The notes below the pieces were generated by a model, which saw only the letters and a list, made by a program, of their open reading frames with translations, was not told the DNA's origin and ran no database searches. From Allomuricauda ruestringensis DSM 13258 (GTDB taxonomy: Bacteria; Bacteroidota; Bacteroidia; Flavobacteriales; Flavobacteriaceae), in NCBI RefSeq assembly GCF_000224085.1, contig NC_015945.1, positions 1,933,501-1,997,500 of the forward strand: a DNA stretch of 64,000 nucleotides, written 5' to 3'. The translations under genes and the position numbers were made by a program. Positions 1 through 64,000 of the stretch are shown in pieces (the stretch's first letter is position 1; each line of letters opens with the position of its first letter).

Positions 1-204
1 GGTAACTGTCATAACTGGAGAATTTGGGCCATTCAGGTGGGTAAAGAAAAAAACACAAGTAAAACTATCACTATGAAGCATATAGCCTGGATTCTTCGTT
101 CTTAAATGGGTCAATAATTGTAAAGTTTGAGACAAAAACAAACGAAATAAACGAAACGTTTAACAGATATCTATGTATTCGATAATCAGCAACATGTTTT
201 TTTG

Positions 205-1419
205 TTAGAAATTGATAACCTTGTCAAGGGCATCATCAGCCTCCTTGTGGATGAAACTCGATTGATAGTTGATGGTCGTCTTTAAGTCACTATGACGATA
301 CAGTTTTTGGAGCATGAGCGGATGTATGTTGTCTCCTGCTATATTACCAAAGCTATGCCTGGCTATGTGCATAGTTAGTTTTTTATCGATTTTAGCCTTT
401 TCAGCAATTGATTTTAGCCTGATATTGAGTTTTGAATTACCGTTTCTGAGTCTATTGTATACTTTTTTGGAGTCTGTTAGATCAACACCTTTCATTTCTG
501 GAAAAATGAAATCATTGGCGTCTCGTTTCTCTTTTTTGTAATAATCCAGAATGGGATATACCTTCTCTGGGATTTTTAGACTGAGCAGTTTCGAGTTTTT
601 ACTCATTCTATAGTAAAGTCTCCCATCTCTAATATCACTCCAACGAGTCCTAAAAGCGTCTGATACCCTGATTCCCGCGAAATAAAAACAGTAGAGCCAA
701 ACATTTCTGGCATGGATTTCCAGTTCAGTTAGATCTGTTAATCTTTCTATTGTTAAGATCTCTTCAGTGGTAAGACCGATTTTTTCGCTTTCAGGGAATT
801 TGATTTTGACCTTGCCGGCCCCAAAGGGGTAATGTTTTCTTTTGACAATTCCTTCCCGAATGGCCTTGTTGTAAAGAAGTCTAATGTAAACTAGGACGTT
901 CATGACACTGACCTCTTTTAATGAATGTTTTTTTCTGAGATAAATTTTAAACCTCTTTAGAAACCGTTCATCAATATCATTAAAAGTCAATCCTTTGGTT
1001 TTGCAGAACTTCAAGATGTAGCTTGTATAGGCTGATTCAGCGATGAACCTTCCATGTTTTCCCGCTAATTCAGCTTCATCCAAATGTTCTTGGGCAAACT
1101 CGAAGAAACTAAGCTTTCTTTTAGCTCGATAAATTTCTTTCTTCATATAATGGACTGAGGCATCCTTGTCCTTTGTTTGGAGGGCCACCATCCCTTTTTT
1201 GGCCTCCCTAATCCTGGCCTTTATAAGCTTGTTCAATTTTTTGGAATCTGGATGAGTCTTTTTTACCCTCTTCTTTTTATCGTCCCAAAATTCTTTTCTT
1301 ATACGTAGTCCAATATATTTGTATGTGGAACGGCGATTTTTTGTTATTCTAATCGCAAGAGGGCACTCACCCGTTTTATTGGGCTTTTTTCTCAAAATTA
1401 TTTGTAAACTTGCAGCCAT
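205..1419 (-). CDS. Tyrosine recombinase (integrase) of an integrated element
   Basis: A 404-residue site-specific recombinase of the Bacteroidota tyrosine-recombinase type. The N-terminal part (about 1-90) is a basic arm-binding domain, about 105-200 is a SAM-like core-binding domain, and the rest is the catalytic domain. The catalytic residues are visible: R251 in 'GIRVSD', H351 and R354 in 'HIARHSF', H376 in 'YRHSD' and the nucleophile Y385 in 'TTINYQ'. The gene starts 200 bp from a tRNA-Leu 3' fragment (1621-1670), the usual place for an integrase at the end of the element it mobilises. It reads into the element, away from the attachment site. All catalytic residues are present, so it is probably active. 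Whether the element is a conjugative transposon or another island cannot be seen, because its cargo lies left of the window. Confidence 0.9.
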   Translation of the reverse strand: MAASLQIILRKKPNKTGECPLAIRITKNRRSTYKYIGLRIRKEFWDDKKKRVKKTHPDSKKLNKLIKARIREAKKGMVALQTKDKDASVHYMKKEIYRAKRKLSFFEFAQEHLDEAELAGKHGRFIAESAYTSYILKFCKTKGLTFNDIDERFLKRFKIYLRKKHSLKEVSVMNVLVYIRLLYNKAIREGIVKRKHYPFGAGKVKIKFPESEKIGLTTEEILTIERLTDLTELEIHARNVWLYCFYFAGIRVSDAFRTRWSDIRDGRLYYRMSKNSKLLSLKIPEKVYPILDYYKKEKRDANDFIFPEMKGVDLTDSKKVYNRLRNGNSKLNIRLKSIAEKAKIDKKLTMHIARHSFGNIAGDNIHPLMLQKLYRHSDLKTTINYQSSFIHKEADDALDKVINF

Positions 1420-1620
1420 GTTTGTCCTGTTGGAAAGTCAAATCAGGAACAACATACTCTACTGGAAAGTACTGTTATAAATGTACTGAAAAATTGGTAC
1501 AATATAAGTAAAACATTTATTGGTTTTCGATGGTTTTACTTGAATTCAAAGGAATCCATTAAAAATGTAACCAATTATAAATCAGTTGATTTGACCTATT
1601 TTGGTGCAAGATAGGGATGG

Positions 1621-1670
1621 CTTAGGATCTAGTGCCGCAAGGCGTGGGGGTTCGACTCCCTTCACCCGCA
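1621..1670 (+). other. attachment-site remnant: 3' half of tRNA-Leu(TAG)
   Basis: Starting at the anticodon loop CTTAGGA (anticodon TAG), the sequence follows a tRNA-Leu exactly: 3' anticodon strand TCTAG, variable arm TGCC-GCAA-GGCG, T arm with loop TTCGACT, 3' acceptor strand CACCCGC and discriminator A. The five bases before it (GATGG) cannot pair with TCTAG, and no D arm or 5' acceptor strand precedes it, so this is not a complete tRNA. An integrase gene lies 200 bp away and a strong terminator follows directly. The simplest reading is the distal attachment site of an element that integrated into the tRNA-Leu gene: the element lies to the left and the native 3' end and terminator remain here. 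Confidence 0.8.
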
Positions 1671-1671
1671 C

Positions 1672-1704
1672 AAAAAGCTCTTCAGAAACTGAGGGGCTTT
1701 TTTT
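1672..1704 (+). terminator. Intrinsic terminator of the original tRNA-Leu gene
   Basis: A 14-bp stem (AAAAAGCTCTTCAG / CTGAGGGGCTTTTT, with two G-U pairs), a three-base loop AAA and a continuing T run. It follows the tRNA-Leu 3' fragment by one base, so it is probably the native terminator left behind when the element separated the two halves. Confidence 0.8.
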
Positions 1705-1796
1705 ATTATCTAGTTAAAGGTTAAAATCCTGCAAACTTGTCTGACGGTAGTCAGGTTTAATGGCAGTTAGTTTAGTTTCTATAAGTTTTAAAGGAA

Positions 1797-1862
1797 AGTC
1801 CCCACTCGGACCTCCCCAAAGGGGAGAAGTTTCCCTCCTTGGAGGAATCAAGGGAGGACTTG
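1797..1862. repeat. Intergenic palindromic repeat (GGGGAGG/GGAGG type)
   Basis: Two adjacent hairpins, CTCCCC-AAA-GGGGAG (1812-1826) and CCTCC-TT-GGAGG (1834-1845), followed by TCAAGGGAGGA, which can pair with the second arm. From memory, this arrangement is a common dispersed non-coding palindrome in flavobacterial genomes. A short minus-strand reading frame crosses it, but its proline/glycine-rich translation is what such repeats give when translated, so I do not call a gene here. Confidence 0.5.
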
Positions 1863-2483
1863 ATGCCAGATGTGACAAAGAATTCCGTTCTTTTTGAAAA
1901 CTGTGGATTTTCAAATCCATAGCGGTTTATTTTAATCGGAAAATTACATTGTTTTCGGTTTCGTATGCCGTAAAATTTTTTGTATCAAAAAATCCCATTC
2001 TACATTTCCCTTTTGAAATCAGGTTCTTTTTAAACGCCGTTATTCAAGAATTTACCCGCTCCCTTTCCTGTTTAAAAACCTTCGAGATTGATAAGCACCG
2101 CCCCCAAATCGTTTAGGGTTTGATTAGATTGTGGGGAGTAACTTATATTACTTTTAACCTGCTTATTTGTACATTGGTCAAGAAATGCTACTTGTGATTA
2201 ATGTATTTGGGAAGATGATAAAAATCAAAAATAAAAAGTTGATTTTTGAAATTATCCATAAGATTTTGTTAAAACGAGGGGATATTACTAAATTGAAATC
2301 GCTTAAGAGAGGAAAATAACCAGGTTAAGCATAAAAATGCAATAAGCAATTAATGTATAATGTTTTTATAATAAAGTTTTCCGATTTTAGTTCTACTTAA
2401 TACAGAATATTGATATTTGTCAATATTTTTTACAATGGAACAAAACCAAACCAAAACTAACAAACTAAAAGACCAACGACGCT
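1863..2483. other. AT-rich intergenic stretch, no gene seen
   Basis: About 620 bp between the repeat and the response regulator gene. I see no convincing coding frame, no RNA gene fold and no strong promoter pair. One chance-level FNR-like palindrome (2216-2227) lacks a -7 element at the right distance. The stretch lies just inside host DNA next to the integration site. Confidence 0.5.
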
Positions 2484-2873
2484 ATGTACAAGGAAATATA
2501 CTTGGTCGATGACGAAGACCTCGTGAATACGGTGAATGCGATTCACTTCAGAAGAATGGGAATGGAAGATAGGGTTAAGAGCTTTACCAATCCCGAATTG
2601 GCGCTAGATGACCTTAGATTTAGAGATAATCCTCAAACTAAAACGCTCATATTATTGGATATAAACATGCCCGAGATGAGCGGTTTCGAATTTTTGGAAT
2701 TCATGATGCTAGAAGATTTTCCAATAACCAACGAAGTACTTTTGGTAACTTCTTCCGAGTCCGATGCGGATAAAGAAGAAGCAAAGAAGTATGAGAAATA
2801 TGTAAAGGAATTTATTACAAAGCCTTTAAGAATTGAGCATTTGGAAGATTATCTGCAAAGCGCCAATAAATAG
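2484..2873 (+). CDS. Single-domain response regulator (CheY-like)
   Basis: A 129-residue receiver domain with no output domain. The acidic pocket is visible at the N-terminus (YLVDDED, residues 6-12). The phospho-acceptor Asp is in 'LLDINMPEMSG', the conserved Ser/Thr in 'LLVTSSE', and the conserved Lys in 'FITKPL'. Without an output domain it must act through protein contacts or as a phosphate relay or sink. The histidine kinase gene follows 85 bp downstream on the same strand, so the two are probably partners. Flavobacteria carry many such pairs, and the signal and target here cannot be deduced. Confidence 0.88.
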   Translation: MYKEIYLVDDEDLVNTVNAIHFRRMGMEDRVKSFTNPELALDDLRFRDNPQTKTLILLDINMPEMSGFEFLEFMMLEDFPITNEVLLVTSSESDADKEEAKKYEKYVKEFITKPLRIEHLEDYLQSANK

Positions 2874-2958
2874 TTTTTAGTGTTCAACTACTAAAAAGTA
2901 TTTGGTTCCCCTTTACCACGTAAGTTTTAAACGGCCCATTCTGATTAAATTTTGACTT

Positions 2959-4416
2959 TTGAAAAGGAAACAGACACTTATTCATAACAAGGTTGAAATC
3001 GTAGAGGATAGGGATGACGCTGTGTGGGCGATGGATTTGAATTATCGGCTGACCGCTTTTAATCCATCGTTTAAGATAAGACTTAAATGTGAGGGGTGGG
3101 ACAAAGCCGACCGAGGTATGGATCTAAGAGCTGTATATCGGTCGGGAAGTTTCTTTAAACCATGTGAACAGGGATGCGAACGGGCCTTTGACCGTTTCGC
3201 AACCACTTCTAAACACACTTTTGAACAAAAAGGGGAAGTAGTGGTGCATGAGTTTTCGTTTCAACCTTTTATGAACAGTTCAGGAAAGGTAATCGGTTGC
3301 TGTATTTGGCAAAAAGATATAACGCAGGAAGTGGACAACAATCATCGTTTGCTCGAAAGCGAAAGAAAGTATCGTGAAGCCCAAGAAGTTGCCAATATTG
3401 GGCATTGGGGCTGGGATATGAAAGATGACAAAATTGTTTGGTCCAACCAATTGTTTCGAATCTTTGAACAAGACCCTGGGAAATTTAAGGCAACCTTTGA
3501 GGCATTATCGGAAATTATCCATCCAGATGACCGCCAAGCGTTTATTGATGATGTTCAAACCAGCATCGAGGAAAACAAAATGCACGACATTACCCATAGA
3601 ATTGTTTTGGGTAACGGTGAAATACGATATGTGCACCAAAAAGGTAGGGCTTATTACGATGAGCATGGCAAACCCAAGTACATGTCCGGTACGACACAAG
3701 ATGTGACCAAAGCGGTACTGTCCAATCATCAAATAGTGCAGCAAAACCAAGAGCTTCAGAATTTTGTTAGAATCATATCGCACAATCTACGAGGGCCTAT
3801 ATCCAACCTTTTAATGTTGTCCAAAATTTATGAATGGGGTAAAGATGAAATAAACGATGACATTGTAAAAAAGATTGAACATACAACCGAGGCACTTGAT
3901 CAGACCATTAAAGACCTCCACCTTTCCCTATCATTAAAGTCTGCTGACAAGAAAAAATTCAGAGAGGTGTGCCTTAAAGATGTGATGAAAGATGTGAATG
4001 GGTTGTTAACAGAGGAAGTCACGAAGCAAAAGGCGTCGATACGAACCGATTTTTCGCAAACGGATACCGTGTTCGGAGCCAAAAGCTATGTAGTAAACAT
4101 TTTTTACAACCTAATTCTTAATGCAATACATTACGCTAAGGATGGTGTTCCTGCCATAATAAATATTTCTACCTATCAAACAAAGGAAACGGTAATTTTA
4201 AAATTTGCCGACAATGGTATCGGAATGGAGCTCACACCCGAAAAGGAACGAAAAATATTTGATATGTATGGAAGGCTCAGTGGAGCAACCGAAGGTAAAG
4301 GGTTTGGACTTTACTTGGTAAAGACCCAAGTGGAAGCCATGGAGGGGAAAATTGAGGTAGAAAGTGAGAAGGAAGTGGGGAGTACATTTACCATAACACT
4401 TCCCAACAAGGTATAG
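2959..4416 (+). CDS. Soluble PAS-domain sensor histidine kinase
   Basis: A 485-residue kinase with no membrane segment. It has a PAS domain (about 15-125), a second PAS domain with a PAC-like end (about 138-252), then a dimerisation helix with phospho-acceptor H275 in 'ISHNLRGP'. The HATPase domain shows an N box ('NLILNAIHYA'), a G1 box ('DNGIGM') and a G2 box ('GKGFGLYLV'). It probably phosphorylates the receiver protein encoded just upstream. The chosen start is TTG at 2959, because an in-frame TGA lies one codon further upstream. The first ATG (3031) would remove the beginning of the first PAS domain. The stop lies 4 bp from the stop of the convergent dehydratase gene. Confidence 0.88.
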   Translation: MKRKQTLIHNKVEIVEDRDDAVWAMDLNYRLTAFNPSFKIRLKCEGWDKADRGMDLRAVYRSGSFFKPCEQGCERAFDRFATTSKHTFEQKGEVVVHEFSFQPFMNSSGKVIGCCIWQKDITQEVDNNHRLLESERKYREAQEVANIGHWGWDMKDDKIVWSNQLFRIFEQDPGKFKATFEALSEIIHPDDRQAFIDDVQTSIEENKMHDITHRIVLGNGEIRYVHQKGRAYYDEHGKPKYMSGTTQDVTKAVLSNHQIVQQNQELQNFVRIISHNLRGPISNLLMLSKIYEWGKDEINDDIVKKIEHTTEALDQTIKDLHLSLSLKSADKKKFREVCLKDVMKDVNGLLTEEVTKQKASIRTDFSQTDTVFGAKSYVVNIFYNLILNAIHYAKDGVPAIINISTYQTKETVILKFADNGIGMELTPEKERKIFDMYGRLSGATEGKGFGLYLVKTQVEAMEGKIEVESEKEVGSTFTITLPNKV

Positions 4417-4420
4417 TAAC

Positions 4421-5356
4421 CTAAAAGGGCAAACGCCCCAAATCCACATTGCCCCCAGAGATAATAATACCTACTTTTTTATTGGAGAGTTTTTCCCTTC
4501 TTTTAAAAACAGTAGCCAAGGCTACGGCGCTGGAAGGTTCGCATACAATTTTAAGTCGCTCCCAAATCAATCGCATGGACAAAACAATTTCTTCTTCGGT
4601 TACGCGGATAATTTCTTCCACATGCTTTTGGATAATGGGAAAGTTTCTATCGCCCAATTGGGTTTTAAGACCATCTGCAATGGTATTGGTGGTTGTGTTG
4701 GTTTCTATTTTTCCGCTTTGCAATGACCGATAGGCATCATCCACCTCAAAAGGTTCCCCGCCAATGGTTTTACAATGATTTCCAAAGTAAAGCACAGAAA
4801 GCGCTGAGCCAGCAACCAAACCACCCCCACCAACTGGGGCAATCACATAATCAATGTCCGGATGTAGCTCCAACAGTTCTTTACAGGCAGTTCCTTGCCC
4901 TAAAATAACATGGTCGTTGTTGGAAGGGTGAATAAAAGTAGCCCCGTGCTTGTTTACAATCCGTTCAGATTCATGTTCCCTGGCCGCTAAGGTGGATTCA
5001 CATTCAATCAAAATTCCACCGTATCCCTTCACCGCTTCTTTTTTTACCTGGGGAGCCGAACTCGGCATTACAATATAGGCTTTTACCCCCAGGCTTTGAG
5101 CTGAAAGGGACAAGGCTTGAGCAAAATTGCCCGAAGAATGGGTGACCACGCCATTTCGTTTCTGTTCGTCCGTAAGTTGCATTATGGCATTGGCTGCCCC
5201 ACGCATTTTAAATGCACCCATACGCTGAAAGTTTTCGCACTTAAAAAACAAATGGGCGCCCGCCATCTCGTCAATGAGGCGGGAAATGAGTACAGGAGTG
5301 TTGTGGATAAAAGGTTTTATCCGCTCGTGGCAGTCTATTAGTTCTTGTTTGTCCAT
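4421..5356 (-). CDS. PLP-dependent threonine/serine dehydratase-like enzyme
   Basis: A 311-residue fold-type II PLP enzyme. The Schiff-base lysine is K50 in 'GAFKMRGA', the substrate/cofactor loop is SSGNF (74-78) and the phosphate-binding glycine loop is GGGGL (176-180). There is no C-terminal ACT regulatory domain, so it is not a typical biosynthetic IlvA of about 420-500 residues. The size fits catabolic threonine dehydratase, serine racemase or threo-3-hydroxyaspartate ammonia-lyase, and sequence reading alone cannot choose among them. It lies 60 bp downstream of the usp1 gene on the same strand and may be read from the FNR-type promoter at 6348-6390. Confidence 0.82.
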   Translation of the reverse strand: MDKQELIDCHERIKPFIHNTPVLISRLIDEMAGAHLFFKCENFQRMGAFKMRGAANAIMQLTDEQKRNGVVTHSSGNFAQALSLSAQSLGVKAYIVMPSSAPQVKKEAVKGYGGILIECESTLAAREHESERIVNKHGATFIHPSNNDHVILGQGTACKELLELHPDIDYVIAPVGGGGLVAGSALSVLYFGNHCKTIGGEPFEVDDAYRSLQSGKIETNTTTNTIADGLKTQLGDRNFPIIQKHVEEIIRVTEEEIVLSMRLIWERLKIVCEPSSAVALATVFKRREKLSNKKVGIIISGGNVDLGRLPF

Positions 5357-5416
5357 AAAATTACCTTGTACCGATTTTTGTAGAAATTAAATCATGGTAA
5401 AGATAACAATGGGATG

Positions 5417-6325
5417 TTAATTGCGCGACTCTACTTCTTCCTCTTCTTCCTTGGCCTTTGCCGAAATACCTTCCATGCCCAGTTCAGGTATCACTAACAA
5501 TGGTATTTGGGTATGGAACGCCGTTCTTTTGATAATGGGCTCACGAGTCATTTTTTCCATATAGCTGTGCTGGTAATTGAGCATCGCCAACAGATGAATG
5601 CCTAATTCCTTAGAAAAGGTTTCCAGGGTATGGGAAACGGAATTGAGTTCCGAAACGGTATGCACATAGTGCTCTACATCGTTCAGATAGCGGCGCAGCA
5701 TGTTCAGGTTGAACTGTTGTAGTTCCGTCAATGCCTTTATGCCATATTGTACATGCACAATCCGAATGGTGGCTTTGAACATCTTTGCCATGTCCAATAG
5801 TGGTGATAGTTCGGATGTAGTGTAAAATCTATTAAAATCCGTGGCAAATGCAATCTCCGAAGGCGTAACATATTCAAAATGATAGGGTATGGCCAAAACA
5901 GGACATTTTTTAGTGCTTTTTATAATCCGTACCGTGTTGCTGCCCATAAATACCTCATCCACTCCAGATGCTCCTTTTGTGCCGGTAACTACCATATGGA
6001 TACCAAAAGTTTCCACAATATCTTTTACCTCTTCCACCAATAGGTTAAAAGAAGAAATGGTCTCGAAACTGTGATTGGGGTTGCCATATTTGGTTTTTAT
6101 CCGTTCCACTGTTTTGTTCAATTCCCGTTCAGAATTTTCCCGGACTGCATCCACAATCCGAACCCCATCAATCATTTTTGCCATAAATCGGCTACTGGGA
6201 ATAACGGGGGTATAGGTGTTGAGCAAATAAAAAGTACAGCGCCTGTTGCGGAACAATTGCATGGCATAATCAATGGCGTTCCACGCGTTTTCCGAAAAAT
6301 CCGTAGGTATTAATATCTTTTGCAT
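5417..6325 (-). CDS. Universal stress protein, tandem USP domains (usp1)
   Basis: A 302-residue cytoplasmic protein of two USP domains (about 1-150 and 155-285) with an acidic tail. The first domain begins with the typical 'KILIPTDFSENA' strand and has an intact nucleotide-binding signature, G-x2-G-x9-GS ('GTKGASGVDEVFMGSN'). The second domain lacks it ('LNYQHSYMEKMTREP'). It is the first gene after an FNR-type promoter (6348-6390) and probably belongs to the low-oxygen regulon. The dehydratase gene follows 60 bp downstream. The exact physiological role of such proteins is generally unresolved. Confidence 0.88.
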   Translation of the reverse strand: MQKILIPTDFSENAWNAIDYAMQLFRNRRCTFYLLNTYTPVIPSSRFMAKMIDGVRIVDAVRENSERELNKTVERIKTKYGNPNHSFETISSFNLLVEEVKDIVETFGIHMVVTGTKGASGVDEVFMGSNTVRIIKSTKKCPVLAIPYHFEYVTPSEIAFATDFNRFYTTSELSPLLDMAKMFKATIRIVHVQYGIKALTELQQFNLNMLRRYLNDVEHYVHTVSELNSVSHTLETFSKELGIHLLAMLNYQHSYMEKMTREPIIKRTAFHTQIPLLVIPELGMEGISAKAKEEEEEVESRN

Positions 6326-6347
6326 CTGACTAAGATTTTCGATGCGA

Positions 6348-6390
6348 TAAAATTAGACCTAAGGGCTAGGGGATACTATGACAATTGTCA
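6348..6390 (-). promoter_or_regulatory. FNR-type class II promoter of usp1
   Basis: Read on the minus strand: palindrome CTGAC-AATT-GTCAT (core 6379-6390), then 23 bp, then a -7 element TAATTTTA (6348-6355), 22 bp before the usp1 ATG. The spacing is the same as in seven other promoters of this window. Confidence 0.72.
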
Positions 6391-6406
6391 GGTTTTGGAA
6401 AGTGAA

Positions 6407-7096
6407 TTAAAAACCCTCGACCACTTCCAAAAGTTTGCGTTCATCCTTAATTCCAATTTTTTTACCAGAAGTATGAATCAAACCTTTCTTTTTGAATTCG
6501 GAAATGATTCTAATGGCAGATTCGGTTGCAGTGCCCACCACGTTGGAAATGTCCTCTCTGGACAAAGTAAGTGCCAGAAAACCATCGGCATCTTCGCCAA
6601 AATTGTTCTGGAGGTACAGAAACGCCTCGGCCATGCGTTGCTTTACGGTTTTTTGGGAAATATTGACGATTACATCATCGGCCTCCTTTAAATCGTGGGC
6701 CATGTGTCGCAAAACCTCTAAAGTAAAATTAGGGTTCTTTTGGAGTGTATTTGTGATACTGTCTTTTGGTATAAAACAAACTTCCATATCGTTTACGGCA
6801 ACAGCGGAAAGATTGGTGATTTCTTGAGAAATCACCGAGCGTTGGCCCAGAACTTCGCCCTTGCTGGCCAATTTTACAATCTGATCTTTTCCGTTGGCGC
6901 TCAACTTGGAAAGTTTGGATACTCCGTTCCTTACACAATAGACCCCGTTGAGTTTATCACCCTCCTCAAATAAAGATTCACCCTTTTTTATGATCTTGGT
7001 GGTTTTGGTGTCGGAAACTTGCTTCAATTCCTCCTTGCTCATGGCACGGAGCGAGTTAAACTGTCGGATGATACAATTTTCACATCTACTTTCCAT
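6407..7096 (-). CDS. Crp/Fnr-family transcriptional regulator, likely oxygen/redox sensor
   Basis: A 229-residue regulator with a cyclic-nucleotide-type beta-roll (about 20-135), a dimer helix (about 120-150) and a winged helix-turn-helix (about 155-220). Cysteines are at 5, 8, 54 and 107. C5-x2-C8 and C107 ('MEVCFIP') match the positions of E. coli FNR C20, C23 and C122, but there is no counterpart of C29. The recognition helix 'TESAIRII' keeps the Glu (E192) and Arg (R196) that read TGA half-sites in FNR and CRP. The gene is divergent from ccoI, and a single TGAT-N4-ATCA palindrome sits midway between the two starts. It is the obvious candidate to bind the eight matching promoters in this window, including its own. 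Whether it carries an iron-sulfur cluster is uncertain. Confidence 0.9.
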   Translation of the reverse strand: MESRCENCIIRQFNSLRAMSKEELKQVSDTKTTKIIKKGESLFEEGDKLNGVYCVRNGVSKLSKLSANGKDQIVKLASKGEVLGQRSVISQEITNLSAVAVNDMEVCFIPKDSITNTLQKNPNFTLEVLRHMAHDLKEADDVIVNISQKTVKQRMAEAFLYLQNNFGEDADGFLALTLSREDISNVVGTATESAIRIISEFKKKGLIHTSGKKIGIKDERKLLEVVEGF

Positions 7097-7119
7097 AATG
7101 TTTTGCTTACCTGATTCGG

Positions 7120-7162
7120 CAAACTTAAGGGTTAAACATTTACGAATTACTGATAAATATCA
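7120..7162 (-). promoter_or_regulatory. FNR-type class II promoter of the fnr-like gene (autoregulation)
   Basis: Read on the minus strand: palindrome TGAT-ATTT-ATCA (7151-7162), 23 bp, then the perfect -7 element TAAGTTTG (7120-7127), 23 bp before the regulator's ATG. The palindrome is shared with the ccoI promoter. Confidence 0.7.
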
Positions 7163-7193
7163 TATTTTTAGGAAGAAGAGTATTACAAATTTG
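7151..7193 (+). promoter_or_regulatory. FNR-type class II promoter of the cco operon
   Basis: Palindrome CTGAT-AAAT-ATCAT (core 7151-7162), 23 bp, then CAAATTTG (7186-7193), one base off TAnnTTTG, and 22 bp to the ccoI ATG. The core is 53 bp from ccoI and 54 bp from the divergent regulator gene. Confidence 0.72.
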
Positions 7194-7215
7194 TACCAGG
7201 TAAAGCAAATGTGAA

Positions 7216-9600
7216 ATGACAGACTCGACCTGTTATCATTGTGGAGACGAGTGCGGTAAAAGTTACGTTCAGTTTGATGATAAAGATTTTTGTTGCAATG
7301 GTTGCAAAACCGTTTACGAGATTTTTACGTCCAATGGCTTGTCCACCTATTACGAAATAGAAGGCAAGGCAGGAACCACGCCTAACGAAATCCGTCAGAA
7401 ATACGATTTTTTGGACAACCAAGAAATTGTACAGAAACTTGTGGAGTTTGACGAAGAAGGCGTGCAGGTGGTGAGTTTGAGTATTCCCGCCATTCATTGC
7501 AGCTCCTGTATCTGGGTGCTGGAAAACCTGAACAAGCTACATTCGGCCATTAAAGTCTCTCAGGTCGATTTCCCAAAGAAAACCATCCGAGTTACCTATA
7601 AAACAGAAGATTTTTCCCTGAAAGCGCTAGTACTTTTGTTGGGCAGCATTGGGTACGAACCTTATATTTCTCTGGAGGAATACAACAAGAAAGCAAAAAA
7701 AGTAGACCGTTCCCTAATCTATAAGTTGGGTGTTGCGGGTTTTGCCTTTGGCAATGTAATGCTGTTCTCCTTTCCCGAGTATTTTGAAGTCGAAGAATTT
7801 TGGTTGGACCAATACAAGCAGGTTTTCCGCTGGTTGATGTTCGCCTTTTCCCTCCCTGTGGTGTTTTATGCTGGTCAAGATTATTTTATCTCGGCCTACA
7901 AGGGCATCCGTTCCAAATTATTGAATATTGATGTGCCCATTGCCTTGGGGATTTTGACTCTTTTTCTGAGAAGTACGGCTGATATTGTTTTTGATTTGGG
8001 TTCTGGCTTTTTTGATAGTCTCACGGGCTTGGTCTTTTTTCTGTTATTGGGGAAATTTTTTCAGCAAAAGACCTACGCCTACCTCTCATTTGAGCGGGAT
8101 TACAAATCCTATTTTCCCATAGCCGTTACCCGTTTGAAGCAAAATGGAGAAGAAGAAAACATTCAAATTTATAATATCAAAGTAGGGGATAGGATACTGA
8201 TTCGAAGCCACGAAATTATCCCTGTGGATTGCATCCTGATCAAAGGAAACGCAGAGATAGATTACAGTTTTGTAACGGGCGAATCCGAAGCAGTTTTTAA
8301 AGGATCGGGAGAAAAACTGTTTGCAGGCGGAAAACAGCTTTCAGGAGTTTTGGAAGTTAAAGTGTTAAAATCCGTTTCCCAAAGTTATTTGACGCAACTC
8401 TGGGGCAACTCCGTATTTTCCAAAGACAAGGCAAGTCAGTTCCAGACCCTTACCGATAGTATTGGAAAGCGATTCACCATTGCTGTTTTGAGTATTGCCA
8501 CTGTGGCCACCATTTTTTGGCTGATTTTTGATCCAAGTTTGGCACTTAACGTGTTCACCTCGGTATTGATTATCGCCTGTCCGTGTGCCATTGCCTTGGC
8601 GGCCCCATTTACCTTGGGAAATATGCTACGCATTTTTGGGAAACATAAATTCTATTTGAAGAATACCAATGTAATTGAAAGGCTTTCCAAAATAGGTACG
8701 GCCATTTTTGATAAAACAGGAACCCTGACCACCAATGTAAAAGACACCATCCATTATGAAGGAATGGAACTGACCGAAGAGGAAACAGCACTTTTAAAGA
8801 CAACCCTAAGGGCATCCAACCACCCGTTGAGCCGATCACTCTACACTATTTTAAAATCCAATGCCATCATGACTCTTGAGGAATTCCAAGAACATACCGG
8901 AAAAGGTATCGAGGGAAAATATAAGGAGCACTCCATAAAAGTGGGGTCGGCATCCTATGTGGGAGGGAGCAAGTCCAATACATTGACCAATACTTCGGTC
9001 TACGTAAGTGCCGATGAAGATTTTAAGGGACGGTTCGTGTTCAAAAACACCTATCGCGATGGGATGAGCCAAATTTTTGATGAGCTGTCCACCGATATGG
9101 AACTGGGCATTCTTTCGGGGGATAACGATGGGGAAAAAGAGCAGTTGCAAAAAGTACTTCCGGCAAAAACAAGAATGCTGTTCGACCAAAAACCCGAGGA
9201 TAAGTTGGAATATATCAAACATTTACAGGAAAAACACAAAGTTTTGATGGTGGGCGATGGTTTGAACGATGCGGGGGCCTTGGCCCAAAGCGATGTGGGT
9301 TTGGCCGTTTCGGAGAACATCAACGTGTTCTCGCCAGCTTGTGATGGCATTTTGGATGCAAATAGGTTGCGAATGCTGCCAAAGTTCATAAAACTGTCCA
9401 AAAAGTCCATTCGCATTATAAAAATGAGTTTTTTGTTGTCGCTCTGTTACAATGTCGTGGGATTGTATTTTGCCGTTACAGGTCAGTTGCAACCTGTGAT
9501 TGCTGCTATTCTGATGCCGTTGAGCTCTATCAGTATTGTGGTGTTCACCACCTTGGCGACCAATTACCTCGGTAAAGATTTAAAAATTTTAGAAAGCTGA
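7216..9600 (+). CDS. ccoI: Copper P1B-type ATPase for cbb3 oxidase assembly (CcoI/FixI)
   Basis: A 794-residue heavy-metal P-type ATPase of the inner membrane that supplies copper for the CuB centre of cbb3 oxidase. It starts with a Cys-rich metal-binding segment (C6, C9, C13, C26, C27, C30), then an HMA domain with CSSC at 95-98. The transmembrane ion site is C455-P456-C457. The phosphorylation motif DKTGTLT begins at D499, followed by the SNHPLSRS signature and the hinge GDGLNDAGAL. Length and the N-terminal Cys-rich extension fit the CcoI branch rather than CopA. It is the first gene of the cco operon, directly behind the FNR-type promoter, and ccoS follows 59 bp downstream. Confidence 0.95.
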   Translation: MTDSTCYHCGDECGKSYVQFDDKDFCCNGCKTVYEIFTSNGLSTYYEIEGKAGTTPNEIRQKYDFLDNQEIVQKLVEFDEEGVQVVSLSIPAIHCSSCIWVLENLNKLHSAIKVSQVDFPKKTIRVTYKTEDFSLKALVLLLGSIGYEPYISLEEYNKKAKKVDRSLIYKLGVAGFAFGNVMLFSFPEYFEVEEFWLDQYKQVFRWLMFAFSLPVVFYAGQDYFISAYKGIRSKLLNIDVPIALGILTLFLRSTADIVFDLGSGFFDSLTGLVFFLLLGKFFQQKTYAYLSFERDYKSYFPIAVTRLKQNGEEENIQIYNIKVGDRILIRSHEIIPVDCILIKGNAEIDYSFVTGESEAVFKGSGEKLFAGGKQLSGVLEVKVLKSVSQSYLTQLWGNSVFSKDKASQFQTLTDSIGKRFTIAVLSIATVATIFWLIFDPSLALNVFTSVLIIACPCAIALAAPFTLGNMLRIFGKHKFYLKNTNVIERLSKIGTAIFDKTGTLTTNVKDTIHYEGMELTEEETALLKTTLRASNHPLSRSLYTILKSNAIMTLEEFQEHTGKGIEGKYKEHSIKVGSASYVGGSKSNTLTNTSVYVSADEDFKGRFVFKNTYRDGMSQIFDELSTDMELGILSGDNDGEKEQLQKVLPAKTRMLFDQKPEDKLEYIKHLQEKHKVLMVGDGLNDAGALAQSDVGLAVSENINVFSPACDGILDANRLRMLPKFIKLSKKSIRIIKMSFLLSLCYNVVGLYFAVTGQLQPVIAAILMPLSSISIVVFTTLATNYLGKDLKILES

Positions 9601-9659
9601 TTTATGTCATTTTTTGAGGAATACCATCATAGTAGTTTTATCCCTAAATTCAGGCAGGT

Positions 9660-9869
9660 ATGAGTGTTATTTATGTGTTGTTGGCCATTAGCATAACGGT
9701 GGCCGTAATCTTTTTTGTAGCCTTTGTTTTCTCGGTAAAAAGCGGACAATACGATGACACCTATACCCCATCGGTAAGAATGTTGTTCGAGGATGAGGTG
9801 GTTAAGGACAAGGAAAAATCAAACCCAAATAAAAAGGAAATCAAACAAACTAAAAGTACAAACCAATAA
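9660..9869 (+). CDS. ccoS: cbb3 oxidase assembly protein CcoS
   Basis: A 69-residue protein with one N-terminal membrane helix (about 3-26) and the family signature 'SGQYDD..TPSVRML' (about 32-45). A lysine-rich tail follows. CcoS is needed to insert the haem and copper cofactors into the cbb3 catalytic subunit. The stop is 2 bp before the start of ccoNO, so translation is probably coupled. Confidence 0.9.
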   Translation: MSVIYVLLAISITVAVIFFVAFVFSVKSGQYDDTYTPSVRMLFEDEVVKDKEKSNPNKKEIKQTKSTNQ

Positions 9870-9871
9870 AT

Positions 9872-12055
9872 ATGGAAATACAACAGTTCCGTTACGATAA
9901 CAAAATCGTACAAAAGTTCTTATACGCTACCATTTTATGGGGCGTAGTGGGTATGTCAGTAGGCCTTTTGCTGGCCTTTATGTTTTTGTTCCCCAATGTT
10001 ACAGAGGGTATTTCATGGTTGAGTTTTGGGCGTTTGCGTCCATTACATACCAACGCCGTGATCTTTGCATTTGTGGGGAACGCCATTTTTGCAGGGGTGT
10101 ATTACTCGCTGCAACGCTTGCTGAAGGCAAGAATGTTCAGTGACGCCTTGAGCAACATCAACTTCTGGGGTTGGCAAATGATCATTGTCGCCGCAGCGAT
10201 CACACTTCCATTGGGGTATACCACCACCAAGGAATATGCCGAGTTGGAATGGCCCATAGATATTGCCATTGCCATTGTGTGGGTAGTCTTTGGATGGAAC
10301 ATGATCGGTACCATCCTCAAAAGGCGACAAAGGCACTTGTATGTGGCTATCTGGTTCTACTTGGCCACATTTGTTACCGTTGCCGTGCTGCACATTTTTA
10401 ATAGCTTGGAGCTACCGGTATCTGCACTGAAGAGTTATTCTGTGTATGCTGGTGTGCAAGATGCTTTGGTACAATGGTGGTACGGGCACAATGCGGTGGC
10501 ATTCTTTTTGACCACGCCTTTCTTGGGGTTGATGTACTACTTTGTTCCCAAAGCGGCGAACAGGCCCATTTACTCCTATAGACTGTCCATCGTCCACTTT
10601 TGGTCGTTGATATTCATTTATATCTGGGCAGGTCCCCACCACTTGTTGTATTCTTCCTTGCCCGATTGGGCACAGAACTTGGGTGTGGTATTCTCCATAA
10701 TGTTGCTGGCACCATCTTGGGGTGGTATGATCAACGGATTGTTGACCCTCCGTGGTGTTTGGGACAAAGTGCGTACCGATGCCACATTAAAATTTATGGT
10801 GGTAGCCATTACAGGTTATGGTATGGCTACCTTTGAAGGTCCCCTGTTGTCTTTGAAAAACGTAAATGCCATTGCTCACTTTAGTGACTGGATCATTGCC
10901 CACGTTCACGTAGGTGCTTTGGCCTGGAACGGATTCTTGACCTTTGGTATGATCTACTGGTTGGTGCCACGAATGTTCAAAACAAATTTGCACTCGAAAA
11001 GATTGGCGAACTTCCACTTCTGGATAGGAACCTTGGGTATTGTATTGTATGCCCTGCCCATGTACGTAGCTGGATTTACCCAAGCCTTGATGTGGAAAGA
11101 ATTCAACCCAGATGGTACCTTGGTATACGGTAACTTCTTGGAAACTGTTACACAAATCATCCCCATGTATTGGATGAGGGCAATCGGAGGTTCGTTGTAT
11201 ATCCTTGGTATGTTCGTGTTGCTTTACAATATCGTGATGACAATCAGGTCTGGTAGCAAGGTTGAAGATGAAGCAGCAGAAGCTCCGGCATTGGAACGTG
11301 TTGCAAAACGAAGAGTGGCTGGCGAAACCTTCCACAATTGGTTGGAAAGAAAACCGGTTCAGCTGACCATCTTGGCCACCGTGGCTATTTTGATTGGGGG
11401 TATTGTTCAGATTGTCCCAACAATTTTGGTGAAATCCAACATTCCGACCATTACGAGTGTTAAACCGTATACTCCACTGGAATTGGAAGGTAGGGACCTT
11501 TACATTCGAGAAGGTTGTGTGGGTTGTCACTCGCAAATGGTCAGACCATTCCGTAGTGAGGTGGAACGCTATGGCGAATATGCCAAAGCGGGGGAGTTTG
11601 TTTACGACCACCCATTCCTTTGGGGCAGTAAGCGTACAGGTCCAGACTTGTTGCGCGTTGGGGGCAAATACTCCGATAGCTGGCATTTAAACCACATGTA
11701 CGACCCTCAAAGTACCTCGGCAGGTTCCATAATGCCATCGTATGAGTGGTTGGTGACGGATGAACACGACCGTAGCGATGTTCAAGCTAAAATGGAGGCT
11801 ATGGTAAAATTGGGTGTACCATATACTGATGATGACATTGCCAACGCTCCGCAATCCATGGCAGAGCAAGCAGCCCAAATAGAGAAGAGCCTGTACACAG
11901 ACCCAGAATTCGAAAAAACCTACGAAGCGGATAAAAAATACGCAGAGGAAAACGGATTGGAATTTGTGGAAATGCGCGATCGCGAAATCGTAGCCTTGAT
12001 TGCTTATCTGCAACGATTGGGCACCGATATTAAGATTACTAATACTGAAGAATAG
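9872..12055 (+). CDS. ccoN: cbb3-type cytochrome c oxidase, fused subunits I and II (CcoN-CcoO)
   Basis: A 727-residue inner-membrane fusion of the catalytic CcoN and the mono-haem CcoO subunit, which are separate proteins in Proteobacteria. CcoN ligands are visible: H59 in 'RLRPLHTN' (haem b), H206 in 'WWYGHNAVAF' (CuB, beside Y204), H256/H257 in 'GPHHLL' (CuB), and H344/H346 in 'AHVHVGAL' (haems). After about residue 495 comes a single membrane helix and the CcoO part with haem-c site CVGCH (549-553) followed by 'SQMVRPF'. It reduces oxygen with high affinity and pumps protons. The fusion is usual in Bacteroidota. ccoQ starts 83 bp downstream. Confidence 0.96.
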   Translation: MEIQQFRYDNKIVQKFLYATILWGVVGMSVGLLLAFMFLFPNVTEGISWLSFGRLRPLHTNAVIFAFVGNAIFAGVYYSLQRLLKARMFSDALSNINFWGWQMIIVAAAITLPLGYTTTKEYAELEWPIDIAIAIVWVVFGWNMIGTILKRRQRHLYVAIWFYLATFVTVAVLHIFNSLELPVSALKSYSVYAGVQDALVQWWYGHNAVAFFLTTPFLGLMYYFVPKAANRPIYSYRLSIVHFWSLIFIYIWAGPHHLLYSSLPDWAQNLGVVFSIMLLAPSWGGMINGLLTLRGVWDKVRTDATLKFMVVAITGYGMATFEGPLLSLKNVNAIAHFSDWIIAHVHVGALAWNGFLTFGMIYWLVPRMFKTNLHSKRLANFHFWIGTLGIVLYALPMYVAGFTQALMWKEFNPDGTLVYGNFLETVTQIIPMYWMRAIGGSLYILGMFVLLYNIVMTIRSGSKVEDEAAEAPALERVAKRRVAGETFHNWLERKPVQLTILATVAILIGGIVQIVPTILVKSNIPTITSVKPYTPLELEGRDLYIREGCVGCHSQMVRPFRSEVERYGEYAKAGEFVYDHPFLWGSKRTGPDLLRVGGKYSDSWHLNHMYDPQSTSAGSIMPSYEWLVTDEHDRSDVQAKMEAMVKLGVPYTDDDIANAPQSMAEQAAQIEKSLYTDPEFEKTYEADKKYAEENGLEFVEMRDREIVALIAYLQRLGTDIKITNTEE

Positions 12056-12138
12056 AGAAAAAATCATGAACCAAGAGTCAAGACAGAAGCCATCAAAATA
12101 TAGTGCCTTGATTCTTGCATCAAAAATCTAATATAACC

Positions 12139-12327
12139 ATGTTGAAATTTGTAAAAGAACATATGGAAACCATTGATGGGATAGCCAACTACCCCATGGT
12201 TTCCCTGCTCATCTTCTTTGTCTTTTTCGTTCTCTTGTTCTGGTGGGTATTTACCGCTACCAAGGAACACATAAGGGAGATGTCCGAACTGCCATTGGAT
12301 AACGATGATCAACAACACAAACTATAA
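12139..12327 (+). CDS. ccoQ: cbb3 oxidase small subunit (CcoQ-like)
   Basis: A 62-residue membrane protein with one hydrophobic helix (about 16-36) and a charged tail, starting 'MLKFVKEHMETIDG'. Position between ccoNO and ccoP, size and topology fit CcoQ, which stabilises the oxidase complex; the sequence alone is too short for certainty. I chose the ATG at 12139. An earlier in-frame start at 12115 would add eight residues with no family resemblance. The stop is 4 bp before the ccoP start. Confidence 0.78.
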   Translation: MLKFVKEHMETIDGIANYPMVSLLIFFVFFVLLFWWVFTATKEHIREMSELPLDNDDQQHKL

Positions 12328-12331
12328 CATT

Positions 12332-13225
12332 ATGAGTACAAAAACACCTTGGTGGATACGAGTCCCGGTTTTATTCTTTTTGATCTTCGGATTGATGGAG
12401 TTTTTTATAGACTCCGGTGACAAACCCGCAATACTTGAATATCCCATCACGCAGTTTTTTATGCTGTTGGTATTGATGATCCTTATTGCCATTGAATTGA
12501 TTTTGAATTCTATAGAGAACATTATGTTCCAAACCCTTTCCGAAGAAAGCAAGGAACGTTACCTGGAAACCAAAAGCAAGAAATTTGAATGGACATGGGC
12601 CAAAAACCTCATGAAAAAATTGACCAAGAGCCGAGCCATTGAAAAAGAAGGTGAAATTGTCTTAGATCACAATTATGATGGTATCCGCGAGCTGGACAAT
12701 GTGCTCCCGCCTTGGTGGGTGTACCTTTTCTACGCGACCATTGTTTTTGCAGTTGTTTATTTAGTGCGCTTCCACGTTATTGGAGATTATACACAGGAAC
12801 AGGAATACGAACAGGAGGTGGCCGCTGCCCAAGCAGCTATTGAGGAGTATAAAAGAACTGCCAAAGACTTGGTGGATGCCAGTACTGTGGAGTTCCTTTC
12901 GGATGAATCCGACTTGGCTGCAGGAGAGAAAATATTCCAGACCAATTGTGTTGCTTGCCACATGGCCGATGGCGGAGGGGGAATTGGACCAAACCTGACC
13001 GATAAGTATTGGATTTTGGGTGGAGGCATCAAAAATGTGTTTTCCACAATTTCCGAAGGGGGCCGCGATGGTAAAGGGATGATTGCATGGAAACAAACCT
13101 TAAAACCGGTCGAAATGGCTCAGGTGGCCAGTTACATAATTACTTTGGGTGGAACCACACCTGCCAATCCAAAGGAACCTGAAGGGGATATTTGGGTAGA
13201 TCCAGATGCTCCTGATGAAAATTAA
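12332..13225 (+). CDS. ccoP: cbb3 oxidase subunit III, mono-haem cytochrome c (CcoP)
   Basis: A 297-residue membrane-anchored cytochrome. Two hydrophobic segments lie at about 8-25 and 40-60. The CcoP signature 'LDNVLPPWWVYLFY' (121-134) leads into a third helix. The cytochrome c domain has one haem site, CVACH (206-210), with probable axial Met at 250 in 'GKGMIAW'. Proteobacterial CcoP has two haem sites, so this is the shorter one-haem type. It passes electrons to CcoO/CcoN. The ATG at 12332 is preferred because earlier in-frame starts overlap ccoQ. A nested hairpin follows before ccoG. Confidence 0.92.
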   Translation: MSTKTPWWIRVPVLFFLIFGLMEFFIDSGDKPAILEYPITQFFMLLVLMILIAIELILNSIENIMFQTLSEESKERYLETKSKKFEWTWAKNLMKKLTKSRAIEKEGEIVLDHNYDGIRELDNVLPPWWVYLFYATIVFAVVYLVRFHVIGDYTQEQEYEQEVAAAQAAIEEYKRTAKDLVDASTVEFLSDESDLAAGEKIFQTNCVACHMADGGGGIGPNLTDKYWILGGGIKNVFSTISEGGRDGKGMIAWKQTLKPVEMAQVASYIITLGGTTPANPKEPEGDIWVDPDAPDEN

Positions 13226-13232
13226 GCAAACC

Positions 13233-13283
13233 GAACCTGATACGAAAAGCTGTGCCCCAAGAATTGGGGCCGGGTTCAGGTTC
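13233..13283 (+). other. Nested hairpin in the ccoP-ccoG intergenic RNA
   Basis: The outer arms GAACCTGA (13233-13240) and TCAGGTTC (13276-13283) pair perfectly. Inside them is a second perfect hairpin, GCCCCAA (13254-13260), loop GAA, TTGGGGC (13264-13270). No T run follows, so it is not a classical terminator. It could protect the upstream mRNA, act as a processing site or lower downstream expression. Confidence 0.55.
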
Positions 13284-13354
13284 TGGATAAGTTGCATCGA
13301 AACTCCCCTTGGGAGCGATGGTATCAAAACATTTATCCACAAACCACAAATGTG

Positions 13355-14764
13355 ATGGAAGAGAATTTTAGGGATTCCATAGGCACAATTACAGAAGAAG
13401 GGAAAAGAAATTGGATTTTCTCCAAGAAACCCAGTGGACGGTATTACAATTACCGAAAGTACGTTAGTTACTTTCTACTTATTTTCTTGATTGCAGCCCC
13501 TTTTGTTAAGATCAATGGGCACCAATTTTTGCTGTTCAATGTGTTGGACAGGCGTTTCAATATATTCGGACTTCCGTTTTGGCCCCAGGATTTTCACTTG
13601 ATTGTGGTGTCCATGATTATAGGGGTTGTTTTTATAGCACTATTTACAGTGGCCTACGGACGTATTTTCTGTGGGTGGATGTGCCCGCAGACCATTTTTT
13701 TGGAAATGGTATTCCGTCGTATTGAATATTGGATAGATGGAGATCGCGGAGCCCAGATGCGTTTGGCCAAAGCACCTTGGACCGGCAAAAAAATCAGGAA
13801 AAGAGTGTTGAAGTGGATTATTTTCTTCATCATCTCCTTTTTTATTGCCAATGTGTTCTTGGCGTACTTGATTGGAAGTGATCAGCTCCTATCATATATT
13901 ACCGATGGTCCCATGGCACATTTAGGTACCATGGTCCCGTTGCTGATTTTCACAGGGGTGTTTTATTTCATCTTTGCGTGGTTCAGGGAACAGGTATGCA
14001 TCATTGCTTGCCCTTATGGAAGGTTACAAGGTGTGCTTTTGGACAATAAATCCATAGTTGTGGCCTATGATCACAAACGTGGTGAAGGTGAAAACGGACG
14101 TAAAAAGTTCAGAAAAAATGAAGATCGGGAAGCACTAGGACATGGTGATTGTATTGATTGCCTCCAATGCGTGAATGTTTGCCCCACGGGGATAGATATC
14201 CGTAACGGAACCCAATTGGAATGTGTAAACTGTACCGCTTGTATTGATGAGTGCGATCACATTATGGAAAGTATCAATAAACCCAAAGGGTTGATCAGGT
14301 ACGCCAGTGAGGACGAGATCACCAATAAAAACAAGTTCAAGTTCACGCCACGTATGAAAGGCTATACGGCAGTACTTGTTGTGCTAACGGGCGTCCTTAT
14401 TGGAATGCTGTTCATGAGAAACGAGGTCGAGGCCAACGTGCTACGCTTGCCGGGCCAGTTGTACGAGCGCAAGGAAAACAATATCATCAGTAATGTGTAC
14501 ACCTATAAATTAGTGAACAAAACCACAAAGGATATCGAAAATGTTTCTTTTGAACTGATGTCGCACAATGGGGAGATCAAGATGGTTTCCCAAGATAAAT
14601 TTACCGTTTCTGCGGAAGAAATGGCAGAAGGGACATTGTTCATAGAAATAAACGCTTCTGCACTGAACGGAGATAAGGATAAGTTGAGGATAGGGGTGTA
14701 TAGTGGCGATAAGCTCATAGAAACTACAGTGACCCAGTTTTTGGCACCGAGGAGTTATAATTAA
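13355..14764 (+). CDS. ccoG: cbb3 oxidase accessory ferredoxin-like protein CcoG (FixG/RdxA)
   Basis: A 469-residue membrane iron-sulfur protein (from the ATG at 13355) needed for cbb3 biogenesis, probably through copper reduction. It shows several membrane helices, the motifs 'IFCGWMCPQTIF' and 'CIIACPYGRLQG', and a dicluster ferredoxin region from about 266 to 300 ('CIDCLQCVNVCP', 'CVNCTACIDEC'). A last helix and a C-terminal Ig-like domain (about 350-469) follow, as in FixG. A TTG start at 13292 would add 21 residues but runs close to the intergenic hairpin and has no family support. FixH follows 11 bp downstream. Confidence 0.93.
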   Translation: MEENFRDSIGTITEEGKRNWIFSKKPSGRYYNYRKYVSYFLLIFLIAAPFVKINGHQFLLFNVLDRRFNIFGLPFWPQDFHLIVVSMIIGVVFIALFTVAYGRIFCGWMCPQTIFLEMVFRRIEYWIDGDRGAQMRLAKAPWTGKKIRKRVLKWIIFFIISFFIANVFLAYLIGSDQLLSYITDGPMAHLGTMVPLLIFTGVFYFIFAWFREQVCIIACPYGRLQGVLLDNKSIVVAYDHKRGEGENGRKKFRKNEDREALGHGDCIDCLQCVNVCPTGIDIRNGTQLECVNCTACIDECDHIMESINKPKGLIRYASEDEITNKNKFKFTPRMKGYTAVLVVLTGVLIGMLFMRNEVEANVLRLPGQLYERKENNIISNVYTYKLVNKTTKDIENVSFELMSHNGEIKMVSQDKFTVSAEEMAEGTLFIEINASALNGDKDKLRIGVYSGDKLIETTVTQFLAPRSYN

Positions 14765-14775
14765 AAGATAATAAG

Positions 14776-15222
14776 ATGAAAATTAATTGGGGAACAGGAA
14801 TCGTATTGGCATTTATAGGTTTTATCACCTTCATTCTATACTTCGTCTTCAGGATGAGCACGGATGATAGTGCCAACCACGATTTGGTGACAGAGGAATA
14901 TTATAAAAAAGAATTGTCCTATCAGCAGGAGATAGATGCATCAAAAAAGGCTACGGAAATGAATGCCAACCTAAAGGTTGAAAAAACAGATGAAGGTTTG
15001 GTGGTTTATTTTCCAGAGCGTTTCGACTCCAAAAAAATAAGTGGAACAGTGTCCCTATACAGACCGTCTAACAAGCACTTGGACACAAACTTTCCTATAA
15101 GTTTGTCCAATACACATTTGCTCATACCTGACAATCGCTTGGTAGACGGTCGCTGGGACATTTCCATAAACTGGGAATACCAAGGTAATTCCTTTTTACA
15201 TAAAGAAAAATTGGTGTACTGA
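14776..15222 (+). CDS. ccoH: FixH/CcoH family cbb3 assembly protein
   Basis: A 148-residue protein with one N-terminal membrane helix (about 5-27) and an extracytoplasmic domain. The region after the helix reads 'ANHDLVTEEYYKKELSYQQE', typical of the FixH family. Between ccoG and the TauE-like gene it occupies the normal FixH place. It helps assemble or stabilise the oxidase. It ends 2 bp before the next start. Confidence 0.88.
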   Translation: MKINWGTGIVLAFIGFITFILYFVFRMSTDDSANHDLVTEEYYKKELSYQQEIDASKKATEMNANLKVEKTDEGLVVYFPERFDSKKISGTVSLYRPSNKHLDTNFPISLSNTHLLIPDNRLVDGRWDISINWEYQGNSFLHKEKLVY

Positions 15223-15224
15223 TC

Positions 15225-15935
15225 ATGTTGACATCTGCATTGGTTCTGGGACTTTTGGGAAGCCTGCACTGCTTGGGTATGTGTGGGCCAATTGCCTTTA
15301 TGCTGCCTTTGGACCAAAACAATGGTGTAAAAAAGACTGCACAACTATCCATCTACCACTTTGGGAGACTATTGGCATACGGAGTGATTGGTTTGTTGTT
15401 TGGACTTTTGGGCAAGGGATTGTCACTGTTTGGCATTCAGCAAAAGCTATCCATTGGAATAGGGGTGCTTATGATTGTACTGGTACTCATCCCAGGAAAA
15501 TACCTGAACGGACATAAACTATTATCACCCATATATTCCATTATTGGGAAGGTGAAATCCAAACTGGGGGCAGAACTCAAAAAGAAGACGCCCGATACCT
15601 TTTTGACCATTGGCTTTTTGAACGGCTTTTTGCCCTGTGGTCTGGTGTATATGGCGCTTTTGGGGGCTATTGCCATGGGCAGTCCTTTGGAAGGCGGTTT
15701 TTATATGATGATTTTTGGTCTGGGAACTGTGCCACTAATGTCATTGGTGGTATATTCAAAAGGAATGTTCAGTACAACCATTAAATCCAAAATACAGAAA
15801 TTGATACCGGTATTTGTGGTCATCATCGGTATATTGTTTATTGTACGTGGGCTGGGATTGGGAATACCCTATGTTTCCCCAAAGGCCGCACCTGCAGATT
15901 CAGTATCGGCGACCATTGAATGCCATCAACCCTAA
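15225..15935 (+). CDS. TauE/SafE-like (DsbD-type) membrane protein of the cco operon
   Basis: A 236-residue protein with about six membrane helices. Two conserved Cys motifs are present: 'GSLHCLGMCGPIAF' in the first helix and 'NGFLPCGLVYMALL' in the middle. These mark the DsbD-like transmembrane family often labelled 'sulfite exporter TauE/SafE' or UreH-like. In cco operons this protein is thought to take part in metal or thiol handling for oxidase maturation; that role is inferred from context. It is 2 bp from ccoH and 14 bp from the CoA-transferase gene. Confidence 0.82.
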   Translation: MLTSALVLGLLGSLHCLGMCGPIAFMLPLDQNNGVKKTAQLSIYHFGRLLAYGVIGLLFGLLGKGLSLFGIQQKLSIGIGVLMIVLVLIPGKYLNGHKLLSPIYSIIGKVKSKLGAELKKKTPDTFLTIGFLNGFLPCGLVYMALLGAIAMGSPLEGGFYMMIFGLGTVPLMSLVVYSKGMFSTTIKSKIQKLIPVFVVIIGILFIVRGLGLGIPYVSPKAAPADSVSATIECHQP

Positions 15936-15949
15936 AAATATAATCCAAA

Positions 15950-17218
15950 ATGAAAATAACATCAGCGGAAGAAGCGGTAGGAATTGTAAAATCAGGCGAC
16001 CGGGTCTTTTTCCAAGGAGCGGCCATGACCCCAAATGAGTTGATCGATGCACTCTGTGAGCGTCACGATGAATTGAAGGATGTAGAGATCATTTCCATCC
16101 ACACCGAAGGGGATGCAAAGTATACCAGAAAACCCTATTGTGATGCTTTTACCTTGAATGCCTGTTTTGTGGGGGGCAACGTACGGACCTTCGTAAACAC
16201 CTATATGGGCGACTATATTCCGGTTTTTTTGAGTGAAATACCTTGGCTGTTTGCCGATGAATATTTGCCCTTGGATGTGGCCTTTGTACAAGTATCCCCA
16301 CCGGACAAGCATGGATATTGTTCCTTGGGAGTTTCGGTGGATGTGGCATTGCCAGCGATTCGAACGGCAAAAAAAATCGTGGCACAGATAAATCCACAGG
16401 TACCCAGAACCCACGGTACTGGAATTGTCCATGTGGACGAGATATCTTATGCCATAGAGATCGATAGGGCCATTCACGAACATAATCCGACCGAAATATC
16501 GGAAGTAGAACATCAAATAGGCAGACATGTAGCATCCTTGATTGAGGATGGCGCTACCTTGCAAATGGGAATTGGGAACATACCCAACGCAGTGCTGTCC
16601 AACTTGGAAAACCATAAAAACTTGGGTATTCATACCGAAATGTTTTCTGATGGAGTATTGCCCTTGTTGGAAAGTGGTGTTATCAACGGAAAAGAAAAAA
16701 CGGTTAAACGAGGTAAAATTGTGGCTTGTTTTGCTGTAGGTTCCCGTAAGCTTTATGATTTTATAGACGATAACCCGATATGTGATTTTAGAGACTCGGG
16801 GTATACCAACGATACGGCCAGAATCCGAAGAAACCCAAAAGCAACCGCTATCAACAGTGCCATAGAAATTGACCTTACGGGTCAAGTTTGCGCGGATACT
16901 ATTGGCGGGTACCAATTCTCTGGAGTAGGTGGTCAAATGGATTTTATGCGTGGGGCATCGCTTTCTAAAGGAGGAAAGCCCATTATTGCCATGTCGGCCA
17001 CTACCAAAAAAGGTGTTTCCAAAATAACACCCTTTTTAAAACAGGGAGCAGGGGTGACCACCACACGTGCCCACATGCACTACGTGGCCACGGAATATGG
17101 TGTGGTGAATCTTTTTGGGAAAAATCTGCAACAGAGAGCCAAAGCGTTAATTTCCATAGCGCATCCAGACCATAGGGAGGAATTGGAAAAAGCTGCTTAT
17201 GCAAGATTCCACGGCTAA
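15950..17218 (+). CDS. Acetyl-CoA hydrolase/transferase family protein
   Basis: A 422-residue CoA-transferase related to 4-hydroxybutyrate and acetate CoA-transferases. The likely catalytic glutamate is E230 in 'GIHTEMFSDG', and the glycine-rich 'FSGVGGQMDFMRGA' CoA-pocket motif follows. Length matches the family (about 420-440). The gene lies 14 bp behind the TauE-like gene and ahead of a strong terminator, so it appears to be the last gene of the cco operon. That would couple CoA-ester exchange, for example acetate formation or reuse, to micro-oxic growth. The exact substrate is not deducible. Confidence 0.85.
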   Translation: MKITSAEEAVGIVKSGDRVFFQGAAMTPNELIDALCERHDELKDVEIISIHTEGDAKYTRKPYCDAFTLNACFVGGNVRTFVNTYMGDYIPVFLSEIPWLFADEYLPLDVAFVQVSPPDKHGYCSLGVSVDVALPAIRTAKKIVAQINPQVPRTHGTGIVHVDEISYAIEIDRAIHEHNPTEISEVEHQIGRHVASLIEDGATLQMGIGNIPNAVLSNLENHKNLGIHTEMFSDGVLPLLESGVINGKEKTVKRGKIVACFAVGSRKLYDFIDDNPICDFRDSGYTNDTARIRRNPKATAINSAIEIDLTGQVCADTIGGYQFSGVGGQMDFMRGASLSKGGKPIIAMSATTKKGVSKITPFLKQGAGVTTTRAHMHYVATEYGVVNLFGKNLQQRAKALISIAHPDHREELEKAAYARFHG

Positions 17219-17241
17219 AGATTTACAGGTTTAAAAGCAAT

Positions 17242-17278
17242 AAAAAAGGGGGCAATTTTAAAATTGTCCCCTTTTTTT
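17242..17278. terminator. Bidirectional terminator between the cco operon and usp2
   Basis: An 18-bp perfect stem: AAAAAAGGGGGCAATTTT followed directly by AAAATTGTCCCCTTTTTT, with one G-U pair and T runs on both strands. It lies between convergent genes and can end both transcripts. Confidence 0.85.
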
Positions 17279-17312
17279 GAATCGCATGAAACCAATCAAA
17301 AATGCAATCCGA

Positions 17313-18137
17313 TCAAATTTTAAAGGTTATTACAGGAGCTTCGGAATGATTGACAATATCTTCACCAATACTTCCCATAAAGAAGTGGGATAGACCCTTT
17401 CTGCCGTGTGTTGGAATACCGATTAGGTCAGCGGATATTTTGTCGCTGTAATTGATAACACCTTTTTCGACAGTATAGTCGTTAAATATCTCCACTCCAA
17501 TGTTTATTTTGGCCTCGTTCAGGAATTTGGAGATTTTTTCAGAAGCATCATTGGTGCTCAAAAACTCGTCCCCTGGAGTGTTTATATATACAAGGTGCAA
17601 CTTGGCCTTTAAAAGGCTGGCCATTTCTTTGGCTTTTTTTAGGGCAGGAACACTCTCTTCCTCAAAATCACAGGCAAAAACAAAATGCTTTGGATTAAAG
17701 CCATTGACCTCATTACCCTTGATTACCAAAACAGGAACATCGGAGGTTCTTACAACTCTTTCGGTGTTGGAACCAATAAAAATCTCCTGCAGGCCATCTG
17801 CACCATTGGATCCCATAACAATAAGATCGGCATTGTGTTTTTCCGCCACTTCGGCCACCTCACTGAACACTTTGTAGTGCTTTATAATGGGAACTACCTT
17901 TAGGTCTTTTAAATAAGGTTTGTCCAAAAAGTCGGTGAACCTTTGCTCTCCTAATTTTATAAGGTGTACCACCTGTTCTTGGGAAATATAACCAGATTCC
18001 CCCATAATGGCGGGAGAAAGTTCCAGCATGTGCAATACATATAGTTCTGCCTTGTGTTCTTTTGCTAAGGAAGCAGCAACTTTAAGGGCTTTTTCGGATT
18101 GGTTTGAAAAATCAACCGGTACGATTATACTGTTCAT
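17313..18137 (-). CDS. Universal stress protein, tandem USP domains (usp2)
   Basis: A 274-residue protein of two USP domains. Both have an intact nucleotide-binding signature: 'GSNGADGLQEIFIGSN' in the first and 'THGRKGLSHFFMGS' in the second, so both halves could bind ATP. It starts 17 bp downstream of hemN on the same strand, so the two are almost certainly one transcript from the FNR-type promoter at 19541-19583. Among the three USP genes of this block it is the only one with both signatures. Confidence 0.88.
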   Translation of the reverse strand: MNSIIVPVDFSNQSEKALKVAASLAKEHKAELYVLHMLELSPAIMGESGYISQEQVVHLIKLGEQRFTDFLDKPYLKDLKVVPIIKHYKVFSEVAEVAEKHNADLIVMGSNGADGLQEIFIGSNTERVVRTSDVPVLVIKGNEVNGFNPKHFVFACDFEEESVPALKKAKEMASLLKAKLHLVYINTPGDEFLSTNDASEKISKFLNEAKINIGVEIFNDYTVEKGVINYSDKISADLIGIPTHGRKGLSHFFMGSIGEDIVNHSEAPVITFKI

Positions 18138-18154
18138 TTTATTGTTTTTTTAGG

Positions 18155-19513
18155 TTAAACGGTCATGGAAAATATTCGGGTATTTGGTTTTTGTCGGTGC
18201 AGTTTAAGGTCAAATGCCATGCTAATGTTTCTTACAAAAGGCCTTCCTTTGTCGGTTACCTTAATTTTGGTGTCGTTTATTTCTACAAGTCCATCTGCTT
18301 CCAATTCGGATAAGTTGCCCAAGATATTTCCAAAATCCACCACTTCTTTTTCCTCGGTGTTCCAAGTAGTTTCGAATTGGCACATTATATTAAGAATATG
18401 CTTTCTCAAGATTTCATCTTCCGTATTTAGGATGTGCCCTCTAAAAATAGGGATAACTCCGTGCGAAACCAAATTCTGATATTCTTCCACATTCTTTACA
18501 TTTTGGGCAAATCCATACCAGCTATCGCTAATGCTCGATGCTCCCAAACCGATCATAAGTTTGGTTTTTGATGCGGTGTAACCCATAAAGTTTCGGTGCA
18601 GGGTGCCATTTCCCAGTGCTTTGTACAAACTATCGGTGGGTAGGGCAAAATGATCCATGCCAACATCCTTGTAACCGAACCCCGTGAGCATTTTTTTGCC
18701 CATTTCGTACTGTGCTTTTTTCTCCACGGACGATGGAAGGTCTTCATTTTTATAGCCACGTTGTCCGTTGCCTTTTATCCAAGGCACGTGAGCATAACTA
18801 TAAAAAGCGATTCTATCGGGTTTTATAGCATTGGTTTTTATCATGGTATTCTCCACATTGGCACAATCTTGAAATGGCAATCCATAGATGATGTCGTGTC
18901 CAACCGAGGTATATCCAATTTCTCTGGCCCATTCGGTAACATTTTTCACGTTCTCAAAGGGCTGTATCCGGTTTATGGCACGCTGAACGGTGAGGTTATA
19001 ATCCTGTACACCAAAGGAAACCCTTCTAAACCCTACATCGTAAAGCGCTTGTAAATGTTCTTTTGTGGTGTTGTTGGGATGGCCCTCAAAACTAAATTCA
19101 ACTTCGTCCGCCTTGTTTCCCAGGCGCACAATGCCTTCGATGAGCATTTTTAAATTTTCCGGAGAAAAAAAGGTAGGGGTGCCACCACCCAAATGGAGTT
19201 CCTTTATCAGAGGTTTGGAACCCAACAAGTCGCAATACAGTTCCCATTCCTTTAAAACTGCCTTTATGTAGGGTAGTTCAACCTCGTGTCTTTTGGTAAT
19301 GCGTTTATGGCATCCGCAAAAGGTGCACAGATTTTCACAAAAGGGGAGGTGTATGTATAAACTGATTCCTTCCTTTTGGCTTTCCCGATATGCTTTTAGT
19401 ACACTAGAATTCCATTTTTTTCCAGAAAAACTGTCCAGATCCCAATAGGGTACGGTTGGGTAACTGGTATATCGGGGTCCGGGAACATTGTATTTTTGAA
19501 CTAATCCACACAT
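18155..19513 (-). CDS. hemN: Oxygen-independent coproporphyrinogen III oxidase (HemN)
   Basis: A 452-residue radical-SAM enzyme that decarboxylates coproporphyrinogen III to protoporphyrinogen IX without oxygen, supplying haem for cbb3 oxidase under low oxygen. The N-terminal signature 'PGPRYTSYPT' is followed by the iron-sulfur motif C59-x3-C63-x2-C66 ('CENLCTFCGC') and the SAM-binding 'GGGTPTF'. The HemN C-terminal domain is present. These features separate it from the shorter HemW. I prefer the ATG at 19513, since an earlier in-frame start (19543) overlaps the -7 element. usp2 follows 17 bp downstream. Confidence 0.93.
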   Translation of the reverse strand: MCGLVQKYNVPGPRYTSYPTVPYWDLDSFSGKKWNSSVLKAYRESQKEGISLYIHLPFCENLCTFCGCHKRITKRHEVELPYIKAVLKEWELYCDLLGSKPLIKELHLGGGTPTFFSPENLKMLIEGIVRLGNKADEVEFSFEGHPNNTTKEHLQALYDVGFRRVSFGVQDYNLTVQRAINRIQPFENVKNVTEWAREIGYTSVGHDIIYGLPFQDCANVENTMIKTNAIKPDRIAFYSYAHVPWIKGNGQRGYKNEDLPSSVEKKAQYEMGKKMLTGFGYKDVGMDHFALPTDSLYKALGNGTLHRNFMGYTASKTKLMIGLGASSISDSWYGFAQNVKNVEEYQNLVSHGVIPIFRGHILNTEDEILRKHILNIMCQFETTWNTEEKEVVDFGNILGNLSELEADGLVEINDTKIKVTDKGRPFVRNISMAFDLKLHRQKPNTRIFSMTV

Positions 19514-19540
19514 CGTTGTATATATCATTACATTAAAATT

Positions 19541-19583
19541 CAAAATTACCTTAGGCAGGTTGCATAGAACATGATAATTGTCA
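19541..19583 (-). promoter_or_regulatory. FNR-type class II promoter of hemN-usp2
   Basis: Read on the minus strand: CTGAC-AATT-ATCAT (core 19572-19583), 23 bp, then the perfect -7 element TAATTTTG (19541-19548), 27 bp before the hemN ATG. Confidence 0.75.
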
Positions 19584-19623
19584 GGATTGGTGTGTAGAAT
19601 GGCAAAAAATGATTTTTAATGCC

Positions 19624-19666
19624 TGATGAGTATCATATTTTTCGTTATCCGAGCAAAGTATCTTTA
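19624..19666 (+). promoter_or_regulatory. FNR-type class II promoter of the GCS2/CBS gene
   Basis: CTGAT-GAGT-ATCAT (core 19624-19635), 23 bp, then TATCTTTA (19659-19666), 32 bp before the ATG at 19699. It is back-to-back with the hemN promoter, but each gene has its own palindrome. Confidence 0.7.
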
Positions 19667-19698
19667 AAGGACTTTGACTTACAATTAACTTAAGCTCA

Positions 19699-21543
19699 AT
19701 GGGAGAACATATCAGAAAAAGCACGTTTAGTGAAGCGGAACGGAAAGCGTTTGTCCAACATCTTATTGATGACGTCCAAACCTTGGAGCAAATGATTGCA
19801 GAAGGTATGATCGAAAATGATATCGTTAGGATTGGAGCCGAACAGGAAATGTGCCTGGTAAATGGCGATTTTAGGCCATCCCCCAAAGCTATGGAAATTA
19901 TCGAAGATGTTAACGACGACCACTTTACCACCGAATTTGCAACTTATAATATTGAGGCCAATCTCGACCCGTATAAGTTGGAGAAGGATTGCTTCGCCAA
20001 TATGGAGCAACAGCTACGAAAATTGTTGGACAAGGTGAAGAGAACTGCTGATGAACATGGTGTCAAGATTATTTTGACCGGTATCCTCCCTACTATAAGC
20101 AAGGAAGAGCTTGGTATGGATTTTATGACCCCAATACCCCGGTATTATCGGATAAATGAAGTTTTAAGGGCTTGGAGAGGGAATGATTTTTCGCTCAGGA
20201 TCAAAGGGGCAGATGAACTTTCACTGCATCATGACTCGGTACTTTTTGAAGCCTGTACTACCAGTTTTCAACTCCATTTGCAGATATCCCCCGATGACTT
20301 TATCAAAAGTTACAATTGGGCACAGGCCATTTCCGGTCCTGTTTTGGGAGTGTGCTGCAATTCTCCTTTGCTTTTGGGAAAAGAACTTTGGAGAGAGACC
20401 AGAATAGCCCTATTCCAACAAAGTTTGGATACCAGGGTTTGGACAAAAGCGGTAAAGGAACAAGTGGCCAGGGTAGGCTTTGGGGAGCACTGGCAAAAGG
20501 ATTCTGTGGCCGAGATTTTTAAACAAGACATTTCCTCGCACCGAATTTTACTTACAAAACCCATTACAAAAGGTTCGTTGGATGTGTTGCGGCATGGAGA
20601 AATCCCAAAATTGGAAGCACTGAGCCTGTTCAATAGTACAGTGTACCGATGGAATCGCCCATGCTACGGAGTGGGCAATGGAAAGCCGCATTTACGAATT
20701 GAAAACCGGTACATTCCCTCTGGCCCAACGGTAATCGATGAAATGGCCAATTTTGCTTTTTGGGTAGGGCTTATGGCCGGAAGACCGGAAAAGTATGACG
20801 ATATGCCTAACGTTATGGACTTTAGAGTAGCCAAGCTCAACTTTTTTAGAGCCGCCATGAGTGGAAGGCACACGGTGTTTTCATGGTTGGACAAGACTAT
20901 GACGGTAAAAGAAATTGTCAAAAAAGTATTGTTGCCCATAGCTTACAATGGATTGCGAAAATTCGATATTGATGAAAAGGATATTAATAAGCTCTTGGGC
21001 ATAATTGAAGCAAGAACGAAAAACGGTACAGGGGCCGAGTGGCAGATCAAAAATTTTAGGGAACTTAAAAAACAGATGAAGCTGGACAGTGCCATTGTGC
21101 AATTGACCAAATCCATGTACAATAACCAAGAGACCCAAACTCCCGTTCATCAATGGAAACCAATAAGGGGAATGGCCAAGACCAAGGAGTCGTTTCAATG
21201 GGTAAGACAGATCATGTCCACAAAGCTCATGAAGCTGTACGAAGATGATTATGCCAATTTGGCCATAGCCATTATGCAATGGAACAATATCCACCATATT
21301 CCTGTAGAAAACGGAAAAGGGAAATTGGTGGGGCTGCTTACCTGGAGCCATATCGAAAAGTTCGAAAAACTGGACAAGAAAGAAGCCAAGGTGTCTGATA
21401 TCATGGTCAAGGACGTAATTACCGTACAGCCCAGAACTGAAATAGAAACCGCAAGAAAAATGATGCACGATCACCAAATAGGATGTTTGCCGATTTGTGT
21501 GGATACCCATATTGTGGGAATCATCAGTAAAGTAGATTTGTAG
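19699..21543 (+). CDS. Glutamate-cysteine ligase-like (GCS2 family) protein with C-terminal CBS pair
   Basis: A 614-residue cytoplasmic protein. Residues about 20-470 resemble the GCS2 family of carboxylate-amine ligases, with the acidic metal/glutamate motif 'GAEQE' (46-50) and further motifs such as 'HHDSVLFEACTTSFQLHLQI' and 'RIENRYIPSGPTV'. Residues about 500-614 form two CBS repeats ('VRQIMSTKLMKLYEDD', 'VSDIMVKDVITVQPRTE'), which usually sense adenine nucleotides. It may join glutamate to an amine under energy control, but its substrate is unknown and it need not make gamma-glutamylcysteine. An aspartoacylase-like gene starts 2 bp downstream. It is driven by an FNR-type promoter. Confidence 0.85.
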   Translation: MGEHIRKSTFSEAERKAFVQHLIDDVQTLEQMIAEGMIENDIVRIGAEQEMCLVNGDFRPSPKAMEIIEDVNDDHFTTEFATYNIEANLDPYKLEKDCFANMEQQLRKLLDKVKRTADEHGVKIILTGILPTISKEELGMDFMTPIPRYYRINEVLRAWRGNDFSLRIKGADELSLHHDSVLFEACTTSFQLHLQISPDDFIKSYNWAQAISGPVLGVCCNSPLLLGKELWRETRIALFQQSLDTRVWTKAVKEQVARVGFGEHWQKDSVAEIFKQDISSHRILLTKPITKGSLDVLRHGEIPKLEALSLFNSTVYRWNRPCYGVGNGKPHLRIENRYIPSGPTVIDEMANFAFWVGLMAGRPEKYDDMPNVMDFRVAKLNFFRAAMSGRHTVFSWLDKTMTVKEIVKKVLLPIAYNGLRKFDIDEKDINKLLGIIEARTKNGTGAEWQIKNFRELKKQMKLDSAIVQLTKSMYNNQETQTPVHQWKPIRGMAKTKESFQWVRQIMSTKLMKLYEDDYANLAIAIMQWNNIHHIPVENGKGKLVGLLTWSHIEKFEKLDKKEAKVSDIMVKDVITVQPRTEIETARKMMHDHQIGCLPICVDTHIVGIISKVDL

Positions 21544-21545
21544 CT

Positions 21546-22748
21546 ATGACTTTAGTTCACAATATAGCATGGGATGAAACAGTTAGGGTTGATAGAATCA
21601 TTGATCATGTTAAAGGTAAGAAGGGAGGTCCGACCGTAGTTTTTTTTGGGGGTATTCACGGGAACGAAACAGCCGGTGTTTTTGCTCTAAAAACTGTTTT
21701 TAATGAAATCAGAGCAAAAAAAATCGGCATAAGCGGGGAAGTCTATGCCATTTCTGGAAATTTGGGCGCCCTGAAAAGTAGACAGCGTTTTCAAGATGAG
21801 GACCTGAACAGGATTTGGTTTCCGGAAAGGATAGAACGTATTGTTGGAAATAAAGAAATTCATCATAACGAGGAGAAAGAACTGAACCAGCTTTATCGGT
21901 TGATTCAGGACATCCTAAAAAACAGTAATCCTCCCTTTTATTTTTTGGACCTTCATACCACATCGAGCCATACCTCGCCTTTTATGGTGCTCAACGATAG
22001 TTTGCTGAACCGTACGTATGCATCCAATTATCCATTGCCCATTATCTTGGGGATAGAGGAGTATCTTAAAGGGGCTTTATTGAGCTATATCAATGAACTG
22101 GGCTATGTTTCCCTTGGTTTTGAAAGTGGGCAGCACAATGATGGTGAAGCCATACAAAATAGTATTGAGTTTATTCGCTATTCCTTGGCATTGACCCGGT
22201 CCGTTGATTTTTCGGAACGGGAGAAAGGGCGATTAAGGAATAAAATAGCAGCATCTGGAACGGTATCGCATAAGTTTTACGAAATATACCATCAGTATGA
22301 TATTGGTCCGCAAACCACTTTTAAAATGTTTCCGGGCTTTGTCAATTTTCAAATAGTGCCAAAGGATGAAAGTTTGGCACTTGTTGATGGTGTGGTGTTA
22401 AAAACGACCAAAAAACGGCAGATTTTTATGCCTCTATACCAAAAACAAGGGAATGAAGGCTTTTATTTTATTAGGCCCATACCTAAAATTTGGTTGTGGC
22501 TGTCCAAAAAATTAAGAAGGTTCAAAGTAGACCATATTTTAGTGAAATTGCCCGGTGTGGAATGGGAAACGGATATGAAAGATACCCTGATGGTTGACCA
22601 GAGGGTGGCCCGTTTTTTCACCAAATCATTTTTTCACTTGTTGGGTTACAGGGCAAGAAAATTGGATAAAAACCATTTAGTGGCCAAAAATAGGGAGAGT
22701 GCTTCAAAATCTGAGGAATATAAGGGAGCGGCTTGGTTCAAAAAATAA
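21546..22748 (+). CDS. Succinylglutamate desuccinylase/aspartoacylase-family zinc hydrolase
   Basis: A 400-residue M14-like zinc enzyme. Zinc ligands are visible as H38-x2-E41 in 'GGIHGNETAG' and H137 in 'LDLHTTSSH'. The 'EDLNRIW' motif (85-91) and the 'GFESGQH' catalytic segment follow. The family removes acyl or aminoacyl groups from amino acids or peptides. The C-terminal part beyond about 300 is longer than in AstE and has no function I can name. It starts 2 bp after the GCS2/CBS gene, so the two are one operon and may make and cleave the same amide. Convergent with tonB. Confidence 0.85.
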   Translation: MTLVHNIAWDETVRVDRIIDHVKGKKGGPTVVFFGGIHGNETAGVFALKTVFNEIRAKKIGISGEVYAISGNLGALKSRQRFQDEDLNRIWFPERIERIVGNKEIHHNEEKELNQLYRLIQDILKNSNPPFYFLDLHTTSSHTSPFMVLNDSLLNRTYASNYPLPIILGIEEYLKGALLSYINELGYVSLGFESGQHNDGEAIQNSIEFIRYSLALTRSVDFSEREKGRLRNKIAASGTVSHKFYEIYHQYDIGPQTTFKMFPGFVNFQIVPKDESLALVDGVVLKTTKKRQIFMPLYQKQGNEGFYFIRPIPKIWLWLSKKLRRFKVDHILVKLPGVEWETDMKDTLMVDQRVARFFTKSFFHLLGYRARKLDKNHLVAKNRESASKSEEYKGAAWFKK

Positions 22749-22775
22749 AAAGGCCCAAGAAATTGACTTGGACCT
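22741..22775 (-). terminator. Terminator of the tonB-like gene
   Basis: On the minus strand the hairpin AGGTCCAAG / CTTGGGCCT (one mismatch, 7-base loop) is followed by a T-rich run (TTTTTATTTTT). It overlaps the 3' end of the convergent aspartoacylase-like gene. Confidence 0.6.
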
Positions 22776-22800
22776 CTATCTTCGGGCTATGTTTCGGTTT

Positions 22801-23529
22801 TCAGTTTTGCATTACAAAATTTATAGGTATGCTATACTTTACACTTACTTTTTTTCCACGTTGTTCGCCTGGTTTTACTTTGGGCAAAGATGCAATAATA
22901 CGTTCGGCCTCTTTTTCCAATAGCTTATCCGGACCTCTTTTTTGTATACCGGTCACCTGACCGTTTGAATCGATTACAAACTGTACGTGGACCCTACCTG
23001 TTATCCCCATTTCCAAAGCAGATGGTGGATAATTGAAATTGGCTTTGATATGCTCCTGCACCTTTTGGTTAAAGCAATCTTTGCGTTCTGCTTGAGTTTG
23101 TAGATGCTCGCATCCAGGGAACACAGGAACATATTCAATTACTGCAAAGGGAACTACAATTTCTTCCTCCACTTCCTCCACTTCAACATCTTCGATTTTT
23201 ACAACAACATCCTCGATGTAGGTTTCTTGACTGCTTTCGGTACTTTCAATTACGGTTTCTTTCACATCTTCCACATCCTCCACAATCTCAATTACATCAG
23301 GTGCAGATGGCGGGGGCGGGGGCGGTGCGGTTCTGATTATTTCGGTAATGGGTACATCTTCCTTAAGTTCGTCGGTTACCTGCACAACTTCCGAAACTTT
23401 GGATTCCTCTTCATAGAACTTTACTTCAAAGGATTGCCATGTCATGAACAACACCGAAGTAAGTCCTATCATGAAATATAGACTGCTGTTGCGTCCAATT
23501 TCTGCGTTTGAGTTCTTTTTTGGTTTCAT
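22801..23529 (-). CDS. TonB-family energy transducer with acidic linker
   Basis: A 242-residue protein with one N-terminal membrane anchor (about 16-33), a periplasmic linker, and a C-terminal TonB domain (about 150-242; 'GITGRVHVQFVID', 'VKYSIPINF'). TonB transmits proton-motive force to outer-membrane receptors. The linker holds a short 'PPPPPP' run but is otherwise rich in Glu, Asp and Val (about 85-140) instead of the usual Pro-Lys repeats. No exbB or exbD is adjacent; a set lies at 41.8-44.1 kb. Its promoter (23552-23594) has the FNR-type layout, so it may be a low-oxygen-specific TonB. Confidence 0.88.
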   Translation of the reverse strand: MKPKKNSNAEIGRNSSLYFMIGLTSVLFMTWQSFEVKFYEEESKVSEVVQVTDELKEDVPITEIIRTAPPPPPPSAPDVIEIVEDVEDVKETVIESTESSQETYIEDVVVKIEDVEVEEVEEEIVVPFAVIEYVPVFPGCEHLQTQAERKDCFNQKVQEHIKANFNYPPSALEMGITGRVHVQFVIDSNGQVTGIQKRGPDKLLEKEAERIIASLPKVKPGEQRGKKVSVKYSIPINFVMQN

Positions 23530-23551
23530 GACTGCTACTATTTAACTATGT

Positions 23552-23594
23552 TAAAGGTAGCGCTCTTCAAAATCAGAAAATATGATAATAATCA
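23552..23594 (-). promoter_or_regulatory. FNR-type class II promoter of the tonB-like gene
   Basis: Read on the minus strand: CTGAT-TATT-ATCAT (core 23583-23594), 23 bp, then TACCTTTA (23552-23559), 22 bp before the ATG. Confidence 0.7.
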
Positions 23595-23621
23595 GGTTGA
23601 GCCCTTCGGCTACGCTCAGGA
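23594..23621. repeat. Dispersed palindromic repeat, 'CTTCGGCTACGCTCAG' variant
   Basis: TTGAGC ... GCTCAG arms around CCTTCGGCTAC. It belongs to the intergenic repeat family seen again near 39.1, 39.6, 58.4, 61.3 and 62.6 kb and directly abuts the tonB palindrome. Confidence 0.5.
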
Positions 23622-23747
23622 TAAACTATGGTCGAAACAGCTTTGTTTTTTGAATTACTGATATCTCTACTGGGTGTTAGAGGATAAATCATTCTTCGTA
23701 GTATGATACTTGTCATAGATTCACCTTTTCAATAAAAGCTATGTTCT

Positions 23748-24716
23748 TTAAGCAATTTTCTTCTTTTGGTTTTCCCAGATGAGTGCAGCGGCGCCGCAAA
23801 TAGCCGCTGTTTTTCCCTCCATGCTGGAGTGTAGGAGCTTTACCTTTCCCTTGTACACATCTAAAAGGAACCCGTTAAAGTATTTTTCCAAAGGGGTCAT
23901 GATCCACTTGCCGCTATTGGTGAGCCCACCCATTAAAATAAATGCTTCAGGTTGGGTAAATGCCGTAAAGTTGGCCAATGCCTGTGCCATAATTCGGGCT
24001 GTATAGTCAAAAGCTTTAAGAGCAATTTCGTCCCCTTCTTCCGCGGCTTGGGTAATGTCCTCCCCATGGAGGTCGTTATAGGCGATGTTTCTAAACCTGC
24101 TATCCACCATATATTTGCTCTGCATATACATAACAGTTCGCTTTAATCCGGTAGCGGATACATAAGCCTCCAACCCTCCTTTTACGCCAAGTCCGGTCAA
24201 CCTGCCATCTCCCATGGTCATGTCCACATGGCCCAATTCGCCTGCGAATCCGTCATATCCATCTATAAGTTGACCATTGGCCACTATTCCGGCGCCAAAA
24301 CCTGTACCTAGTGTAATTACAATAAAATCGGTCATGTTTTTAGCACCTCCAAAGAGCATTTCGCCCAATGCGGCAGCACTGGCGTCGTTCATTATGCGAA
24401 TGGGCATGTCCATTCTTTGCTTAAGGAGTTTAACCAAAGGAACACTGCCTTTCCACACTAAATTACTGGCATTTTCTATGGTTCCATTTTTACTGGAAGC
24501 ATTAGGGGCGCCGATACCGCAACCTATTACATTGGCATGCTCTCCAAACTGTGCCAAAAGCTCATCGGAAGTAGATTTTATTTTATCAAGATAAGCATCC
24601 AAGTTTGGGAATTCCTTGGTTCTAAAAAAAGTTTTTTCGTGGCATTTACCAGTTTCATCAACCAATCCAATTTTGGTTTTGGTTCCTCCAATATCTATTC
24701 CGATTACTAAATCCAT
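23748..24716 (-). CDS. ROK-family sugar kinase, glucokinase-like, lacking the zinc-site cysteines
   Basis: A 322-residue ROK protein (from the ATG at 24716; an upstream GTG at 24728 would add four residues). The ATP-binding loop 'GIDIGGTKTKIG' opens the protein, the catalytic Asp lies in 'MNDASAAALGE', and 'LGTGFGAG' and 'GELGH' are present. After GELGH the family normally has a CxCGxxGC zinc site; here the segment reads 'GRLTGLGVKGGLEAYVS', with all three expected cysteines replaced. It probably phosphorylates glucose or a related hexose. It is a single gene. Its promoter shows a -7 element TATATTTA but no FNR-type palindrome at the shared spacing. Confidence 0.85.
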   Translation of the reverse strand: MDLVIGIDIGGTKTKIGLVDETGKCHEKTFFRTKEFPNLDAYLDKIKSTSDELLAQFGEHANVIGCGIGAPNASSKNGTIENASNLVWKGSVPLVKLLKQRMDMPIRIMNDASAAALGEMLFGGAKNMTDFIVITLGTGFGAGIVANGQLIDGYDGFAGELGHVDMTMGDGRLTGLGVKGGLEAYVSATGLKRTVMYMQSKYMVDSRFRNIAYNDLHGEDITQAAEEGDEIALKAFDYTARIMAQALANFTAFTQPEAFILMGGLTNSGKWIMTPLEKYFNGFLLDVYKGKVKLLHSSMEGKTAAICGAAALIWENQKKKIA

Positions 24717-24835
24717 ATTTAAAGTCACATTATTTTACGGCTTTTAAATATAACTATTATGAAGGCAATAAAATAACCTCCTTGACTTTTATGACCGCTG
24801 ATTTTTTGCTAATATCATGGAAAAGTTGAAAACCC

Positions 24836-24878
24836 TGACTTCTGTCATGTTTTAGATCATGGAGCGGTTCTACTTTTG
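24836..24878 (+). promoter_or_regulatory. FNR-type class II promoter of usp3-pfkA
   Basis: CTGAC-TTCT-GTCAT (core 24836-24847), 23 bp, then the perfect -7 element TACTTTTG (24871-24878), 34 bp before the ATG at 24913. The promoter lies inside any coding frame started at 24859, which argues for the later start. Confidence 0.75.
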
Positions 24879-24912
24879 GATACAAGAATTGAAATCAATA
24901 AATAAAATAGGT

Positions 24913-25704
24913 ATGAGCAGTTTAAATAAAATATTAATTCCGTTTGATTTTTCCGAGGCATCAGTAAATGCCTTGGAGTATGTGGTCAATTTTGTGGGTA
25001 CAGAGAGAGCTATAAATATCTTGGGCCTTTATGTAGGCGTTATGCCCATTAGTGAATCCGATAGTGAAAAATTAAAAAGAGATTTTTCCAAATTATTGGA
25101 TTCTTTCAATGTAAAATTGAAAGTGGACCCTGAATTCACTACCGATACGGGTGAAGTAATCAGCACTATTCTTTCCGCCCAAGAAAAGAGCAATGCAGAT
25201 TTGATCATGATGGGCACTATGGGCGATAAAATTACGGATGAAGCCATTACCAACACATCGAAATTGGTGTTGGAGGCCAATTGCCCGGTAATATCAATTC
25301 CTTATGGAACCGCCATTAAAGAACCTAAAAACATTGCCTTGGTAATGGGGGGCGAAAAAATTGATGACAAGAACGTCTTGGGAACACTATTGGACATTGC
25401 CAGAGCATTTGATGCCCGTATCCATGTGCTTACCATTTATAAGGATTCCGTTTATGATGAAGAAGCCATCAAAGAATCCAATGAAAATTTGTTGGAATAC
25501 TATTTGGAGCACTTTTATGCCGACCACACCTTCACTAAAAATGAAGATGTGGAACAAGGTATTTTGGACTACATCAACGAAAAAAGCATTGATCTGTTAA
25601 CCATATTGCCCCGGAACCATAACGAAAAAAGTATACCTTCGGAAGGGAGATTGACAAAATTGCTGACCCTGCACTCCGAGATACCGGTATTGGCCTTGGA
25701 TTAA
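24913..25704 (+). CDS. Universal stress protein, tandem USP-like domains (usp3)
   Basis: A 263-residue protein of two USP-like domains ('NKILIPFDFSEASVNAL' at the start). Neither half keeps the G-x2-G-x9-GS nucleotide signature: the first has 'GTMGDKITDEAITNTS' and the second 'PRNHNEKSIPSEGR'. It therefore probably does not bind ATP in the usual way. An upstream in-frame ATG at 24859 exists, but the -7 element lies inside it, so the ATG at 24913 is chosen. It is the first gene of a transcript that continues into 6-phosphofructokinase 79 bp downstream. Confidence 0.85.
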   Translation: MSSLNKILIPFDFSEASVNALEYVVNFVGTERAINILGLYVGVMPISESDSEKLKRDFSKLLDSFNVKLKVDPEFTTDTGEVISTILSAQEKSNADLIMMGTMGDKITDEAITNTSKLVLEANCPVISIPYGTAIKEPKNIALVMGGEKIDDKNVLGTLLDIARAFDARIHVLTIYKDSVYDEEAIKESNENLLEYYLEHFYADHTFTKNEDVEQGILDYINEKSIDLLTILPRNHNEKSIPSEGRLTKLLTLHSEIPVLALD

Positions 25705-25783
25705 ATCTTTACCTTTGAAGATGCTGTCGCTGCCGATAGATTCGCACCACAGTTTGTCCGAACATCTTTAAGATTCAATAAAA

Positions 25784-27103
25784 GTGAACGATAAAAATAG
25801 ATTTTCCATAGAAAGCTTGGGGGCGTCTCAGTATACGTCGCCGCTTCAGCTTAGTACCGTTAAGGGAGACCACATATTCAGCTTTGTAAGTGAGTCGGAT
25901 AGGTTGGTGTTCGACCCCTCCATACAATATTACAATCAATGTTTAAATGATGGGGAGGCACCTATTTGTATGGAAAAAGCAGGTCCAAGACAAAACATCT
26001 TTTTTGATGCCAAAAACACTACTGCGGCAATAGTCACCTGTGGCGGTCTTTGCCCAGGAATCAACAATGTGATTCGTGGATTGGTAATGGCCCTGCACTA
26101 TTTTTATGGGATCAAAAAAATTATTGGGATCCCCTATGGTTATGAAGGCCTAAATCCTGAAAAAGGACATGATTTCGTAGAATTGACACCGGACAAGGTA
26201 AAGGACATCCATCAATTTGGGGGTACTTTTTTAGGTTCGTCCAGAGGCGAGCAAGATGTGTCTGTAATGGTGGACACCCTTGAAAATAACCGTGTGGATA
26301 TGTTATTTGCCATTGGTGGAGATGGAACTTTGAAGGGGGTAAATGCCATTGGTGAGGAAATTGCCAAAAGAAATGGGAAAATCAGTGTAGTGGGAATTCC
26401 AAAGACCATAGACAACGATATTGATCTTATTGACGAATCCTTTGGCTTTCAGACCGCTTTTGACGTAGCAAGTCCCATTTTACGCGATGCCCATAATGAA
26501 GCAACAGGAGCTTATAATGGTATCTCCATTATTAAATTAATGGGTAGGGATAGTGGTTTTATTGCTGCTTCGGCCGCTTTGGCCATGCCCGTCGTTAATT
26601 TTGTACTGATTCCCGAAATGGATTTTTCCCTTGAGGGTGAAGAAGGCTTCTTAAAAGTTTTGGAAAAGCGTCTACAAGAAAAAAAACATGCCGTTATTGT
26701 GGTGGCAGAAGGTGCGGGACAACAACTTTTTAAAGACAGAAAGATGGTAAAGGATGCATCGGGCAATGTACAGCACGAGGATATTGGTGTTTTCCTAAAG
26801 GAAAAAATTATAGAATACTTTAAAGAAAAAAGGCCAGTGACCATTAAGTACATCGACCCTAGCTATATTGTGCGGTGTGCCCCGGCCAACTCCAGCGATA
26901 GTGTTTATTGCAGTGGATTGGCTTATCATGCCGTACACGGAGCAATGGCCGGAAAGACCAAGTTTGTTGCCAGTAGGATAAACAATCGTTATGTGTATTT
27001 GCCTGTTGACGAAGTCACTAAAAAGAGAAAGAAAATTGATTTGGAAGGCGAGTTCTGGTTCTCTGTACTGCAAAGCACAGGTCAGCCGTTTTTCTTGGGA
27101 TAA
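25784..27103 (+). CDS. pfkA: 6-phosphofructokinase, long (group III-like) form
   Basis: A 439-residue phosphofructokinase catalysing the committed step of glycolysis. It is longer than the 320-residue bacterial PfkA because of an N-terminal extension of about 80 residues. Key motifs are 'GGLCPGINNVIRG' (87-99), GGDGT (178-182) and PKTIDND (206-212). The Gly after GGD points to ATP as donor, where PPi enzymes have Asp. The Lys of PKTIDND is shared with PPi enzymes and with plant and trypanosome ATP enzymes. The start is GTG at 25784. It is 79 bp behind usp3 and probably co-transcribed from the FNR-type promoter, which would raise glycolysis when oxygen is low. Confidence 0.9.
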   Translation: MNDKNRFSIESLGASQYTSPLQLSTVKGDHIFSFVSESDRLVFDPSIQYYNQCLNDGEAPICMEKAGPRQNIFFDAKNTTAAIVTCGGLCPGINNVIRGLVMALHYFYGIKKIIGIPYGYEGLNPEKGHDFVELTPDKVKDIHQFGGTFLGSSRGEQDVSVMVDTLENNRVDMLFAIGGDGTLKGVNAIGEEIAKRNGKISVVGIPKTIDNDIDLIDESFGFQTAFDVASPILRDAHNEATGAYNGISIIKLMGRDSGFIAASAALAMPVVNFVLIPEMDFSLEGEEGFLKVLEKRLQEKKHAVIVVAEGAGQQLFKDRKMVKDASGNVQHEDIGVFLKEKIIEYFKEKRPVTIKYIDPSYIVRCAPANSSDSVYCSGLAYHAVHGAMAGKTKFVASRINNRYVYLPVDEVTKKRKKIDLEGEFWFSVLQSTGQPFFLG

Positions 27104-27118
27104 GAACCGGTTTTTAAC

Positions 27119-27161
27119 TGACAATTATCATTAAATTTTATCTATAGTAGTCATAGATTTG
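27119..27161 (+). promoter_or_regulatory. FNR-type class II promoter of hpf
   Basis: CTGAC-AATT-ATCAT (core 27119-27130), 23 bp, then the perfect -7 element TAGATTTG (27154-27161), 21 bp before the ATG at 27183. Confidence 0.75.
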
Positions 27162-27182
27162 AATACAATCAAAACAGTAATC

Positions 27183-27482
27183 ATGGAAGTACACGTTCAA
27201 TATCAAAAGATGAAGACCAGTGAGTCGTTGACCCAATTATTAATAAAAAAACTGGAAAGTTTGGAACAAAAATACAGTTGGTTGATCAAGGCCAATGTAT
27301 TGTTTAAAACTGAAAATGATAAAACTGGAGAAGGCAAGATCTGTGAAATTGAGCTGAGTGCTCCGGGACCGAGAATATTTGCCAAATCCGATACCGACGA
27401 TTTTGAAAAATCCATGTCCCAAACCGTTGAGGATTTGAGAAGACAGCTTGAAAAAAGGCAAGCTACGTTCGATACCCGTTAA
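27183..27482 (+). CDS. hpf: Ribosome hibernation promoting factor (HPF/RaiA family, short form)
   Basis: A 99-residue protein with the beta-alpha-beta fold pattern of sigma-54 modulation/HPF proteins: 'MEVHVQYQKMKTSESLTQLL' at the start, a central 'GEGKICEIELSAPGPRIFAK' and the helix 'DDFEKSMSQTVEDLRRQLEK'. It binds the 30S decoding centre and silences idle ribosomes. It is the short form without the C-terminal dimerisation domain. The ATG at 27183 is chosen because an earlier in-frame start at 27159 falls inside the -7 element. The FNR-type promoter suggests ribosomes are put to rest when oxygen falls. Confidence 0.85.
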   Translation: MEVHVQYQKMKTSESLTQLLIKKLESLEQKYSWLIKANVLFKTENDKTGEGKICEIELSAPGPRIFAKSDTDDFEKSMSQTVEDLRRQLEKRQATFDTR

Positions 27483-27530
27483 TAGAAATTAAGATCTTTG
27501 TAGCGTACAGATCTTTTAAAAAACACTGTG

Positions 27531-28157
27531 ATGAAACTTAAATTAATCGGCATCAGTTTACTGCTCCTTATGGGATGCTCTTCAACTAGATTGGTGAGTA
27601 CTTGGAAAAATCCCGATATAGTGCTATTTGATGCATATCAAGTGCTGGTAGTGGGCATGGTGCAGGACGATAGCGCCCGAATGGAGTTTGAATCCAGGTT
27701 TGCCGATGCTTTAAAAGATCAAGGAGTGGATGCTATGCGCAGTATTGATCTTTTTGATGTGGAATTCACCTCTTCCCAAAGATCTGAACAGGAATTGGAG
27801 GAAGTGGAACAACAGTTGCTGGACAAAGGGTTCGATGCTATTTTGTTTACCAAGGTCGTAGGCACAGAAAACCGAAGAACATTTAGGGAACACATTAACG
27901 AAGTGGATAAAATGCTTATGAGGTTCAGTACGGATTATTTGGAACATCAAGAAATTTACTACGATCCCGAATACTACGATACTTTTAACATATACCATGC
28001 AGAAACCTCCCTATACTGTATATGTGTTGGAAAGGAGATAGAGCTTGTTTGGAGGGGCGAAGTGGACGTTACGGAGCCAACGAATGTCGATAAGGCCATA
28101 GGTTCCTACGTTAAGTTGGTAACCAAATCAATGGGAGAAGAAGACGTGATTTTTTAA
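27531..28157 (+). CDS. Putative lipoprotein of unknown function
   Basis: A 208-residue exported protein with a lipoprotein signal peptide: hydrophobic residues 5-14, then the lipobox 'LMGC' with C16 as the lipidated cysteine, so it is probably anchored in the outer or inner membrane facing the periplasm. I recognise no catalytic motif. A GTG one codon earlier (27528) is also possible. It starts 48 bp behind hpf; a weak AAGATCT/AGATCTT inverted repeat (27491-27515) lies in the gap, so read-through from the hpf promoter is possible but unsure. Its last bases overlap the end of a small convergent gene. Confidence 0.75.
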   Translation: MKLKLIGISLLLLMGCSSTRLVSTWKNPDIVLFDAYQVLVVGMVQDDSARMEFESRFADALKDQGVDAMRSIDLFDVEFTSSQRSEQELEEVEQQLLDKGFDAILFTKVVGTENRRTFREHINEVDKMLMRFSTDYLEHQEIYYDPEYYDTFNIYHAETSLYCICVGKEIELVWRGEVDVTEPTNVDKAIGSYVKLVTKSMGEEDVIF

Positions 28158-28303
28158 GAGGATAGTCCTATTGCCTCCAAAATTCCCAAAAAGTCCAACG
28201 CAATCAAAACGGGTATTGCAATCAATATTACGATCAATACAAAGACCATGATTCGTAAAAAACCGACTATAAGTCTGTTTCCAAAGCTAATTTCATCTGC
28301 CAT
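28154..28303 (-). CDS. Small membrane protein, 49 residues
   Basis: A complete ATG-to-TAA frame of 50 codons on the minus strand. It begins 'MADEISFGNRLIVGFLRI', then has a continuous hydrophobic stretch (about residues 11-47, 'FVLIVILIAIPVLIALDFLG'), and ends 'GLSS'. One long or two short membrane helices are likely. Codon use looks natural and no other gene explains this gap. Its stop codon overlaps the last bases of the convergent lipoprotein gene. It lies 105 bp downstream of the sugar porter gene on the same strand. No family is recognised. Confidence 0.5.
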   Translation of the reverse strand: MADEISFGNRLIVGFLRIMVFVLIVILIAIPVLIALDFLGILEAIGLSS

Positions 28304-28408
28304 AATAGTGTAATTTCCATCAATTTAAGGAATTATTTGCGTATTTCCTTTATTGGATGGCTCACTATTCGATTAAAGGATTGTTTTTTGCCGTATGCTG
28401 TAAACCAA

Positions 28409-29800
28409 TCAATTGGACTTTTGTTTCTTTCGACTGAGCAGTTTTCCCAACTCCTCCAAAGAGATTCCCTTGGTCTCTGGCATCATAAAAATCACCCATA
28501 ATAATTGGAGTACCATCATAACCGCAAAAAAGATAAAGATAGGCCATGGGTTATCTTTAAAAATTCCTATTTCAGCATCTAAAAAAGTAGGGGTGAGCAA
28601 GGTAATCAAAGCAGCGAATACCCAGTGCGTTCCAGTACCCCACGATTGCCCGTAAGACCGGACCTTGTTCGGGAAAATTTCCGAAATAAACACCCAGATC
28701 ACGGCACCTTGCCCCACGGCATGGGAGGCAATAAAAATCAAAATAAAAGTGAGCAACAGCACGGAACTGGCGCCTGAATAGAAACACCAGCCCACCATGG
28801 CCAAACTCACAATATAGCCGATGGAACCGATGTACATTAATTGCTTTCGTCCCAATTTATCGATCAGGGAAATGCCTACAAAGGTGAATATCAAGTTAAT
28901 GATACCGATGGATATGGAACTAAAGAGCGATTCACCCGAAGCGAGACCTGCCCGTTCCAAGATTTCAGGGGCGTAGTACAGCACAAAATTGATTCCCGAA
29001 AGTTGATTGAAAAAAGCAATCAAAAAAGCTAGGGCCAGCGGTTTGTTGTACTTTCCAGAGAACAAACTTTCCTTTTGTTTTTCCGTGGTTTCCACTAAGG
29101 CAACTTTAATTTGCTCCAGATGGATGGAGGCCTTGTCTTTTGCAATGCCCAATAAAGTAATGGATTCAATGACCACAGCGTCTGCTCGGTCCTTCAACAA
29201 CAACCATCGTGGGCTGTTCGGTATCTTGAACACCATAAAGGTGTAGATCAAAGCGGGAAGCCCTTCAATACCCAACATCCATCGCCAAGCAATGCTTTCA
29301 TCAAAAATGATCCCGATAAAATAATTGGATATAAAGGCGATCAAAATTCCAAAAACAATATTGAACTGGTACATGGCCGTTAACCTACCACGTGTTTGGG
29401 CAGTGGAAATCTCAGAGATATAAACCGGTGCGGCCACCGATGAGGCACCTACGCCAATACCCCCAATAAACCTAAAGAGTGAAAAACTATAGGGTTCGGG
29501 AGCAAAGGCCGAACCCATCGCCGATGCAAAATAGAGTACACCTATCCAGAACAAGGTCTTTTTTCTTCCCAAACGGTCGGTTGGAATACCTCCAAAAAGT
29601 GAACCCAGAACGGTTCCCCAAAGTGCCATGGACATTATGAAGATACCGTGGAAAGTGAAAATGGAATCGCCCAAAAACCAGTTGGTGTCCCATATTTCTT
29701 TTATGGGCTGATTTGCACCGGAAATAACAACGGTATCAAACCCAAATAAAAAGCCCGCTAGGGCCGCCGTCAATGAAATTCTGAAAATACGCTTGTCCAT
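28409..29800 (-). CDS. MFS sugar porter
   Basis: A 463-residue inner-membrane transporter with about 12 hydrophobic segments. Sugar-porter signatures are visible: 'FGFDTVVISGA' in helix 1, 'GRKKT' in the 2-3 loop, 'VYISEIS' after helix 4, 'PNSPRWLLL' before the central loop, 'NQLSGINFVLYYAPEI' in helix 7, 'LIDKLGRK', and 'PETKG' after helix 12. It probably imports a hexose or pentose with protons; the sugar is not deducible. It follows the Kdo transferase gene by 34 bp on the same strand and may share its transcript. Confidence 0.92.
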   Translation of the reverse strand: MDKRIFRISLTAALAGFLFGFDTVVISGANQPIKEIWDTNWFLGDSIFTFHGIFIMSMALWGTVLGSLFGGIPTDRLGRKKTLFWIGVLYFASAMGSAFAPEPYSFSLFRFIGGIGVGASSVAAPVYISEISTAQTRGRLTAMYQFNIVFGILIAFISNYFIGIIFDESIAWRWMLGIEGLPALIYTFMVFKIPNSPRWLLLKDRADAVVIESITLLGIAKDKASIHLEQIKVALVETTEKQKESLFSGKYNKPLALAFLIAFFNQLSGINFVLYYAPEILERAGLASGESLFSSISIGIINLIFTFVGISLIDKLGRKQLMYIGSIGYIVSLAMVGWCFYSGASSVLLLTFILIFIASHAVGQGAVIWVFISEIFPNKVRSYGQSWGTGTHWVFAALITLLTPTFLDAEIGIFKDNPWPIFIFFAVMMVLQLLWVIFMMPETKGISLEELGKLLSRKKQKSN

Positions 29801-29834
29801 ATAAAAGGTGAATTTTGCTAAAGCTAACCAAAAT

Positions 29835-31079
29835 TTACATAATCTTGGAAATGTGTTTCATAATCAAATCGGCAGCACCTCTGTTAGAATTGATGTAATT
29901 GGAGTTGATTGCTCCTATATTTTTAATGGAAATAGGGTTGTTCAAAAGGTCGTCCACCAAATTGTCAAAACTATCTTTACTCGAAATGGGTAGGATGCCA
30001 CCTTCATTAACGAGGTCCTCTGCTTCCTTGAATCCTTCAAATTGTGGTCCAATAATAATGGGGATTCCAAAAACCGCAGGTTCCATGGTGTTGTGCAGTC
30101 CCGTGGCAAAACCACCCCCTACGTAGGCGATATTGGCATAACTGTATATTTTGGTCAACAAGCCAATGGTGTCCACCACAAGTACATCGAACTCCTTTAA
30201 ATTTTGATTGCCTATCGTGGAATAAAGTACCGTTCTTTTTTGAAGGGCCGAGGTGATTTTCTCAATATGGGCAGGTTTTATTTCATGAGGGGCGATTACA
30301 AATTTCACCTTTTCTTTGCTGTTATTGATGTAGTTGATGAGTATCTCTTCATCTTCGAGCCATGTACTGCCCGCTACCATGCACAGTTGGTTGTTTTTGA
30401 AACGGTCCATGAATTCCAATTGATTGTTGCGTTCCAAAATTTTTGAAACTCGGTCCAAACGAGTATCCCCACTAATACTGATATTTGTAAATCTGATGGA
30501 TTCCAACAGCTTTTTGGAGTTTTCATCTTGAACGAAATAATGGTCGAATTTCCCGAGGCTCTTTCGCATAAATCCACCATAAGGCTTAAAATAAATCTGC
30601 CTACTGGAAAAAATAGCCGATACCAAAATAGTGGGAATGCCCCTTTTTTTAAGGTGATAAAGATAATTGGGCCAAACCTCGTACTTTACAAAAATGGCCA
30701 ACTCTGGATTCACAAGGTTTAAAAATCGCTTTGCCTTGTAATTGCTGTCCATGGGTAAATACACCACCAGATCGGCAACCGATGAATTCTTTTTCACCTC
30801 ATAACCAGAAGGAGAAAAAAAGCTTAGGACCAGTTTGTGCTCGGGATATTTGGAACGTAATCTTTCTAAAATAGGCAGCCCTTGTTCAAATTCGCCCAAG
30901 GAAGCCACATGCATCCAAACGGTTTTACTGTTCAGTGGGAGCTGTTCCTTCAATAAGGGAAAGGCTTTCTGCCGACCTTGAACGAACAATTTAATCTTCG
31001 CGTTAAAAAGTGCAATTACTTTAAGGCCAAGCCAAGCTATGTTGATCAGTATGTTGTAAAGAAAACGCAAGGACATCAT
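29835..31079 (-). CDS. waaA: 3-deoxy-D-manno-octulosonic acid (Kdo) transferase
   Basis: A 414-residue GT-B glycosyltransferase that adds Kdo to lipid A at the cytoplasmic face of the inner membrane, starting the lipopolysaccharide core. It has an N-terminal membrane anchor (about 4-25), the family segments 'VWMHVASLGEFEQGLPI' and 'VKYEVWPNYLYHLKKRGIP', and a C-terminal donor site with 'YVGGGFATGLHNTMEPAVFG'. Length is normal. It is divergent from the DegT aminotransferase gene, with 80 bp between them. Confidence 0.92.
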   Translation of the reverse strand: MMSLRFLYNILINIAWLGLKVIALFNAKIKLFVQGRQKAFPLLKEQLPLNSKTVWMHVASLGEFEQGLPILERLRSKYPEHKLVLSFFSPSGYEVKKNSSVADLVVYLPMDSNYKAKRFLNLVNPELAIFVKYEVWPNYLYHLKKRGIPTILVSAIFSSRQIYFKPYGGFMRKSLGKFDHYFVQDENSKKLLESIRFTNISISGDTRLDRVSKILERNNQLEFMDRFKNNQLCMVAGSTWLEDEEILINYINNSKEKVKFVIAPHEIKPAHIEKITSALQKRTVLYSTIGNQNLKEFDVLVVDTIGLLTKIYSYANIAYVGGGFATGLHNTMEPAVFGIPIIIGPQFEGFKEAEDLVNEGGILPISSKDSFDNLVDDLLNNPISIKNIGAINSNYINSNRGAADLIMKHISKIM

Positions 31080-31159
31080 TTTTCGCTAAAATACATTCTT
31101 TCGGTCAGAGACCATTATAGCATCTTAATTTCTTAATTTTGATCTATTAATTTATTTGG

Positions 31160-32314
31160 ATGAAAAAAATACAGATGGTTGACCTAAAAGGTCAATATGA
31201 AGGTATAAAAACCGAGGTCAACGAAGCCATTGCAGAAATCTTGGATTCTTCAGCATTCATAAATGGTCCCCACGTACACGCTTTTCAAAATGAATTAGAG
31301 GAATATCTGGATATAAAGCATGTTATCCCATGCGCCAATGGAACCGATGCTCTTCAAATTTGCATGATGGGGCTTGGATTGAAACCGGGAGATGAGGTAA
31401 TTACGGCCGATTTTACTTTTGCCGCAACGGTTGAGGTGATAGGTCTTTTACAATTGACCCCAGTTTTGGTGGATGTGGAACCCGACACTTTCAATATTGA
31501 TGTAAAAGCCATAGAAAAGGCCATTACACCAAACACAAAGGCCATTGTGCCCGTACATTTATTTGGGCAGTGCGCCAATATGGATGAGATTATGGCCTTG
31601 GCCAAAAAACACAATCTGTATGTGATTGAAGATAATGCACAGGCCATTGGGGGGTCCTATGTTTCCAGGGATGGCAAAAAACAGAAGGCCGGTACCATTG
31701 GTCATATTGGCGCAACTTCCTTTTTCCCGTCCAAAAACTTGGGCTGTTATGGCGATGGTGGTGCCATTTTTACCAATGATGACGATTTGGCCCATACCAT
31801 TCGCGGTATCGTGAACCATGGTATGTACAAAAGATATTATCATGATGTGGTGGGAGTAAACTCCAGGTTGGACTCCATTCAAGCCGCTGTTTTAAGGGCA
31901 AAGCTGCCCAAATTGGACTTTTACAACCAGAAACGATGGGAGGCAGCATCAAAATATTCCAAGGCATTTAAAGGGCAGGAGCATATTGTAGCGCCAAAAA
32001 TATCTTGCGGCTGTGAAACGGATAAAAGTGTTTGTGATTGCCATGTGTTCCATCAGTATACTTTGCGGATTACAAATGGTAAGCGGGACGGTTTGGCACA
32101 ACATTTAAACGACAATGACGTTCCTTGTGGTGTATATTATCCAGTTCCATTGCATAAGCAGAAAGCCTATGCGAATGACCGTTACAATGAAGAAGATTTT
32201 CCTGTGACCAATCAATTGGTGGAAGAGGTTATTTCGCTTCCCATGCACACGGAGTTGGATGATGAACAAATTGATTTTATAACCAAGTTGGTCATCGACT
32301 TTGTAAACAAATAA
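31160..32314 (+). CDS. DegT/DnrJ/EryC1/StrS-family sugar aminotransferase
   Basis: A 384-residue PLP enzyme that transfers an amino group to a nucleotide-linked keto-sugar. The PLP lysine is K192 in 'TSFFPSKNLGCYGDGGA', and the conserved 'PVHLFGQCANMDEI' and 'EDNAQAIGGSY' segments precede it. An unusual Cys/His cluster, C283, C285, C292, C294 and H295 ('CGCETDKSVCDCH'), lies in the substrate-facing C-terminal part. galE starts 3 bp downstream, so the pair may feed surface polysaccharide or LPS synthesis. A -7 element TAATTTTG lies at 31134-31141, 18 bp before the ATG. Confidence 0.88.
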   Translation: MKKIQMVDLKGQYEGIKTEVNEAIAEILDSSAFINGPHVHAFQNELEEYLDIKHVIPCANGTDALQICMMGLGLKPGDEVITADFTFAATVEVIGLLQLTPVLVDVEPDTFNIDVKAIEKAITPNTKAIVPVHLFGQCANMDEIMALAKKHNLYVIEDNAQAIGGSYVSRDGKKQKAGTIGHIGATSFFPSKNLGCYGDGGAIFTNDDDLAHTIRGIVNHGMYKRYYHDVVGVNSRLDSIQAAVLRAKLPKLDFYNQKRWEAASKYSKAFKGQEHIVAPKISCGCETDKSVCDCHVFHQYTLRITNGKRDGLAQHLNDNDVPCGVYYPVPLHKQKAYANDRYNEEDFPVTNQLVEEVISLPMHTELDDEQIDFITKLVIDFVNK

Positions 32315-32317
32315 AAA

Positions 32318-33334
32318 ATGAAAATACTTGTAACAGGCGGTTTGGGTTTTATTGGAAGCCATACCGTTGTTGAATTGCAGAATGAAGGTTTTGAGGTAGT
32401 GGTGGTGGACAACCTATCCAACTCGTCCGTTGATGTTTTAGACGGAATTGAAGCCATTACGGGCAAAAGACCCATTTTTGAAGAATTTGACCTTCGGGAT
32501 AAACCAAAAGTCCAAACTTTCTTTAAAAAACACGACGATATCACAGGGGTAATCCATTTTGCGGCTTCCAAAGCGGTCGGGGAAAGTGTGGAGGAACCAC
32601 TTTTGTATTACGAGAACAACTTGGGTGTGTTGGTATACATCCTTCAAGAGTTGAAGAAAAAAGGGGGGGCAAACTTTATCTTCAGCAGTTCTTGCACCGT
32701 TTATGGCCAGGCAGATCAAATGCCCATTACCGAGGCTGCTCCAGTAAAACCAGCAGAATCTCCTTATGGCAATACCAAGCAAGTAGGCGAAGAGATAATT
32801 CGAGATACCTGCAAGGTAAACCCAGATTTGAAAGCCATTGCTTTACGTTATTTTAATCCGATAGGCGCGCACCCATCCGGGAAAATAGGGGAACTTCCCA
32901 TTGGAGTGCCCCAAAATTTGGTTCCCTTCATCACTCAAACAGGTGTGGGGTTGCGGGAGCAACTTTCGGTCTTTGGAGATGATTACCCTACCGAAGATGG
33001 GACTTGCATTAGGGATTATATCCATGTAGTTGACTTGGCGAAGGCGCATGTAGCAGCATTGCAACGTCTTTTGGAAGAAAAGAACGAAACCAATTACGAG
33101 GTGTTCAACTTGGGTACGGGAAAAGGAAGTTCCGTTTTGGAAGTGATCCATAGTTTTGAACGCGTTTCTGGAGAAAAGTTGAACTATAAAATAGTTGGTA
33201 GAAGACCAGGAGACGTAATCCAAGCCTATGCCGATACTCAAAAGGCGAATCAAGTTTTGGGGTGGAAGGCTAAATCCTCTTTGGATGATGCCATGAAATC
33301 CGCTTGGGAGTGGGAGAAAATCGTAAGAAGTTAA
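32318..33334 (+). CDS. galE: UDP-glucose 4-epimerase
   Basis: A 338-residue short-chain dehydrogenase-type epimerase interconverting UDP-glucose and UDP-galactose. The NAD-binding loop is 'GGLGFIGSHT' near the N-terminus. The catalytic elements are 'FSSSCTVYG' and the Y-x3-K of 'SPYGNTK'. The GalE-specific 'LRYFNPIGAHPSG' and 'DYIHVVDLAKAH' follow. Length and motifs match E. coli GalE (338). It starts 3 bp after the DegT gene. Confidence 0.94.
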   Translation: MKILVTGGLGFIGSHTVVELQNEGFEVVVVDNLSNSSVDVLDGIEAITGKRPIFEEFDLRDKPKVQTFFKKHDDITGVIHFAASKAVGESVEEPLLYYENNLGVLVYILQELKKKGGANFIFSSSCTVYGQADQMPITEAAPVKPAESPYGNTKQVGEEIIRDTCKVNPDLKAIALRYFNPIGAHPSGKIGELPIGVPQNLVPFITQTGVGLREQLSVFGDDYPTEDGTCIRDYIHVVDLAKAHVAALQRLLEEKNETNYEVFNLGTGKGSSVLEVIHSFERVSGEKLNYKIVGRRPGDVIQAYADTQKANQVLGWKAKSSLDDAMKSAWEWEKIVRS

Positions 33335-33376
33335 GGCGCAATAATCCCAAACTCAAATTTTCACGTAAATAGGAGA

Positions 33377-33733
33377 ATGCTATCTAACTTTAAAAACAGT
33401 TTGGAGTTGCTGGAAGCAGTCCAGAAAGAACAACTCTATCAAAAACTATTGCAACAGCTAATAAAGGATTTTGAATTGGCCAATGTGCCCATCAATATTC
33501 CCTTGGACATTACCCCCGAGCAACTTAAAAGTACCATCCACGAAAAGGTTTATTACTTGATCGTGGAAAAGTTCCAAAACTATCTCAACCTATTATATGT
33601 GGTGGATATTGCAGAGAGCGAAGTCAAAAAAATAACTCCGTCGGATGTCGTTGATATTTCGGCGGAGGTATCTTTTTTACTATTGAAAAGGGAGTGGCAA
33701 AAAGTTTGGTACAAAGCCAAATATAGCAGCTGA
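33377..33733 (+). CDS. Hypothetical protein, mainly helical
   Basis: A 118-residue soluble protein with no signal peptide or membrane segment. The N-terminal half is rich in Gln, Leu and Glu ('LELLEAVQKEQLYQKLLQQL') and is probably helical; a central 'NIPLDITPEQLKSTIHEKVY' and a C-terminal 'REWQKVWYKAKYSS' follow. I do not recognise a family, though it looks like a conserved Bacteroidota protein of unknown function. It lies 42 bp behind galE and ends 7 bp before the convergent acyltransferase gene. Confidence 0.7.
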   Translation: MLSNFKNSLELLEAVQKEQLYQKLLQQLIKDFELANVPINIPLDITPEQLKSTIHEKVYYLIVEKFQNYLNLLYVVDIAESEVKKITPSDVVDISAEVSFLLLKREWQKVWYKAKYSS

Positions 33734-33740
33734 CCTTTGG

Positions 33741-34841
33741 TCAGACCTTTACATAAACTCCTTTCTTGTCCATAATGTAGCCCACGAACCAACAAGTGAG
33801 CACAACCCAAAGTGCAAACAATAAAGAACCCATATACCCGCCAGACCACGATATAAAAATGGTGTCGGCAATCCATCTGTAAAGCGATTCCCCGTTAACA
33901 TCGATAGCAAAAAGGGTTATGATGAAAAGTTCCGATAATAGGTAAATAAACAAGGTGTTTTTACCGAAAACCTCAAAAAAGTAGCTCCAGCTTTTCGCCT
34001 TTTTCATATCAAGGATATAAATAAGTATCGCAATGGCAAAAAGGTCGATGCCACAGGTGAGCAGTACAAAGGAGCTTGTCCAAAGTTTTTTATTGATGGG
34101 CAAAACAAGGTCCCAGGCCAGACCTGCGAAGACCAGGGCAAACCCGAACATCATCAATTTGGCGACAGTTTCAAAATTTTGGCCGTTGTTCTGGATAAAT
34201 CGACCCGCTAAGTAGCCGATGATCACATTTACAATGGCGGGAAGGGTGCTCAACAATCCCTCGGGGTCAAAAGCAATGCCTTCGCCATGGTACATATGGT
34301 TGGCGCCAATAAGCCACTCATCCAGTTTAAGAACGGCATTTCCAGTTAAGGTGAGGTCTCCAAAACCAATTAAAATGAGGTGGTAGCCCACTAAAAACAG
34401 GGCACTAAGCCAAATGGCCGTTTTGGTCTTTACAAAGTGAAGGATTATGGATGCGAACATATAGCACAACGCAATACGTTGCAAAACCCCAAAAACTCTG
34501 GTTTCCGAAAATGGTTTTAACTGTCCGTCATCAAAAAATGGGTACCAGTACATTAAAAAGCCCAATAGAAAAATGATGGCAGTTCGCTTCAGAACCTTCT
34601 TAAAAAAAGCAGGCTTGCCCATGCTTTCATACTTTTTCATGCTAAAACTCATGGAATTTCCCACCACAAATAAAAAAGTGGGAAAAACAAGGTCGGTCAA
34701 TGTAAAGCCGTTCCAATCGGCGTGCAATAATGGCGAAAAAGTGGTGGAGCCATTACCTGGTGAGTTAACAATGATCATCAAGGCGACATCCAGACCCCTG
34801 AAAACATCCAAGGAAAGATATCTATTTTTAAGTTTGGACAT
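33741..34841 (-). CDS. Heparan-glucosaminide N-acetyltransferase-like membrane acyltransferase (DUF5009/DUF1624 type)
   Basis: A 366-residue protein with about ten membrane helices. The N-terminal signature 'RYLSLDVFRGLDVALMIIVN' and the following 'FTLTDLVFPTFLFVVGNSMS' are diagnostic of this HGSNAT/YeiB-like acyltransferase group. In Bacteroidota these often act on cell-surface sugars, but the acceptor is unknown. I chose the ATG at 34841; an upstream TTG (34868) would add nine residues. It is a single gene, divergent from sucA. Confidence 0.82.
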   Translation of the reverse strand: MSKLKNRYLSLDVFRGLDVALMIIVNSPGNGSTTFSPLLHADWNGFTLTDLVFPTFLFVVGNSMSFSMKKYESMGKPAFFKKVLKRTAIIFLLGFLMYWYPFFDDGQLKPFSETRVFGVLQRIALCYMFASIILHFVKTKTAIWLSALFLVGYHLILIGFGDLTLTGNAVLKLDEWLIGANHMYHGEGIAFDPEGLLSTLPAIVNVIIGYLAGRFIQNNGQNFETVAKLMMFGFALVFAGLAWDLVLPINKKLWTSSFVLLTCGIDLFAIAILIYILDMKKAKSWSYFFEVFGKNTLFIYLLSELFIITLFAIDVNGESLYRWIADTIFISWSGGYMGSLLFALWVVLTCWFVGYIMDKKGVYVKV

Positions 34842-34952
34842 GTTTGGTTGGTTTAACTGGGCGCTCAAGTTAATTTATTTTTAGTTTCCCCTGTTAATTT
34901 CAGTTAAAAATTTCATTTTTATCGCTTTCCTGCTCATTCTGTGATATAGTTG

Positions 34953-34960
34953 TAAATTTG
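34953..34960 (+). promoter_or_regulatory. Candidate -7 element for sucA-sucB
   Basis: TAAATTTG matches the Bacteroidota -7 consensus and lies 90 bp before the sucA ATG. No good -33 TTTG is seen at the usual distance, so support is limited. Confidence 0.35.
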
Positions 34961-35050
34961 AATAAGAAATTGAAGGGAATGCAAGCATATAAATGCTAAA
35001 ACCCGTATTTTTGACAAAATTTTCCATAAAGTTTTGGAGAAACATAAAGA

Positions 35051-37849
35051 ATGGACAAATATTCATTTTTAAATGCTGCGCACACTTCGTTTTTTGCGGA
35101 GCAATACGAAAAATATCTAACGAATCCCGATAATGTAGAGCCCAGTTGGAGGGCTTTTTTTCAAGGATTTGATTTTGGTTTGGAAGGTTCCCTCGAAGAT
35201 TTGGGGATTGAATCCGATAAAGGCGGAATGGTGGTACTTTCCAATGGAAGGAAAGTGGAAATGCCCGAAGCCCTTCAGAAGGAATTTCAGGTAATTCGCC
35301 TTATTGATGGTTATCGTTCCCGTGGACACCTCTTTACCGAAACAAACCCTGTAAGGGAAAGGAGAAAGTATGTACCTACTTTGGATATAGCCAACTTTGG
35401 CCTGACCGAAGGAGACTTGGACACTGTTTTTGATGCTGGAAAAATTCTTGGAATAGGTCCAGCCCCCCTGAAGGAAATTATACGACACCTCGAGAGTATT
35501 TATTGTGATGCGATAGGAGTGGAGTACATGTATATACGTACCCCGGAACGTATCCAATGGATTCAGGACTGGCTCAACAAAAATGACAACCACCCCAATT
35601 ATACCGCGGAAGAAAAGAAAAACATCCTTAGGAAATTAAACGAGGCCGTTTCTTTTGAGAGCTTTTTACATACCAAATATGTAGGGCAAAAACGATTTTC
35701 ATTGGAAGGTGGCGAATCGTTGATTCCCGCTTTGGATGTGATTGTTGAAAAAGCGGCGGACCAAGGCGTGAAGCAATTTGTGGTGGGTATGGCCCACCGA
35801 GGGCGTTTGAATGTTTTGACCAATATTTTCGGGAAATCGCCAAAAGATATCTTTAGTGAGTTCGATGGTAAGGATTATGAGGAAACCATCTTTGATGGTG
35901 ATGTAAAATATCACTTGGGGTGGACCTCTAAACGTGAAACGGATTCAGGGAAAATGGTCAATATGAACATTGCCCCGAACCCTTCGCACTTGGAAACCGT
36001 AAACTCCATTGTTGAAGGTATAGCTAGGGCTAAGCAAGATCGTGACCATGGTGATAACATCTCCGAAGTACTGCCAATTTTAATCCATGGGGATGCTGCT
36101 TTTGCTGCACAGGGAGTCGTGTACGAAGTGATTCAAATGGCTCGTTTGGAAGGCTACACCACAGGCGGTACTATCCATATTGTGGTGAATAACCAAATCG
36201 GGTTTACCACCAACTATTTGGATGCTAGATCCTCCACCTATTGTACAGATGTTGGGAAAGTAACCCTTTCCCCAGTATTGCACGTTAATGCCGATGATGC
36301 CGAAGCTGTGGTGCATGCCACGACCTTTGCGTTGGAATACAGGATGCGCTACAAGCGCGACATTTTCTTGGATTTATTGGGTTATAGAAAGTATGGCCAC
36401 AATGAAGGTGATGAACCTAAGTTTACCCAGCCCTTGTTGTATAAATCCATTTCCAAGCATAAAAACCCGAGGGATATTTACGCAGAGAAGTTGATTGCCG
36501 AAGGGGTAATCGATGAGAATTACGTAAAAGAGCTCGAAGAAAAATATAAGAACGATCTTGAGGAGGATCTTTTGGATTCCCGCAAAATCGAGAAGACAAG
36601 GATAACCCCTTTCATGAAAGATGAGTGGGAAGGGTTTGAGCAGGTGACCGAAGAGGTGATGCTGAAACCTATGGATACTACTTACGACCTTAAAAAGTTA
36701 GATGAGGTTGCCCAAAGCATCACCAAACTTCCAGAGGATAAAAAATTCCTAAGAAAATTGGAACGATTGGTGGAAGGTCGCCATAAAATGTATTTCGAGG
36801 ACAACAAGCTCGATTGGGCCATGGGAGAACTTTTGGCCTACGGATCATTGGTCGAGGAAGGTTACGATGTTCGGATGACGGGACAAGATGTGGAACGGGG
36901 AACTTTCTCGCACAGGCATGCCGTCATCAAAACGGAGATGCACGAGGAAGAGGTGGTGCTGTTGAACGAGATGGGGGACAACCAAAATGGAAAGTTCCAT
37001 ATCTACAACTCACTACTTTCAGAATATGCCGTAATGGGATTTGATTATGGCTACGCCATGGCAAGTCCAAAAACTTTGACCATCTGGGAAGCGCAGTTCG
37101 GGGATTTCAGCAATGGAGCCCAGATTATAATAGATCAATATCTCTCATCAGCGGAGGACAAATGGAAATTGCAGAACGGATTGGTGCTCTTGTTGCCCCA
37201 TGGGTACGAAGGTCAGGGTGCTGAACACTCTTCGGCACGTATGGAAAGGTACTTGCAATTGTGTGCTAAGGACAATATGTTCGTGGCGGATGTGACCACA
37301 CCGGCCAACCTGTTCCATCTCTTCCGTAGACAAATGAAAGCCAAGTTCCGTAAGCCATTGGTGGTATTTACACCGAAAAGTTTGTTGAGGCATCCCAAGG
37401 TGGTTTCCACCAAGGAGGAGATGGCCAATGGAGGTTTCCAGATGGTGATTGACGATGCCGAGGCCAAAGCCGCCAAAGTAAAGACATTGGTGTTCTGTAC
37501 GGGCAAATTCTACTATGACCTTTTGGATAAACGGGAAGAGCTTGAAAGAGATGATGTAGCTTTGGTACGCGTGGAACAACTGTTCCCATTGCCTGCAAAA
37601 GAAATGCGAAGCATCATCAAAAAATATAAAAATGCAGACGATATTGTTTGGGCCCAGGAAGAACCCAGGAACATGGGAGCGTGGAGCCACATGTTGATGC
37701 ATTTGGAAGAAGCCAAACAATTTCGGGTGGCTTCCAGAAGGTTCTATGGTGCTCCTGCAGCAGGTAGTGCCGTTCGCTCAAAAAGACGTCATGCCCAAGT
37801 GTTGGACTACGTTTTTGACAAGAGCAAAAATAATATGCAAATAAGATAA
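35051..37849 (+). CDS. sucA: 2-oxoglutarate dehydrogenase E1 component
   Basis: A 932-residue thiamine-diphosphate enzyme of the TCA cycle, nearly the length of E. coli SucA (933). The N-terminus 'YSFLNAAHTSFFAEQYEKYL' is typical for the E1 segment that binds E2/E3. The conserved 'GMAHRGRLNVL' and 'HGDAAFAAQGVVYE' segments and the ThDP-binding 'GYRKYGHNEGDEP' region are present. The C-terminal half shows 'GQDVERGTFSHRHA' and 'LLPHGYEGQGAEHSSAR'. sucB follows 23 bp downstream, so the two are one operon. E3 is not in this window. Confidence 0.96.
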   Translation: MDKYSFLNAAHTSFFAEQYEKYLTNPDNVEPSWRAFFQGFDFGLEGSLEDLGIESDKGGMVVLSNGRKVEMPEALQKEFQVIRLIDGYRSRGHLFTETNPVRERRKYVPTLDIANFGLTEGDLDTVFDAGKILGIGPAPLKEIIRHLESIYCDAIGVEYMYIRTPERIQWIQDWLNKNDNHPNYTAEEKKNILRKLNEAVSFESFLHTKYVGQKRFSLEGGESLIPALDVIVEKAADQGVKQFVVGMAHRGRLNVLTNIFGKSPKDIFSEFDGKDYEETIFDGDVKYHLGWTSKRETDSGKMVNMNIAPNPSHLETVNSIVEGIARAKQDRDHGDNISEVLPILIHGDAAFAAQGVVYEVIQMARLEGYTTGGTIHIVVNNQIGFTTNYLDARSSTYCTDVGKVTLSPVLHVNADDAEAVVHATTFALEYRMRYKRDIFLDLLGYRKYGHNEGDEPKFTQPLLYKSISKHKNPRDIYAEKLIAEGVIDENYVKELEEKYKNDLEEDLLDSRKIEKTRITPFMKDEWEGFEQVTEEVMLKPMDTTYDLKKLDEVAQSITKLPEDKKFLRKLERLVEGRHKMYFEDNKLDWAMGELLAYGSLVEEGYDVRMTGQDVERGTFSHRHAVIKTEMHEEEVVLLNEMGDNQNGKFHIYNSLLSEYAVMGFDYGYAMASPKTLTIWEAQFGDFSNGAQIIIDQYLSSAEDKWKLQNGLVLLLPHGYEGQGAEHSSARMERYLQLCAKDNMFVADVTTPANLFHLFRRQMKAKFRKPLVVFTPKSLLRHPKVVSTKEEMANGGFQMVIDDAEAKAAKVKTLVFCTGKFYYDLLDKREELERDDVALVRVEQLFPLPAKEMRSIIKKYKNADDIVWAQEEPRNMGAWSHMLMHLEEAKQFRVASRRFYGAPAAGSAVRSKRRHAQVLDYVFDKSKNNMQIR

Positions 37850-37872
37850 TACAAGTATAAACTACAATAAAG

Positions 37873-39093
37873 ATGGTTTTAGAAATGAAAGTTCCCTCAC
37901 CAGGGGAATCCATTACAGAAGTAGAAATTGCCGATTGGTTGGTTGAGGATGGAGATTATGTGGAGAAAGACCAAGCCATAGCCGAGGTGGACTCGGACAA
38001 GGCAACATTGGAGCTTCCTGCGGAGGCGAGTGGTATTATTACCCTTAAGGCCGAAGTGGGGGACGCCGTAGCCGTTGGCGAGGTGGTTTGCCTCATCGAT
38101 ACGAGTGCGGAAAAGCCTGAAGGTTCATCTGGTGGTTCCGATAAAAAAGAAGAACCCAAAAAGGAAGAACCCAAAAAAGAAGCGCCTAAGAAAGAAGAAT
38201 CCAAAAAGGAAACCTATGCTTCCGGGACTCCATCTCCTGCAGCAAAGAAAATATTGGATGAAAAAGGAATCGAACCCTCATCTGTTTCTGGAAGCGGAAG
38301 AGATGGGCGTATCACCAAAGATGATGCTGTAAAAGCTAAGCCATCCATGGGAACCCCAACTGGTGGTAACCGTGGTGAAAGCCGTTCCAAACTGTCCATG
38401 TTGCGCAGAAAAGTGGCCGAGCGATTGGTTTCGGCAAAGAACGAGACCGCGATGCTGACCACCTTCAACGAAGTCGATATGTCGGCAATCTTTGAGTTAC
38501 GTAAAGAATACAAAGAACAGTTCAAAGAAAAGCATGGGGTAAGTCTTGGGTTTATGTCATTCTTCACCAAGGCGGTGATCAGAGCATTGGAAATGTACCC
38601 CTCTGTGAACTCCATGATTGATGGCAAGGAAATGATCACTTATGATTTCTGCGACATCAGTATAGCGGTTTCAGGGCCTAAAGGATTGATGGTTCCCGTA
38701 ATCCGTAATGCAGAGAACCTTACGTTTAGGGGGATTGAATCCGAAGTTAAACGTTTGGCCATTCGTGCCAGAGAAGGTGAGATTACCGTGGATGAAATGA
38801 CCGGTGGTACCTTTACCATAACCAACGGGGGTGTATTTGGATCTATGTTGTCCACTCCGATCATCAACCCACCACAAAGTGGGATTTTAGGTATGCACAA
38901 CATTGTGGAACGTGCCATTGTTAGGGATGGCGCCATTGCCATCGCACCTGTAATGTACGTTGCACTTTCTTATGATCATAGAATTATTGATGGTAAAGAA
39001 TCCGTAGGATTTTTGGTAGCTGTAAAGGAAGCCTTGGAAAGTCCAGAAGAATTGTTGATGGACGATAATGTGAAAAAAGCGTTGGAATTATAA
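37873..39093 (+). CDS. sucB: Dihydrolipoyllysine-residue succinyltransferase (2-oxoglutarate dehydrogenase E2)
   Basis: A 406-residue E2 with a lipoyl domain (lipoylated K43 in 'VDSDKATLEL'), a Lys/Glu/Pro linker made of repeated KKEEP-like units (about 90-113), and a peripheral-subunit-binding domain ('PSPAAKKILDEKGI'). The catalytic acyltransferase domain (about 175-406) ends in the active-site motif 'SYDHRIIDG'. It moves the succinyl group from E1 to CoA. The lipoyl-domain start and 'PQSGILGMHN' fit SucB rather than the pyruvate E2. Confidence 0.95.
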   Translation: MVLEMKVPSPGESITEVEIADWLVEDGDYVEKDQAIAEVDSDKATLELPAEASGIITLKAEVGDAVAVGEVVCLIDTSAEKPEGSSGGSDKKEEPKKEEPKKEAPKKEESKKETYASGTPSPAAKKILDEKGIEPSSVSGSGRDGRITKDDAVKAKPSMGTPTGGNRGESRSKLSMLRRKVAERLVSAKNETAMLTTFNEVDMSAIFELRKEYKEQFKEKHGVSLGFMSFFTKAVIRALEMYPSVNSMIDGKEMITYDFCDISIAVSGPKGLMVPVIRNAENLTFRGIESEVKRLAIRAREGEITVDEMTGGTFTITNGGVFGSMLSTPIINPPQSGILGMHNIVERAIVRDGAIAIAPVMYVALSYDHRIIDGKESVGFLVAVKEALESPEELLMDDNVKKALEL

Positions 39094-39094
39094 A

Positions 39095-39150
39095 TAGGTT
39101 GTCAGCTCGAGCGAGGTCACTGAGCGAAGTCGAAGTGCGGTCGAGAGGTT
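39095..39150. repeat. Dispersed intergenic repeat ('GAGCGAAGTCGAA' type)
   Basis: Contains 'CTGAGCGAAGTCGAAG' and the imperfect inverted parts 'CTCGAGCGAGGTCA' and 'GCGGTCGAGAGG'. It lies between sucB and the shared terminator. Same family as the copies near 39.6, 58.4, 61.3 and 62.6 kb. Confidence 0.55.
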
Positions 39151-39158
39151 AATAAAAC

Positions 39159-39193
39159 AAATGCCTTTACTTTTTTAAGTAGAGGCATTTTTT
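39159..39193. terminator. Bidirectional terminator between sucB and the protease gene
   Basis: A 14-bp stem AAATGCCTTTACTT / AAGTAGAGGCATTT with a TTTT loop and a T run. The last codons and stop of the convergent protease gene lie inside the stem. Confidence 0.8.
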
Positions 39194-39607
39194 ATTGTAG
39201 TCGATTACCGCTTTACCTTTTTTAAGCACATCGGCACCGATAATGCCATCTACGGGCAATGCATTGTGTGCAATCAAAGCTTGGTTCACGTGGGTAAGGT
39301 CAAAAAGGACCACTTTCTGTTTTTTCTTTTTCCACTCCCCGATCTGGATTTTGTTTTTGTTGGAGATTAAGGTTTCCATTTCCGTGGCGCCAGCCCCAGC
39401 CGCTTTAATGTCCGTAGCTTCGGAAGCCATTTCAAAAAATTCGATTTTGTCCATCCCAACACAAGTATTGGACGCTCCAGTATCCAAAATAAACTTGCCT
39501 GTAACGCCATTGATGCTTGCAATGAGTTCAAAGTGGTTAGTTTCGGTAAATACCAAAGGTATTGTAATGTAATCCTTGTTTTTGAGGAATTTTTTGAGTG
39601 ATGCCAT
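39167..39607 (-). CDS. Retropepsin-like aspartic protease (clan AA)
   Basis: A 146-residue single-domain protein with the aspartic protease motif 'FILDTGASNTCV' (active-site D42), which acts as a dimer in this family. The flap-side segments 'GAGATEMETLIS' and 'VDGIIGADVLKKGKAVIDY' fit retropepsin-like proteins. No signal peptide is evident, so it is probably cytoplasmic. The substrate is unknown. It is a single gene; its end overlaps the bidirectional terminator. Confidence 0.82.
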   Translation of the reverse strand: MASLKKFLKNKDYITIPLVFTETNHFELIASINGVTGKFILDTGASNTCVGMDKIEFFEMASEATDIKAAGAGATEMETLISNKNKIQIGEWKKKKQKVVLFDLTHVNQALIAHNALPVDGIIGADVLKKGKAVIDYNKKCLYLKK

Positions 39608-39620
39608 ATTATTAATTGAG

Positions 39621-39672
39621 AGATGTCATGCTGAGCCTTTCGACTTCGCTCAAGACTGGCTCCGTCGAAGCA
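39621..39672. repeat. Dispersed intergenic repeat ('CTTCGACTTCGCTCA' type)
   Basis: 'ATGTCATGCTGAGCC', 'TTTCGACTTCGCTCAAG' and 'CGTCGAAGCATCT' form an imperfect hairpin. It is upstream of the protease gene and of the tatD promoter. Confidence 0.55.
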
Positions 39673-39698
39673 TCTATGTGTATATTTAGAAACAAAGT

Positions 39699-39728
39699 TT
39701 TGGGACGTCTAAGATAAACCTATTTTTG
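39699..39728 (+). promoter_or_regulatory. Promoter of tatD-ansA, probably giving a leaderless mRNA
   Basis: -33 element TTTG (39699-39702), 18 bp, then a perfect -7 element TATTTTTG (39721-39728). The tatD ATG is only 4 bp further on, so transcription should start at or very near the start codon. Confidence 0.65.
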
Positions 39729-39732
39729 CGAT

Positions 39733-40500
39733 ATGATTATAACCGATACCCATACCCATTTGTATAGTGAAGCCTTTGATAAGGATAGAAGCGAAATGAT
39801 GCAACGTGCCCTTGATGCTGGGGTGGAGCGCTTTTTTATTCCCGCCATCGATTCCGAGTATACCCAATCCATGCTGGATTTGGAATCCAATTATCCCGAT
39901 AATGTGTTTTTAATGACAGGCTTGCACCCCACCCATGTCAAAGAAAATTATAAGGACGAGCTGGCCCATGTAGAGGAGTGGCTCTCCAAAAAAAAATTCT
40001 ATGCCGTGGGCGAAATCGGAATCGACCTGTATTGGGACCAGACCTTTTTAAAGCAACAGCAGGAGGCTTTTGTGTACCAGATCCGTCTGGCGAAAAAGCA
40101 CCAGTTGCCCATTGTGATCCATTGTCGGGAATCGTTCGATGAAATCTTTGAGATTTTGGAACAAGAAAAAGGAGATGACCTCTTCGGGATTTTTCATTGT
40201 TTTACGGGAACTTTGGAACAGGCCCATCAAGCTATGTCCTACAATATGAAGTTGGGTATTGGGGGAGTGGCCACCTTTAAAAATGGCAAAATTGATAAGT
40301 TCTTGAATAAAATCGACCTGAAACATGTTGTTTTGGAAACCGATGCGCCCTATTTGGCACCAACACCCTATCGCGGAAAACGGAACGAGAGCTCCTATAT
40401 AACAAAGGTGTTGGGAAAACTTTCATCCATATATGGTAAACCCGAGGAAGAAATTGCTGCTATCACTACCGAAAATTCCAAAGAAATATTCGGAATCTAA
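39733..40500 (+). CDS. tatD: TatD-family metal-dependent hydrolase
   Basis: A 255-residue TIM-barrel hydrolase, probably a DNase. Metal ligands are in 'TDTHTHLYSEAFD' (residues 4-16), the Glu of 'AVGEIGIDLYWD', the His of 'IVIHCRES' and 'IFHCFTG', and the Asp of 'LETDAPYLAP'. Length fits the family (about 255-265). The asparaginase gene begins 3 bp downstream. The start codon lies 4 bp after the -7 element, which suggests leaderless translation. Confidence 0.92.
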   Translation: MIITDTHTHLYSEAFDKDRSEMMQRALDAGVERFFIPAIDSEYTQSMLDLESNYPDNVFLMTGLHPTHVKENYKDELAHVEEWLSKKKFYAVGEIGIDLYWDQTFLKQQQEAFVYQIRLAKKHQLPIVIHCRESFDEIFEILEQEKGDDLFGIFHCFTGTLEQAHQAMSYNMKLGIGGVATFKNGKIDKFLNKIDLKHVVLETDAPYLAPTPYRGKRNESSYITKVLGKLSSIYGKPEEEIAAITTENSKEIFGI

Positions 40501-40503
40501 CCT

Positions 40504-41535
40504 ATGAAAAAGAAGACCAACATATTGCTGATTTATACCGGGGGAACCATCGGGATGGTTAAGGATTACAAAACAGGTGCGCTCAAAGCCTTCAATTTTG
40601 AGGAACTCGTCAAAAATATCCCAGAGCTGAAACAATTGGACTGTAACCTCAAAGGAGTTTCGTTCGAAGAGCCCATTGATTCCTCCAATATGAACCCCGA
40701 TTATTGGGGGGTGATCGCTTCCATCATCGAAGAGCATTACGCGGATAATGATGGTTTTGTGGTGTTGCACGGAAGCGATACCATGAGTTATTCAGCCTCG
40801 GCGCTCAGTTTTATGTTGGAGAATCTGGAAAAGCCGGTCATTTTTACGGGATCTCAATTGCCCATTGGGGATTTACGAACGGATGCCAAGGAGAACCTGA
40901 TTACCTCCATCGAGATTGCTGCGCTCCAGAAAAAAGGAAAACCCGTGGTGCAGGAGGTAGGTTTGTATTTTGAATATAAACTCTACCGGGGTAACCGAAC
41001 CACCAAGATAAACGCGGAACATTTTGAGGCTTTTGCCTCGCTCAACCATCCACCTTTGGTGGAATCCGGGGTGCATTTAAAGGTGCATCAGAATTATTTG
41101 ATCAAAAAGATGACAAAAAACAAGTCGCTTCAAGTGCATAAAAAACTGGACAATAACGTGGCGATTCTAAAATTGTTTCCCGGGCTTAACCAAAATGTGC
41201 TCCAATCGGTCTTGAACATTCCCGATTTAAAGGCCCTTATTTTGGAAACATACGGTGCAGGGAACGCTCCGATGGACAAATGGTTTTTAGGTGCCGTAAA
41301 AAAAGCCGTGGAAAATGGATTGCACATTATTAACGTGACACAATGCTCTGGTGGGAGCGTTTCCATGGGTCATTATGAGACCAGTGAAAAACTTAAGGCG
41401 ATGCAACTGGTTAACGGCAAGGATATTACGACCGAAGCAGCTGTAGCAAAGGCGATGTACCTTTTGGGGGCAGGGGTTCCCGACAAATTGTTCAAGACAA
41501 TTTTTGAGACACCACTCCGTGGTGAAATGGTGTAA
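40504..41535 (+). CDS. ansA: Type I (cytoplasmic) L-asparaginase
   Basis: A 343-residue asparaginase hydrolysing asparagine to aspartate and ammonia. The first catalytic threonine lies in 'LLIYTGGTIGMV', the second in 'VVLHGSDTMSYSASAL', with the Lys in 'LRTDAKENL'. There is no signal peptide, so it is the cytoplasmic type. It follows tatD by 3 bp in one operon; tRNA-Ser comes 66 bp after its end. Confidence 0.93.
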   Translation: MKKKTNILLIYTGGTIGMVKDYKTGALKAFNFEELVKNIPELKQLDCNLKGVSFEEPIDSSNMNPDYWGVIASIIEEHYADNDGFVVLHGSDTMSYSASALSFMLENLEKPVIFTGSQLPIGDLRTDAKENLITSIEIAALQKKGKPVVQEVGLYFEYKLYRGNRTTKINAEHFEAFASLNHPPLVESGVHLKVHQNYLIKKMTKNKSLQVHKKLDNNVAILKLFPGLNQNVLQSVLNIPDLKALILETYGAGNAPMDKWFLGAVKKAVENGLHIINVTQCSGGSVSMGHYETSEKLKAMQLVNGKDITTEAAVAKAMYLLGAGVPDKLFKTIFETPLRGEMV

Positions 41536-41601
41536 AATTAACGCTTCAAATTTCTATAACTAATTATTTTTTTGTTTATTGGTCGCCCTAAATGAAACAA
41601 T

Positions 41602-41689
41602 AGAGAGGTGGCCGAGTGGTCGAAGGCGCACGCCTGGAAAGTGTGTATACACCAAAAGTGTATCGAGGGTTCGAATCCCTTCCTCTCTG
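41602..41689 (+). tRNA. tRNA-Ser(GGA)
   Basis: An 88-base class II tRNA. The acceptor strands AGAGAGG (41602-41608) and CCTCTCT (41682-41688) pair fully, with discriminator G. The D arm contains 'GGCCGAGTGGTCGAAGGC'. The anticodon stem CACGC/GTGTG closes loop CTGGAAA, anticodon GGA. A long variable arm (TATACACC ... GTGTATC) and a T arm with TTCGAAT follow. CCA is not encoded. Confidence 0.95.
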
Positions 41690-41767
41690 CAAGGTATTTT
41701 AGTTTTTCTATTATAAAATTTTTATATCTTTAACATTATTAACTAACTAAATTTAAGTTTAAGTAAA

Positions 41768-42496
41768 ATGAAAAAAATATCCTTTACTCTGGCTGCTGCC
41801 GGAATGTTTGTGATGGGAACTACAACTGCATCTGCAGCAATGTTGCAAGAAGAAGCTGAAGCCAGCAAAGGTTTCACCCAAGTATTAAAAGAACAATTTA
41901 TCCAAGGAGGTCCTGCCTTTATGGGTATCGTACTTCTTTGTTTGATCTTGGGATTGGCAGTTGCCATTGAAAGAATCATCTATTTAAATTTGGCAACCAC
42001 AAATTCTACCAAGTTGAAGCAACAAGTTGAAGATGCTTTGGCTTCTGGAGGTGTTGAAGCTGCCAAAGAAGTTTGTAGAAACACTAAAGGACCTGTTGCC
42101 TCTATCTATTACCAAGGTTTGGATAGAGCAGATGAAGGACTGGAATCTGCTGAAAAAGCAGTTGTTGCCTACGGAGGTGTACAAATGGGTCAGTTGGAGA
42201 AAAACGTTTCTTGGTTGTCTTTGTTTATCGCCATTGCTCCGATGCTTGGATTTATGGGTACGGTAATCGGTATGATTGCTGCCTTCCAGAAAATTGCAGC
42301 TGTAGGTAACTTGAGTGCTTCCTTGATTGCAGGTGATATCCAGGTGGCGTTGTTGACAACCGTATTTGGTTTGATCACGGCGATTATCCTTCAGATTTTC
42401 TACAACTATATTATTGCTAAAATCGATAGTATCGTAAATGACATGGAAGACAGCTCAATCGCATTGATCGACATGTTGGCTGCCCACAAGAAGTAA
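41768..42496 (+). CDS. exbB: ExbB/TolQ/MotA-family proton channel with an N-terminal signal-like segment
   Basis: A 242-residue inner-membrane channel subunit. After an N-terminal segment that looks like a signal peptide ('FTLAAAGMFVMGTTTASAA'), a membrane helix lies at about 50-70. The conserved ExbB region 'LSLFIAIAPMLGFMGTVIGM' and the final helix 'LLTTVFGLITAIILQIFYN' follow. With ExbD it uses proton-motive force to drive TonB or similar proteins. It leads an operon exbB-hypothetical-exbD-exbD. A -7 element TATCTTTA lies at 41725-41732. Confidence 0.9.
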   Translation: MKKISFTLAAAGMFVMGTTTASAAMLQEEAEASKGFTQVLKEQFIQGGPAFMGIVLLCLILGLAVAIERIIYLNLATTNSTKLKQQVEDALASGGVEAAKEVCRNTKGPVASIYYQGLDRADEGLESAEKAVVAYGGVQMGQLEKNVSWLSLFIAIAPMLGFMGTVIGMIAAFQKIAAVGNLSASLIAGDIQVALLTTVFGLITAIILQIFYNYIIAKIDSIVNDMEDSSIALIDMLAAHKK

Positions 42497-42522
42497 TTAC
42501 GAATTAAAAACTATCGAGAATC

Positions 42523-42960
42523 ATGAATAAAATAGTAAAAATATTGCTCATCGTCATCGGATTGGTTGCCGCCGTTCTTTGGTTCTCCCTTCCGTCCGCC
42601 GATGATCCAAGCGCCATAAATAGTGGGGCAATGAACTTTATGTTCATTATTATGTACATCTTGTTGGCTATTGCAGTTGTAACTACAGTAGTTTTCGGAT
42701 TTGCAAAATTGTTTACCACAAAAGGAAGTTTAAAGAAAGCTCTTTTCGCCATTGGTGGATTGGCCATAGTAGTGGCTATATCTTACGGGCTTTCTTCAGA
42801 TAACATGGCTGTGGTAGAAACTATGTCCGAAAGAGGTGTGGAGACCACAGAAGGAACTGTGAAAAACATTGGAATGGGATTGAATGTATTTTTTATCCTT
42901 ACGCTGATTGCGGTAATTCTAATGATAGTACCAGGTTTGAAAAGAATGTTTGTTAAGTAA
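42523..42960 (+). CDS. Small membrane protein between exbB and exbD
   Basis: A 145-residue protein with about four hydrophobic helices (about 4-20, 40-62, 72-88 and 118-138) and a loop containing 'MSERGVETTEGTVKN'. No catalytic motif is seen. From memory, a protein of this kind sits at this position in other flavobacterial ExbB/ExbD operons, so it may be an accessory subunit, but that is inference. Spacing is 26 bp to exbB and 13 bp to exbD. Confidence 0.8.
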   Translation: MNKIVKILLIVIGLVAAVLWFSLPSADDPSAINSGAMNFMFIIMYILLAIAVVTTVVFGFAKLFTTKGSLKKALFAIGGLAIVVAISYGLSSDNMAVVETMSERGVETTEGTVKNIGMGLNVFFILTLIAVILMIVPGLKRMFVK

Positions 42961-42973
42961 AAAAAGTTGAATT

Positions 42974-43579
42974 ATGCCTAGAAGAAAAGGAGCACCGGAA
43001 GTAAATGCCGGCTCCATGGCGGATATCGCTTTCCTATTGCTTATCTTTTTCTTGGTGACCACCACCATTGAAACAGATGCAGGTTTGGATCGTATGTTGC
43101 CGCCTATTGAGCCGCCAGAGCAGGATGTTGTTATTAAGCAGAAAAACATTTTTACTGTCAACATCAACAGAAATGGGCAACTTTTGGTTGAGGATAATTT
43201 GATGGAAATGAAGGATTTGAGAAAAGCTGCTACCGCCTTTTTGGAGAACGGAGCAGACGGTTCTTGTACCTACTGTAAAGGTAAAAAAGATCCCTCTTCA
43301 TCGGATAACCCATCAAAAGCCATTATCTCGTTAAAGAATGATAGGGAAACCAAGTACAGTACATACATTACAGTTCAAAACGAATTGGTAGGTGCTTATA
43401 ACGACTTGCGTAACCGTGAAGCACAACGTTTGTACGGTAGGGACTTTACAAAGATGGAGGCAGAATACCTGAATCCAGAGACCCCGTCCAGCGTAAGAGA
43501 TGACTTGAAGGACAAAGTGAAACGTATCCAAGATATGTTCCCACAAAAGCTTTCAGAGGCAGAAACATCAACCGATTAA
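42974..43579 (+). CDS. exbD: ExbD/TolR-family protein, long form (first copy)
   Basis: A 201-residue protein with an N-terminal membrane helix ('MADIAFLLLIFFLVTTTIE', about 15-33) that contains the conserved proton-binding Asp of ExbD (D17). The periplasmic domain is longer than usual and carries a 'CTYC' pair and a charged C-terminal segment. It works with ExbB in proton-driven energisation. It is followed by a second, shorter ExbD 12 bp downstream. Confidence 0.9.
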   Translation: MPRRKGAPEVNAGSMADIAFLLLIFFLVTTTIETDAGLDRMLPPIEPPEQDVVIKQKNIFTVNINRNGQLLVEDNLMEMKDLRKAATAFLENGADGSCTYCKGKKDPSSSDNPSKAIISLKNDRETKYSTYITVQNELVGAYNDLRNREAQRLYGRDFTKMEAEYLNPETPSSVRDDLKDKVKRIQDMFPQKLSEAETSTD

Positions 43580-43591
43580 AAACTATTTAAT

Positions 43592-44074
43592 ATGGCTAAG
43601 TTTACCAAAAAGAAGGATGGCGATTTGCCAGCGGTGTCAACAGCTTCGTTGCCAGATATCGTTTTCATGCTACTGTTCTTCTTTATGACCGTGACCACAA
43701 TGAAAGATAGTTCGTTAATGGTTGCCAATACCCTTCCCAATGCTTCCGAGATCAAGAAGTTGGAAAAGAAGGATCGTGTTATTTACATTTATGTAGGAAC
43801 ACCTACTCAAGAATATCAAAAAGTTTTTGGTACAGAACCAAAGATTCAATTGAATGATAAATTTGCCAATGTGGACGAAGTAGGTTCATATATTTTGGCA
43901 GAACGAGCAAAGAAACCGCAAGAGATTCAAAATGTATTGACTACTGCTTTGAAAGTTGATAAGGATGCCAATATGGGCCTTATCACCGATATTAAGCGAC
44001 AATTGAGAGAAGTAAATGCCCTTAAAGTGAATTATACCACTTACGAAGGGGATGCTTTTAACAATTTACAGTAG
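43592..44074 (+). CDS. exbD: ExbD/TolR-family protein (second copy)
   Basis: A 160-residue ExbD paralogue. The helix 'LPDIVFMLLFFFMTVTTMK' (about 20-38) holds the conserved Asp (D22). The periplasmic domain contains 'YIYVGTPTQEYQKVFG' and a C-terminal 'LREVNALKVNYTTY'. Two different ExbD proteins per ExbB operon is usual in Bacteroidota. The strong terminator at 44097-44131 ends the operon. Confidence 0.9.
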   Translation: MAKFTKKKDGDLPAVSTASLPDIVFMLLFFFMTVTTMKDSSLMVANTLPNASEIKKLEKKDRVIYIYVGTPTQEYQKVFGTEPKIQLNDKFANVDEVGSYILAERAKKPQEIQNVLTTALKVDKDANMGLITDIKRQLREVNALKVNYTTYEGDAFNNLQ

Positions 44075-44096
44075 GCAATAGCTTAGATTTAGTGGG

Positions 44097-44131
44097 AAAC
44101 GCTCCAAATTTTTAATTTGGGGCGTTTTTTG
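44097..44131 (+). terminator. Intrinsic terminator of the exbB-exbD operon
   Basis: A 14-bp stem AAACGCTCCAAATT / AATTTGGGGCGTTT (one T-G pair), loop TTT, followed by a T run. Confidence 0.85.
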
Positions 44132-44146
44132 TTTTAAATTGCTACC

Positions 44147-44848
44147 ATGATCCGCACCGTACTTCAATTTATAGTTAGCGCTGTTTGTTTATTGCTCTCG
44201 ATATCTGTTTTGGGTCAAACAGTAATGGATACCACCGTAGTACGCGATAGTCGGTATCTAGAAGATCAATTTTATATTGGAGTTGGCTATAATGTACTGT
44301 TGGATACCCCGGACGAAGTAGGCCAACAAAATCTATCCTATAATCTACAAGCGGGCTTTATAAAGGACATTCCCTTGAACCTAAGAAGGAATTTTGGTGT
44401 TGGTTTAGGACTTGGATATGCCGTGAACTCCTATTATTCAAACCTCGTTTCATCAGAAGAATCCAATACAATTGTGTACCAAGTAATGGAAGGCTCCAAT
44501 TTTAATAGGAGTAAGTTCGAAACCCATTCCATAGAACTTCCATTGGAACTAAGATGGCGTACATCGACCGCAGAGGAATATAAGTTTTGGCGGATATATG
44601 CTGGTGCCAAATTGGGTTATGTGTTCTCGGGTAGGTCAAAATTGGTAACAGATGACGGTAATGATTCATTTTCCAATAATGATATTGAAAAGCTCCAATA
44701 TGGCCTTATGCTGAACTTTGGTTATAATACCTGGAACATTCATGCCTACTATGCGTTAAATCCATTGCTTAAAGAAGATTCTACGCTTAATGGGAACCCT
44801 ATCGACTTTAGGGTGCTGCGTATTGGATTGATTTTTTATATCCTATAG
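44147..44848 (+). CDS. Outer-membrane beta-barrel protein (PorT-like)
   Basis: A 233-residue exported protein with a Sec signal peptide (about 1-23, ending 'SVLGQ'). Alternating hydrophobic and aromatic strands follow, and it ends in a barrel-type C-terminal strand 'VLRIGLIFYIL'. Segments such as 'FGVGLGLGYAVNSYYSN' and 'IELPLELRWRT' fit the porin-like/PorT beta-barrel group of Bacteroidota. The role is unknown; PorT itself serves type IX secretion, and I cannot claim that here. It follows the exbD terminator and its stop overlaps the end of a convergent membrane-protein gene. Confidence 0.78.
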   Translation: MIRTVLQFIVSAVCLLLSISVLGQTVMDTTVVRDSRYLEDQFYIGVGYNVLLDTPDEVGQQNLSYNLQAGFIKDIPLNLRRNFGVGLGLGYAVNSYYSNLVSSEESNTIVYQVMEGSNFNRSKFETHSIELPLELRWRTSTAEEYKFWRIYAGAKLGYVFSGRSKLVTDDGNDSFSNNDIEKLQYGLMLNFGYNTWNIHAYYALNPLLKEDSTLNGNPIDFRVLRIGLIFYIL

Positions 44849-45448
44849 CCAGTATTTTAGAATAATCAATTGGGAACAACAACCCAGAATAAAACCTATC
44901 AACAGTTCATTCTTAGTGTGTGCCTTTAAGTATAATCTTGAGGTAGCCACCAGCCCGGTAAAAAGAGTGAACAAGCTTATGGCAATGGTAATATTGGTCT
45001 CAAAATGAATGCTCAACGCCACCATAAAAGTTAAGATGCTTCCCATGCCCAACAGGTGCATACTCGTTTTAAATTTAAAGAACAACAGAATTAAGGTTGC
45101 GCTGGTCGCTGTCAGAAGCCCTGTAAAATAGTAAAAGAGCTCGTGTACGTAATTATTGGGTATTACCTTGTACAATATCATTAAAAAGATGATACAGCTT
45201 ATATAAAGCGGGTATTTGCGTTCCTGTATGGTGGGCAGAAATATGGAACTGATAACTCCAAGGTTTTTCAATATCAAGAAAAAGATAATGGGAATGATTA
45301 CCGTAAGGATGAAAATGGGAAGTATATTCCCGCTTTGGGTTTGCAGAGTGCTATAGGGAGCCACCAAAAAATACACTATGGTACCTCCAATCGGTACAAA
45401 CAACGGATGAAAGAGGTAGGAGATAATGTTGTATACGTGGCGCATCAA
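44843..45448 (-). CDS. Membrane protein, possibly PAP2-like
   Basis: A 201-residue protein with about six membrane helices. The segments 'KTSMHLLGMG' and, later, 'TSRLYLKAHTKNELLIGFILG' resemble the spacing of the His and Arg-His residues of PAP2 phosphatases, but the usual KxxxxxxRP and SGH motifs are not intact. I therefore call it only PAP2-like. The gene overlaps the end of rpoN by 4 bp, so it is in that operon, and its 3' end overlaps the PorT-like gene by 6 bp. Confidence 0.65.
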   Translation of the reverse strand: MMRHVYNIISYLFHPLFVPIGGTIVYFLVAPYSTLQTQSGNILPIFILTVIIPIIFFLILKNLGVISSIFLPTIQERKYPLYISCIIFLMILYKVIPNNYVHELFYYFTGLLTATSATLILLFFKFKTSMHLLGMGSILTFMVALSIHFETNITIAISLFTLFTGLVATSRLYLKAHTKNELLIGFILGCCSQLIILKYWL

Positions 45449-46902
45449 ATTTCTTTTCTTAATCGAGCTACAGGTATGCCGAGCTGCTCCCGATATTTGG
45501 CAACGGTCCGCCGGGCTATGGGATAGCCCCTTTCCTTTAAGATTTTCGCCAACTTTGCATCGGTCAAAGGTTTTTTCTTCTCCTCATCACGAATAACGGT
45601 CTCCAATATTTTTTTAATTTCCCTAGTGGATACATCTTCACCTTGTTCGTTCTTCATGGATTCAGAAAAGAAATCCTTGATCAGTTTGGTGCCATAGGGT
45701 GTATCCACATATTTGCTGTTGGCGACCCGTGACACGGTGGAAACGTCCATATCAATTTTATCGGCAATATCCTTTAGGATCATGGGGCGCAATTTTCTTT
45801 CGTCCCCGGTCATAAAATATTCCTTTTGATATTCCATAATGGTGTTCATGGTGATGAAAAGGGTTTGCTGACGCTGTCTTATGGCGTCTATAAACCATTT
45901 TGCAGCATCCAACTTTTGCTTGATGAACATGACCGTGTCCTTCTGGGATTTGGATTTCTCCTTGGCATTTTTGTACCCCTCCAGCATATTGCTGTAGTCT
46001 TTGGAAACATGAAGTTCCGGGGCATTTCGTCCGTTCAAGCTAAGTTCTAGTTCACCATCCACTATTTTTATGGAGAAATCGGGAACAATATGCTCGATCA
46101 TACGGGTATTGCCAGAATAGGAACCACCCGGTTTTGGATTGAGTTTTTCTATTTCCGAAATAGCCTCCTTGAGTTGTTCTTCGGAAACATGGTGTTTTTG
46201 TATAAGTTTGGAGTAATGCTTTTTGGTAAAGTGATCGAACGATCGTTCCAAAATGTTAATGGCCAGCTCAACGGAAGGTTTTTTTTCCTTGCGTTTTAGT
46301 TGAATGATCAAACATTCATCTAAAGATCGGGCAGCCACCCCCGGGGGATCTAAATCTTGGACAATTTTGAGAACTTTCTCGATTTTATCCTCTTCCACAT
46401 AAATGTTCTGGGTAAAGGCGAGGTCGTCCATAATATCTGGAAGCGGCCTTCGTATGTAACCGCTTTCGTCTACGCTACCCACCAAGAATTCGGCAATGGC
46501 CCATTCCTGATCATCCAAGTAAGCTGTGTTCAGCTGATTGATCAAGTATTGGTTGAATGATGTTCCAGCGGCATACGGAACCCTTTTATCCTCATCGTCA
46601 GCACTATAATTATTCGCTTGGGTGCGGTAATCGGGAATTTCATCATCACTCAGGTAATCATCAATATTGATTTCTTCGGTGTCAATGTTTTCATTGTCCG
46701 CCGAATCATCATAGGTGTCCTCGTAAACATCATCCAGAGCATCGGTTTCCTCCTTACCGCTCTCCAATGCAGGATTTTCTTCCAGCTCTTGTTTTAACCT
46801 TTGTTCAAAAGCCTGCGTTGGCAATTGAATAAGTTTCATGAGCTGAATCTGCTGTGGAGACAGTTTTTGTGAAAGCTTAAACTGTAGATGTTGTTTCAGC
46901 AT
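45445..46902 (-). CDS. rpoN: RNA polymerase sigma-54 factor (RpoN)
   Basis: A 485-residue sigma-54. The N-terminal activator-interacting region is Gln/Leu-rich ('LSQKLSPQQIQLMKLIQLP'), followed by a very acidic segment (about 45-95). The core-binding region follows, then the DNA-binding region with a helix-turn-helix and the signature RpoN box 'ARRTVAKYREQLGIP' close to the C-terminus. It needs ATP-dependent activators; none is encoded in this window. Its start is 49 bp from the end of asnS. Confidence 0.94.
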   Translation of the reverse strand: MLKQHLQFKLSQKLSPQQIQLMKLIQLPTQAFEQRLKQELEENPALESGKEETDALDDVYEDTYDDSADNENIDTEEINIDDYLSDDEIPDYRTQANNYSADDEDKRVPYAAGTSFNQYLINQLNTAYLDDQEWAIAEFLVGSVDESGYIRRPLPDIMDDLAFTQNIYVEEDKIEKVLKIVQDLDPPGVAARSLDECLIIQLKRKEKKPSVELAINILERSFDHFTKKHYSKLIQKHHVSEEQLKEAISEIEKLNPKPGGSYSGNTRMIEHIVPDFSIKIVDGELELSLNGRNAPELHVSKDYSNMLEGYKNAKEKSKSQKDTVMFIKQKLDAAKWFIDAIRQRQQTLFITMNTIMEYQKEYFMTGDERKLRPMILKDIADKIDMDVSTVSRVANSKYVDTPYGTKLIKDFFSESMKNEQGEDVSTREIKKILETVIRDEEKKKPLTDAKLAKILKERGYPIARRTVAKYREQLGIPVARLRKEI

Positions 46903-46951
46903 ATTGATTGATGATTTACAATCGAACCTTCTTTAAAATAATAAATTCAAA

Positions 46952-48385
<1,434 letters not shown>

Positions 48386-48475
48386 TCTAAAACTATCGTA
48401 ATTTAGTTGGTAAAGATAGGTTTTTGATAAAAAACGATGGCAATGGAATAGCCTAATTTATGGCCGTTTCAAACA

Positions 48476-50875
48476 CTATTTGTCCTTGGGGTTGTCCTCG
48501 TCCTTGGGCAAAATGTCAATTTGAGGTTTTTTGAGCACCTGTTTGTTGGCAATACTTCTTTCCAAGGAGAGGAGAAGTGATGGCAACAAGATCAAGTTGG
48601 ACAGCATGGCGAACAACAAGGTGGCCGAAACCAATCCCCCCAATGCTTTGGTACCCCCGAAACTTGAGATAATAAAGACGGAGAATCCAAAGAACAAGAC
48701 TATGGATGTGTAGAACATGCTCACCCCCGTCTCGCGCAAGGCGGCGTACACCGATTTTTTGATGTGCCAGCGGTGGGCAGTGAGTTCTTGCCTGTATTTG
48801 GCCAAAAAGTGAATGGTGTCATCCACCGATATGCCAAATGCAATACTAAATACTAGGATAGTGGATGGCTTTATAGGCACCCCCAAATAGCCCATGACAC
48901 CGGCTGTAATAACCAGGGGCAACAGGTTGGGCACCAAGGATATGATGACCATTTTATAGGATCGGAACAGATAGGCCATAAAAAGCGAGATCAATCCAAT
49001 GGCCAATGCAAGGGACAATAGCAGATTTTTGACCAAGTACTTTGTTCCTTTTAGGAACAAGAGGGCTTTTCCTGTCATAAAAACATCGTATCGCTCCGAT
49101 GGAAATTGCTTTGTGATAGCTTCTTGCAGGTCTTTTTCAATTTCCTCCATACGGTCGATTTTTACATCGCGCATGTAGGTCGTTAAACGGGCTGTTTGGC
49201 CAGTACTGTCCACAAAACTTTGCAAAAGGTTTGTTCCATCCGTAGACGATTTTTGCACCGCATTCATTATAAAGGTGTTCTCTTGACTGGTGGGCAGTTG
49301 ATAGTATTTTGGAATACCGTTGTAAAAGGCCTGTTTGGAGTATTTTACCAAATCAACAATGGAGATGGGCCGCGATAGTTCTGGAATTTCATCGATTACA
49401 GCGCCCAATCGGTCCATTCGCTTAAGCGTGGCAGGTTTAACCACCCCATTTTTACGTTTGGTATCCACCACAATTTCCATGGGCATGATGCCGTCAAACT
49501 CAGCTTCAAAAAACTGGATGTCCTTGTAAAAATGACTTTTCTTTGGGAGGTCTTCAATCCTACTTCCAGTGATTCGCATTTGATAAATTCCAATAATGCT
49601 CAATACCAAAACTGCAACTGTGGTAATGTAAACGCCAATCCTGTGGTTTCTTACCATGTTTTCCATCCAGTTCACAAAAATGTCCATCCATTTTTTGTTC
49701 AGGTGCTTTAGGTGCTTGGTCTTTGGAAGCGGCATAAAGCTGTAAATGATGGGTATGATCAATAGGGATAGAATAAAAATGCCAATGATATTGATAGAGG
49801 CCACAATACCAAATTCCTTGAGCAGGTCACTGTCCAAAATAATAAAGGTGGCAAAACCTGAAGCCGTGGTAATGTTTGTCATTAAAGTGGCATTGCCAAT
49901 TTTGGAGATTACTCGTTGTAGCGATAAGGCCTGGTTTCCGTGTTTTTTTACTTCTTGCTGATATTTATTGATCAAGAAAATACAATTGGGAATACCGATT
50001 ACAATGATTAATGGCGGAATCAAAGCGGTAAGAATCGTAATTTCGTATTGTAAAAGCCCAAGTATTCCAAAGGCCCACATTACTCCAATGATTACTACGC
50101 ACATGGAGATGAAAGTAGCCCTGAAACTTCTAAAGAAAAAGAAAAAGATGATGGAGGTAACAAGTAGGGCACCTACGATAAAAAGCCCGATTTCATCAAC
50201 AATGGATTTTGTGTTCCAGGTGCGGATGTAGGGCATTCCCGAAATACGGACGTCCATATTGGTTTCTTGTTCAAAATCTTCTACAAGCTCGGCAAGATCA
50301 TTGAGTATGAATTCGTTTCGAACCGCCGTGTTCATAATGTCTTTATCCAAATAAATCACGGTTTGGATGGTTCTACTTTTGGGATTGTACACCAAATTAT
50401 CGTAGAAAGGAAGTTCTGTGAAAAGGTGGTTTGTCAGTGAATCTATTTCGGATTTGGTCTTGGGTGGAGCCGATATAAGGGGTTCCATGGAGAACGTTTG
50501 GGTGTCGTTATCCTTGATGAGCTCCTTTAGATTCTCCAAAGAGATTACATAGTCAACTTCCGGAAAAGCATCGAGCTGTTTGCTCAAAGTGTTCCATCGA
50601 TTAAAGTTTTTTGGGGTAAACAGGGCAGAATCCCTAATGGCCAAAACTATGGCGTTGCCTTCTTCGCCAAATATTTTGGTAAATGCATTGTACTGGATAC
50701 TAGCTGGATGGTCATCGGGCAAAATATTGGCCTCGGTGTTGGAAAACTGCATGTTTTTCCATTGCATGGCCAAGAAAACGGTAAAGCCGACAACCGCCAA
50801 AAGAATCAGGATTCTATTGCGGAGTATAATTCTTGCGACCTTTGGCCAAAATCCTTTAGTGAGCTTTGCTACCAT
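48476..50875 (-). CDS. RND-superfamily transporter (MMPL/HpnN type)
   Basis: A 799-residue inner-membrane transporter with two repeated halves. Each has a membrane helix, a large periplasmic loop and a bundle of five or six helices (first bundle about 230-400, second about 625-780). The segments 'PNCIFLINKYQQEV' and 'SIAFGISVDDTIHFLAKYRQ' are typical of MMPL/sterol-sensing-like RND proteins. Substrates of this group are often lipids or hopanoids; here unknown. It follows frr by 75 bp on the same strand. Confidence 0.88.
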   Translation of the reverse strand: MVAKLTKGFWPKVARIILRNRILILLAVVGFTVFLAMQWKNMQFSNTEANILPDDHPASIQYNAFTKIFGEEGNAIVLAIRDSALFTPKNFNRWNTLSKQLDAFPEVDYVISLENLKELIKDNDTQTFSMEPLISAPPKTKSEIDSLTNHLFTELPFYDNLVYNPKSRTIQTVIYLDKDIMNTAVRNEFILNDLAELVEDFEQETNMDVRISGMPYIRTWNTKSIVDEIGLFIVGALLVTSIIFFFFFRSFRATFISMCVVIIGVMWAFGILGLLQYEITILTALIPPLIIVIGIPNCIFLINKYQQEVKKHGNQALSLQRVISKIGNATLMTNITTASGFATFIILDSDLLKEFGIVASINIIGIFILSLLIIPIIYSFMPLPKTKHLKHLNKKWMDIFVNWMENMVRNHRIGVYITTVAVLVLSIIGIYQMRITGSRIEDLPKKSHFYKDIQFFEAEFDGIMPMEIVVDTKRKNGVVKPATLKRMDRLGAVIDEIPELSRPISIVDLVKYSKQAFYNGIPKYYQLPTSQENTFIMNAVQKSSTDGTNLLQSFVDSTGQTARLTTYMRDVKIDRMEEIEKDLQEAITKQFPSERYDVFMTGKALLFLKGTKYLVKNLLLSLALAIGLISLFMAYLFRSYKMVIISLVPNLLPLVITAGVMGYLGVPIKPSTILVFSIAFGISVDDTIHFLAKYRQELTAHRWHIKKSVYAALRETGVSMFYTSIVLFFGFSVFIISSFGGTKALGGLVSATLLFAMLSNLILLPSLLLSLERSIANKQVLKKPQIDILPKDEDNPKDK

Positions 50876-50950
50876 CTGGGTTTTGTTGGGCGCAAAGGTA
50901 GAAAATGATATGTTGTGTTCCTAGGAAAGGGGCTGGTCAAAATCCAAGTT

Positions 50951-51505
50951 TTACACCTTCATTATTTCAGCCTCTTTTGTGGTCAAGATGGCATCAACTC
51001 TATCGCTGTACTTGTTGGTGAGTTCTTGCACATCAACTTCGGCGTTTTTTAAAAGGTCCTCGGAAATGTCCAATGCTTTTAATTCCTTGTTGGCTTCTTG
51101 CCTGGCACTACGGATACTTACTTTGGCGTCTTCGGCTTCGGCCTTGGCCTGTTTTGTCAACTGTATTCTTCTTTCCTCTGTTAATGGGGGTACGTTAATG
51201 ATTACCATTTCGCCATTGTTCATGGGGTTGAAGCCCAAATTAGCGTTCATAATGGCAGTTTCAATCTCACCCAACAGGTTTTTTTCCCAAGGTTGAACGG
51301 AGAGCGTTCTTGCATCCGGGGTATTGATGTTGGATACTTGGGAAAGTGGGGTTTGAGAACCGTAGTAATCCACCATTACTGTAGAAAGCATCATGGGACT
51401 GGCTTTACCGGCCCTAATTTTGGTCAATGCTTTTTGCAAGTGTTCAATACTTGCCTCCATACTTTCTTTTGTACTATCAAGAATAAATTTTACGTCTTCG
51501 TCCAT
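50951..51505 (-). CDS. frr: Ribosome recycling factor
   Basis: A 184-residue protein that splits post-termination ribosomes with EF-G. The family segments 'HLQKALTKIRAGKASPMML' and 'PPLTEERRIQLTKQAKAEAE' are intact. I chose the ATG at 51505 ('MDEDVKFILDSTKES'), which gives the standard length; the in-frame start at 51514 adds three residues. It lies 42 bp behind pyrH, the classical order. Confidence 0.95.
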   Translation of the reverse strand: MDEDVKFILDSTKESMEASIEHLQKALTKIRAGKASPMMLSTVMVDYYGSQTPLSQVSNINTPDARTLSVQPWEKNLLGEIETAIMNANLGFNPMNNGEMVIINVPPLTEERRIQLTKQAKAEAEDAKVSIRSARQEANKELKALDISEDLLKNAEVDVQELTNKYSDRVDAILTTKEAEIMKV

Positions 51506-51547
51506 AACTTTCAAATTTATAAAACTAAAACCAAAGTATATACCAAT

Positions 51548-52255
51548 TTAAACATTGACCACGGTTCCGATATTTTCTCCAGATACTATTTTCATTAAAT
51601 TACCTCGGGTGTTCATGTCGAACACCACGATGGGCAATTCGTTTTCTTGGCTTAAGGTAAACGCGGTGGTGTCCATCACTTTAAGTCCTTTGGAAAGCAC
51701 TTCGTTAAAGGAAATGGAATCGAATTTAGTGGCGTTTTTGTCTTTTTCAGGATCGGATGTGTAAATGCCATCTACACGGGTGCCTTTTAAAATTACATCT
51801 GCCTTTATTTCGATGGCTCTCAAAACCGCAGCGGAATCCGTGGTGAAATATGGATTTCCCGTTCCGCCTCCAAAGATGACCACTCTTCCTTTTTCCAAAT
51901 GGCGGATGGCCCTTCTTCGGATAAAGGGCTCGGCAACCTCATTTATTTTGATGGCCGATTGCAGCCTTGTCTGCACTCCTTTTATCTCTAAGGCGCTTTG
52001 CAACGCTAAACCATTAATTACCGTGGCCAACATGCCCATGTGGTCTCCTTGTACCCGGTCCATGCCTTGGCTGGCTCCTGCGAGGCCTCTAAAAATGTTT
52101 CCTCCACCGATTACGATGGCTACTTCAACACCTTTATCGATTACAGATTTTATTTCTTCGGCATATTCATCCAACCGGTTGGCATCAATGCCATATTGTT
52201 GTTCGCCCATTAAGGCTTCTCCACTTAATTTTAATAAAATTCTTTTGTAATGCAT
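51548..52255 (-). CDS. pyrH: Uridylate kinase
   Basis: A 235-residue hexameric UMP kinase. It begins '[15 protein letters not shown]', followed by the GGGN loop in '[10 protein letters not shown]', the '[16 protein letters not shown]' segment and '[16 protein letters not shown]'. It makes UDP for all pyrimidine nucleotides. It sits between tsf and frr, with a terminator of tsf just upstream (52336-52367). Confidence 0.95.
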
Positions 52256-52335
52256 TGAGAGTTTCTTGAAGTCCGGACAAAAATAATCAAAATTATTTAC
52301 GGGAAATGAAGAATTATTGGTTTGATATGGACATT

Positions 52336-52367
52336 AAAAAACCGCTTCTGTTGGGAAGCGGTTTTTT
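52336..52367. terminator. Terminator downstream of tsf
   Basis: A 13-bp perfect stem AAAAAACCGCTTC / GAAGCGGTTTTTT with a 6-base loop and T runs on both strands. It lies 20 bp after the tsf stop and probably separates rpsB-tsf from pyrH-frr. Confidence 0.85.
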
Positions 52368-52387
52368 GAATTTATTGTTGTGGTGAA

Positions 52388-53212
52388 TTAACCCAATGCT
52401 ACTCTCGAAAAACTGGTAACTTCCAAGCTGGAATCCACCGACTTAACGTATTGGGCAACGCTTTGTTTGCTATCTTTAATGAAAGCTTGGTTCACCAAAG
52501 TGTTGTCTTTAAAGAAGCGCTGTAATTTGCCTTGAGCGATTTTGTCCAACATTTCTTCTGGCTTGCCTTCTTCGCGCAATTGATCTTTTGCAATCTCGAT
52601 TTCCTTATCGATGATGGATTGATCAACGCCTTCTTCGTCCAAGGCAACAGGATTCATTGCGGCAGCTTGCATGGCTACGTCTTTTGCGGCTTCGGCAGCA
52701 CCATCAACATTGGCGGACAAACCTACCAAAGTGGCGATTTTGTTACCCGCGTGGATGTAAGAACCTACGAAAGGAGCGTTCAATCTTTCAAAACTTCCAA
52801 TCTCGATTTTTTCACCGATAACACCGGTTTGCTCTGTCAATTTATCGGCAACGGTCATTCCATCAAAGGAAGCAGCTAGGAAATCGTCTTTGCTCTCGTA
52901 ACCTAAAGCCAAATCTGCCAAATCGTTCGCAAGTTTTACAAAAGTGTCGTTCTTGGCAACAAAGTCGGTTTCGCAGTTCAAGGAGATAACAACACCTTGT
53001 GTGCTATCACCATTTACTTTTGCGATGGCTGCACCTTCAGATGATTCTCTGTCGGCTCTTTTTGCCGCAACTTTTTGACCTTTTTTTCTTAGGATCTCAA
53101 TTGCTTGGTCGAAATCACCTTCGGCTTCGACCAAAGCTTTTTTACAATCCATCATTCCAGCTCCAGTGGCCTTTCTTAATTTATTTACTTCTGCGGCGGT
53201 AATCTTTGCCAT
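52388..53212 (-). CDS. tsf: Elongation factor Ts
   Basis: A 274-residue nucleotide exchange factor for EF-Tu. The N-terminal UBA-like part ends in the signature 'LRKATGAGMMDCKKALVEAEGD' region (about 11-32). The core has 'GVVISLNCETDFVAKND' and 'VGSYIHAGNKIATLV'. Length and gene order rpsB-tsf are standard. The gap to rpsB is 80 bp. Confidence 0.96.
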   Translation of the reverse strand: MAKITAAEVNKLRKATGAGMMDCKKALVEAEGDFDQAIEILRKKGQKVAAKRADRESSEGAAIAKVNGDSTQGVVISLNCETDFVAKNDTFVKLANDLADLALGYESKDDFLAASFDGMTVADKLTEQTGVIGEKIEIGSFERLNAPFVGSYIHAGNKIATLVGLSANVDGAAEAAKDVAMQAAAMNPVALDEEGVDQSIIDKEIEIAKDQLREEGKPEEMLDKIAQGKLQRFFKDNTLVNQAFIKDSKQSVAQYVKSVDSSLEVTSFSRVALG

Positions 53213-53292
53213 TTTCTTTTCTTTTTTAAATTTTACGTAAAGTAAAACACTGTAAAAGTGTTTTTGTTTAGGACAATGTTAAATCAGCAGGT

Positions 53293-54393
53293 TTATTCAA
53301 CGCCACCTTTTACGTTGTCTTGCCATTCTTTAAGTTCGTCCCATTTTCCATCGGCAGCCATTTTAGCTTGTTTTGGCCAAGATGTCGGGTCCAAGTGGGC
53401 TAAAGTTGAGCTTGCCTCGGTCAAGATTTCCTTAACTTTTTCGGCATCGGCATCAGCAAGTTCGGCGTAAGTTTTTACTCCGTTGGCTACAAGAGCTTCG
53501 GCAGCTTTTGGTCCAATACCTTCAATTTTGGTAAGGTCGTCCGGTTTTGCCTCTTCTTTAGCTTCTTTTTTTGGAGCTTCGGCTTCAGCTTTTTTGGCTG
53601 GTTTTTCCTCAACGACTTTTTCTTCCTTTTTTGGAGTAGCCTCAGCTTTTTCCTTCTCTTTCTTAGAATCTTCTTCTTTGTCTTTTCCGCTATTTTTCTC
53701 GCTCTTGCGCTCTTCCAAACCTTCGGCCACAGCTTGGGTTACGGATTCCATGATTGCTTCGATGGATTTACCTGCATCGTCGTTGGATGGGATGGCGTAA
53801 TCAACATCGCGAGGGTCTGAGTTGGTATCTACCATTGCAAAAATTGGAATGTTCAATTTTTGGGCCTCTTTAACTGCGATGTGCTCACGCATGGTGTCTA
53901 CAATAAAAAGCGCACCTGGCAAACGGGTCATGTCGGCAATAGAACCTAAGTTTTTGTCCAACTTGGCACGCAAACGGTCAACTTGCAATCTTTCTTTTTT
54001 GGAAAGGGTGTTGAAAGTACCGTCTTTCTTCATGCGGTCGATAGCTGCCATTTTCTTAACAGCTTTACGAATGGTTACAAAGTTGGTCAACATACCACCG
54101 GGCCATCTTTCGGTGATGTACGGCATGTTCACTTTGGATACTTTGTCCGCTACAATGTCCTTTGCTTGTTTTTTTGTGGCTACAAATAGGATTTTTCTTC
54201 CCGAGGATGCAATTTTCTTAAGGGCTTCGTTGGCCTCTTCAAGTTTTGCAACTGTTTTGTAGAGATTGATTACGTGGATTCCGTTACGCTCCATGTAGAT
54301 GTAAGGAGCCATGTTCGGATTCCACTTCCTTGTTAGGTGGCCAAAATGAACACCTGCTTCCAGTAAGTCTTTTACTTCAATTTTACTTGCCAT
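53293..54393 (-). CDS. rpsB: Ribosomal protein S2 with a C-terminal helix-hairpin-helix extension
   Basis: A 366-residue protein. Residues 1-228 are a complete S2 ('AGVHFGHLTRKWNPNM', 'FVATKKQA', 'TERWPGGMLTNF'). Residues 229-284 are a Lys/Glu/Ala-rich linker. Residues 285-366 form an extra domain starting 'DDLTKIEGIGPKAAEAL', a helix-hairpin-helix of the type seen attached to several Bacteroidota ribosomal proteins. Usual S2 is about 240 residues. The tail may bind rRNA or DNA. It lies between rpsI and tsf. Confidence 0.94.
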   Translation of the reverse strand: MASKIEVKDLLEAGVHFGHLTRKWNPNMAPYIYMERNGIHVINLYKTVAKLEEANEALKKIASSGRKILFVATKKQAKDIVADKVSKVNMPYITERWPGGMLTNFVTIRKAVKKMAAIDRMKKDGTFNTLSKKERLQVDRLRAKLDKNLGSIADMTRLPGALFIVDTMREHIAVKEAQKLNIPIFAMVDTNSDPRDVDYAIPSNDDAGKSIEAIMESVTQAVAEGLEERKSEKNSGKDKEEDSKKEKEKAEATPKKEEKVVEEKPAKKAEAEAPKKEAKEEAKPDDLTKIEGIGPKAAEALVANGVKTYAELADADAEKVKEILTEASSTLAHLDPTSWPKQAKMAADGKWDELKEWQDNVKGGVE

Positions 54394-54542
54394 TTCTTGT
54401 ACTTAGTTTACGTTCCGTTGTAGTAGCAATGCATTGGTGGTCACAAAATTTTGTTCGCCCAACCCATTTAGATGCTAAACTAGTTTCCAAAAAGTTGAAT
54501 TGTTAATCCTTTTTGGAACAACGACAACTTGGTTAAAAATTT

Positions 54543-54577
54543 AACCCTGAAAGTATAGTACATAATTTCAGGGTTTT
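54543..54577 (-). terminator. Probable terminator of rplM-rpsI
   Basis: A 10-bp stem AACCCTGAAA (54543-54552) / TTTCAGGGTT (54566-54575) with a 13-base loop. On the minus strand it is followed by AAATTTTTAACC. It lies between the rpsI stop and the rpsB start. Confidence 0.6.
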
Positions 54578-54621
54578 CAATGAACTTATCTATAATTGAG
54601 TGTCGAAACACCCAAAGTATA

Positions 54622-55008
54622 TTAACGTTTGGAGAATTGGAATTTCTTACGGGCTTTCTTCTGACCGAATTTCTTTCTTTCTACCATTCTCGGGTCTCTT
54701 GTCAATAGGCCTTCTGGCTTAAGAATCCCTCTGTTTTCTGCGTCTATTTCGCACATTGCTCTGGACAAAGCCAAACGAACAGCTTCTGCCTGACCGGTGA
54801 TGCCACCACCGAAAACATTTACTTTTACGTCGTAATTGCCATCAGTTTCGGTTAAAGTGAAAGGTTGTTTCACCTTGTACTGCAATGTACCTGTGGTAAA
54901 GTAATCGTTAAGATCTCTTTTGTTTACTGTGATGTTTCCAGATCCTTCGGAAACATATACTCTGGCCACTGCGGTTTTTCTTCTACCTATCTTATGAACC
55001 ACTTCCAT
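54622..55008 (-). CDS. rpsI: Ribosomal protein S9
   Basis: A 128-residue S9 with '[13 protein letters not shown]' at the N-terminus, '[20 protein letters not shown]' in the centre and the conserved basic tail ending '[12 protein letters not shown]', which reaches the ribosomal P site. Its ATG overlaps the rplM stop by one base (TAATG), so translation is coupled. Confidence 0.96.
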
Positions 55009-55463
55009 TATTTGTAGTCGTTTAAGTTTATAGCTTTTGGTTTTTGCGCTTCTTGCCCGTGCTCAGCACCTGCATATACTTTAAGGTTTCTGAACAAGTC
55101 AGCTCCAAGTTTGTTTTTTGGAAGCATTCCTTTCACAGACCCTTCGATAATACGCTCAGGATGTTTTTCCAATACTTCTCTAGCGGAAGCGGAACGTTGT
55201 CCACCTGGATAACCAGTATACCTTAGATATTCCTTCTCATCCCACTTGTTGCCCGACATGTCGATTTTTTCAGCATTGATGACAATTACATTGTCTCCAC
55301 AATCAACATGGGGGGTAAAGTTGGTCTTATATTTCCCTCTGAGTATTTTGGCTACTTTAGACGCCAATCTTCCTAAGGTCTGTCCTTCAGCATCAACCAA
55401 TAACCATTGTTTGTCAACAGTAGATTTATTGGCGGAAATAGTTTTATAACTTAATGTATCCAC
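55008..55463 (-). CDS. rplM: Ribosomal protein L13
   Basis: A 151-residue L13 with '[16 protein letters not shown]' near the N-terminus, '[16 protein letters not shown]' and the signature region '[22 protein letters not shown]'. It is the first gene of the rplM-rpsI operon, behind a strong promoter at 55510-55540. Confidence 0.96.
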
Positions 55464-55509
55464 TTCTCGAATATTATTGATTTAATAACCTATCCCGAAT
55501 AACGGGCTG

Positions 55510-55540
55510 CAAATGTACAATTATTAGATTGAAATACAAA
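55510..55540 (-). promoter_or_regulatory. Promoter of rplM-rpsI
   Basis: Read on the minus strand: -33 TTTG (55537-55540), 19 bp, then the perfect -7 element TACATTTG (55510-55517), 46 bp before the rplM ATG. A good example of the ordinary Bacteroidota promoter, for contrast with the FNR-type ones. Confidence 0.7.
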
Positions 55541-55709
55541 TGGTTGATCGGGAATATTTTTCTACTTTTTTCAATTCCATTCCTTGGCTTCAAAAAAGGC
55601 CATGATCAAGCTCTGTAAAATGTTAAAAAAAGACTAAAAAAAACCATAGGTGTAACTCTTCCCCTTTCCACAAGTCTTTACCATGTCAATCTAACCAAAA
55701 AACGATCAA

Positions 55710-58361
55710 GTGAGAAACGTAGTCTTAGTTTTCTTTAACCTATTCTTTTTTCATAATCTTCAAGCACAAGACTCCACGGAAGTAATCTTCAAAAAAAAAT
55801 ATACCACCAAGGCCTTAGACGAATATGCTGCCCCGACCATTAATGGTATTTTAGAAGATGAAGCTTGGAACATGGTAGAATGGGGCGGGGATTATATAGA
55901 ATGGCAACCCGATGAGAACACGCCACCTTCCCATCAAACCAAATTTAAAATACTTTATGATAGCAAGAATTTATATATAGGTGTACGTTGTTATGATTCC
56001 GAACCCGATAAAATTGTACGGAGATTGTCTCGTAGGGATGGTTTTGATGGAGATTGGGTGGAGTTTAATATCGATAGTTATTTTGATAAGCGTACCGCAT
56101 TCTCTTTTACCATTACTGCTGCTGGAGTAAAGGGCGATGAGTTTATATCCAACAATGGCAACAATTGGGACTCCAGCTGGAACCCCATTTGGTACGCCAA
56201 AGCCCATGTGGATGATGAGGGCTGGACGGCCGAACTACGAATTCCATTGAGTCAATTAAAATTTGGCAGTGCCGAAGAGCAGGTTTGGGGTTTTCAGTCG
56301 ACCAGGCGATTTTTTAGAAACGAGGAGCGTTCCGTTTGGCAACGAAAACCTGTGGATCAGCCTGGTTGGGTAAGTGAGTTTGGAGAACTGCACGGTCTAA
56401 AAAATATTGAGCCTCAAAAACAATTGGAGATTCAGCCCTACACAGTGGCCAAGACCGAAACCTACGAAGCAGAGGAAGGGAATCCGTTTCGAGATGGAAG
56501 CGAAAGTAATATCACGGCAGGTCTGGATGCCAAAATTGGCATTACTAACGACCTTACCTTGGATTTAACGGTCAACCCTGATTTTGGACAAGTAGATGCC
56601 GACCCATCGGCCATAGCCTTAGATGGGTTTCAGATATTCTTCCAAGAGCGACGCCCATTTTTTGTGGAGAACAAGAATATTTTCGATTTTAGGGTATCGC
56701 AATCCGAAGCTGGGAATACATTCGGTTCCGATAATATTTTTTATTCCCGTAGAATCGGTAGAAGCCCGCAAGGGTATCCCGATACATCGGACGATGAGTT
56801 TGTGGACCAACCGGACAACACTCCAATTATTGGGGCGGCAAAATTTAGCGGCAAAACCAAAGATGGATGGGCCATTGGCGTGCTCGAAAGTGTTACGGCA
56901 CAACGAACCGCCACTATTATTAATGGTGAAGGAAATACCAGAAAGGAAATGGTGGAACCCCTTACCAATTATTTTGTAGGAAGATTACAAAAGGATTTTA
57001 ACCAAAGAAACTCTTATGTCGGCGGCATATTTACGGCCACCAACCGCGAACAAGTTCCTGGACAGCTCAATTTTTTACATGATGCCGCTTACACAGGAGG
57101 TTTGGATTTTAAGCACCAATGGGCCAACCGAGATTGGTATTTTGGGGGAAATATCACCATGAGCCATGTTCGAGGAAGCGAAGAAGCGATTACAAATACC
57201 CAACAATCCATTACACATTTGTTCAATAGGGTAGGTGCCGATCATGTTGCCGTAGACACCACCCGAACATCATTGACGGGTACCGGAGGTAATGTACAAA
57301 TAGGTAAGGTGGGCAATGGGCATTGGAAATTTGAATCGGGGGCCACGTGGCGGTCACCGGAATTGGAACTCAACGATATTGGGTTTCAACGGCAGGCGGA
57401 TGATGTACGGCATTATACCTGGATAGGCTACCAAACCTTAAAACCGGACAGTACTTTTAGGCGCGTCGGTATCAATTATAACCATTGGACAGCATGGGAC
57501 TTTCAAGGGAACCATAATTATTTACAGTTTAACACCAACAGTTGGCAAAACTGGAAAAATAACTGGAGAACCAATGTCGGGTTCAATTTTGCGCCAATCG
57601 AGTATTCCAATTTTGCTTTACGTGGAGGACCGAGGTTAAGACAATCCCCTTGGATGAGTTTTTGGAACAGCATCAATACCGATAACCGGAAAAAATTAAG
57701 GTTCTCCTTTTTTCACAACGGAAGAAAAGCACTGGACAATTCTATAAAGAGTTATTATTTGGAAGGTGGCTTTGTATATCAACCGATAAATGCGTTGCGG
57801 ATTTCGGCATTTCCATCCTTGGAGATCAATCACGATAAGCTACAGTTCATTGATAATTTTGATGACGTCAACGGCTTACCCCGTTATCTCAATGGAGAAA
57901 TCAACCAGCGAACTCTAAGTATGTCGTTTCGGTTGAATTATACCATCAACCCCAACCTCACCATTCAATATTGGGGGCAACCGTTTATTTCGAGAGGCCG
58001 CTATTCCAACTTTAAACATGTTACGGACCCCGTAGCCAAAACTTTTGAAAATAGGTTTGTGCAATACAGTACCGATCAAACCAGTTTGATGGATGGAACT
58101 TATGCCGTTGATGAAGATTTGGATGGGGTTACCGATTTCAGTTTTGATGACCCCGATTTTTCCTTTGTGCAGTTTCGTTCCAATTTGGTAATCCGTTGGG
58201 AATACATACCAGGTTCTGAGATATTTTTGGTATGGTCGCAGGATGTTTCCAGAAACGGTGACCCCACCAATGGCCTGTTGTCCGGTTTGGGAGATAATAT
58301 TTTTGGGCAAAAACCGCAAAACATCTTTTTATTGAAGGCTACTTACCGATTTGTGTTGTAA
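55710..58361 (+). CDS. DUF5916 outer-membrane protein with N-terminal CBM9-like domain
   Basis: An 883-residue exported protein. It starts with GTG at 55710; the only nearby ATG runs into a stop after three codons, and the chosen start gives a proper signal peptide (about 1-19, 'NLFFFHNLQA'). Residues about 35-235 resemble a family 9 carbohydrate-binding/DOMON-like domain ('GILEDEAWNMVEW', 'FKILYDSKNLYIGVRCYDSEP'). The rest is strand-rich, with 'LDLTVNPDFGQVDADPSAI' and 'FFQERRPFFVENK' typical of DUF5916. It ends in an aromatic strand 'FLLKATYRFVL', suggesting an outer-membrane barrel. Function unknown. Confidence 0.85.
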   Translation: MRNVVLVFFNLFFFHNLQAQDSTEVIFKKKYTTKALDEYAAPTINGILEDEAWNMVEWGGDYIEWQPDENTPPSHQTKFKILYDSKNLYIGVRCYDSEPDKIVRRLSRRDGFDGDWVEFNIDSYFDKRTAFSFTITAAGVKGDEFISNNGNNWDSSWNPIWYAKAHVDDEGWTAELRIPLSQLKFGSAEEQVWGFQSTRRFFRNEERSVWQRKPVDQPGWVSEFGELHGLKNIEPQKQLEIQPYTVAKTETYEAEEGNPFRDGSESNITAGLDAKIGITNDLTLDLTVNPDFGQVDADPSAIALDGFQIFFQERRPFFVENKNIFDFRVSQSEAGNTFGSDNIFYSRRIGRSPQGYPDTSDDEFVDQPDNTPIIGAAKFSGKTKDGWAIGVLESVTAQRTATIINGEGNTRKEMVEPLTNYFVGRLQKDFNQRNSYVGGIFTATNREQVPGQLNFLHDAAYTGGLDFKHQWANRDWYFGGNITMSHVRGSEEAITNTQQSITHLFNRVGADHVAVDTTRTSLTGTGGNVQIGKVGNGHWKFESGATWRSPELELNDIGFQRQADDVRHYTWIGYQTLKPDSTFRRVGINYNHWTAWDFQGNHNYLQFNTNSWQNWKNNWRTNVGFNFAPIEYSNFALRGGPRLRQSPWMSFWNSINTDNRKKLRFSFFHNGRKALDNSIKSYYLEGGFVYQPINALRISAFPSLEINHDKLQFIDNFDDVNGLPRYLNGEINQRTLSMSFRLNYTINPNLTIQYWGQPFISRGRYSNFKHVTDPVAKTFENRFVQYSTDQTSLMDGTYAVDEDLDGVTDFSFDDPDFSFVQFRSNLVIRWEYIPGSEIFLVWSQDVSRNGDPTNGLLSGLGDNIFGQKPQNIFLLKATYRFVL

Positions 58362-58520
58362 ATGTCACATCGAGCTGTCATCCTGAGCGCAGTCGAAGGA
58401 GCAGTCGAGATGTCTAGGAAGGCATAATTTTCATTCCTCACGGATGCCGAGGGTAGTCGAAGCGCGATGCAGAATCCAAGTCACATTAGTTGATAGATTC
58501 CTGCTTTTGCAGGAATGACA
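58362..58520. repeat. Cluster of dispersed intergenic palindromes
   Basis: Contains 'CTGAGCGCAGTCGAAGG', 'GCAGTCGAGATGTC', 'GGTAGTCGAAGCGCGA' and a perfect hairpin ATTCCTGC-TTTT-GCAGGAAT (about 58497-58516). It fills the gap between the convergent DUF5916 and hisC genes. The final hairpin could also end transcripts. Confidence 0.6.
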
Positions 58521-58522
58521 TC

Positions 58523-59623
58523 TTAGCTGGCAGTTATTTTCCTGAGTGCTTTCACCAATGCTTCATTCGCTTCGGCATCACCTATGGTGATCCGTACCTT
58601 GCCAGGTGCGCCAAACTGTGAAACAGGACGAACCATAATCCCTTCTTCCATCATTTTGTCCGTGAATTCCATTTCAGGTAATGGCGGGTCAATAATAAAA
58701 AAGTTCGCTTGGCTTGGCCAATATGTAATGCCCAATTCATCAAAAGCCTTCGCAATAAAAGCTCTGCCGTCCAGTACGGTTTTTACGGTTTTTGCAATAA
58801 ATCCGGTATCATTTAATGCTCCAATGGCCGCTTCAATGGAGGTCAAGGGAAGTAGAAAGGGCTTATGGATTAGACGCACGTAGTTGGCAATAGTTGCCGT
58901 GGTATACCCATATCCAATACGTTGCCCTGCGAGACCATAGGTTTTGGAAAAACTATTGAGTCCTACTACATTGTGGCCTTCCAGTACATACGGCAATGCG
59001 GTCACATAATCTTCGGCGTCCGCAAAATGGCGATAGACTTCATCAAACACCACCGCAATAGTTGCGGGGACACGAGTTATGAAATCGTCCATCACCGATT
59101 TGGGAATATAGGTGCCCGTTGGATTGTTGGGACTGGTCAAGAATATCACCTTGGTCTTCTCGTTGATGGCATTCAAGATACCCTCCACATCCAATTCGTA
59201 GTTGGGTGATAGTAGAGGCACATCTACCTGATTGGCACCATACCATCTAGAAAAAACGGAGTAGGGCAGAAAGCAAGGATTGGAGAAAATTACCTCGTCC
59301 CCTTCGTTGATAAAAGCTCGGAGAATAATGTCGATAACTTCCGAACCGCTATTGCCGCACAAAAACTGGTCGGCGCTCAACTGACCATCAAAGTCTTGGA
59401 CCAAGGCCTCGCGTAAACGGATGTCCGTTTGATCTGGGTAAATATCAATTTTGTCCATGGCGACCTTCATCGCGGCAACGGCCTTGGGCGATGCACCCAA
59501 AGGATTTTCATTGGAGGAGAGCTTGTATATTTTTTTATCCGTCGGGGGAATGTTTTTTCCCCCTTTATATACCTCTTTTGGTACCAAATGGAGTTTGAAG
59601 ATGGATTCGATGTTTTTTTTCAT
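58523..59623 (-). CDS. hisC: Histidinol-phosphate aminotransferase-like enzyme
   Basis: A 366-residue class I/II PLP aminotransferase. 'YKLSSNENPLGASPKAV' at the N-terminus and 'PNNPTGTYIP' are typical of HisC. The PLP lysine is in 'LNSFSKTYGLAGQRIGYGY'. HisC converts imidazole-acetol phosphate to histidinol phosphate. It stands alone without other his genes, so a paralogue with another substrate (for example an aromatic amino acid) is possible. ParE follows upstream on the same strand. Confidence 0.85.
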   Translation of the reverse strand: MKKNIESIFKLHLVPKEVYKGGKNIPPTDKKIYKLSSNENPLGASPKAVAAMKVAMDKIDIYPDQTDIRLREALVQDFDGQLSADQFLCGNSGSEVIDIILRAFINEGDEVIFSNPCFLPYSVFSRWYGANQVDVPLLSPNYELDVEGILNAINEKTKVIFLTSPNNPTGTYIPKSVMDDFITRVPATIAVVFDEVYRHFADAEDYVTALPYVLEGHNVVGLNSFSKTYGLAGQRIGYGYTTATIANYVRLIHKPFLLPLTSIEAAIGALNDTGFIAKTVKTVLDGRAFIAKAFDELGITYWPSQANFFIIDPPLPEMEFTDKMMEEGIMVRPVSQFGAPGKVRITIGDAEANEALVKALRKITAS

Positions 59624-59638
59624 TTTTCTGATTGAATT

Positions 59639-59935
59639 TTAGAATAAGAATTTTATCAAATCCCTACCACCGTACAGTACCCTTATTATGCGTACATAAC
59701 CGTCCATTTTACGATAGAATATAATATGGGAAACGTAAGGGAAACTGAATAGTCCATCCTTGATTTCTTTTCTTTCTTTTCCTATATCGGGATTTTTGGC
59801 AATTGCTTCAAAGTGATTGTTCATGCCAATTAGATATTCAATGGCTTTAGAGGTACCGAATTTGTGTTCCCCATATTCAAAAATATCCTCAATTTCATCA
59901 TCTGCTTCTTGTGATAGGGTGTAGCCGCTTATCAT
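59639..59935 (-). CDS. parE: ParE/RelE-family toxin
   Basis: A 98-residue toxin of a type II system. The ParE pattern is visible: 'YTLSQEADDEIEDIFEYGEHKFG' helices at the N-terminus, 'KNPDIGKERKEIKDGLFSFP' in the middle and 'RIIRVLYGGRDLIKFLF' at the C-terminus. It poisons gyrase or, in the RelE branch, translation. Its ATG overlaps the antitoxin stop by 4 bp (59932-59935), which is typical. Confidence 0.88.
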   Translation of the reverse strand: MISGYTLSQEADDEIEDIFEYGEHKFGTSKAIEYLIGMNNHFEAIAKNPDIGKERKEIKDGLFSFPYVSHIIFYRKMDGYVRIIRVLYGGRDLIKFLF

Positions 59936-60156
59936 CTGTTTTTCTTTGACTCGATAATATCCTCCATTGTTCTTGGACTATCGGGACCGTTCCATCCTTT
60001 TTCTATTTCCCTTCTTAGGTCATCAATAACCTTGCTCCTGTATATTTTGTGCAGGCGTAATGCATCACGGATAACCTCACTATTGTTCTGATATTCCCCA
60101 GTAGCAACTTGTTCGGTAATATATTCTTCCTGTTTTTTTGTAAAACTGACATTCAT
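59932..60156 (-). CDS. parD: ParD-family antitoxin
   Basis: A 74-residue ribbon-helix-helix antitoxin. 'MNVSFTKKQEEYITEQVATGEYQNNSEVIRDALRL' is the classical ParD DNA-binding segment, here cited in parts, followed by a toxin-binding tail ('GWNGPDSPRTMEDIIESKK'). It is upstream of the toxin gene and overlaps it by 4 bp, so it is expected to repress its own operon and neutralise ParE. Confidence 0.88.
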   Translation of the reverse strand: MNVSFTKKQEEYITEQVATGEYQNNSEVIRDALRLHKIYRSKVIDDLRREIEKGWNGPDSPRTMEDIIESKKNR

Positions 60157-60235
60157 GACAAACCTATTATTGATTATTCAAAAATAAACAACATGTCTAT
60201 ATTTAGCAAATATGGATATGAAATAAATGTTTTAG

Positions 60236-60335
60236 TTGAATCCCTCATTGAGGGTTTGATTCCCCGACGTTCTACGTCGAAATGAATTAAATTTTTTCGT
60301 TTGAATACCTCGTGGGCTTGCCCCGAGGTAGTTGA
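60236..60335. repeat. Intergenic palindromes ('CCCTCATTGAGGG' type)
   Basis: Three adjacent short hairpins: CCCTCA-TTGAGGG (60241-60253), GACGTTC-TACGTC (about 60266-60279) and CCTCG-TGGGCTTGCCC-CGAGG (60308-60328). I see no gene in this gap; a short reading frame across it is composed mostly of the repeats. Confidence 0.5.
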
Positions 60336-60339
60336 TTTT

Positions 60340-61209
60340 TCATAAACCCTCCGCAAACAATAAATAAGCCATTGCCTTTACAGCATCACCATCTTCCAAT
60401 AGCTGTTTGGCCAAGGTGTGCAGTTCAGTTTTGGAAGCATTTTGTACCCCTTCATTCGCTATAATGGTTTTGATTTCTTCCGAAGAAGGAACACTTTCCA
60501 AATTTCCCAAGCGGCCCAAATTGTTTCCTGTGAGCACATCGCTCTCGCGGATGCCCTTGGGCAATGCATCTACACCAATACCTCGGGTGCGGATAGGTTT
60601 TGGAATCTCGAACAAGGATTCTTTTATGGCTCGTATATACCAATTGCCCCCCATGCGGCCCACCAAATCCAATTTTTCGGTATCCAGCACGCCATTGGTA
60701 AAGTAATCATCGTTTACATGGATCATATCAACCTGCGCAATAATCAAATTTCCTGCACCAGGGGTTTGCGCCAATTCAACCACTTCCAAAACGGTACATT
60801 CAAACGAAACGGGAGCTTCGCCCACGCGTGGTGGTTTTACTTTTATGCTTGGTACTTCGGTAAAACCAGCTTTCACAAACTCGTTCACCCCTTTATCGTA
60901 GGCAGTACTGGAGAGCGACATTTGCTCCGCCATTTTGTGGTTCACTACATTGATGACCACTTCGGGCACTTCCACCACATTTTGGTGGGTATGTTTCAAC
61001 GAATTGTCCCTGCCGCTCCTCGCAGGCGAAAATACCATCACTGGCGGATTGGAACTGAACACATTAAAAAAACTGAACGGGCTCAGGTTTACATTGCCAG
61101 CTGCGTCCACTGTACTTGCAAAGCAAATCGGCCTGGGAGCCACTGCGGTCGATAAAATACTGTACAGTTCGGGTTGAGGTATTGTGGTTGGGTCTATGGT
61201 TTTTATCAT
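60340..61209 (-). CDS. Flavin reductase-family (FMN-binding split-barrel) protein
   Basis: A 289-residue FMN-binding protein. The N-terminal 180 residues match the flavin reductase-like domain ('STAVAPRPICFASTVDAAGN', 'LSPFSFFNVFSSNPPVMVFSP', 'VGEAPVSFECTV'). The tail (about 215-289) is extra, with 'LGRLGNLESVPSSEEIKTII'. It probably reduces flavin or acts as an oxidoreductase; the substrate is unknown. It lies next to fumarylacetoacetase and homogentisate dioxygenase on the same strand, so a role in aromatic degradation is possible, but the gap of 150 bp holds repeats. Confidence 0.82.
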   Translation of the reverse strand: MIKTIDPTTIPQPELYSILSTAVAPRPICFASTVDAAGNVNLSPFSFFNVFSSNPPVMVFSPARSGRDNSLKHTHQNVVEVPEVVINVVNHKMAEQMSLSSTAYDKGVNEFVKAGFTEVPSIKVKPPRVGEAPVSFECTVLEVVELAQTPGAGNLIIAQVDMIHVNDDYFTNGVLDTEKLDLVGRMGGNWYIRAIKESLFEIPKPIRTRGIGVDALPKGIRESDVLTGNNLGRLGNLESVPSSEEIKTIIANEGVQNASKTELHTLAKQLLEDGDAVKAMAYLLFAEGL

Positions 61210-61221
61210 TAAGTTTATTTT

Positions 61222-61356
61222 TTGTCATTCCTGCGCTTCGGCTTAGCTTAGCATAAATTTCCGCAGGAATCTCTTATTTGTTTTTTGTCTAGGTGACTGA
61301 GCGGAGTCGAAGTCACATTTTAATAGTCAGGTAGCTTCGACTCCGCTCAGCTACCC
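61222..61356. repeat. Dispersed intergenic palindromes with a perfect 16-bp inverted repeat
   Basis: CTGAGCGGAGTCGAAG (61297-61312) and CTTCGACTCCGCTCAG (61335-61350) are perfect inverted copies separated by 22 bp. A second hairpin (ATTCCTGCG ... CGCAGGAAT, about 61226-61270) precedes them. It lies between fahA and the flavin reductase gene. Confidence 0.65.
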
Positions 61357-61359
61357 ACT

Positions 61360-62580
61360 TTATTTAGCAGGCAACACTTTTGTGCTTACTTCGCCAAATC
61401 CGACTCTAATATCGCCATTTTGTGCGTAACCCCGCATAGTCACCGTATCGCCATCTTCTATAAATTTGCGTTCGCTGCCATTTTTTAGTTTGATAGATTT
61501 TGTGCCTCCCCAAGACAATTCGAGCATGGAGCCAAAACTGTTTTCTTCCTTACCCGAAATGGTTCCCGAAGCCATCATGTCACCAATATTGATGTTACAT
61601 CCGTTTACGGTATGATGCGCCAATTGTTGGCCCATATTCCAGTACATATATTTAAAGTTGCTAAAGCAAATAGTAGTTTCTTCACCTTGCTCTGGGGTGA
61701 TGTTTACTTCTAGATTGATATCGTAATTCTTCGCACCCTCAAATTGCAAATAAGGTAATACTTCGGGTTCTTGTTTGGGTCCATTTATTCTGAAGGGTTC
61801 CAAGGCCTCCAAAGTAACGACCCAAGGCGAAATGGATGAGGCGAAATTCTTCGCCAAGAACGGCCCAAGCGGTACATATTCCCATTTTTGAATATCACGA
61901 GCCGACCAATCGTTGAACAATACCAGCCCAAAGATGTAGTTTTCCGCGTTTTTTGTGGAAACGGATTCGCCCAATTGGGTTTCTTTTCCGCAGATGAAAC
62001 CCATTTCCAGTTCAAAATCCAAGCGTTGCGTAAGGCCAAAAATTGGAGTTTCTGCACCGTTGGGAAACGTTTGACCCTTTGGACGATAAATGGGTTGACC
62101 ACTAACAATAATAGAACTTGCCCTGCCATGATAACCAACTGGAATATGTTTCCAATTGGGCAAAAGGGCATTTTCGGGGTCACGAAACATTTTCCCCACA
62201 TTGGTGGCGTGTTCCAGACTCGAATAAAAATCGGTATAGTCACCCACCGCAACGGGCATGTGCATTTGGGCCTCGCCCTGCTTCACGAATAGTTCTGGTT
62301 TTCCAGCCAAAACGGAATCGTCATCTTTTAGCCAATATTGGATTTTTTTACGAACCCGTGTGGTGATTTCTTTCCCAAGGGAAATAAAATCGTTCAAGGT
62401 GTCCTTTTCCAGTAATGCCGTGTTGAAGTCAAAAACGTCCAACTCTGCCACAGCGGCCAAATCCAAAATATGCTCCCCAACGGCCACACCTACACGTGGG
62501 CTTCTGTCTTTAGTGGAAAAAATCCCAAAGGGAATATTGTGAATCGAAAAATCTGAGTTTTCGGGTATTTCTATGACCAT
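61360..62580 (-). CDS. fahA: Fumarylacetoacetase
   Basis: A 406-residue hydrolase, last step of tyrosine and phenylalanine degradation, splitting fumarylacetoacetate to fumarate and acetoacetate. The N-terminal domain (about 1-115) is followed by the FAH catalytic domain with 'DFYSSLEHATNVGKMFR', 'GYHGRASSIIVSG', 'LDFELEMGFICG' and 'LFNDWSARDIQKWEY', which hold the metal-binding acids. Homogentisate dioxygenase lies 158 bp upstream on the same strand, separated by repeats. Confidence 0.95.
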   Translation of the reverse strand: MVIEIPENSDFSIHNIPFGIFSTKDRSPRVGVAVGEHILDLAAVAELDVFDFNTALLEKDTLNDFISLGKEITTRVRKKIQYWLKDDDSVLAGKPELFVKQGEAQMHMPVAVGDYTDFYSSLEHATNVGKMFRDPENALLPNWKHIPVGYHGRASSIIVSGQPIYRPKGQTFPNGAETPIFGLTQRLDFELEMGFICGKETQLGESVSTKNAENYIFGLVLFNDWSARDIQKWEYVPLGPFLAKNFASSISPWVVTLEALEPFRINGPKQEPEVLPYLQFEGAKNYDINLEVNITPEQGEETTICFSNFKYMYWNMGQQLAHHTVNGCNINIGDMMASGTISGKEENSFGSMLELSWGGTKSIKLKNGSERKFIEDGDTVTMRGYAQNGDIRVGFGEVSTKVLPAK

Positions 62581-62589
62581 GTAACTTTT

Positions 62590-62726
62590 TATATGTCATT
62601 CCCGTGAAAACGGGAATCTTATCTTTTTGTCATTTCGAACTGTCAGATTGAGCGCAGTCGAAATCAAAGTAAGAAATCTGGGAATAAGATTTCTCAATCG
62701 TTTCGCTCATATCGAAATGACATTCA
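62590..62726. repeat. Dispersed intergenic palindromes
   Basis: A hairpin CATTCCCGT-GAAA-ACGGGAATC (62597-62617), then 'TTGAGCGCAGTCGAAATC' and the partly inverse 'TCAATCGTTTCGCTCATATCGAAATGACATT'-type segment (described here in parts). They fill the gap between hmgA and fahA. Confidence 0.6.
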
Positions 62727-62738
62727 ATTATCTCAAAT

Positions 62739-63896
62739 TTACTCCAACCACGATTTATAATACTTGCCATCATCAATTTTGAGGGCATTCTTGGTCACCT
62801 GTAAGGGTTTAAAGGTATCTATCATCACCGCCAACTCCTCGGTTTCTTTTTTGCCGATACTGGCTTCATAAGTTCCAGGGTGCGGCCCGTGCGGAATACC
62901 TGCAGGATGCAACGAAATATAACCCGGGCCAATGCCTGTTCTGCTCATAAAATCACCATCTACATAATACAATACTTCGTCCGAATCTATATTGGAATGG
63001 TTGTATGGAGCGGGTATGGATTTTGGGTGATAATCGTACAATCTAGGGCAGAACGAACACACCACAAAGGCACCCGTCTCAAAAGTTTGATGCACAGGTG
63101 GCGGTTGGTGCACACGTCCCGTAATCGGTTCAAAATTATGGATGGAAAATCCGTAGGGGAAGTTATAACCGTCCCAACCGACCACATCAAAAGGATGCGT
63201 GGCATATACGAGTTGGTGCAACATACCCTGTTTCTTGATTTTCATCAAAAACTCTCCTTTTTCATCAAAAGTTTGAAGGTCCTGCGGCAGTTTGTAGTCC
63301 CGTTCGCAGAAAGGGGAGTGCTCCAAAAGCTGTCCAAACCAGTTACGATACCGTTTTGGGGTATAAATTGGATGGAAGGACTCTGCATACAAAATACGGT
63401 TGTCCTCCGTGTCAAATTCTATTTGATAGATCATCCCTCGTGGAATGATGAGGTAATCCCCATATTCAAAAGGAATGTTCCCCAAAAAAGTTTTTAAGGT
63501 TCCTGACCCTTTATGAATAAAGAGCATTTCATCAGCATCGGCATTTTTATAAAAATAGTCCGTTACTGATTTTCTCGGTGCTGCCAAACCTATGTGAACG
63601 TCGTTGTTTACCAACAGTGGTTCGCGCCCTTCCAAGAAATCATTTTTAGGAGCTACATCAAAACCGATTAATTTTCGGCTGGTGATGTTCTTTTCCACGG
63701 CAATTTTTGGGCTCACGTCCAAGGCCTTGCCAATTTCTTTGACCTGAGTGGGTCGGTGAACATGGTAGGACAGTGAGGACATCCCATCAAAACCGATAGT
63801 CCCAAAAAGCTGCTCGTAATAGAGGCCGCCATCGGGCTTTTCGAATTGGGTATGCCGTTTCTGCGGAATTTTCCCGAGTTTATGATAAATAGGCAT
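62739..63896 (-). CDS. hmgA: Homogentisate 1,2-dioxygenase
   Basis: A 385-residue cupin dioxygenase opening the ring of homogentisate to maleylacetoacetate. Iron-binding and family residues lie in 'PPPVHQTFETGAFVVCSF', 'HSNIDSDEVLYYVDGDF' and 'SLHPAGIPHGPHPG'. It is somewhat shorter than the 430-residue eukaryotic enzyme, as is usual for Bacteroidota. With fumarylacetoacetase downstream it forms the tyrosine breakdown branch; 4-hydroxyphenylpyruvate dioxygenase may lie just left of its start, outside the window. Confidence 0.93.
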   Translation of the reverse strand: MPIYHKLGKIPQKRHTQFEKPDGGLYYEQLFGTIGFDGMSSLSYHVHRPTQVKEIGKALDVSPKIAVEKNITSRKLIGFDVAPKNDFLEGREPLLVNNDVHIGLAAPRKSVTDYFYKNADADEMLFIHKGSGTLKTFLGNIPFEYGDYLIIPRGMIYQIEFDTEDNRILYAESFHPIYTPKRYRNWFGQLLEHSPFCERDYKLPQDLQTFDEKGEFLMKIKKQGMLHQLVYATHPFDVVGWDGYNFPYGFSIHNFEPITGRVHQPPPVHQTFETGAFVVCSFCPRLYDYHPKSIPAPYNHSNIDSDEVLYYVDGDFMSRTGIGPGYISLHPAGIPHGPHPGTYEASIGKKETEELAVMIDTFKPLQVTKNALKIDDGKYYKSWLE

Positions 63897-64000
63897 TTTT
63901 TCTCAGTTTTGAGTTTAAAGTTATGAGTTATGAGTCTGAAATTCCAATAACTCATAACTCATCACTCTTAACTATGATTAATGCAATGTGCCTCGAAGCT
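63897..64000. repeat. 'ACTCATAACTCAT' inverted repeat upstream of hmgA
   Basis: TATGAGTTATGAGT (about 63921-63934) and ACTCATAACTCAT (about 63950-63962) are inverted copies separated by about 15 bp. The remaining bases to the window end show no gene. Confidence 0.45.

Follow-up and report, generated by a model that had tools for sequence, protein, structure and literature searches.

The locus raises a question of control: which regulator reads a promoter arrangement that recurs before its genes? An earlier note on this DNA had described eight sites, each made of a palindrome (TGAY-N4-RTCA), a spacer and a −7 box close to a start codon, and had proposed that the regulator encoded at 6407–7096 activates all of them.

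Nine promoter sites in the window

All eight sites are present where the note placed them, with a spacing of exactly 23 bp, but the count was low, a ninth site (9598–9640, + strand) with its 3′ end 19 bp short of the ATG of a ccoS-like ORF having been missed. In the window (the whole stretch of DNA analysed, 64,000 nt), the pattern TGAY-N4-RTCA-N23-YAnnTTTR had nine matches compared to 0.01 expected, and the bare palindrome was found 15 times compared to 4.36 expected, close to the “about four” estimated before. Across spacings of 0–59, none except N23 gave more than one YAnnTTTR match. The palindromes are flanked by C before and T after in eight of the nine sites, and in seven of the eight described originally, as had been noted; the fnr copy is the exception in both counts.

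The site at 6348–6390 (−; palindrome 6379–6390, −7 element 6348–6355) precedes usp1 (5417–6325, −), a universal stress protein with a Pfam Usp domain. The gene for an FNR-like regulator (6407–7096, −; cNMP_binding and HTH_Crp_2; cysteines C5, C8, C54, and C107) sits inside the site cluster and carries an exact site in its own promoter (7120–7162, −), the palindrome of which (7151–7162) is shared with the site before ccoI (7151–7193, +). The latter gene (7216–9600, +; E1-E2_ATPase, ATPase-cat_bd) is annotated as a copper P-type ATPase for the cbb3 oxidase, a name taken from the earlier note and retained since the gene adjoins ccoN. The ninth site, found by pattern search, stands before ccoS and the ccoN operon, with a 69-aa entry of the ORF list that we take to be ccoS-like (9660–9869, +) followed by an ORF that is presumably a ccoN(O)-type cbb3 oxidase subunit (9872–12055, +), with ccoN 77–85% identical in seven other genera.

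The remaining sites came from the same pattern search. One (19541–19583, −) precedes hemN (18155–19543, −; TIGR00538, 426 bits, cut-off 325), an oxygen-independent coproporphyrinogen III oxidase whose ORF is counted from the first TTG; the true start is probably later, and the distance from site to start varies with the choice among three ATGs. Another (19624–19666, +) lies before a protein with Pfam CBS domains (19699–21543, +), for which the name GCS2 is that of the earlier note, and a third (23552–23594, −) before a protein with a TonB C-terminal domain match (tonB; 22801–23529, −). The site at 24836–24878 (+) overlaps the usp3 ORF (24859–25704, +; Pfam Usp), the true start of which is probably the ATG at +34 from the site (24913), downstream of the promoter. 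The last (27119–27161, +) belongs to an ORF for an hpf-like ribosome hibernation factor (27159–27482, +; Ribosomal_S30AE) with a probable start at ATG 27183, at +21 from the site.

Because the flavobacterial −7 box lies at −12 to −5, as given in the accessible text of PMC9723704, and the N23 spacing is fixed, the palindrome centre is predicted to fall at −41.5, in agreement with the class II position of −41 proposed before and reckoned from the published box position. The evidence supports the nine sites as predicted class II CRP/FNR operators before a low-oxygen respiration gene set. A CRP/FNR dimer at −41.5 would touch RNA polymerase and replace the upstream promoter element, and the box TAnnTTTG would suffice because the dimer stands in for that element. 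The box is the same as that of the flavobacterial sigma-A promoters in PMC9723704, the main text of which, containing none of the strings ‘crp’, ‘palindrom’, or ‘fnr’, describes no such activator site.

The sites would form a low-oxygen regulon of cbb3 oxidase and its copper pump, the oxygen-independent heme step, universal stress proteins, and ribosome hibernation. Both the cbb3 oxidase and heme-synthesis enzymes go up under oxygen limitation in F. psychrophilum (PMC9723704, accessible text), and several universal stress proteins are likewise induced in the low-oxygen-activated lxa locus of Burkholderia cenocepacia, a member of another phylum, for which Anr and FixLJ are discussed (PMC9104464, available portions). 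A CRP-type regulator that responds to carbon or stress (such as MalR), in place of an oxygen response, would be suited by the usp genes and the Dps-like and PEP-utilising-enzyme-like ORFs among the targets, and one study, in the portions available, placed the CRP/FNR homologues of flavobacteria with carbon sensing, those of the Flavobacteriales being assigned to MalR (PMC8510549). Such a regulator is nonetheless improbable, as cbb3 oxidase, ccoI, and hemN form the core of the targets, cbb3 rises in F. psychrophilum as above, and the candidate sensors have a conserved cysteine set and a FixL-like kinase PAS (MalR itself being outside this comparison). Transcriptional oxygen sensing in the Bacteroidota is little covered in the literature found.

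Enrichment of the pattern across genomes

The earlier note had proposed searching the whole genome and related genomes, and this search returned 33 full-pattern matches in the same genome compared to none for a reversed-pattern control, and 2461 compared to 122 in 149 family genomes. A further 761 (control, 64) occurred in 116 genomes of the class outside the family; these samples hold one genome per genus and the counts are without phylogeny correction. Matches are commoner before genes than elsewhere, the point on which the earlier reading had been staked, with 24 of the 33 no more than 150 bp from a same-strand ORF (≥90 aa) and 29 of the 33 between ORFs, where random positions from these stretches give 2.8% and 13.5%, respectively. 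The spacing is also maintained: 29 of 54 matches in a variable-gap search of the genome were at N23, and the loci of 80 relatives had 320 matches at N23 and 0–5 at almost every other spacing, apart from smaller peaks at spacings of 0 (42), 17 (16), and 34 (9).

An origin by chance or as a side effect of promoter composition would draw on the −7-like octamers that are common in A/T-rich intergenic DNA and on the 122 matches that the reversed pattern still yields. The counts in the window, the genome, and the family, all at one spacing, refute this explanation, to which we give next to no weight, and the earlier statement that the sites “cannot be chance” holds. With a 20-fold enrichment over the control, the regulon should be predictable in most of the sampled Flavobacteriaceae genomes.

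Candidate sensors

The FNR-like protein has the CRP/FNR fold with HTH_Crp (domain matches, structure model), and its nearest solved relatives by sequence are Aliivibrio fischeri FNR chains, while it scores 112.9 bits with the curated Fnr model NF008365, under the cut-off of 228. FNR of E. coli and A. fischeri is a [4Fe-4S] oxygen sensor and class II activator with three N-terminal cysteines and one in the beta-roll. In the FNR-like protein the CxxC (C5, C8) and C107 are present, whereas Asn14 occupies the position of the third N-terminal cysteine and a further, conserved cysteine, Cys54, lies on a beta-roll strand; of the 328 sequences compared, which include near-duplicates and many close relatives, 321 keep the cysteine set. 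As one sensor, this protein would bind an oxygen-labile [4Fe-4S] cluster through C5, C8, C107, and Cys54, the last taking the place of the third N-terminal cysteine of FNR as ligand. We take the adjacency of the two strands concerned from the CRP fold; model residues 1–10, which include C5 and C8, average a pLDDT of 45, and the cluster geometry is thus not readable from the model.

The FNR operator is TTGAT-N4-ATCAA, and the recognition-helix serine of FNR corresponds to Ile195 here. While the TGAY-N4-RTCA core is kept, the outer T before TGAY occurs in none of the nine window sites and in two of the 33 genome sites and is not required, so that the “FNR-type” label given to the sites earlier does not apply in the E. 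coli sense.

Two further regulators in the genome, at 442,031 and 3,138,154 (genome coordinates), are receiver-CRP fusions with Response_reg, cNMP_binding, and HTH_Crp_2 within a single chain, each located among further sites. The second and its partner kinase form a pair at 3,136,680–3,139,203, and the PAS of this kinase has FixL as best PDB match (2e-14) with the histidine aligned. Among the best-scoring 30 fusion loci, the heme-histidine position is occupied by His in all 30 and the Arg220 position by Arg in 26. We infer that the PAS of the partner kinase binds heme in the manner of FixL, a histidine in a PAS alone being no proof, and that this second sensor would phosphorylate the receiver-CRP fusion, in effect FixL with a fused FixJ/FixK. 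Pairing with a FixL-like kinase is not universal among the fusions: next to the one at 442,031 is a kinase whose PAS instead resembles blue-light LOV domains (match at 1e-31).

Two predicted oxygen sensors converging on a cbb3 operon recall the FixL-FixJ-FixK systems of rhizobia and, in the available portions of PMC7888657, hFixL-FxkR-FixK plus FnrN in Rhizobium leguminosarum. As in rhizobial FixL, the ligand histidine position is kept in the kinase PAS; unlike the rhizobial systems, the receiver is joined directly to the CRP output, separate FixJ (receiver-HTH) and FixK (CRP) proteins are absent, and both routes appear interchangeable at the same operator. Neither a receiver-CRP fusion nor a flavobacterial FNR regulon was found in the accessible literature (including PMC9723704, PMC8510549, PMC4999443, PMC9104464, and PMC1183210), in which subscription papers are thinly covered and absence is unproven.

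Regulator content, site retention, and flanks

Among the 149 family genomes, the mean number of sites per genome was 12.2 with the FNR-like protein alone, 18.0 with a fusion alone, 28.7 with both, and 1.2 with neither, in classes hand-assigned from the listed matches (96 genomes with the FNR-like protein, its matches reaching down to about 1e-25, and 74 with a fusion, both kinds pooled). Five of the 31 fusion-only genomes have a second cysteine-bearing FNR-like paralogue or a relative of it, and without these five the mean is 17.2 (n = 26). In none of the eight site-free genomes did the FNR-like protein have a match at E 0.001. Part of the correlation could reflect lifestyle, because a close ccoN is present in only one of the 22 genomes with neither regulator, a class that includes G165 and G186 (partial matches of 39–41%).

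In seven fusion-only genomes, picked for their site clusters and covered in the cluster surroundings, exact sites were kept before ccoN (7/7), hemN (6/6 found), and hpf (3/3 found). The earlier interpretation is thus upheld only in part: class II palindromes precede low-oxygen genes and the FNR-like gene has its own site within the cluster, but activation of all of the promoters by the regulator at 6407–7096 lacks support as stated, since two fusions are also present and the cco, hemN, and hpf sites stay in genomes without the FNR-like gene. A strict form of the claim, with the FNR-like protein acting alone on all window promoters and the fusions reading only their own islands, seems unlikely. 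It draws on FNR-only genomes that keep sites around the FNR-like gene (for example, four of seven in G285) and on the 5′ flank, as C precedes the palindrome in eight of nine window sites compared to none of nine in the island of the fusion at 442,031, where the core is richer in G/C. Against it stand the exact ccoN and hemN sites of the fusion-only genomes and a 5′ C that is equally common family-wide (0.42 of 31 sites in FNR-only loci, 0.42 of 83 in fusion-only loci; 15 of 53 and 15 of 31 genomes surveyed among the sites listed, with loci of 30 sites each).

We therefore prefer, at a probability of roughly three in four, a fixed promoter grammar whose readers would be exchangeable, one being a variant of the Fe-S protein FNR and the other a FixL-like kinase acting through a receiver-CRP fusion. 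The same switch appears to be open to two or more sensor proteins of quite different kinds, for which binding, activation, and the response to oxygen, as well as cluster and heme, are all predicted from sequence. Sites kept in genomes that lack the FNR-like gene would make a clean example of one regulator replacing another while the operators stay fixed, and the candidate sensors pose the clear questions of whether Cys54 is an Fe-S ligand and whether a receiver domain switches a CRP dimer. A wider version, which we hold tentatively at a little short of even odds, would extend one rigid grammar across the Bacteroidia to sensors of unrelated chemistry: the Fe-S FNR with a ligand moved to the beta-roll Cys54, the FixL-like heme kinase with a merged FixJ/FixK receiver-CRP protein, and, here, also the LOV (flavin, blue-light) kinase with the second receiver-CRP protein. 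The operators in front of cbb3 oxidase and hemN would have remained as lineages swapped or lost sensors.

Within the genome, the 5′ C is found in eight of nine window sites compared to two of the remaining 24, and the paralogues may therefore divide the sites between them; as a mark of FNR-only control the 5′ C holds in this genome and fails across the family. One of the seven fusion-only genomes (G257) also has a distant CRP protein without the cysteine set. Reading of the site by any standalone CRP protein was rejected, as in G156 such a protein lacks the cysteine set and the genome carries only one site. G165 has a divergent FNR-like protein and a close ccoN, with one exact site before ccoN.

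Fixed-spacing sites in the window and beyond

A search of both strands of the window for the pattern TGAY-N4-RTCA-N23-YAnnTTTR (a palindrome, 23 bp and a -7 box) returned nine matches, compared to 0.01 expected from shuffles. All eight sites listed in an earlier note on this DNA were recovered, each in its place, along with a ninth (9598–9640, + strand), whose end lies 19 bp before the ATG at 9660 of a ccoS-like ORF on the + strand, with the ccoN operon also downstream. The bare palindrome, estimated in the earlier note at about four copies, had a computed expectation of 4.36 and was found 15 times. Across spacings of 0 to 59, more than one YAnnTTTR match occurred at N23 only, and the match at spacing 0 was a T-rich run directly behind a palindrome. 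Between fnr and ccoI, palindrome 7151–7162 is flanked on either side by a -7 box at 23 bp (within 7120–7193), through which the two genes would have a single dimer in common. Three window palindromes of the same type (2216–2227, 2411–2422 and 23704–23715) have a -7 box at N23 on neither side.

The complete genome (3.84 Mb, a single contig that includes the window; closest named relatives, Muricauda/Flagellimonas) contains 33 matches, with none for a reversed-pattern control. When gaps of 10–40 were permitted with a TA-type -7 box only, 29 of 54 matches occurred at N23 and the runner-up spacings had four each; the four palindrome-to--7 matches at N22 are either a minor spacing class or chance. 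Palindromes were located between ORFs for 29 of the 33 sites (13.5% of random positions), and 24 had a same-strand ORF of at least 90 aa within 150 bp (2.8% of random positions). The earlier note had made its finding depend on genome matches being commoner before genes than elsewhere; they are enriched before genes, and the finding holds.

The spacing is shared by relatives. In 80 of their loci, of up to 20.7 kb, there were 320 matches at N23 and 0–5 at almost every other spacing, apart from smaller peaks at 0 (n = 42), 17 (n = 16) and 34 (n = 9). A two-sided palindrome like that between fnr and ccoI was present in 75 of the 80 loci, where one dimer could probably serve just one polymerase at a time. 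Among the Flavobacteriaceae (149 genomes, one per genus), 2461 sites were matched compared to 122 control matches, with 820 compared to 70 in 119 genomes of the class and 761 compared to 64 in 116 class genomes outside the family.

Promoter position and predicted function

For CRP/FNR activators, a site centred near -41 is termed class II, and FNR and FixK exert control from this position. The available text of one study places a TAnnTTTG box at -12 to -5 in Flavobacterium psychrophilum (PMC9723704); because N23 separates box and palindrome, the latter would span -47 to -36 (centre, -41.5), in agreement with the -41 class II position proposed in the earlier note. A T directly follows the palindrome in 27 of the 33 genome sites, and directly precedes it in only two. 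The operator is therefore asymmetric and without the outer T that the FNR consensus possesses. In an alignment with Aliivibrio fischeri FNR, the FNR-like protein of the window (6407–7096, - strand) keeps the Glu and Arg of the recognition helix, through which FNR contacts its operator, but has Ile195 in place of a Ser, a substitution that fits the missing outer T.

The window targets include cbb3 oxidase, ccoI, hemN, universal stress proteins, tonB, a CBS-domain protein and hpf. Elsewhere in the genome, sites precede ORFs named by reading their sequences as resembling Dps, pyruvate phosphate dikinase and c-type cytochromes, as well as an MlaE permease, a DUF2267 protein and more Usp-like proteins. 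The best reading of the window sites is a predicted low-oxygen activation regulon; in F. psychrophilum, oxygen limitation is described as raising cbb3 oxidase and heme-synthesis enzymes (available text of PMC9723704).

Two regulator types and a possibly displaced cysteine

Three CRP-type proteins of the genome occur among sites, the FNR-like protein and two fusions (at 442,031 and 3,138,154) with a full-length receiver domain ahead of the cNMP and HTH domains; another HTH_Crp match lies at 1,735,446, plus one below the cut-off. Among the 149 genomes, mean site numbers were 28.7 with both regulator types (n = 43), 12.2 with the FNR-like protein only (n = 53), 18.0 with the fusion only (n = 31) and 1.2 with neither (n = 22; control, 0.55; one outlier of 10). 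Five of the 31 fusion-only genomes encode a second, cysteine-bearing FNR-like paralogue or a protein related to that paralogue; excluding these, the mean was 17.2 (n = 26). At an E-value of 0.001, the FNR-like protein had no match in any of the eight site-free genomes. Near full-length fusions also exist outside the family (e.g., G334, 44% identical over residues 1–347). A close CcoN match (78%) was found in only one of the 22 genomes with neither regulator (G165), the others having matches of ~33% identity (n = 2), none (n = 2) or only weak oxidase matches (n = 17). Sensors and cbb3 oxidase thus co-occur, and the correlation of site number with regulator content may in part be one of lifestyle. 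G263 was scored with neither regulator type but has ten sites; the FNR-like protein matches it weakly at best (3.7e-12), and identity is just 32–34% for its ccoN-like genes.

The earlier note proposed that the FNR-like protein activates all eight of its listed sites. In seven fusion-only genomes, picked for clustered sites, the exact site was present before the ccoN unit in all seven, before hemN in 6/6 and before hpf in 3/3 where these genes were found, and in five genomes with the fusion within the stretches examined its gene adjoined a kinase gene and a row of site-bearing usp genes. The retained ccoN, hemN and hpf sites are the strongest evidence that the fusion can take over targets of the FNR-like protein, though retention says nothing on which protein acts at the window sites when both are present. 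A C precedes TGAY in 8/9 window sites compared to 2/24 others in the genome, a contrast suggesting that the regulators divide the sites to some extent. Exclusive activation by the FNR-like protein sits poorly with sites that persist in fusion-only genomes.

Four cysteines (C5, C8, C54 and C107) are kept without exception in 12 diverse FNR-like sequences (31–62% identity to the first) and in 47 aligned sequences. They occur together in 321 members of a pooled set of 328 sequences that includes many close relatives. The seven exceptions comprise three predicted without the N-terminus, two lacking every one of the four cysteines, and L159 and L160, which have Phe at position 54 and, when the complete open frame is read, four N-terminal cysteines apiece. 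Four members of a separate FNR-like paralogue family, in G179, G212, G239 and G273 (L325, L326, L328 and L332), also have Phe at 54, together with a C-x2-C-x4-C motif, a cysteine equivalent to C107 and a fifth before the beta-roll. Cys54 is therefore present in proteins that have no further N-terminal cysteines, the pattern to be expected were it to stand in for one of these as a ligand. In the predicted structure (mean pLDDT 83.2; residues 1–10, 45), residues 54 and 107 lie on strands 51–57 and 104–110, which are neighbours in the CRP beta-roll.

Kinases beside the fusions

A PAS kinase accompanies the fusion in all of the 30 best-scoring fusion loci. For the kinase next to the fusion at 3,138,154, FixL is the best solved-structure match of the PAS (E 2e-14), and the FixL ligand histidine aligns with a histidine. 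In FixL residue numbering, the ligand position is His in 30/30 loci and the Arg220 position Arg in 26/30 (Lys in this genome). Given the conserved His and FixL-like PAS, heme is likely in this domain. Dual oxygen sensing at the cbb3 operon is known in Rhizobium (available text of PMC7888657), similar to the two routes proposed here through the FNR-like protein and fusion. As far as literature searches show, the Bacteroidota operator grammar, the proposed displacement of a cysteine to Cys54, and the fusion paired with a FixL-like kinase as a candidate second reader are new.

Next to the other fusion, at 442,031, is a kinase (G000:C1:439480–443110; L031:11481–15111) that carries two PAS domains and one GAF domain and is preceded, at 151 bp, by a site. 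Blue-light LOV photoreceptors are the best solved match of one PAS (1e-31), which retains what is presumably the flavin-binding cysteine; hence not every fusion need respond to oxygen, and light or the flavin redox state may control operators of this type. Nine sites surround this fusion (G000:C1:428000–468000; L031, L032), among neighbours that include usp genes, an MlaE permease, a DUF2267 protein and ORFs reading like Hsp20 and a P-type ATPase, a set reminiscent of the DosR genes of mycobacteria and the lxa genes of Burkholderia.
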